64,000 nucleotides of DNA. Origin: Apostichopus japonicus. Lineage: Eukaryota; Echinodermata; Holothuroidea; Aspidochirotida; Stichopodidae. Both the position numbers and the translations under genes were made by a program. The stretch is taken from contig NC_092562.1 of NCBI RefSeq assembly GCF_037975245.1, forward strand, positions 13,882,501-13,946,500. Direction: 5' to 3'. This document shows positions 1 to 64,000 of the stretch, piece by piece (the first letter of the stretch is position 1; each line of letters opens with the position of its first letter). The notes under the pieces are model-generated. The model searched no databases. It was not told the origin of the DNA and worked only from the letters and a program-made list of their open reading frames with translations.

Positions 1-1410
1 CAGTATAAAACCAAGGTCAAAGTTATTGTTGGCTTCTAATAGCAATGAAGGCATCTACTTTAGGCTGCCACTTAGATGCATTAAGGTGTATTTATATCAC
101 ATTTAAGTTCTGTACCCCACAAGCTACACTGGTACTCATATAATATTAGGTCCTACAATGCGAATGATAAGTTTTATTCTGTATAGATTATCGCTGTCAA
201 TTAGATGAATTTATATTGAAGAGTTTTCATTGTTTGCTAGGTAGATGGATTTAGTTCTAATTAAGTTCTTGAGAGACATATTGTAATTGTAATTTAACTG
301 TCTGTACCCCACAAGGTATCCTGGCACTCATACCATATGACCAGAATACAGCATCAATAGGTGAATTTTCATTATCCTGTATATAAAGCACTGCCAAAAA
401 TATTGTTGGCTACTCATAGCAATGAAGGCATCTACTTAAGGCTGCCATTTAGATGCATTATTTTTAAGGTATATTTATATGACATTTAAGTTTTGTACCC
501 CACAAGCTACACTGGTACTCATATAATATAAGGTCCTACAATGCGAATGATCAGTCTTATTCTGTATAGATTATCGCTGTCAATTAGATGAATTTATATT
601 GAAGAATTTTCATTGTTTGCTAGGTAGATGGATTTGTTCTTATTAAGTTCTTGAGAGACAAATTGTAATTTAACTGTCTGTACCCCACAAGGTATCCTGG
701 TACTCATTCCACATGACCAGAATACAGTATCAATAGGTGAATTTTCATATTCCAGTATAAAACCAAGGTCAAAGTTATTGTTGGCTTCTAATAGCAATGA
801 AGGCATCTACTTTAGGCTGCCACTTAGATGCATTAAGGTGTATTTATATCACATTTAAGTTCTGTACCCCACAAGCTACACTGGTACTCATATAATATTA
901 GGTCCTACAATGCGAATGATAAGTTTTATTCTGTATAGATTATCGCTGTCAATTAGATGAATTTATATTGAAGAGTTTTCATTGTTTGCTAGGTAGATGG
1001 ATTTAGTTCTAATTAAGTTCTTGAGAGACATATTGTAATTGTAATTTAACTGTCTGTACCCCACAAGGTATCCTGGCACTCATACCATATGACCAGAATA
1101 CAGCATCAATAGGTGAATTTTCATTATCCTGTATATAAAGCACTGCCAAAAATATTGTTGGCTACTCATAGCAATGAAGGCATCTACTTAAGGCTGCCAT
1201 TTAGATGCATTATTTTTAAGGTATATTTATATGACATTTAAGTTTTGTACCCCACAAGCTACACTGGTACTCATATAATATAAGGTCCTACAATGCGAAT
1301 GATCAGTCTTATTCTGTATAGATTATCGCTGTCAATTAGATGAATTTATATTGAAGAATTTTCATTGTTTGCTAGGTAGATGGATTTGTTCTTATTAAGT
1401 TCTTGAGAGA

Positions 1411-1558
1411 CAAATTGTAATTTAACTGTCTGTACCCCACAAGGTATCCTGGCACTCATACCACATGACCAGAGTACAGTACGACAAATTGTAATTTAAC
1501 TGTCTGTACCCCACAAGGTATCCTGGCACTCATACCACATGACCAGAGTACAGTACAA
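1411..1558. repeat. 74-bp short modules (two copies)
   Basis: The segment from caaattgtaatttaactg through gagtacagtac repeats at 1411, 1485 and 1559, an exact 74-bp step. The module contains only the AGGTATCC-flavour box and lacks the rest of the dimer. It looks like a deleted monomer that expanded separately. The same module appears in one to five copies at many points of the array. Confidence 0.85.
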
Positions 1559-1652
1559 CAAATTGTCATTTGACTGTCTGTACCCCACAAGGTATCCTGG
1601 TACTCATACCACATGACCAGAATACAGTATCAATAGGTGAATTTTCATATTC

Positions 1653-4206
1653 CAGTATAAAACCAAGGTCAAAGTTATTGTTGGCTTCTAATAGCAATGA
1701 AGGCATCTACTTTAGGCTGCCACTTAGATGCATTAAGGTGTATTTATATCACATTTAAGTTCTGTACCCCACAAGCTACACTGGTACTCATATAATATTA
1801 GGTCCTACAATGCGAATGATAAGTTTTATTCTGTATAGATTATCGCTGTCAATTAGATGAATTTATATTGAAGAGTTTTCATTGTTTGCTAGGTAGATGG
1901 ATTTAGTTCTAATTAAGTTCTTGAGAGACATATTGTAATTGTAATTTAACTGTCTGTACCCCACAAGGTATCCTGGCACTCATACCATATGACCAGAATA
2001 CAGCATCAATAGGTGAATTTTCATTATCCTGTATATAAAGCACTGCCAAAAATATTGTTGGCTACTCATAGCAATGAAGGCATCTACTTAAGGCTGCCAT
2101 TTAGATGCATTATTTTTAAGGTATATTTATATGACATTTAAGTTTTGTACCCCACAAGCTACACTGGTACTCATATAATATAAGGTCCTACAATGCGAAT
2201 GATCAGTCTTATTCTGTATAGATTATCGCTGTCAATTAGATGAATTTATATTGAAGAATTTTCATTGTTTGCTAGGTAGATGGATTTGTTCTTATTAAGT
2301 TCTTGAGAGACAAATTGTAATTTAACTGTCTGTACCCCACAAGGTATCCTGGCACTCATACCACATGACCAGAGTACAGTACGACAAATTGTAATTTAAC
2401 TGTCTGTACCCCACAAGGTATCCTGGCACTCATACCACATGACCAGAGTACAGTACAACAAATTGTCATTTGACTGTCTGTACCCCACAAGGTATCCTGG
2501 CACTCATACCACATGACCAGAATACAGCATCAATAGGTGAATTTTCATTATCCTGTATATAAAGCACTGCCAAAAATATTGTTGGCTACTCATAGCAATA
2601 AAGGCATCTACTTAAGGCTGCCATTTAGATGCATTATTTTTAAGGTATATTTATATGACATTTAAGTTTTGTACCCCACAAGCTACACTGGTACTCATAT
2701 AATATAAGGTCCTACAATGCGAATGATAAGTTTTATTCTGTATAGATTATCGCTGTCAATGAGATGAATTTATATTGAAGAATTTTCATTGTTTGCTAGG
2801 TAGATGGATTTTGTTCTTGTTAAGTTCTTGAGAGACAAATTGTAATTTAACTGTCTGTACCCCACAAGGTATCCTGGTACTCATATCACATGACCAGAAT
2901 ACAGTATCAATAGGTGAATTTTCATATTCCAGTATAAAACCAAGGTCAAAGTTATTGTTGGCTTCTAATAGCAATGAAGGCATCTACTTTAGGCTGCCAC
3001 TTAGATGCATTAAGGTGTATTTATATCACATTTAAGTTCTGTACCCCACAAGCTACACTGGTACTCATATAATATTAGGTCCTACAATGCGAATGATAAG
3101 TTTTATTCTGTATAGATTATCGCTGTCAATTAGATGAATTTATATTGAAGAGTTTTCATTGTTTGCTAGGTAGATGGATTTAGTTCTAATTAAGTTCTTG
3201 AGAGACATATTGTAATTGTAATTTAACTGTCTGTACCCCACAAGGTATCCTGGCACTCATACCATATGACCAGAATACAGCATCAATAGGTGAATTTTCA
3301 TTATCCTGTATATAAAGCACTGCCAAAAATATTGTTGGCTACTCATAGCAATGAAGGCATCTACTTAAGGCTGCCATTTAGATGCATTATTTTTAAGGTA
3401 TATTTATATGACATTTAAGTTTTGTACCCCACAAGCTACACTGGTACTCATATAATATAAGGTCCTACAATGCGAATGATCAGTCTTATTCTGTATAGAT
3501 TATCGCTGTCAATTAGATGAATTTATATTGAAGAATTTTCATTGTTTGCTAGGTAGATGGATTTGTTCTTATTAAGTTCTTGAGAGACAAATTGTAATTT
3601 AACTGTCTGTACCCCACAAGGTATCCTGGCACTCATACCACATGACCAGAGTACAGTACGACAAATTGTAATTTAACTGTCTGTACCCCACAAGGTATCC
3701 TGGCACTCATACCACATGACCAGAGTACAGTACAACAAATTGTCATTTGACTGTCTGTACCCCACAAGGTATCCTGGCACTCATACCACATGACCAGAAT
3801 ACAGCATCAATAGGTGAATTTTCATTATCCTGTATATAAAGCACTGCCAAAAATATTGTTGGCTACTCATAGCAATAAAGGCATCTACTTAAGGCTGCCA
3901 TTTAGATGCAATATTTTTAAGGTATATTTATATGACATTTAAGTTTTGTACCCCACAAGCTACACTGGTACTCATATAATATAAGGTCCTACAATGCGAA
4001 TGATAAGTTTTATTCTGTATAGATTATCGCTGTCAATGAGATGAATTTATATTGAAGAATTTTCATTGTTTGCTAGGTAGATGGATTTTGTTCTTGTTAA
4101 GTTCTTGAGAGACAAATTGTAATTTAACTGTCTGTACCCCACAAGGTATCCTGGTACTCATATCACATGACCAGAATACAGTATCAATAGGTGAATTTTC
4201 ATATTC
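1653..4206. repeat. Two tandem 1277-bp higher-order repeat copies
   Basis: The landmark cagtataaaaccaagg occurs at 1653, 2930 and 4207, giving an exact period of 1277. Each copy holds three ~376-bp dimers plus two 74-bp short modules. The copies differ by only scattered single bases, which suggests recent unequal exchange or conversion. A copy with the same 1277 spacing lies at 7390-8666. Confidence 0.85.
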
Positions 4207-7200
4207 CAGTATAAAACCAAGGTCAAAGTTATTGTTGGCTTCTAATAGCAATGAAGGCATCTACTTTAGGCTGCCACTTAGATGCATTAAGGTGTATTTA
4301 TATCACATTTAAGTTCTGTACCCCACAAGCTACACTGGTACTCATATAATATTAGGTCCTACAATGCGAAGGATAAGTTTTATTCTGTATAGATTATCGC
4401 TGTCAATTAGATGAATTTATATTGAAGAGTTTTCATTGTTTGCTAGGTAGATGGATTTAGTTCTAATTAAGTTCTTGAGAGACATATTGTAATTGTAATT
4501 TAACTGTCTGTACCCCACAAGGTATCCTGGAACTCATACCACATGACCAGAATACAGCATCAATAGGTGAATTTTCATTATCCTGTATATAAAGCACTGC
4601 CAAAAATATTGTTGGCTACTCATAGCAATGAAGGCATCTACTTAAGGCTGCCATTTAGATGCATTATTTTTAAGGTATATTTATATGACATTTAAGTTTT
4701 GTACCCCACAAGCTACACTGGTACTCATATAATATTAGGTCCTACAATGCGCTGTCAATGAGATGAATTTATATTGAAGAATTTTCATTGTTTGCTAGGT
4801 AGATGGATTTTGTTCTGATAAAGTTCTTGAGAGACAAATTGTAATTTAACTGTCTGTACCCCACAAGGTGTCCTGGCAGTCATACCACATGACCAGAGTA
4901 CAGTACAACAGATTGTATTTTAACTGTCTGTAACCCACAAGGTATCCTGGCACTCATACCACATGACCAGAGTACAGTATCAACAAGTTAATATTTATTA
5001 TCCAGTATATTAAGCACTGTTAAAAATATTGTTGGCTACTCATAGCAATGAAGGCATCTACTTAAGGCTGCCACTTAGATGCATTAAGGTATATTTATAT
5101 CACATTAAAGTTCTGTACCCCACAAGCTACACTTGTACTCATAATCTTAAGTCCTACAATGCGAATACAAATTTTACTGTACAGATAACTGCGGTAAATC
5201 ATTGAATTCATATCAAGGAATATGCATTGTTTGCTAGGTAGAAGGATTTAGTTCTTGTTAAGTTCTTGAGAGACAAATTTTAATTTAAATGTCTGTACCC
5301 CACAAGGTATCCTGGTACTCATACCACATTACCAGAATACAGTATCAATAGGTGAATTTTCATATTCCAGTATAAAACCAAGGTCAAAGTTATTGTTGGC
5401 TTCTAATAGCAATGAAGGCATCTACTTTAGGCTGCCACTTAGATGCATTAAGGTGTATTTATATCACATTTAGTTCTGTACCCCACAAGCTACACTGGTA
5501 CTCATATAATATTAGGTCTTACAATGCGAATGATAAGTTTTATTCTGTATAGATTATCGCTGTCAATTAGATGAATTTATATTGAAGAGTTTTCATTGTT
5601 TGCTAGGTAGATGGATTTAGTTCTAATTAAGTTCTTGAGAGACATATTGTAATTGTAATTTAACTGTCTGTACCCCACAAGGTATCCTGGCACTCATACC
5701 ACATGACCAGAATACAGCATCAATAGGTGAAGTTTCATATTCCAGTATAAAACCAAGGTCAAAGTTATTGTTTGGCTTCTAATAGCAATGGAGGCATCTA
5801 CTCTAGCTGCCACTTAGATGCATTAAGGTGTATTTTTATCACATTTAAGTTTTGTACCCCACAAGCTACACTGGTACTCATATAATATAAGGTCCTACAA
5901 TGCGAATGATCAGTCTTATTCTGTATAGATTATCGCTGTCAATTAGATGAATTTATATTGAAGAATTTTCATTGTTTGCTAGGTAGATGGATTTGTTCTT
6001 ATTAAGTTCTTGAGAGACAAATTGTAATTTAACTGTCTGTACCCCACAAGGTATCCTGGCACTCATACCACATGACCAGAGTACAGTACGACAAATTGTA
6101 ATTTAACTGTCTGTACCCCACAAGGTATCCTGGCACTCATACCACATGACCAGAGTACAGTACAACAAATTGTCATTTGACTGTCTGTACCCCACAAGGT
6201 ATCCTGGCACTCATACCACATGACCAGAATACAGCATCAATAGGTGAATTTTCATTATCCTGTATATAAAGCACGGCCAAAAATATTGTTGGCTACTCAT
6301 AGCAATAAAGGCATCTACTTAAGGCTGCCATTTAGATGCATTATTTTTAAGGTATATTTATATGACATTTAAGTTTTGTACCCCACAAGCTACACTGGTA
6401 CTCATATAATATAAGGTCCTACAATGCGAATGATAAGTTTTATTCTGTATAGATTATCGCTGTCAATGAGATGAATTTATATTGAAGAATTTTCATTGTT
6501 TGCTAGGTAGATGGATTTTGTTCTTGTTAAGTTCTTGAGAGACAAATTGTAATTTAACTGTCTGTACCCCACAAGGTATCCTGGTACTCATATCACATGA
6601 CCAGAATACAGTATCAATAGGTGAATTTTCATATTCCAGTATAAAACCAAGGTCAAAGTTATTGTTGGCTTCTAATAGCAATGAAGGCATCTACTTTAGG
6701 CTGCCACTTAGATGCATTAAGGTGTATTTATATCACATTTAAGTTCTGTACCCCACAAGCTACACTGGTACTCATATAATATTAGGTCCTACAATGCGAA
6801 TGATAAGTTTTATTCTGTATAGATTATCGCTGTCAATTAGATGAATTTATATTGAAGAGTTTTCATTGTTTGCTAGGTAGATGGATTTAGTTCTAATTAA
6901 GTTCTTGAGAGACATATTGTAATTGTAATTTAACTGTCTGTACCCCACAAGGTATCCTGGCACTCATACCATATGACCAGAATACAGCATCAATAGGTGA
7001 ATTTTCATTATCCTGTATATAAAGCACTGCCAAAAATATTGTTGGCTACTCATAGCAATAAAGGCATCTACTTAAGGCTGCCATTTAGATGCATTATTTT
7101 TAAGGTATATTTATATGACATTTAAGTTTTGTACCCCACAAGCTACACTGGTACTCATATAATATAAGGTCCTACAATGCAGATGATAAGTTTTATTCTG

Positions 7201-7389
7201 TATAGATTATCGCTGTCAATTAGATGAATTTAAATTGTAGAATTTTCATTGTTTGCTAGGTAGATGGATTTTGTTCTTGTTAAGTTCTTGAGAGACAAAT
7301 TGTAATTTAACTGTCTGTACCCCACAAGGTATCCTGGTACTCATACCACATTACCAGAATACAGTATCAATAGGTGAATTTTCATATTC

Positions 7390-8666
7390 CAGTATAAAAC
7401 CAAGGTCAAAGTTATTGTTGGCTTCTAATAGCAATGAAGGCATCTACTTTAGGCTGCCACTTAGATGCATTAAGGTGTATTTATATCACATTTAAGTTCT
7501 GTACCCCACAAGCTACACTGGTACTCATATAATATTAGGTCCTACAATGCGAATGATAAGTTTTATTCTGTATAGATTATCGCTGTCAATTAGATGAATT
7601 TATATTGAAGAGTTTTCATTGTTTGCTAGGTAGATGGATTTAGTTCTAATTAAGTTCTTGAGAGACATATTGTAATTGTAATTTAACTGTCTGTACCCCA
7701 CAAGGTATCCTGGCACTCATACCATATGACCAGAATACAGCATCAATAGGTGAATTTTCATTATCCTGTATATAAAGCACTGCCAAAAATATTGTTGGCT
7801 ACTCATAGCAATGAAGGCATCTACTTAAGGCTGCCATTTAGATGCATTATTTTTAAGGTATATTTATATGACATTTAAGTTTTGTACCCCACAAGCTACA
7901 CTGGTACTCATATAATATAAGGTCCTACAATGCGAATGATGAGTCTTATTCTGTATAGATTATCGCTGTCAATTAGATCAATTTATATTGAAGAATTTTC
8001 ATTGTTTGCTAGGTAGATGGATTTGTTCTTATTAAGTTCTTGAGAGACAAATTGTAATTTAACTGTCTGTACCCCACAAGGTATCCTGGCACTCATACCA
8101 CATGACCAGAGTACAGTACGACAAATTGTAATTTAACTGTCTGTACCCCACAAGGTATCCTGGCACTCATACCACATGACCAGAGTACAGTACAACAAAT
8201 TGTCATTTGACTGTCTGTACCCCACAAGGTATCCTGGCACTCATACCACATGACCAGAATACAGCATCAATAGGTGAATTTTCATTATCCTGTATATAAA
8301 GCACTGCCAAAAATATTGTTGGCTACTCATAGCAATAAAGGCATCTACTTAAGGCTGCCATTTAGATGCATTATTTTTAAGGTATATTTATATGACATTT
8401 AAGTTTTGTACCCCACAAGCTACACTGGTACTCATATAATATAAGGTCCTACAATGCGAATGATAAGTTTTATTCTGTATAGATTATCGCTGTCAATGAG
8501 ATGAATTTATATTGAAGAATTTTCATTGTTTGCTAGGTAGATGGATTTTGTTCTTGTTAAGTTCTTGAGAGACAAATTGTAATTTAACTGTCTGTACCCC
8601 ACAAGGTATCCTGGTACTCATATCACATGACCAGAATACAGTATCAATAGGTGAATTTTCATATTC
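7390..8666. repeat. Third 1277-bp higher-order repeat copy
   Basis: The landmark cagtataaaaccaagg recurs at 7390 and 8667, again 1277 apart, with the same internal order of dimers and 74-bp modules as the copies at 1653-4206. Between these sets the landmark spacing is irregular (1161, 375, 894 and 753), so other dimers were gained or lost around it. Confidence 0.8.
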
Positions 8667-11275
8667 CAGTATAAAACCAAGGTCAAAGTTATTGTTGGCT
8701 TCTAATAGCAATGAAGGCATCTACTTTAGGCTGCCACTTACATGCATTAAGGTGTATTTTTATCACATTTAAGTTTTGTACCCCACAAGCTACACTGGTA
8801 CTCATATAATATAAGGTCCTACAATGCGAATGATAAGTTTTATTCTGTATAGATTATCGCTGTCAATTAGATGAATTTATATTGAAGAGTTTTCATTGTT
8901 TGCTAGGTAGATGGATTTAGTTCTAATTAAGTTCTTGAGAGACATATTGTAATTGTAATTTAACTGTCTGTACCCCACAAGGTATCCTGGCACTCATACC
9001 ACATGACCAGAATACAGCATCAATATTTGAATTTTCATTATCCTGTATATAAAGCACTGTAAAAAATATTGTTGGCTACTCATAGCAATGAAGGCATCTA
9101 CTTAAGGCTGCCATTTAGATGCATTATTTTTAAGGTATATTGATATGACATTTAAGTTTTGTACCCCACAAGCTACACTGGTACTAATATAATCTTAAGT
9201 CCTATGATGCAAATTATCAATTTACTATACAGATATCCATGGTAAATTCTTTGAATTCATATTGAAGGATTTCCATTGTTTGTTAGGTAGAAGGATTTAG
9301 TTCTTGTTAAGTTCTTGAGAGACAAATTGTAATTTTACTGTCTGTACCCCACAAGGTATCCTGGCACTCATACCACATGACCAGAGTACAGTACGACAAA
9401 TTGTAATTTAACTGTCTGTACCCCACAAGGTATCCTGGCACTCATACCACATGACCAGAGTACAGTATCAACAAGTTAATATTTATTATCCAGTATATTA
9501 AGCACTGTAAAAAATATTGTTGGCTACTCATAGCAATGAAGGCATCTACTTAAGGCTTCCACTTAGATGCATTAAGGTATATTTATATCACATTAAAGTT
9601 CTGTACCCCACAAGCTACACTTGTACTCATATAATCTTAATACCTACAATGCGAATACAAATTTTACTGTACAGATAACCGCGGTCAATCGGTGAATTCA
9701 TATCAAGGAATATCCATTGTTTGCTAGGTAGAAGGATTTTGTTCTTGTTAAGTTCTTGAGAGACAAATTTTAATTTAACTGTCTGTACCCCACAAGGTAT
9801 CCTGGTACTCATACCACATGACCAGAATACAGTATCAATAGGTGAATTTTCATATTCCAGTATAAAACCAAGGTCAAAGTTATTGTTGGCTTCTAATAGC
9901 AATGAAGGCATCTACTTTAGGCTGCCACTTACATGCATTAAGGTGTATTTATATCACATTTAAGTTCTGTACACCACAAGCTACACTGGTACTCATATAA
10001 TATTAGGTCTTACAATGCGAATGATAAGTTTTATTCTGTATAGATTATCGCTGTCAATTAGATGAATTTATATTGAAGAGTTTTCATTGTTTGCTAGGTA
10101 GATGGATTTAGTTCTAATTAAGTTCTTGAGAGACATAATTTAATTTATTTAACTGTCTGTACCCCACAAGGTATCCTGGCACTCATACCACATGACCAGA
10201 ATACAGCATCAATAGGTGAATTTTCATTATCCTGTATATAAAGCACTGCCAAAAATATTGTTGGCTACTCATAGCAATGAAGGCATCTACTTAAGGCTGC
10301 CATTTAGATGCATTATTTTTAAGGTATATTTATATGACATTTAAGTTTTGTACCCCACAAGCTACACTGGTACTCATATAATATAAGGTCCTACAATGCG
10401 AATGATAAGTTTTATTCTGTATAGATTATCGCTGTCAATGAGATGAATTTATATTGAAGAATTTTCATTGTTTGCTAGGTAGATGGATTTTGTTCTTATT
10501 AAGTTCTTGAGAGACAAATTGTAATTTAACTGTCTGTACCCCACAAGGTATCCTGGCACTCATACCACATGACCAGAGTACAGTACGACAAATTGTAATT
10601 TAACTGTCTGTACCCCACAAGGTATCCTGGCACTCATACCACATGACCAGAGTACAGTATCAACAAGTTAATATTTATTATCCAGTATATTAAGCACTGT
10701 TAAAAATATTGTTGGCTACTCATAGCAATGAAGGCATCTACTTAAGGCTGCCACTTAGATGCATTAAGGTATATTTATATCACATTAAAGTTCTGTACCC
10801 CACAAGCTACACTTGTACTCATAATCTTAAGTCCTACAATGCGAATACAAATTTTACTGTACAGATAACCGCGGTAAATCATTGAATTCATATCAAGGAA
10901 TATCCATTGTTTGCTAGGTAGAAGGATTTAGTTCTTGTTAAGTTCTTGAGAGACAAATTTTAATTTAAATGTCTGTACCCCACAAGGTATCCTGGTACTC
11001 ATACCACATTACCAGAATACAGTATCAATAGGTGAATTTTCATATTCCAGTATAAAACCAAGGTCAAAGTTATTGTTGGCTTCTAATAGCAATGAAGGCA
11101 TCTACTTTAGGCTGCCACTTAGATGCATTAAGGTGTATTTATATCACATTTAAGTTCTGTACCCCACAAGCTACACTGGTACTCATATAATATTAGGTCC
11201 TACAATGCGAAGGACAAGTTTTATTCTGTATAGATTATCGCTGTCAATTAGATGAATTTATATTGAAGAGTTTTC

Positions 11276-14200
11276 ATTGTTTGCTAGGTAGATGGATTTA
11301 GTTCTAATTAAGTTCTTGAGAGACATATTGTAATTGTAATTTAACTGTCTGTACCCCACAAGGTATCCTGGCACTCATACCATATGACCAGAATACAGCA
11401 TCAATAGGTGAATTTTCATTATCCTGTATATAAAGCACTGCCAAAAATATTGTTGGCTACTCATAGCAATAAAGGCATCTACTTAAGGCTGCCATTTAGA
11501 TGCATTATTTTTAAGGTATATTTATATGACATTTAAGTTTTGTACCCCACAAGCTACACTGGTACTCATATAATATAAGGTCCTACAATGCGAATGATAA
11601 GTCTTATTCTGTATAGATTATCGCTGTCAATTAGATGAATTTATATTGAAGAATTTTCATTGTTTGCTAGGTAGATGGATTTGTTCTTATTAAGTTCTTG
11701 AGAGACAAATTGTAATTTAACTGTCTGTACCCCACAAGGTATCCTGGCACTCATACCACATGACCAGAGTACAGTACGACAAATTGTAATTTAACTGTCT
11801 GTACCCCACCAAGGTATCCTGGCACTCATACCACATGACCAGAGTACAGTACAACAAATTGTCATTTGACTGTCTGTACCCCACAAGGTATCCTGGCACT
11901 CATACCACATGACCAGAATACAGCATCAATTGGTGAATTTTCATGATCCTGTATATAAAGCACTGCCAAAAATATTGTTGGCTACTCATAGCAATAAATG
12001 CATCTACTTAAGGCTGCCATTTAGATGCATTATTTTTAAGGTATATTTATATGACATTTAAGTTTTGTACCCCACAAGCTATACTGGTACTCATATAATA
12101 TAAGGTCCTACAATGCGAATGATAAGTTTTATTCTGTATAGATTATCGCTGTCAATGAGATGAATTTATATTGAAGAATTTTCATTGTTTGCTAGGTAGA
12201 TGGATTTTGTTCTTGTTAAGTTCTTGAGAGACATATTGTAATTTAACTGTCTGTACCCCACAAGGTATCCTGGTACTCATACCACATGACCAGAATACAG
12301 TATCAATAGGTGAATTTTCATATTCCAGTATAAAACCAAGATCAAAGTTATTGTTGGCTTCTAATAGCAATGAAGGCATCTACTTTAGGCTGCCACTTAC
12401 ATGCATTAAGGTGTATTTATAGCACATTTAAGTTCTGTACCCCACAAGCTACACTGGTACTCATATAATATTAGGTCCTACAATGCGAAGGATAAGTTTT
12501 ATTCTGTATAGATTATCGCTGTCAATTAGATGAATTTATATTGAAGAGTTTTCATTGTTTGCTAGGTAGATGGATTTAGTTCTAATTAAGTTCTTGAGAG
12601 ACATATTGTAATTGTAATTTAACTGTCTGTACCCCACAAGGTATCCTGGCACTCATACCACATGACCAGAATACAGCATCAATAGGTGAATTTTCATTAT
12701 CCTGTATATAAAGCACTGCCAAAAATATTGTTGGCTACTCATAGCAATGAAGGCATCTACTTAAGGCTGCCATTTAGATGCATTATTTTTAAGGTATATT
12801 TATATGACATTTAAGTTTTGTACCCCACAAGCTACACTGGAACTCATATAATATAAGGTCCTACAATGCGAATGATAAGTTTTATTCTGTATAGATTATC
12901 GCTGTCAATGAGATGAATTTATATTGAAGAATTTTCATTGTTTGCTAGGTAGATGGATTTTGTTCTTATTAAGTTCTTGAGAGACAAATTGTAATTTAAC
13001 TGTCTGTACCCCACAAGGTATCCTGGCACTCATACCACATGACCAGAGTACAGTACGACAAATTGTAATTTAACTGTCTGTACCCCACAAGGTATCCTGG
13101 CACTCATACCACATGACCAGACTACAGTACAACAAATTGTAATTTAACTGTCTGTACCCCACAAGGTATCCTGGCACTCATACCACATGACCAGAGTACA
13201 GTATCAACAAGTTAATATTTCTTATCCAGTATATTAAGCACTGTAAAAAATATTGTTGGCTACTCATAGCAATGAAGGCATCTACTTCAGGCTTCCACTT
13301 AGATGCATTTAGGTATATTTATATCACATTTAAGTTCTGTACCCCACAAGCTACACTTGTACTCATATAATCTTAAGTCCTACAATGCGAATACAAATTT
13401 TACTGTACAGATAACCGCGGTCAATCGGTGAATTCATATCAAGGAATATCCATTGTTTGCTAGGTAGAAGGATTTAGTTCTTGTTAAGTTCTTGAGAGAC
13501 ATATTGTAATTTAACTGTCTGTACCCCACAAGGTATCCTGGTACTCATACCACATGACCAGAATACAGTATCAATAGGTGAATTTTCATATTCCAGTATA
13601 AAACCAAGGTCAAAGTTATTGTTGGCTTCTAATAGCAATGAAGGCATCTACTTTAGGCTGCCACTTACATGCATTAAGGTGTATTTATAGCACATTTAAG
13701 TTCTGTACCCCACAAGCTACACTGGTACTCATATAATATTAGGTCCTACAATGCGAAGGACAAGTTTTATTCTGTATAGATTATCGCTGTCAATTAGATG
13801 AATTTATATTGAAGAGTTTTCATTGTTTGCTAGGTAGATGGATTTAGTTCTAATTAAGTTCTTGAGAGACATATTGTAATTGTAATTTAACTGTCTGTAC
13901 CCCACAAGGTATCCTGGCACTCATACCACATGACCAGAATACAGCATCAATAGGTGAATTTTCATTATCCTGTATATAAAGCACTGCCAAAAATATTGTT
14001 GGCTACTCATAGCAATGAAGGCATCTACTTAAGGCTGCCATTTAGATGCATTATTTTTAAGGTATATTTATATGACATTTAAGTTTTGTACCCCACAAGC
14101 TACACTGGTACTCATATAATATAAGGTCCTACAATGCGAATGATAAGTTTTATTCTGTATAGATTATCGCTGTCAATGAGATGAATTTATATTGAAGAAT

Positions 14201-16680
14201 TTTCATTGTTTGCTAGGTAGATGGATTTTGTTCTTATTAAGTTCTTGAGAGACAAATTGTAATTTAACTGTCTGTACCCCACAAGGTATCCTGGCACTCA
14301 TACCACATGACCAGAGTACAGTACGACAAATTGTAATTTAACTGTCTGCACCCCACAAGGTATCCTGGCACTCATACCACATGACCAGAGTACAGTACAA
14401 CAAATTGTAATTTAACTGTCTGTACCCCACAAGGTATCCTGGCACTCATACCACATGACCAGAGTACAGTACAACAAATTGTAATTTAACTGTCTGTACC
14501 CCACAAGGTATCCTGGCACTCATACCACATGACCAGAGTACAGTATCAACAAGTTAATATTTATTATCCAGTATATTAAGCACTGTAAAAAATATTGTTG
14601 GCTACTCATAGCAATGAAGGCATCTACTTAAGGCTGCCACTTAGATGCATTAAGGTATATTTATATCACATTAAAGTTCTGTACCCCACAAGCTACACTT
14701 GTACTCATATAATCTTAAGTCCTACAATGCAAATACAAATTTTACTGTACAGATAACCGCGGTCAATCGGTGAATTCATATCAAGGAATATCCATTGTTT
14801 GCTAGGTAGAAGGATTTAGTTCTTGTTAAGTTCTTGAGAGACATATTGTAATTTAACTGTCTGTACCCCACAAGGTATCCTGGTACTCATACCACATGAC
14901 CAGAATACAGTATCAATAGGTGAATTTTCATATTCCAGTATAAAACCAAGGTCAAAGTTATTGTTGGCTTCTAATAGCAATGAAGGCATCTACTTTAGGC
15001 TGCCACTTACATGCATTAAGGTGTATTTATAGCACATTTAAGTTCTGTACCCCACAAGCTACACTGGTACTCATATAATATTAGGTCCTACAATGCGAAG
15101 GACAAGTTTTATTCTGTATAGATTATCGCTGTCAATTAGATGAATTTATATTGAAGAGTTTTCATTGTTTGCTAGGTAGATGGATTTAGTTCTAATTAAG
15201 TTCTTGAGAGACATATTGTAATTGTAATTTAACTGTCTGTACCCCACAAGGTATCCTGGCACTCATACCACATGACCAGAATACAGCATCAATAGGTGAA
15301 TTTTCATTATCCTGTATATAAAGCACTGCCAAAAATATTGTTGGCTACTCATAGCAATGAAGGCATCTACTTAAGGCTGCCATTTAGATGCATTATTTTT
15401 AAGGTATATTTATATGACATTTAAGTTTTGTACCCCACAAGCTACACTGGTACTCATATAATATAAGGTCCTACAATGCGAATGATAAGTTTTATTCTGT
15501 ATAGATTATCGCTGTCAATGAGATGAATTTATATTGAAGAATTTTCATTGTTTGCTAGGTAGATGGATTTTGTTCTTATTAAGTTCTTGAGAGACAAATT
15601 GTAATTTAACTGTCTGTACCCCACAAGGTATCCTGGCACTCATACCACATGACCAGAGTACAGTACGACAAATTGTAATTTAACTGTCTGCACCCCACAA
15701 GGTATCCTGGCACTCATACCACATGACCAGAGTACAGTACAACAAATTGTAATTTAACTGTCTGTACCCCACAAGGTATCCTGGCACTCATACCACATGA
15801 CCAGAGTACAGTACAACAAATTGTAATTTAACTGTCTGTACCCCACAAGGTATCCTGGCACTCATACCACATGACCAGAGTACAGTATCAACAAGTTAAT
15901 ATTTATTATCCAGTATATTAAGCACTGTAAAAAATATTGTTGGCTACTCATAGCAATGAAGGCATCTACTTAAGGCTGCCACTTAGATGCATTAAGGTAT
16001 ATTTATATCACATTAAAGTTCTGTACCCCACAAGCTACACTTGTACTCATATAATCTTAAGTCCTACAATGCAAATACAAATTTTACTGTACAGATAACC
16101 GCGGTCAATCGGTGAATTCATATCAAGGAATATCCATTGTATGCTAGGTAGAAGGATTTAGTTCTTGTTAAGTTCTTGAGAGACAAATTTTAATTGAAAT
16201 GTCTGTACCCCACAAGGTATCCTGGTACTCATACCACATTACCAGAGTACAGTACGACAAATTGTAATTTAACTGTCTGTACCCCACAAGGTATCCTGGC
16301 ACTCATACCACATGACCAGAGTACAGTACAACAAATTGTAATTTAACTGTCTGTACCCCACAAGGTATCCTGGCACTCATACCACATGACCAGAATACAG
16401 CATCAATAGGTGAATTTTCATTATCCTGTATATAAAGCACTGCCAAAAAATTGTTGGCTACTCATAGCAATGAAGGCATCTACTTAAGGCTGCCATTTAG
16501 ATGCATTATTTTTAAGGTATATTTATATGACATTTAAGTTTTGTACCCCACAAGCTACACTGGTACTCATATAATATAAGGTCCTACAATGCGAATGATC
16601 AGTTTTATTCTGTATAGATTATCGCTGTCAATTAGATGAATTTATATTGAAGAATTTTCATTGTTTGCTAGGTAGATGGA
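11276..16680. repeat. ~5.4-kb block of the array, first copy
   Basis: Sequence from about 11,276 reappears 5384 bases downstream, including private variants such as the extra C in accccaccaagg (11,80x and 17,19x) and agctatactgg (12,07x and 17,46x). The block contains two near-identical ~1343-bp units in tandem (landmarks at 13,594 and 14,937), and 5384 is about four such units. The shared private variants show that the block moved as a unit. Confidence 0.8.
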
Positions 16681-19600
16681 TTTAGTTCTAATTAAGTTCT
16701 TGAGAGACATATTGTAATTGTAATTTAACTGTCTGTACCCCACAAGGTATCCTGGCACTCATACCATATGACCAGAATACAGCATCAATAGGTGAATTTT
16801 CATTATCCTGTATATAAAGCACTGCCAAAAATATTGTTGGCTACTCATAGCAATAAAGGCATCTACTTAAGGCTGCCATTTAGATGCATTATTTTTAAGG
16901 TATATTTATATGACATTTAAGTTTTGTACCCCACAAGCTACACTGGTACTCATATAATATAAGGTCCTACAATGCGAATGATAAGTCTTATTCTGTATAG
17001 ATTATCGCTGTCAATTAGATGAATTTATATTGAAGAATTTTCATTGTTTGCTAGGTAGATGGATTTGTTCTTATTAAGTTCTTGAGAGACAAATTGTAAT
17101 TTAACTGTCTGTACCCCACAAGGTATCCTGGCACTCATACCACATGACCAGAGTACAGTACGACAAATTGTAATTTAACTGTCTGTACCCCACCAAGGTA
17201 TCCTGGCACTCATACCACATGACCAGAGTACAGTACAACAAATTGTCATTTGACTGTCTGTACCCCACAAGGTATCCTGGCACTCATACCACATGACCAG
17301 AATACAGCATCAATTGGTGAATTTTCATGATCCTGTATATAAAGCACTGCCAAAAATATTGTTGGCTACTCATAGCAATAAATGCATCTACTTAAGGCTG
17401 CCATTTAGATGCATTATTTTTAAGGTATATTTATATGACATTTAAGTTTTGTACCCCACAAGCTATACTGGTACTCATATAATATAAGGTCCTACAATGC
17501 GAATGATAAGTTTTATTCTGTATAGATTATCGCTGTCAATGAGATGAATTTATATTGAAGAATTTTCATTGTTTGCTAGGTAGATGGATTTTGTTCTTGT
17601 TAAGTTCTTGAGAGACATATTGTAATTTAACTGTCTGTACCCCACAAGGTATCCTGGTACTCATACCACATGACCAGAATACAGTATCAATAGGTGAATT
17701 TTCATATTCCAGTATAAAACCAAGATCAAAGTTATTGTTGGCTTCTAATAGCAATGAAGGCATCTACTTTAGGCTGCCACTTACATGCATTAAGGTGTAT
17801 TTATAGCACATTTAAGTTCTGTACCCCACAAGCTACACTGGTACTCATATAATATTAGGTCCTACAATGCGAAGGATAAGTTTTATTCTGTATAGATTAT
17901 CGCTGTCAATTAGATGAATTTATATTGAAGAGTTTTCATTGTTTGCTAGGTAGATGGATTTAGTTCTAATTAAGTTCTTGAGAGACAAATTGTAATTGTA
18001 ATTTAACTGTCTGTACCCCACAAGGTATCCTGGCACTCATACCACATGACCAGAATACAGCATCAATAGGTGAATTTTCATTATCCTGTATATAAAGCAC
18101 TGCCAAAAATATTGTTGGCTACTCATAGCAATGAAGGCATCTACTTAAGGCTGCCATTTAGATGCATTATTTTTAAGGTATATTTATATGACATTTAAGT
18201 TTTGTACCCCACAAGCTACACTGGAACTCATATAATATAAGGTCCTACAATGCGAATGATAAGTTTTATTCTGTATAGATTATCGCTGTCAATGAGATGA
18301 ATTTATATTGAAGAATTTTCATTGTTTGCTAGGTAGATGGATTTTGTTCTTATTAAGTTCTTGAGAGACAAATTGTAATTTAACTGTCTGTACCCCACAA
18401 GGTATCCTGGCACTCATACCACATGACCAGAGTACAGTACGACAAATTGTAATTTAACTGTCTGTACCCCACAAGGTATCCTGGCACTCATACCACATGA
18501 CCAGACTACAGTACAACAAATTGTAATTTAACTGTCTGTACCCCACAAGGTATCCTGGCACTCATACCACATGACCAGAGTACAGTATCAACAAGTTAAT
18601 ATTTCTTATCCAGTATATTAAGCACTGTAAAAAATATTGTTGGCTACTCATAGCAATGAAGGCATCTACTTCAGGCTTCCACTTAGATGCATTTAGGTAT
18701 ATTTATATCACATTTAAGTTCTGTACCCCACAAGCTACACTTGTACTCATATAATCTTAAGTCCTACAATGCGAATACAAATTTTACTGTACAGATAACC
18801 GCGGTCAATCGGTGAATTCATATCAAGGAATATCCATTGTTTGCTAGGTAGAAGGATTTAGTTCTTGTTAAGTTCTTGAGAGACATATTGTAATTTAACT
18901 GTCTGTACCCCACAAGGTATCCTGGTACTCATACCACATGACCAGAATACAGTATCAATAGGTGAATTTTCATATTCCAGTATAAAACCAAGGTCAAAGT
19001 TATTGTTGGCTTCTAATAGCAATGAAGGCATCTACTTTAGGCTGCCACTTACATGCATTAAGGTGTATTTATAGCACATTTAAGTTCTGTACCCCACAAG
19101 CTACACTGGTACTCATATAATATTAGGTCCTACAATACGAAGGACAAGTTTTATTCTGTATAGATTATCGCTGTCAATTAGATGAATTTATATTGAAGAG
19201 TTTTCATTGTTTGCTAGGTAGATGGATTTAGTTCTAATTAAGTTCTTGAGAGACATATTGTAATTGTAATTTAACTGTCTGTACCCCACAAGGTATCCTG
19301 GCACTCATACCACATGACCAGAATACAGCATCAATAGGTGAATTTTCATTATCCTGTATATAAAGCACTGCCAAAAATATTGTTGGCTACTCATAGCAAT
19401 GAAGGCATCTACTTAAGGCTGCCATTTAGATGCATTATTTTTAAGGTATATTTATGGGACTTTTAAGTTTTGTACCCCACAAGCTACACTGGTACTCATA
19501 TAATATAAGGTCCTACAATGCGAATGATAAGTTTTATTCTGTATAGATTATCGCTGTCAATGAGATGAATTTATATTGAAGAATTTTCATTGTTTGCTAG

Positions 19601-20720
19601 GTAGATGGATTTTGTTCTTATTAAGTTCTTGACAGACAAATTGTAATTTAACTGTCTGTACCCCACAAGGTATCCTGGCACTCATACCACATGACCAGAG
19701 TACAGTACGACAAATTGTAATTTAACTGTCTGCACCCCACAAGGTATCCTGGCACTCATACCACATGACCAGAGTACAGTACAACAAATTGTAATTTAAC
19801 TGTCTGTACCCCACAAGGTATCCTGGCACTCATACCACATGACCAGAGTACAGTACAACAAATTGTAATTTAACTGTCTGTACCCCACAAGGTATCCTGG
19901 CACTCATACCACATGACCAGAGTACAGTATCAACAAGTTAATATTTATTATCCAGTATATTAAGCACTGTAAAAAATATTGTTGGCTACTCATAGCAATG
20001 AAGGCATCTACTTAAGGCTGCCACTTAGATGCATTAAGGTATATTTATATCACATTAAAGTTCTGTACCCCACAAGCTACACTTGTACTCATATAATCTT
20101 AAGTCCTACAATGCAAATACAAATTTTACTGTACAGATAACCGCGGTCAATCGGTGAATTCATATCAAGGAATATCCATTGTATGCTAGGTAGAAGGATT
20201 TAGTTCTTGTTAAGTTCTTGAGAGACAAATTTTAATTGAAATGTCTGTACCCCACAAGGTATCCTGGTACTCATACCACATTACCAGAGTACAGTACGAC
20301 AAATTGTAATTTAACTGTCTGTACCCCACAAGGTATCCTGGCACTCATACCACATGACCAGAGTACAGTACAACAAATTGTAATTTAACTGTCTGTACCC
20401 CACAAGGTATCCTGGCACTCATACCACATGACCAGAATACAGCATCAATAGGTGAATTTTCATTATCCTGTATATAAAGCACTGCCAAAAAATTGTTGGC
20501 TACTCATAGCAATGAAGGCATCTACTTAAGGCTGCCATTTAGATGCATTATTTTTAAGGTATATTTATATGACATTTAAGTTTTGTACCCCACAAGCTAC
20601 ACTGGTACTCATATAATATAAGGTCCTACAATGCGAATGATCAGTTTTATTCTGTATAGATTATCGCTGTCAATTAGATGAATTTATATTGAAGAATTTT
20701 CATTGTTTGCTAGGTAGATG
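16661..20720. repeat. ~4.0-kb second copy of the block, one unit shorter
   Basis: This copy matches the block at 11,276 with a 5384-base offset until about 20,100. After that the match continues with an offset of 4041, so one ~1343-bp unit is missing. Homology ends near 20,720, where ttttgttctgataaag replaces tttagttctaattaag. This is the expected product of unequal crossing-over between neighbouring units. Confidence 0.75.
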
Positions 20721-21559
20721 GATTTTGTTCTGATAAAGTTCTTGAGAGACAAATTGTAATTTAACTGTCTGTACCCCACAAGGTATCCTGGCACTCATAC
20801 CACATGACCAGAGTACAGTACGACAAATTGTAATTTAACTGTCTGTACCCCACAAGGTATCCTGGCACTCATACCACATGACCAGAGTACAGTATCAACA
20901 AGTTAATATTTATTATCCAGTATATTAAGCACTGCAAAAAATATTGTTGGCTACTCATAGCAATGAAGGCATCTACTTAAGGCTTCCACTTAGATGCATT
21001 AAGGTATATTTATATCACATTAAAGTTCTGTACCCCACAAGCTACACTTGTACTCATATAATCTTAATTCCTACAATGCGAATACAAATTTTACTGTACA
21101 GATAACCACGGTAAATCGGTGAATTCATATCAAGGAATATCCATTGTTTGCTAGGTAGAAGGATTTAGTTCTTGTTAAGTTCTTGAGAGACAAATTTTAA
21201 TTGACATGTCTGTACCCCACAAGGTATCCTGGTACTCATACCACATTACCAGAATACAGTATCAATAGGTGAAGTTTCATATTCCAGTATAAAACCAAGG
21301 TCAAAGTTATTGTTGGCTTCTAATAGCAATGAAGGCATCACTTTAGGCTGCCACGTAGATGCATTAAGGTGTATTTATATCACATTTAAGTTCTGTACCT
21401 CACAAGCTACACTGGTACTCATATAATATTAGGTCCTACAATGCGAATGATAAGTTTTATTCTGTATAGATTATCACTGTCAATGAGATGAATTTATATT
21501 GAAGAATTTTCATTGTTTGCTAGGTAGATGGATTTAGTTCTGATAAAGTTCTTGAGAGA

Positions 21560-21929
21560 CAAATTGTAATTTAACTGTCTGTACCCCACAAGGTTTCCTG
21601 GCATTCATACCACATGACCAGAGTACAGTACGACAAATTGTAATTTAACTGTCTGTACCCCACAAGGTATCCTGGCACTCATACCACATGACCAGAGTAC
21701 AGTACAACAAATTGTAATTTAACTGTCTGTACCCCACAAGGTATCCTGGTACTCATACCACATTACCAGAGTACAGTACGACAAATTGTAATTTAACTGT
21801 CTGTACCCCACAATGTATCCTGGCACTCATACCACATGACCAGAGTACAGTACAACAAATTGTAATTTAACTGTCTGTACCCCACAAGGTATCCTGGCAC
21901 TCATACCACATGACCAGAATACAGCATCA
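21560..21929. repeat. Run of five 74-bp modules
   Basis: The start caaattgtaattt recurs at 21,560, 21,634, 21,708, 21,782 and 21,856, all 74 bases apart. This is among the longest uninterrupted short-module runs in the array. One copy carries aatgtatcc in place of aaggtatcc and another carries aggtttcc. Confidence 0.8.
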
Positions 21930-22921
21930 ATAGGTGAATTTTCATTATCCTGTATATAAAGCACTGCCAAAAAATTGTTGGCTACTCATAGCAATGAAGG
22001 CATCTACTTAAGGCTGCCATTTAGATGCATTATTTTTAAGGTATATTTATATGACATTTAAGTTTTGTACCCCACAAGCTACACTGGTACTCATATAATA
22101 TAAGGTCCTACAATGCGAATGATCAGTTTTATTCTGTATAGATTATCGCTGTCAATTAGATGAATTTATATTGAAGAATTTTTATTGTTTGCTAGGTAGA
22201 TGGATTTTGTTCTGATAAAGTTCTTGAGAGACAAATTGTAATTTAACTGTCTGTACCCCACAAGGTATCCTGGCACTCATACCACATGACCAGAGTACAG
22301 TACGACAAATTGTAATTTAACTGTCTGTACCCCACAAGGTATCCTGGCACTCATACCACATGACCAGAGTACAGTACAACAAATTGTAATTTAACTGTCT
22401 GTACCCCACAAGGTATCCTGGCACTCATACCACATGACCAGAGTACAGTACGACAAATTGTAATTTAACTGTCTGTACCCCACAAGGTATCCTGGCACTC
22501 ATACCACATGACCAGAGTACAGTATCAACAAGTTAATATTTATTATCCAGTATATTAAGCACTGCAAAAAATATTGTTGGCTACTCATAGCAATGAAGGC
22601 ATCTACTTAAGGCTTCCACTTAGATGCATTAAGGTATATTTATATCACATTAAAGTTCTGTACCCCACAAGCTACACTTGTACTCATATAATCTTAATTC
22701 CTACAATGCGAATACAAATTTTACTGTACAGATAACCGCGGTAAATCGGTGAATTCATATCAAGGAATATCCATTGTTTGCTAGGTAGAAGGATTTAGTT
22801 CTTGTTAAGTTCTTGAGAGACAAATTTTAATTGACATGTCTGTACCCCACAAGGTTTCCTGGTACTCATACCACATGAATACACACCAGAATACAGTATC
22901 AATAGGTGAATTTTCATATTC

Positions 22922-25587
22922 CAGTATAAAACCAAGGTCAAAGTTATTGTTGGCTTCTAATAGCAATGAAGGCATCACTTTAGGCTGCCACGTAGATGCA
23001 TTAAGGTGTATTTATATCACATTTAAGTTCTGTACCTCACAAGCTACACTGGTACTCATATAATATTAGGTCCTACAATGCGAATGATAAGTTTTATTCT
23101 GTATAGATTATCACTGTCAATGAGATGAATTTATATTGAAGAATTTTCATTGTTTGCTAGGTAGATGGATTTAGTTCTGATAAAGTTCTTGAGAGACAAA
23201 TTGTAATTTAACTGTCTGTACCCCACAAGGTTTCCTGGCACTCATACCACATGACCAGAGTACAGTACGACAAATTGTAATTTAACTGTCTGTACCCCAC
23301 AAGGTATCCTGGCACTCATACCACATGACCAGAGTACAGTACAACAAATTGTAATTTAACTGTCTCTACCCCACAAGGTATCCTGGCACTCATACCACAT
23401 GACCAGAATACAGCATCAATAGGTGAATTTTCATTATCCTGTATATAAAGCACTGCCAAAAAATTGTTGGCTACTCATAGCAATGAAGGCATCTACTTAA
23501 GGCTGCCATTTAGATGCATTATTTTTAAGGTATATTTATATGACATTTAAGTTTTGTACCCACAAGCTACACTGGTACTCATATAATATAAGGTCCTACA
23601 ATGCGAATGATCAGTTTTATTCTGTATAGATTATCGCTGTCAATGAGATGAATTTATATTGAAGAATTTTCATTGTTTGCTAGGTAGATGGATTTTGTTC
23701 TTATTAAGTTCTTGAGAGACAAATTGTAATTTAACTGTCTGTACCCCACAAGGTATCCTGGCACTCATACCACATGACCAGAGTACAGTACAACAAATTG
23801 TAATTTAACTGTCTGTACCCCACAAGGTATCCTGGCACTCATACCACATGATAAGAGTACAGTATCAACAAGTTAATATTTATTATCCAGTATATTAAGC
23901 ACTGCCAAAAATATTGTTGGCTACTCATAGCAATGAAGGCATCTACTTAAGGCTTCCACTTAGATGCATTAAGGTATATTTATATCACATTAAAGTTCTG
24001 TACCCAACAAGCTACACTTGTACTCATATAATCTTAAGTCCTACAATGCGAATACAAATTTGACTGTACAGATAACCGCGGTCAATCGGTGAATTCATAT
24101 CAAGGAATATCCATTGTTTGCTAGGTAGAAGGATTTAGTTCTTGTTAAGTTCTTGAGAGACAAATTTTAATTTAAATGTCTGTACCCCACAAGGTATCCT
24201 GGTACTCATACCACATTACCAGAATACAGTATCAATAGGTGAATTTTCATATTCCAATATAAAACCAAGGTCAAAGTTATTGTTGGCTTCTAATAGCAAT
24301 GAAGGCATCACTTTAGGCTGCCACTTAGATGCATTAAGGTGTATTTATATCACATTTAAGTTCTGTACCCCACAAGCTACACTGGTACTCATATAATATT
24401 AGGTCCTACAATGCGAATGATAAGTTTTATTCTGTATAGATTATCACTGTCAATGAGATGAATTTATATTGAAGAATTTTCATTGTTTGCTAGGTAGATG
24501 GATTTAGTTCTGATAAAGTTCTTGAGAGACAAATTGTAATTTAACTGTCTGTACCCCACAAGGTTTCCTGGCACTCATACCACATGACCAGAGTACAGTA
24601 CGACAAATTGTAATTTAACTGTCTGTACCCCACAAGGTATCCTGGCACTCATACCACATGACCAGAGTACAGTACAACAAATTGTAATTTAACTGTCTCT
24701 ACCCCACAAGGTATCCTGGCACTCATACCACATGACCAGAATACAGCATCAATAGGTGAATTTTCATTATCCTGTATATAAAGCACTGCCAAAAAATTGT
24801 TGGCTACTCATAGCAATGAAGGCATCTACTTAAGGCTGCCATTTAGATGCATTATTTTTAAGGTATATTTATATGACATTTAAGTTTTGTACCCACAAGC
24901 TACACTGGTACTCATATAATATAAGGTCCTACAATGCGAATGATCAGTTTTATTCTGTATAGATTATCGCTGTCAATGAGATGAATTTATATTGAAGAAT
25001 TTTCATTGTTTGCTAGGTAGATGGATTTTGTTCTTATTAAGTTCTTGAGAGACAAATTGTAATTTAACTGTCTGTACCCCACAAGGTATCCTGGCACTCA
25101 TACCACATGACCAGAGTACAGTACAACAAATTGTAATTTAACTGTCTGTACCCCACAAGGTATCCTGGCACTCATACCACATGATAAGAGTACAGTATCA
25201 ACAAGTTAATATTTATTATCCAGTATATTAAGCACTGCCAAAAATATTGTTGGCTACTCATAGCAATGAAGGCATCTACTTAAGGCTTCCACTTAGATGC
25301 ATTAAGGTATATTTATATCACATTAAAGTTCTGTACCCAACAAGCTACACTTGTACTCATATAATCTTAAGTCCTACAATGCGAATACAAATTTGACTGT
25401 ACAGATAACCGCGGTCAATCGGTGAATTCATATCAAGGAATATCCATTGTTTGCTAGGTAGAAGGATTTAGTTCTTGTTAAGTTCTTGAGAGACAAATTT
25501 TAATTGAAATGTCTGTACCCCACAAGGTATCCTGGTACTCATACCACATTACCAGAATACAGTATCAATAGGTGAATTTTCATATTC
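22922..25587. repeat. Two tandem 1333-bp higher-order repeat copies
   Basis: Landmarks at 22,922, 24,255 and 25,588 are 1333 apart. Both copies share private variants: a missing C in gtacccacaag (23,556 and 24,889), cacatgataagag, and ggcatcactttagg lacking a TA. They are therefore a recent tandem duplication, separate from the 1277-bp set. Confidence 0.8.
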
Positions 25588-27599
25588 CAATATAAAACCA
25601 AGGTCAAAGTTATTGTTGGCTTCTAATAGCAATGAAGGCATCACTTTAGGCTGCCACTTAGATGCATTAAGGTGTATTTATATCACATTTAAGTTCTGTA
25701 CCCCACAAGCTACACTGGTACTCATATAATATTAGGTCCTACAATGCGAATGATAAGTTTTATTCTGTATAGATTATCGCTGTCAATTAGATGAATTTAT
25801 ATTGAAGAGTTTTCATTGTTTGCTAGGTAGATGGATTTAGTTCTAATTAAGTTCTTGAGAGACATATTTTAATTGTAATTTAACTGTCTGTACCCCACAA
25901 GGTATCCTGGCACTCATACCACATGACCAGAATACAGCATCAATAGGTGAATTTTCATTATCCTGTATATAAAGCACTGCCAAAAATATTGTTGGCTACT
26001 CATAGCAATGAAGGCATCTACTTAAGGCTGCCATTTAGATGCATTATTTTTAAGGTATATTTATATGACATTTAAGTTTTGTACCCCACAAGCTACACTG
26101 GTACTCATATAATATAAGGTCCTACAATGCGAATCATAAGTTTTATTCTGTACAGATTATCGCTGTCAATTAGATGAATTTATATTGAAGAGTTTTCATT
26201 GTTTGCTAGGTAGATGGATTTAGTTCTAATTAAGTTCTTGAGAGACATATTGTAATTGTATTTTAACTGTCTGTACCCCACAAGGTATCCTGGCACTCAT
26301 ACCACATGACCAGAATACAGCATCAATAGGTGAATTTTCATTATCCTGTATATAAAGTCCTGCCAAAAATATTGTTGGCTACTCATAGCAATGAAGGCAT
26401 CTACTTAAGGCTGCCATTTTGATGCATTATTTTTAAGGTATATTTATATGACATTTAAGTTTTGTACCCCACAAGCTACACTGGTACTCATATAATATAA
26501 GGTCCTACAATGCGAATGATAAGTTTTATTCTGTATAGATTATCGCTGTCAATTAGATGAATTTATATTGAAGAGTTTTCATTGTTTGCTAGGTAGATGG
26601 ATTTAGTTCTAATTAAGTTCTTGAGAGACAAATTGTAATTGTAATTTAACTGTCTGTACACCACAAGGTATCCTGGCACTCATACCACATAACCAGAATA
26701 CAGCATCAATAGGTGAATTTTCATTATCCTGTATATAAAGCACTGCCAAAAATATTGTTGGCTACTCATAGCAATGAAGGCATCTACTTAAGGCTGCCAT
26801 TTAGATGCATTATTTTTAAGGTATATTGATATGACATTTAAGTTTTGTACCCCACAAGCTACACTGGTACTAATATAATATAAGGTCCTACAATGTGAAT
26901 GATAAGTTTTATTCTGTATAGATTATCGCTGTCAATGAGATGAATTTATATTGAAGAGTTTTCATTGTTTGCTAGGTAGATGGATTTTGTTCTTGTTAAG
27001 TTCTTGAGAGACAAATTGTAATTTAACTGTCTGTACCCCACAAGGTATCCTGGTACTCATACCACATGACCAGAATACAGTATCAGTAGGTGAATTTTCA
27101 TATTCCAGTATAAAACCAAGGTCAAAGTTATTGTTGGCTTCTAATAGCAATGAAGGCATCTACTTTAGGCTGCCATTTTGATGCATTATTTTTAAGGTAT
27201 ATTTATATGACATTTAAGTTTTGTACCCCACAAGCTACACTGGTACTCATATAATATAAGGTCCTACAATGCGAATGATAAGTTTTATTCTGTATAGATT
27301 ATCGCTGTCAATTAGATGAATTTATATTGAAGAGTTTTCATTGTTTGCTAGGTAGATGGATTTAGTTCTAATTAAGTTCTTGAGAGACAAATTGTAATTG
27401 TAATTTAACTGTCTGTACACCACAAGGTATCCTGGCACTCATACCACATAACCAGAATACAGCATCAATAGGTGAATTTTCATTATCCTGTATATAAAGC
27501 ACTGCCAAAAATATTGTTGGCTACTCATAGCAATGAAGGCATCTACTTAAGGCTGCCATTTAGATGCATTATTTTTAAGGTATATTGATATGACATTTA

Positions 27600-30500
27600 C
27601 GTTTTGTACCCCACAAGCTACACTGGTACTAATATAATCTTAAGTCCTATGATGCAAATTATCAATTTACTATACAGATATCCATGGTAAATTCTTTGAA
27701 TTCATATTGAAGGATTTCCATTGTTTGTTAGGTAGAAGGATTTAGTTCTTGTTAAGTTCTTGAGAGACAAATTGTAATTTTACTGTCTGTACCTCACAAG
27801 GTATCCTGGCACTCATACCACATGACCAGAGTACAGTACGACAAATTGTAATTTAACTGTCTGTACCCCACAAGGTATCCTGGCACTCATACCACATGAC
27901 CAGAGTACAGTACAACAAATTGTAATTTAACTGTCTGTACCCCACAAGGTAACCTGGCACTCATACCACATGACCAGAGTACAGTACGACAAATTGTAAT
28001 TTAACTGTCTCTACCCCACAAGGTATCCTGGCACTCATACAACATGACCAGAGTACAGTATCAACAAGTTAATATTTATTATCCAGTATATGAAGCACTG
28101 TAAAAAATATTGTTGGCTACTCATAGCAATGAAGGCATCTACTTTAGGCTGCCATTTAGATGCATTAAGGTATGTTTATATTACATTTAAGTTCTGTACC
28201 CCACAAGCTACACTTGTACTCATATAATCTTAAGTCCTACAATGCGAATAAAAATTTTACTGTACAGATAACCGCTGTCAATTAATGAATTCATATCAAG
28301 GAATATCCATTGTTTGCTAGGTAGAAGGATTTAGTTCTTGTTAAGTTCTTGAGAGACAAATTTTAATTTAATTTAAATGTCTGTACCCAACAAGGTATAC
28401 TGGTACTCATACCATATTACCAGAATACAGTATCAATAGGTGAATTTTCATATTCCAGTAGAAAACCAAGGTCAAAGTTATTGTTTGGCCTCTAATAGCA
28501 ATGAAGGCATCTACTTTAGGCTGCCACTTAGATGCATTGAAGTACATTTATATCACATTTAAGTTCTGTACCCCACAAGCTACACTGGTACTCATATAAT
28601 ATTAGGTCTTACAATGGGAATGATAAGTATTTTTTGGTATAGATTATCTCTGTCAATTACATGAATTTATATTGAAGAATTTTCATTGTTTGCTAGGTAG
28701 ATGGATTTAGTTCTAATTAAGTTCTTGAGAGACAAATTTTAATTAAATTTAACTGTCTGTACCCCACAAGGTATCCTGGCACTCATACAACATGACCAGA
28801 ATACAGCATCAATAGGTGAATTTTCATATTACAGTATAAAACCAGGGTCAAAGTTATTGTTTGGGTTCTCAATGGAGGCATCTATTCTAGCTGCCACTTA
28901 GATGCATTAAGGTGTATTTATATCACATTTAAGTTCTGTACCCCACAAGCTACACTGGTACTCATATAATATTAGGTCCTACAATGCGAATGATAAGTAT
29001 TTTCTGTATAGATTATCGCTGTCAATTTGATGAATACATATCAAGGAATATCCATAGTTTGCTAGGTAGATGGATTTAGTTCTTGTTTAGTTCTTGAAAG
29101 ACAAATTGTAATTTAACTGTCTGTACCCCACAAGGTATATTGGCACTCATACCACATGACCAGAGTACAGTACGACAAATTGTAATTTAACTGTCTGTAC
29201 CCCACAAGGTATCCTGGCACTCATACCACATGACCAGAGTACAGTACAACAAATTGTAATTTAACTGTCTGTACCCCACAAGGTATCCTGGCACTCATAC
29301 CACATAACCAGAGTACAGTATCAACAAGTTAATATTTATTATCCAGTATATAAAGCACTGTAAAAATTATTGTTGGCTACTCATAGCAATGAAGGTATCT
29401 ACTTTAGGTTGCAATTTAGATGCATTAAGGTATATTTATTTTACATTTAAGTTCTGTACCCCACAAGCTACACTTGTACTCATATAATCATAAGTCCTAC
29501 AATGCGAATAAAAGTTTTACTGTACAGATAACCATGGTAAATTCTTTGAATTTATATTGAAGAATTTATATTGCTTGCTAGGTAGAAGGATTAAGTTTTT
29601 GTTATTAGTTCTTGAGAGACAAATATTAATTAAATTTAACTCTCTGTACCCCACAAGGTATCCTGGCACTCATACCACATAACCAGAGTACAGTATCAAC
29701 AAGTTAATATTTATTATCCACCATATAAAGCACTGTAAAAAATATTGTTGGCTACTCATAGCAATTGAGAAATCTACTTTAGGCTGCCATTTAGATGCAT
29801 TAAGGTATATTTATATTACATTAAAGTTCTGTACCCCACAAGCTACACTTGTACTCATATAATCTTAAGTGCTACAATGCGAATAAAAATTTTACTGTAC
29901 AGATTACCACGGTCAATCGATGAATTCATATCAAGAAATATCCATTGTTTGCTAGGTAGAAGGATTTAGTTCTTGTTAAGTTCTTGAGAGACAAATTTTA
30001 ATTAAATTTAACTGTCTGTACCCCACAAGGTATCCTGGCACTCATACAACATGACCAGAATACAGCATCAATAGGTGAATTTTCATATTCCAGTATAAAA
30101 CCAAGGTCAAAGTTATTGATTAACTTCTAACAGAAACGAAGGCATCTACTTTAGGCTCCCACTTAGATGCATTAAGGTATACTTATATCACATTTTAATT
30201 TTGTACCTCACAAGCTACACTTGTACTCATATAATCTTCTGTCCTACAATGAAATTAATACATTTACTGTACAGATTACCACTGTCAATTAGGTGAATTC
30301 ATATCAAGAAATTTCCATTGTTTGCTAGGTAGAAGGATTTAGTTCTTATGAGCCAAATTGAAGTTTTATTTCACTTCCTCTACGCCACAAGGTATCCTGG
30401 CACTCATACAACATGGCCAGCATACAGCATCAATTGGTGAATTTTCCTTATCCAGTATACAGCAACTGTCGAAGTTATTGTTGGCTTCTAATAGCAATGA

Positions 30501-30620
30501 AGGCATCTACTTTAGGCTGCAACAAGGATGCATTAAGGTGCATTTATATCACATTTAAGTTCTGTACCCCACAAGCTACACTGGTACTCGTATAATATTT
30601 AGGTCCTAGAATGCGAATGG
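27600..30620. repeat. Diverged right edge of the array
   Basis: The ~188-bp spacing and boxes persist here, but substitutions and small indels are much denser than in the interior. Examples are agttattgatta, ccaccatataaag and tacgccacaagg. The last clear box is near 30,567 and similarity stops at about 30,620. Decay toward an array boundary is typical of tandem satellites, because edge copies are not homogenised by exchange. Confidence 0.75.
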
Positions 30621-31020
30621 TAAGAAACATGACTCAACAATATACAGTTGCGTGTGATAGTAATGAGGTAATCTCCTTCCAGGCTACACAGTAAAGGTTA
30701 ATCTCATTTACTTGAAGGGATCAATATATCCTAGCTTACCTGGTAGCTCCTAACTTTTATACCTTTATTTGTTTAGATTCTTATGGTTTTCATTCCCTGA
30801 TCCGTAATATAAAGCAAGAGATGTAGTGTAACCTTGAACTTAATTAGTTTTTGTTTACACCACAATCATCATATATGTTTTGTTCATGGTACAGCTTAAA
30901 ACCCTTTCTTGTATATTCAGTTGAGCTACAGCAAATCAGGATTAAATAACACCACACAATACAACACGATCCTTAAAAGCGTCATTTATTTAATTAACTG
31001 TCCAATTAATTAAGGAATAA
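30621..31020. other. No gene seen; unique flank of the array
   Basis: About 400 bases of AT-rich sequence with no monomer boxes, no substantial ORF and no recognisable mobile element. Confidence 0.6.
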
Positions 31021-31044
31021 TTAAAACACTAATGTGTATGCTAG

Positions 31045-31150
31045 CCACCATTGTTCCTCACAAGGTATCTTCATCCTCACTGTTACCCCTAAGGTATCCT
31101 CACACTCATTGCTGTTCCTCACAAGGTGTTCCCCATAAGGTATTAAGTGT
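31045..31150. repeat. Decayed relic of the array box
   Basis: Three short segments (cctcacaaggtatctt, cccctaaggtatcctcacactcatt, cctcacaaggtgttcc) resemble the array core ccccacaaggtatcctggcactcat but sit only 30-45 bases apart, about 430 bases beyond the array edge. They look like an old outlying copy. Convergence of a short word is possible. Confidence 0.5.
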
Positions 31151-31160
31151 GGGTATGTAT

Positions 31161-31193
31161 GTGTGCGTGTGTGTGTGTGTGTGTGTGTATGTG
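31161..31193. repeat. (GT)n microsatellite
   Basis: A run of GT dinucleotides with a few interruptions (gtgtgcgtgtgtgtg and so on). It explains the His-Thr-rich minus-strand ORF and the Val-Cys-rich plus-strand ORF here, neither of which is a gene. Confidence 0.9.
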
Positions 31194-31307
31194 ACGCTTG
31201 GCTTGTGTACACGATATCTCAATAAGGAAATGATGTATCATGATCAAACTTGTTGGGTGGATAGCCCATAGTAAGAGGAAGATCCCTATTGTTTTTGGTG
31301 CCCGCAA

Positions 31308-32827
31308 AGGTCACCAAAGGTCAGTTAGATGCCAAAAACCAATATATTAAAAACAGCAATAACTCCCATTGACAGGGTTCGACATGGTTGATATTTTGGG
31401 AGTAGTTGTGAATGGGGTAAGGGATCGTTTGCAAACATAACGGTAATGTGATCGAAGGTCAACAAAGGTCAATTAATGATAAAAAAAACTAGTATTTTTG
31501 CGATAACTTGAGAACGAAATATCCGTTAGGGTTGGGAGTTGCTTCAATGTTATCCAATTGTCGACCCGCATCTGGGTGACCCTTGACCTCAATTTGACCT
31601 CTGGTGACCTTTACGTGTTTTTGTGGATTTTTACAGTTTTGATGCTATTTTCAGATGTCAAAGGTACCTTCTGATCATAAATGTCAATAGGTTGACCCTG
31701 TGTGACCTTTATGTGCGAAGTTATATGGGGTCAAAGTTTTTCGGTCAGAGTTAGGATGGTTGTACAGACTTGTCGTTTTGTTTTTTGGAATCAGGAGATT
31801 AAACTACATCTGAAACCAAGGTCAAAAGGTCAAAGGTCAAATTAGAAAAAATGTGCTAATTTTGGGAGGAAACGAGCAAAAAAGAAAATGTTTGGTTTTG
31901 ATGCTAGATTTGGATATCAAAGGTACCTTCCGATCAAAAATGTCAATTGGTTGACACCCGTGTGACCTTCGTGTGCGAAGTTATACGAGGTCAAAGTTAA
32001 TTTTCAGACATTTAATGCAACAACTCTCAGTTCCAAGGTGTGACATGGTTGATATTTTTGGACAAGTTGCAAATGGTATAGGGGAATATTTTCAAACTTA
32101 ACGGTTATGTGATCTGAGGTCACCAAAGGTCAATTAATGTTAAAAAAGTAGTATTTTGGGGGTAGAAAATGGGCAAAGAAAAAAATGTTGAATTTGTATA
32201 GTTTGATGCTCTATTTAGGTCTCATCCATCAAAAATGTCAATAAGTTGACCCAAGGTGACCTTTGTATGTTAAGTTATATTAGGTCAAAGTTAATTTTCA
32301 GACATTTAGTGTAATAACTCCCAGTGCCAAGGTGTTACACAGTTGATATTTTGAGACAAGTTGCAAATGGTATAGGGGAATATTTTCAAACTTAACGGTC
32401 ATGTGATCCGAGGTCACCAAAGGTCAATTAATGATAAAAAAACTAGTATTTTTGCGATAACTTGAGAACAAATTGTCCGTTAGGGTTGGGAGTTGCTTCA
32501 ATGTAATCCAATTGTCGACCCGCATCTGGGTGACCCTTGACCTCAATTTGACCTCTGGTGACCTTTTCGTGTTTTGTGGATTTTTACAGTTTCGATGCTA
32601 TTTTCAGATGTTAAAGGTACCTTCTGATCATAAATGTCAATAGGTTGACCCCCGTGTGACCTTCGTTTTGCGAAGTTATATGAGGTCAAAGTTAATTTTC
32701 AGACATTTGATGCAATAACTCCCAGTTCCAAGGTGTGACAAGGTTGATATTTTTGGAGTAGTTTCAAATGGTATAGGGGAATATTTTCAAACTTAACGGT
32801 CATGTGACCCGAGGTCACCAAAGGTCA
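31308..32827 (+). promoter_or_regulatory. Five DR4-type AGGTCA direct repeats
   Basis: The pattern AGGTCA, four bases, AGGTCA is exact at 31,308-31,323, 31,456-31,471, 32,117-32,132, 32,411-32,426 and 32,812-32,827. The spacer is CCAA, or ACAA in the second. A sixth copy near 33,105 has lost its second half-site. DR4 is the classical binding format of thyroid-hormone-receptor and LXR-type nuclear receptors with RXR. The sites lie inside a repeat family, so receptor binding is inference. Confidence 0.5.
31819..31839 (+). promoter_or_regulatory. Triple AGGTCA site (DR2 plus DR1)
   Basis: AGGTCA occurs at 31,819, 31,827 and 31,834, so the three half-sites are spaced by two and then one base. 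DR1 and DR2 are formats used by RXR, HNF4, COUP-TF and RAR-type receptors. Binding is not shown, and the site is in the same repetitive block as the DR4 elements. Confidence 0.4.
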
Positions 32828-33302
32828 ATTAATGATAAAAAACTAGTATTTTGGGGGGAGAAAATGGGCAAAGAAAAAATGTTTGAATTTTTACAGTCAT
32901 GCTCTATTTAGGTCTCACCGATGAAAAATGTCAATTGGTTGACCTCCGGGTGACCTTTGTGTGGGAAGTTATGTGTACAAGTTCAAAGTTAATTTTTAGA
33001 TATTTAATGCAATTAAATCTCAATGCCAAGGTGTGACATGGTTGATATTTTGGGACAAGTTGTGAATGGGGTGGTGGAACATTTTGAAACTTAAAGGTCA
33101 TGTCATCTGAGGTCACCAATGTTATCATATCTGTTGACACGCTTGTAGGTCCCTTATATTTCTTACATTTTCGACGCCATATTTAGATCTCAAAAGTGCC
33201 TATTGATCAAAAATCCGATCACATTTTGTGATCACAAAAGTGTTTGCTATAGTGTTGGTTACTTTATGGGAACATGTAGGACCACAATAACTTGGACTAT
33301 TT

Positions 33303-33377
33303 GAGCCCAATCTTGCTTGATAATATTATGTGTATTATCATATACCCCAAGCAAGGAACCACAGTGCCCTTGGGCTC
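33303..33377. repeat. Foldback (inverted-repeat) element
   Basis: Outer arms are gagcccaa (33,303-33,310) and ttgggctc (33,370-33,377). Inner arms are cttgcttg/caagcaag and gataata/tattatc, so the DNA or its RNA could fold into a long interrupted hairpin around 33,326-33,332. No target-site duplication was recognised. It could be a small MITE or a structured RNA segment. Confidence 0.5.
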
Positions 33378-35750
33378 TTGTTTTTATTGTCATCTATGAG
33401 GGTAGTCCTGCTCAGTGCAGAAGCACTGCTTTCCAGAAGAGCTCTTAGAGGGCTATTAACAGTCTATGAGCAAAGTACTTCCCAAATATCAACAGTTATC
33501 TCATGCTATTGATCTTCTCTGCTCAAGTTACTTTGCACCGCTCTATTACTACATTGGCACAACGAGAGGGAATATTGTTCAGTTTTACTGTGCATATTAC
33601 TATCAGCCGAAAGCTCTTGAGGTATTGAGTGAAACGCTGCTCATCTCATTTATACATGGAGTGCCAGTGAATTCATACAAGAGGGAGAATAAATCATTTA
33701 CATTGCAATGCCGATATTGTTCTTATTATAAAAATCATTACAACCAACATCAACAGTTTACATTGTAAACAGTGTCACTTACATGTCTAAGAGTAAAAGG
33801 GTTTTACCTTTAATTAGGGTTTCCTTCATCTCACTGTTATAGTTACTCTTGAAATTCACCTTTGACATCTAACCGACGACATTGTTTATAATTCTGCATC
33901 AATATCGTCGCTTTAAGAAGAATTACAATCTCTTCAGACAGAAATCCACAGCGATCACTATTTGTGTTGCAATACGTTCCATCATCAAAATATTCAAAGC
34001 TAATTTTCTGTGGACTCGTTCTTTGTGCAATTATCCCCCGTTTTCAACCCTAATATCTTTATTTGAATAATTTATAATTCATTGGATTTCTTTATAAGGC
34101 TTAAAAAATATGATTGAAATCCAATAGAAGACCTTAATTATTCCGAGTCATTTTTATATGTGAACATTTAATGTGACACTGTCAAAAAGTTAATTCATTT
34201 TATTTTGCATCAAAGACAGTAAACCATTCGATAACAATAGTTCTGAAACTCGCAAATGTGAATGTGGACAATACTGAAGTTCACTTCAGCTTTGTTTTTA
34301 TTGAAAGATTGTCACACTTTGACCCTTCGTGACGTTAAACAAACCCAGACATACTTGACTTCGAAGAAAACTGCAGGTTTCGTGTAATCAGGATTAAGGT
34401 GTACTTACATAACACGTATGAATTTATAGAGGTTCTACTTTCCTAGCTATTGGAAGTTACAAACTTGCCAGAGTTCAGTAGGGTGTTACTTAGTAACCAA
34501 TGTGGATCAATGTGCCAAATATGAGCCCATGCAAACGTCACTTTGGGGTTATAGTCTTTGTAAAGCCGTCGACTTCAACTGACATTCGATTGCTACAGAT
34601 AGGGTTATCCTGTTCGCTCACGTGGAACCACACACAGAACATTAAGTTAAACCAACGTGTGCATATTTTGAGTTATATTCTTTACAAGCCAAAGTGCCAT
34701 GACCACACACATCTATGCTTACACATGTACACGGATTTACCAACGCATAGATTCCAAATTGCCCTTGGCAGAGGAATGGTAAGCTGGGGGTCGCGTGTGT
34801 GGTTAGGAGTTTGGTTTGGAGTTGAAGAGGGAAAGGGCAGGATGAAGATGAGCAATGAACAATGAGTAACTGTGAAATGATGATACAAATGTAAGATCGT
34901 TGGACATTACTTTAAGTGGATCATCACATTATCTGCCAACTTTGGTGGACTGTAAACCGAAGAATAAAGCACAAATAAACACATGCTTATCACATTAATA
35001 TTTCATGTTCTATATTCCACAGTATTTGACAGTAACGGGATGAAGCTTCGTAAAAATGACTTATCACTACATTAATACCACTGAAACATTAACCATTTAC
35101 ATAAAGAAAAATAGATATTATCTTAAATGTTTAATGTAATAAATATACAACATTGGAAACCATTGAATTGACACAACTACCATACAAATAATATTTACAT
35201 ATTGAAATACAAGAAAAAAAGGCTAAAACGGTTGCATGCTGGCACAAACTTGGAACAATAACCACTTAAATGGTAGTTTCAGGTTTTATGGGTAATGCTG
35301 AGTGCATGAGTAGGACCTTACAGTTGGTAAGTGGGTTTGTGGGTGTGTGTGTACAGAATGCAAGCAGAAGCACAACAGCTAATGTGTAAGGTAATGACAC
35401 AGGGTCACCATCATTTGGTCTTCCATCTTCGATTTATAAACATAAGAAGTAAAGATTATAAATATTAAGAAGTTAACATACAGTAAGTGTTAAAAGTAGA
35501 TCATTGTACAGATTTAATGGGGAGATCGACCAATAACAGGTTTAAAAATCTGAGGGGGACAAACATGAAATTAACTTTCATGACCATATTCCAAATTTCT
35601 TCAGATGCACTCATGATTACTTGAGCAATGATCTTTGTTAGGTTTCTTCATCTTTAGGTCTTTATTTTGATTCATCTCCTGGTGTTTGTGCTTGTACTTT
35701 TATTTACCATGAATGCAATTGCTTATATTGGTTTTGTCAACTAATTTAAT
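33378..35750. other. No supported gene; intergenic sequence
   Basis: Short ORFs occur, for example 100 codons at 33,466 and 121 codons at 34,500 on the plus strand. None shows a recognisable domain, convincing splice context or coding-like composition. No repeat array or mobile element was identified. Confidence 0.5.
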
Positions 35751-35754
35751 CATT

Positions 35755-36690
35755 CTCCTCACATAATGGACTTGATTAGGTTCCTTCTTCTGGTGTTTGG
35801 TACCTTCATTCCTATGGAACCTTCTGGTTATTTCTTTTGTTCTTGTCCCTATTGCCCGTTCCGGTTCTTTTTAACTTTTGGTCATACTATGAATCCTTCT
35901 CCTCATCTCCTGGACTTTATTTAGTTCCTTCGTCTGTGTTTGCTACCCTCATCCCTTTTGGCTGTTCCGTTTCTTTCTAATGTTTGGTCATATCATGAAT
36001 CATTCTCCTCATCTCCTGGACTTTATTTAGTTACTTTGTCTGTGTTTTGTTCCCTCATCCCTTTTGGCCATTCCGGTTCTTTCTAATGTTTGGTCATATT
36101 ATGAATCATTCTCCTCATCTCCTGGACTTTACTTAGTTCCTTCGTCTGTGTTTGCTACCCTCATCCCTTTTGGCCATTCCGGTTTTTTCTAATGTTTAGT
36201 CATATTATGAATCATTCTTCTCATCTCCTGGACTTTATTCATTTCCTTCGTCTGTGTTTTGTACCCTCATCCCTTTTGGTCATTCTGGTTCTCTCTAATG
36301 TTTAGTCATATTATTAATCATTCTTCTCATCTCCTGGACTTTATTTAGTTCCTTCGTCTGTGTTTGCTACCCTCATCCCTTTTGGTCATTCTGGTTCTCT
36401 CTAATGTTTAGTCATATTATTAATCATTCTCCTCATCTCCTGGACTTTATTTAGTTCCTTCGTCTGTGTTTGTTACCCTCATCCCTTTTGGCCATTTCGG
36501 TTCTTTCTAATGTTTAGTCATATTATTAATCATTCTCCTCATCTCCTGGACTTTATTTAGTTCATTCGTCTGTGTTTGCTACCCTCATCCCTTTTGGTCA
36601 TTCTGGTTCTCTCTAATGTTTAGTCATATCATGAATCATTCTTCTCATCTCCTGGACTTTACTTAATTCTTTCTTCTGGTGTTTGATGAC
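35755..36690. repeat. 106-bp tandem repeat, about eight copies
   Basis: The landmark ctaatgttt[ag]gtcatat recurs at 35,977, 36,083, 36,189, 36,295, 36,401, 36,507 and 36,613, exactly 106 bases apart, with a more diverged copy before 35,977. The rightmost copy lies inside the last coding exon of the minus-strand coiled-coil gene, and the others lie downstream of its stop. The period is not a multiple of three, so the array cannot extend the protein as a periodic repeat. On the minus strand most copies contain AATAAA. Confidence 0.9.
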
Positions 36691-36750
36691 TTCATCTTTC
36701 TCTTTCCCTGCAGTCTCCATCTGTTTGTATTTACCCTGAACTTCTTTGAG
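36613..36750 (-). CDS. Coiled-coil gene, terminal exon with stop codon
   Basis: 46 codons including the stop, starting LKEVQGKYKQMETAGK and ending in TKH and TAG. The final ~25 codons are the most intact copy of the 106-bp tandem repeat that fills the region downstream. The 3' UTR would run into that array. Confidence 0.6.
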   Translation of the reverse strand, partial: LKEVQGKYKQMETAGKEKDEVIKHQKKELSKVQEMRRMIHDMTKH

Positions 36751-37237
36751 CTGTAAATAGTAAAACAACAGAGTTATTTATTCCCCTACATCTAACACCA
36801 AAACTGTGGTAACATTTAAGGACTGATCAAATCTGTTGTCATAAGCTTAATTCCAAACACTTACCTCTGCAGTGGTCATTTACTGCTGGTGATATCAAAA
36901 CTTGAACACTCACTTGTAACATTGTCTCAAATTTTTTATACATCTTTTCATTAAGCCAGTGGATTTGCTAGACTAGCAGACAGCTGTTCTAGCTCTAGAG
37001 CTGGGAGGGGGAAGGGGGGAGTGGATGGTGAGAAGGAGGTATACCTGCTGCTTCAAATCTTCAATATTTTCCTGTGATTTCTCCTGTTTCTTCTCCAGTT
37101 GTTCGTTCATCCTCTCAAGACAATCTTTGTCCTTTGCTAACTGTTTCGTCTTCTCCACCGCAGCTTGAAGTTCTAAATCTTGTTCGTTGGCTTTCTTTTC
37201 TTTTCTGCGAATCTGTTCCTCAAAGTTAGTGGTTGCT
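36613..37237 (-). CDS. Coiled-coil protein, last two exons (partial gene)
   Basis: Two minus-strand exons join in frame: 37,237-37,045 and 36,750-36,613. The joined part encodes about 110 residues, almost entirely charged heptad-like sequence rich in Glu, Lys and Gln, with no domain beyond coiled coil. The upstream exon follows a pyrimidine-rich ttcttctgccag acceptor and ends CAG|gtatac. The downstream exon follows ctatttacag and ends in TAG after the sequence MTKH. Upstream exons are not visible and may lie in or beyond the N gap. The coding sequence is read through both junctions without a frame break. The family is not identified; a centrosomal, cytoskeletal or golgin-like protein is possible but unproven. 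Confidence 0.6.
37045..37237 (-). CDS. Coiled-coil gene, penultimate exon
   Basis: Encodes ATTNFEEQIRRKEKK through NIEDLKQQ. It begins with the last base of a split codon and ends on a codon boundary (phase 0). Acidic and basic residues alternate in a heptad-like pattern. The open frame extends past both splice sites, which is why the unspliced ORF appears longer (36,973-37,305). Confidence 0.6.
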
Positions 37238-37305
37238 CTGGCAGAAGAAAAGATATTATATATAATTTTGGGGGGTAAAGATACAGGTAATACCATATCT
37301 ACCAC

Positions 37306-37920
37306 TAGTAAGGATTATATTTGAAATGAAAAGGTGAAAGACAAGGGATGAGGCATTGACATTCGGGCTATTTACTGATTAAAAATGCCTCTGGATTACG
37401 TTGTTTGCCAGTAGAAGAAAATAGACAGTGGCATAAACATGTGGTAAAGCTGTTTAAATTAACTATGGTTTACAGGATTGGCAGAATTTCCATACATAAG
37501 CATAAACCCTGAATTAATGGTTATTATCATCAAATATTATTGAGCTGAGCTCCGAAGCAGATTCAATGTTTCTTATTCTAAATGCACTCTGAGCAGGTGG
37601 GTTTAATTGAAAAAAAAAGCTGTCGCAATCAAAGAAAGAAATTTATTTTCTGTTGCCCTTATGGCGCGAACGATTTATCGTTAAATCACTGCGACCGCCC
37701 ATATCAGCATGTTCATTACACAAATGTAACCTACATATACTCTTCCACTTTTTTTTTACCCAATTCCACAGGGGAAACATCTGAAAACATCTGTTTATTC
37801 ATTGCAATGGAAAGAAATGACACAATTGTGCAAGCTACATCAGTAGACCAAAAGAAAGATACTATTCAAGAGAAGAAACCTATCACAGGCTAGCCATGAA
37901 AGTGAAAGTAGTCCTCAAGG
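37306..37920. other. No firm gene; possible isolated exon end
   Basis: Mostly non-coding. A pyrimidine tract followed by CCACAG at about 37,770 precedes an open plus-strand stretch (GETSENICLFIAMERN and on) ending in TAG at 37,893. It could be a terminal exon of an unknown gene, but there is no partner exon, so it is not called. Confidence 0.35.
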
Positions 37921-38020
37921 NNNNNNNNNNNNNNNNNNNNNNNNNNNNNNNNNNNNNNNNNNNNNNNNNNNNNNNNNNNNNNNNNNNNNNNNNNNNNNNN
38001 NNNNNNNNNNNNNNNNNNNN
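37921..38020. other. Assembly gap (100 N)
   Basis: Exactly 100 undetermined bases, the usual placeholder for a gap of unknown size. It abuts a short tandem repeat, a likely reason the assembly broke. Order and distance across it are not guaranteed. Confidence 0.98.
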
Positions 38021-38305
38021 CTGTACTATGTTAGGGTACTGCTGTACATGTACAGGTCTGTACGTACTATGTTAGGGTGCTGCTGTACATGTACAGGTCT
38101 GTACGTACTATGTTAGGGTACTGATGTACATGTACAGGTCTGTTCATACAATGCTAGAGTACTATGTTAGGGTACTGCTGTACATTTGTACAGGTCTGTA
38201 CTATGTTACGGTACTGATGTACATGTACAGGTCTGTACGTACGATGCTACGGTACTACGGCGCATGTACAGGTCTGTTCGTACGATGCTAGAGTACTGCT
38301 GTATG
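38021..38305. repeat. ~41-bp GTAC-rich tandem repeat next to the gap
   Basis: The unit contains ctatgttagggtactgctgtacatgtacaggtctgtacg in overlapping form and repeats about every 41 bases, for example gctgtacatg at 38,041 and 38,082. There are about six copies with some variation. Each holds the palindrome gtacatgtac. Confidence 0.85.
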
Positions 38306-38852
38306 CTGTTAGTTTGGCTATTTAAGAAACAAAGATCTTTGCAGTATTTATAAAATCTGTAACTATATACGAAAAAATGCTAGTCAACCTGAGTTGTGTA
38401 CAGTACAGGATATCCACACATGTACACTAAACATTGAGTTGCCACATAAATGTTGATTTCATGTTTACAGTATGTTCCTACAAAGGCATTTTAAAAAATA
38501 ACAAGGTAAAAAGGAGGAAAAAAAAGGACCGTCTGCAAAAGTTCAAAGTATTGAGTAATGTTGCAATGTATGCACGACAAAGCAGTGATAGATAGTCTCA
38601 ATCCTTGGAGATACTATATAATATACAAATTATATGCAGTTCTATTAAACAGGAAATTATAATACTCCTTTGGGTTTTAATATATATTGGTGTCTAATTG
38701 GGTGAGTGTTTGGGATGTTTCCTGCTTGCCAAATATCTTTTGGCCTGACCTCAACCAGCAGTTGTTATTTCCTCATTTCACGGAAACTATCTAAAGATTG
38801 GTTTTAAGTTACGCAGACATTTGTAACTTTGTTTGATTGTTTTGCACTACAG

Positions 38853-38934
38853 ATTGCGGAACCCAATGGCGAGCCTAGTTGGAAGGCAAGGTGGTACACC
38901 CTCCTTAACATTTTAAGCGTCGTCCGGGAGATTG
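38853..38934 (+). other. Probable 5' UTR of the TESK-like gene
   Basis: A good 3' splice signal (gattgttttgcactacag, ending 38,852) precedes the coding start, so a non-coding first exon probably lies further upstream. An in-frame TAA at 38,914-38,916 closes the frame before the start codon. Confidence 0.45.
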
Positions 38935-61738
<22,804 letters not shown>

Positions 61739-63793
61739 GTAAAGTATCTAACACATCTTCAAGTGTTACTGATTTTCACGCAGGTACAGAATAATTGGCT
61801 AGTTCGACATGCAGACGATAGACCGAGAGATTTTTGAGGGACCCACGCAACAGATTTTACATCGCATTTAAGGGGAAAGTAAATGCGGTGGGGTGTAAAT
61901 GGTCTGGCTCTTCATTTATGCACATCATGACGTGGAAACATTGTCAGTGTATTTCTAGAACTGTCAGGATGTTCATCCCTCTGTCCTACCTATCCAACCA
62001 AAGTACTAGAAAACAAACATAAAAGTACTGCAGGGTCGATATGTAGTACCACATTAGGTTGCAAATATTACAACATAACTTACGCATCCTTCTGGATATG
62101 TAATATATTTTTGGCACTGTTTTCTGTGAAAAGTAGATATTATGTTTCATGGAGTTTGCAAGAGCTATCAAACACCTGAGCTCTGGTTTTCCATATATTA
62201 TTTCCCCCCCCCCTTGCTCAATGAAGAAGGTATGTATGTGTGTAGGTACAGTACTGATTTCGCTTAACTCCCGTTAAAATTCGTTAAAAGGAAAATAACC
62301 GAATTTCCACGTTTTGTCATCGAAATTCCCCGATTTTTATCGAAATTCCACGAATTTTAACGATTGGTTATTTCGGTCATTTCCTTCGTGGAATTTTCAA
62401 CGATACGTTGAAATTCTTTTTTAAACGAAATAGAAGGTCAATGTGTGGTTACGAGAAACGTCGGAAAACGAGCAACTTCGTTTATTAGTATTGATTAGAC
62501 TTTAGAACAGTCGTTTGAAGGCAGGAATTTTCTCAAGAACATTCCTGTACTTACTGAGTAGTGACACTCAAAGAAACATGTAGTGAAACTGACGGGGGAC
62601 GTTTTCTAACTGTGAACCCCAAACACAGTGACATAAGTCTTAACTTCGCCAGGACGTAAGAGAGGTTGCAGTCAAAGCTATGTACCACGAGGCACCCTTC
62701 CAGATAAATTATGAGTGCTGTTTAACCATTTAAATAACAATGAATGGACATATAAACTTGGTTTACTTGCAGATTACGAAAAATAGTTATTTTTTAGAGA
62801 TGTAAATTTGGTTTTTTATTAGAGTTGGAGTAAGAAACTTTGTTTCTGAGCGAAAACATGTAACTTGAAGCAAAATAAAGATGCCCCGCCCATTCTGCGA
62901 GGACGCTTCCATTTTTCGAAAAGGCGTTTTCTCTTTTTATTTTTTCTATTTTGTTTACTTTTAAACATGAAAATTATTTTAAAATATGTAAAGAACTTAG
63001 TAATGTACTGCAAACTATCTATAAAAACAAAAAAACGATGTTTTAGGCATGAATAATGTGTTTAATATAACTAAAGTAGTAGGCCAATAGTCATGAGCTC
63101 ATGATGATAGTGTCGTCAATTCGTTTTCTCAGTTTATATTTGCGACATATCACCCGTGTACATCGATCAATGGCATGGTGAAAACCCCGTGTGAAAATAT
63201 GTTGACCCCAAAAGACGCAAATGGCCGTTCTAGAAAGTACCGTCATAACATTAACAACACAAGGCCAGTTTGCTCTCTCAGGTCCGCACGTGTACAGCCA
63301 TTTTTTCACACATGATATTATGCTGTGCATGCATTGCGGGCGCGATTGCGGCAAACATAAAAGAAAATGAATGAAACTGAAAAACTTACGATATTTTTTC
63401 ACAAATATTGATGCTTAGATAAGTGCTTCCTCACAATCAACGAGCCGCCCTAAAATTCGCTCCGCTTACGGAAAAACTTCTATATATATAACAAATGGAA
63501 AAACCCGAGTTTTTACACACATAATTCCAACTGACATTGGTCACAGAACATAAGTAGGTCATTGACATTCGAACTTGGCAACTTGCCCAAGTTCATCGCA
63601 CCATGGGAACGACACAACACATTGAACATGATGTTATATTCTCCCGCCATCTGGACGCCGAGTGTAATATGTTAATTATGAATGGTACTGCGCAGCGTGG
63701 TTAAATCTTAACCTATTGCGACACAAATTTTGGGAAGCTGTTGTTTGAAGTAACTTTTGTATCAAATGTAAGGTACTGTATCATGTATGTGAC
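61739..63793. other. Intron 8 (partial); no further exon seen
   Basis: Both strands were read for the expected next kinase segment and none was recognised. The region holds a C-run near 62,203 and a palindromic patch around 62,265-62,410 with repeated cgaaattcc and ttaaaattcg / cgaattttaa arms. Small ORFs are unsupported. Confidence 0.55.
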
Positions 63794-64000
63794 CAGGGGC
63801 GTAGCGAAGGGTTTTTTGTTGTTGGGGGGGGGGGGTGTGGAGAATTTGATTTGCCGACGGATCTGGAAGTGGTGACTGAAATGGGGGAGGGGTCTAAGGG
63901 GACACCCCCTCCCCTTTGGAAAATTTTTAGTTTTGAAACGTCCTTAGATGCAATCTGGTGCATATTTTAAGTCAAATTTGACTTGCCGACGGATCTGGAA
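63794..64000. mobile_element. Start of another hAT-like element (cut by window end)
   Basis: It starts CAGGGGCGTAGCGAAGGG followed by a G-run, a terminal type common to non-autonomous hAT elements. The preceding 8 bases are tatgtgac, the expected duplication, but the right end is outside the window. An internal segment, cttgccgacggatctggaa, occurs twice (about 63,851 and 63,982). Confidence 0.55.

Follow-up and report, generated by a model that had tools for sequence, protein, structure and literature searches.

The 64,000 nucleotides of Apostichopus japonicus DNA analysed here (the window) begin inside a long tandem array in which one 30-bp box recurs in units that are otherwise little alike. 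This raises the question of what such an array preserves from copy to copy: a repeat sequence as a whole, or a short box and its spacing.

The window begins inside a long satellite array

A first-pass annotation had placed a tandem array at positions 1 to 30,620, described it as a satellite with nested organization, and proposed that it runs on past the window. The array is borne out by tile identity, box count, TRF and self-matches, and both the nested organization and most of the lengths given for it are right. Its left end is open, as the window begins inside it, and its right edge lies at ~30,620. The array and its two box types are as follows.

1 to ~30,620 (left end open), plus strand: satellite array of ~376-bp dimers and 74-bp partial copies; half-units of 179–191 bp (A) and 155–192 bp (B), the final B being cut at 54 bp
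303 to 332, plus strand: box A, example, TGTACCCCACAAGGTATCCTGGCACTCATA; 124 copies including those in 74-bp modules
111 to 140, plus strand: box B, example, TGTACCCCACAAGCTACACTGGTACTCATA; 72 copies

Tiles of 500 bp up to position 30,500 are 0.86–0.97 identical to the circular dimer consensus. Identity is 0.68 in the edge-spanning tile (30,501–31,000) and 0.65 in the following tile, both values being raised by free jumps. Self-matches and TRF rows stop at 30,618–30,619, and a BLAST comparison of the rest of the window with the array (E up to 0.001) gave no match. The box pattern, allowing up to 3 mismatches, is matched 192 times, on the plus strand only, and 0 times in 100 shuffles (expected 0.00). 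The 193 intervals between boxes fall mostly at 175–195 bp (137 intervals, mean 187.0) or at 70–80 bp (53 intervals), leaving 3 of other lengths. Among the top 60 lags at which 12-mers are shared are 74, 376, 383, 753, 1,277, 1,333, 1,342 and 5,384 bp.

This long head-to-tail array is satellite DNA with higher-order repeats, and such arrays are known from other species. The satellite pattern has no exact match in bacterial, archaeal and viral contigs, and GTACCCCACAAG yielded 0 exact text matches in open-access main texts, a scope that leaves aside supplements and sequence databases. The few papers retrieved on echinoderm and sea urchin satellites, judged by titles, do not concern the present repeat, and none was retrieved on sea cucumber satellites.

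Dimers and 74-bp modules form higher-order repeats

Half-units A and B alternate and mostly measure 183–191 bp and 180–192 bp, respectively. When typed by length, the 70 dimers comprise 13 alpha (184+192), 21 beta (191+185/186), 10 gamma (185+182) and 26 other dimers. Over ~380 columns, the alpha and beta consensus sequences are separated by 24 substitutions, and gamma is separated from alpha or beta by 43–50.

An alpha dimer plus a beta dimer creates a 753-bp level that was absent from the first-pass annotation. Of the three higher-order repeat lengths claimed there, 1,277 and 1,333 bp were recovered, and that given as 1,343 bp is actually 1,342 bp. The 1,277-bp repeat is composed of beta, alpha, beta, m, m, where m is a 74-bp module, and the repeats of 1,268 and 1,342 bp carry gamma, alpha, beta plus two or three m. 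Tiled blocks at lags of 1,277, 1,333 and 1,342 bp are 97–100% alike, above the likeness of the units inside them.

2,483 to 3,759, plus strand: 1,277-bp higher-order repeat, example (beta, alpha, beta, module, module)
13,157 to 15,840, plus strand: two 1,342-bp higher-order repeats in succession, built of gamma, alpha, beta and three modules
22,930 to 25,850, plus strand: successive 1,333-bp higher-order repeats, ends approximate (200-bp tiles)
1,409 to 1,629, plus strand: 74-bp box-A module, example (3.0 copies, 96% matches)

At lag 1,277, ungapped identity is 0.99–1.00 in eight 200-bp tiles from 1,701. Identity is 0.97–1.00 at lag 1,342 in the 200-bp tiles from 13,001 to 14,800, and 0.99–1.00 at lag 1,333 in the tiles from 23,001 to 24,400.

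The 74-bp modules are present in the higher-order repeats as had been claimed, and their nature can now be specified. All backward jumps along the consensus (53/53) depart from position 47 and land at 345 or 347. The module is a tandem duplication of only the segment around box A, with one junction. Because this junction is common to the 53 jumps, the module probably arose in one old event that was then copied along the array.

On a larger scale, the array carries a duplication of several higher-order repeats.

10,953 to 20,818, plus strand: large tandem duplication, two matched blocks, the second copy one 1,342-bp unit shorter

Positions 10,953–14,912 match 16,331–20,296 at 98.8% over 3,967 bp with a lag of 5,378–5,384, and positions 14,325–16,782 match 18,367–20,818 at 99.0% over 2,458 bp with a lag of 4,042. 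The difference between the lags equals one 1,342-bp unit, by which the second copy is shorter. The earlier claim that a ~5.4-kb block is duplicated holds if the second copy has lost that unit.

Chimeric dimers make up 15 of the 70. Their 25 switches of dimer type occupy 17 alignment columns, distributed over the length of the dimer. No switch (0/25) is placed inside a box. Five of the 25 lie 4–7 alignment columns beyond box B, in a stretch with few informative sites, and are inseparable from a switch inside the box. All 15 chimeric dimers are among the 26 that were not used as type references, and several of them repeat one event.

The two half-units share a 30-bp box and little else

The consensus lengths of the A and B halves are 185 and 186 bp. 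Mean identity between copies is 90% within A and within B and 44% between A and B (measured on 58 A and 56 B units that were selected for an exact box match). Rightward from the start of the box, A and B agree at 23 of the first 30 bases and thereafter at 2–3 per 10. Reading leftward, 6 of 10 agree, followed by 4, 4, 1, 4 and 3 per 10.

With the box removed, the global alignment score of the interiors is reached by 317/1,000 shuffles. The in-register global A/B score is reached by 208/400 shuffles, and 72 of 140 rotations of the interiors outscore the box register. Local scores lie further from chance: that in register is reached by 19/400 shuffles, and the best local interior match, which is out of register, by 14/1,000, or by 6/1,000 with a shorter interior. 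On these comparisons, the A and B halves clearly share the 30-bp box only, and the sequence between boxes is alike at or barely above chance. The unit that the sequence supports is the ~376-bp dimer with two boxes.

These results bear on the earlier proposal that a ~188-bp monomer diverged into a ~376-bp dimer. The spacing and the dimer stand. A common monomer is not supported outside the box, given the global scores, although the local tests are weakly positive. The monomer-then-dimer history derives from box spacing, since the inter-box sequence hardly supports it. A true 188-bp monomer might nevertheless have doubled so long ago that all but the box diverged beyond recognition. The nearly equal lengths of the halves and the weak local similarity speak for such a doubling, and the chance-level global similarity of the interiors and the many rotations that beat the box register speak against it. 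We consider it a real possibility, although we lean away from it, and it is compatible with the explanation that we favor below.

Boxes vary less than the rest of the array

Boxes A and B differ at 4 positions, 3 of which are fixed or nearly so in both. Position 9 is G in 124/124 A copies and C in 72/72 B copies, and the fourth difference varies among A copies (99 C, 24 T, 1 A). Because the two boxes stay distinct, A–B exchange fails to account for box conservation.

The first unit extraction and its column counts were set aside because exact box matches had rendered the box invariant by construction. The figures that follow come from a decomposition that is not anchored on the box, whose consensus was taken from the first extraction and carries a small residual bias. 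When 371 overlapping circular 30-column windows (mean mismatch 5.4%) are ordered by mismatch, box A (1.37%) is second lowest and box B (1.39%) fifth lowest. In the array core, boxes A+B deviate at 1.3% vs 4.7% overall, a value matched by 8/20,000 random column sets when columns are treated as independent. The diverged edge of the array behaves similarly.

28,014 to 30,620, plus strand: diverged array edge with near-identical boxes, used for mismatch counts by column class

Mismatches at this edge number 7/266 in box A, 6/210 in box B, 32/364 in module columns outside the box and 206/1,729 in other columns. Boxes A+B deviate there at 2.7% vs 9.8% overall, matched by 3/20,000 random 60-column sets, again with columns treated as independent. 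Box sites thus deviate from consensus three to four times less than array sites overall, in both halves and with the edge included. The box mismatch rate is lower than that of the same half-unit's other columns in 183 of 196 half-units and higher in 13. Copies share descent, and therefore such counts of copies and cells overstate the independence of the evidence for box conservation. What emerges is a short box kept between otherwise unlike units, within one array.

Counts of distinct alternative alleles separate the two boxes. Box B has 8 in 30 columns vs 175 in 268 others, a level reached in only 8 of 269 windows, of which 7 overlap box B. Box A has 18 in 30 columns, which is not low (0.60 per column vs 0.65 elsewhere). 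Per 1,000 copies, box A carries 4.84 alleles vs 5.47 in the rest of the module, and its singletons are higher (3.23 vs 1.89). G+C content is 47–50% in the boxes and 29% in other columns; outside the boxes, G/C columns carry more alternative alleles than A/T columns, and the C columns of box A have 1.10 alleles each vs 0.97 elsewhere.

A third block, TTGTTTGCTAGGTAG, is found in the B half only (consensus columns 300–316) and is conserved to the same degree as the boxes. Low variation is therefore not peculiar to the box.

Box-like copies, genes and other repeats lie beyond the array edge

About 430 bp past the array edge, the box recurs on its own.

31,051 to 31,145, plus strand: four box-like copies that lack the remainder of the repeat

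Four copies fall within 150 bp, vs at most 3 (once) in 200 shuffles, and their best local score is 36 vs a maximum of 33 in 20 shuffles; the cluster was first spotted by eye, and these tests are thus after the fact. Over the flank as a whole, box-like matches are not clearly enriched (9 vs a shuffle mean of 5.2 and maximum of 11). These outlying copies could have decayed from the array itself, or they could represent an older short repeat that gave rise to the box.

Positions 31,313–33,119 hold diverged direct repeats rich in GGTCA/TGACC that have no BLAST match to the satellite. They include a 105-bp segment present five times (77–92% to the reference) and a 140-bp segment that recurs 954 bp away with 96% identity.

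The nearest likely exons begin ~6 kb to the right of the array edge, as ORFs on the minus strand at ~36.6–37.3 kb. These coiled-coil-like stretches have weak Pfam matches, below the cut-off. A 106-bp repeat with 7.9 copies (35,846–36,685) overlaps the end of the coiled-coil-like minus-strand ORF at 36,616–36,777, and has perhaps grown out of it. An assembly gap of 100 N (37,921–38,020) lies between the coiled-coil-like stretches and a likely kinase gene. A plus-strand exon at 56.8 kb of that gene matches protein kinase domains in Pfam, and its best solved structure is LIM domain kinase 1. We read the gene as a putative TESK, and presume from motif and likeness that stretches at 61.3 and 61.7 kb also belong to it. 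Positions 38,917–39,333 are presumably its first exon (near 39.2 kb), by likeness; this segment has no match in Pfam, nor among PDB structures up to E = 10.

Minisatellites occur in or near the likely kinase gene at 47,663–48,436 (57-bp units), 49,939–50,285 (92-bp), 52,203–53,237 (60-bp) and 57,012–57,361 (41-bp), and the genome may be rich in them. Positions 46,055–46,145 give a weak tRNA-like match (21.6 bits against a gathering score of 29, E = 0.37), possibly a tRNA-derived SINE.

Tests for centromere and nucleosome signals

Repeat length is the one property that links this array to nucleosomes or centromeres, and satellite lengths close to the nucleosome repeat are described as common (PMC8122249). 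AA/TT/TA periodicity at 10.2 bp is not seen in the array (power 0.24 vs a median of 0.18). The CENP-B box motif has nine key bases, which were used for scoring. The best matches are 6/9 in the consensus, 7/9 in the array and 8/9 in the flank; in shuffled consensus sequences a best score of 6 is the commonest result (197/300). The array contains no TTAGGG/CCCTAA, the search for dyads was negative, and positions 1–2,400 contain no inverted repeats of at least 16 bp.

Comparison with known satellites

Primate alpha satellite has a monomer of 171 bp. Like the present half-units, its monomers are arranged in higher-order repeats, and some of them carry a protein-binding box. Alpha monomers within higher-order repeats are 75–88% alike, as cited in PMC3694981, vs 44% for the present A and B copies.

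The closest published case found is that of the box-sharing satellites of Meloidogyne root-knot nematodes, for which a 17-bp CENP-B-box-like Box 1 (PMC3694981) and a centromeric 19-bp box (PMC9673304) are described. There, too, according to the same two sources, higher-order repeats are built from divergent units that have a short conserved box in common. This likeness is one of organization, and the present box differs in having no CENP-B resemblance. The present array is also unlike those of Meloidogyne in that its module junction lies outside the box, ~20 bp away, and in that its dimer consists of two alternating halves, each with a box, at a box spacing of ~187 bp.

Conserved and variable domains within one unit are described as well for the frog satellite PcP190, which is centromeric or pericentromeric and most likely derived from 5S rDNA (PMC4201667). 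Unlike PcP190, the present array has no match to an RNA family (Rfam) up to E = 1 in positions 1–31,200; across the window none reaches the gathering score.

Alternative explanations for the conserved box

Low box variation could arise without any function if a short stretch common to two unrelated sequences had brought them together, with unevenness in rate and the recent spread of a few copies producing the conserved box. In the core, mismatch is low in the module columns that surround box A as well (3.9% vs 6.0% in other columns), as fits recent spread, and both the ordinary number of distinct alleles in box A and the conserved block outside the boxes agree with this neutral origin. However, box A at the array edge (2.6%, 7/266) stands well below the module columns around it (8.8%, 32/364; Fisher p = 0.0013 with cells taken as independent), and box B is among the lowest windows despite lying outside the module. 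We therefore judge a neutral satellite rather unlikely, if still a serious contender. If instead exchanges started in the box and conversion kept it uniform, the box would be a recombination or junction motif. Meloidogyne satellites of 32–64% identity are reported to share their 17-bp box at monomer junctions (PMC3694981), the 74-bp module is centered on box A, and the five switches just past box B could lie inside it. Yet the switches are spread along the dimer with none placed inside a box, the module junction is ~20 bp outside the box, and the A and B boxes remain distinct, which leaves a junction motif improbable.

The array might also be part of a transposable element, for instance a Helitron that bears tandem repeats. 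Helitron-associated satellites of this kind are known in oyster, where they are described as scattered over the chromosomes and not only at centromeres (PMC8268682). The present locus, in contrast, is one long array that exceeds 30 kb in the window, its longest stop-free stretch is 94 codons, the inverted repeats sought in its first 2,400 bp were absent, and by eye no element end is recognized at 30,620; such an origin seems very improbable. Hardly more credible still is an assembly artefact, the reading to which we give the least weight: repeats are easily misassembled and the window has one 100-N gap, but no gap falls inside the array, its edge copies are more diverged, as in natural arrays, and the 45 longest self-matches listed are 85–99% alike and not identical, even though some neighboring 200-bp tiles reach 1.00.

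A protein-bound box as the favored explanation

The explanation we favor, which we find about as easy to credit as to doubt, is a satellite shaped by unequal exchange in which a constrained, protein-bound box is the likeliest cause of low variation. From the nested tandem duplications, the single shared module junction and the chimeric dimers, we infer that unequal exchange and gene conversion expanded and homogenized the array. The two half-units present the same 30-bp box ~187 bp apart, on spacers that are barely or not alike. A sequence-specific nuclear protein may bind this box, in the manner of CENP-B and its box in alpha satellite, so that arrays would persist if they retained the box at a spacing close to that of nucleosomes. 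Such a protein might act at a centromere, in other heterochromatin or in recombination.

A bolder version can be stated, which we regard as speculative and unlikely in its full form. The satellite would in effect serve to carry a single 30-bp protein-binding box, repeated every ~187 bp on two spacers of equal length that are barely or not related. The genome would be keeping the box and the spacing, and not the repeat sequence, and an undescribed centromere or heterochromatin protein other than CENP-B would read the box.

Satellites that keep a box offer one of the few opportunities to guess at a sequence signal in DNA of the centromere type. If the present box binds nothing, the array simply adds to the known nested satellites, and its main use lies in offering an assembled edge close to genes. 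If it binds a protein, it would provide a non-CENP-B case for testing whether satellites are maintained by box and spacing.
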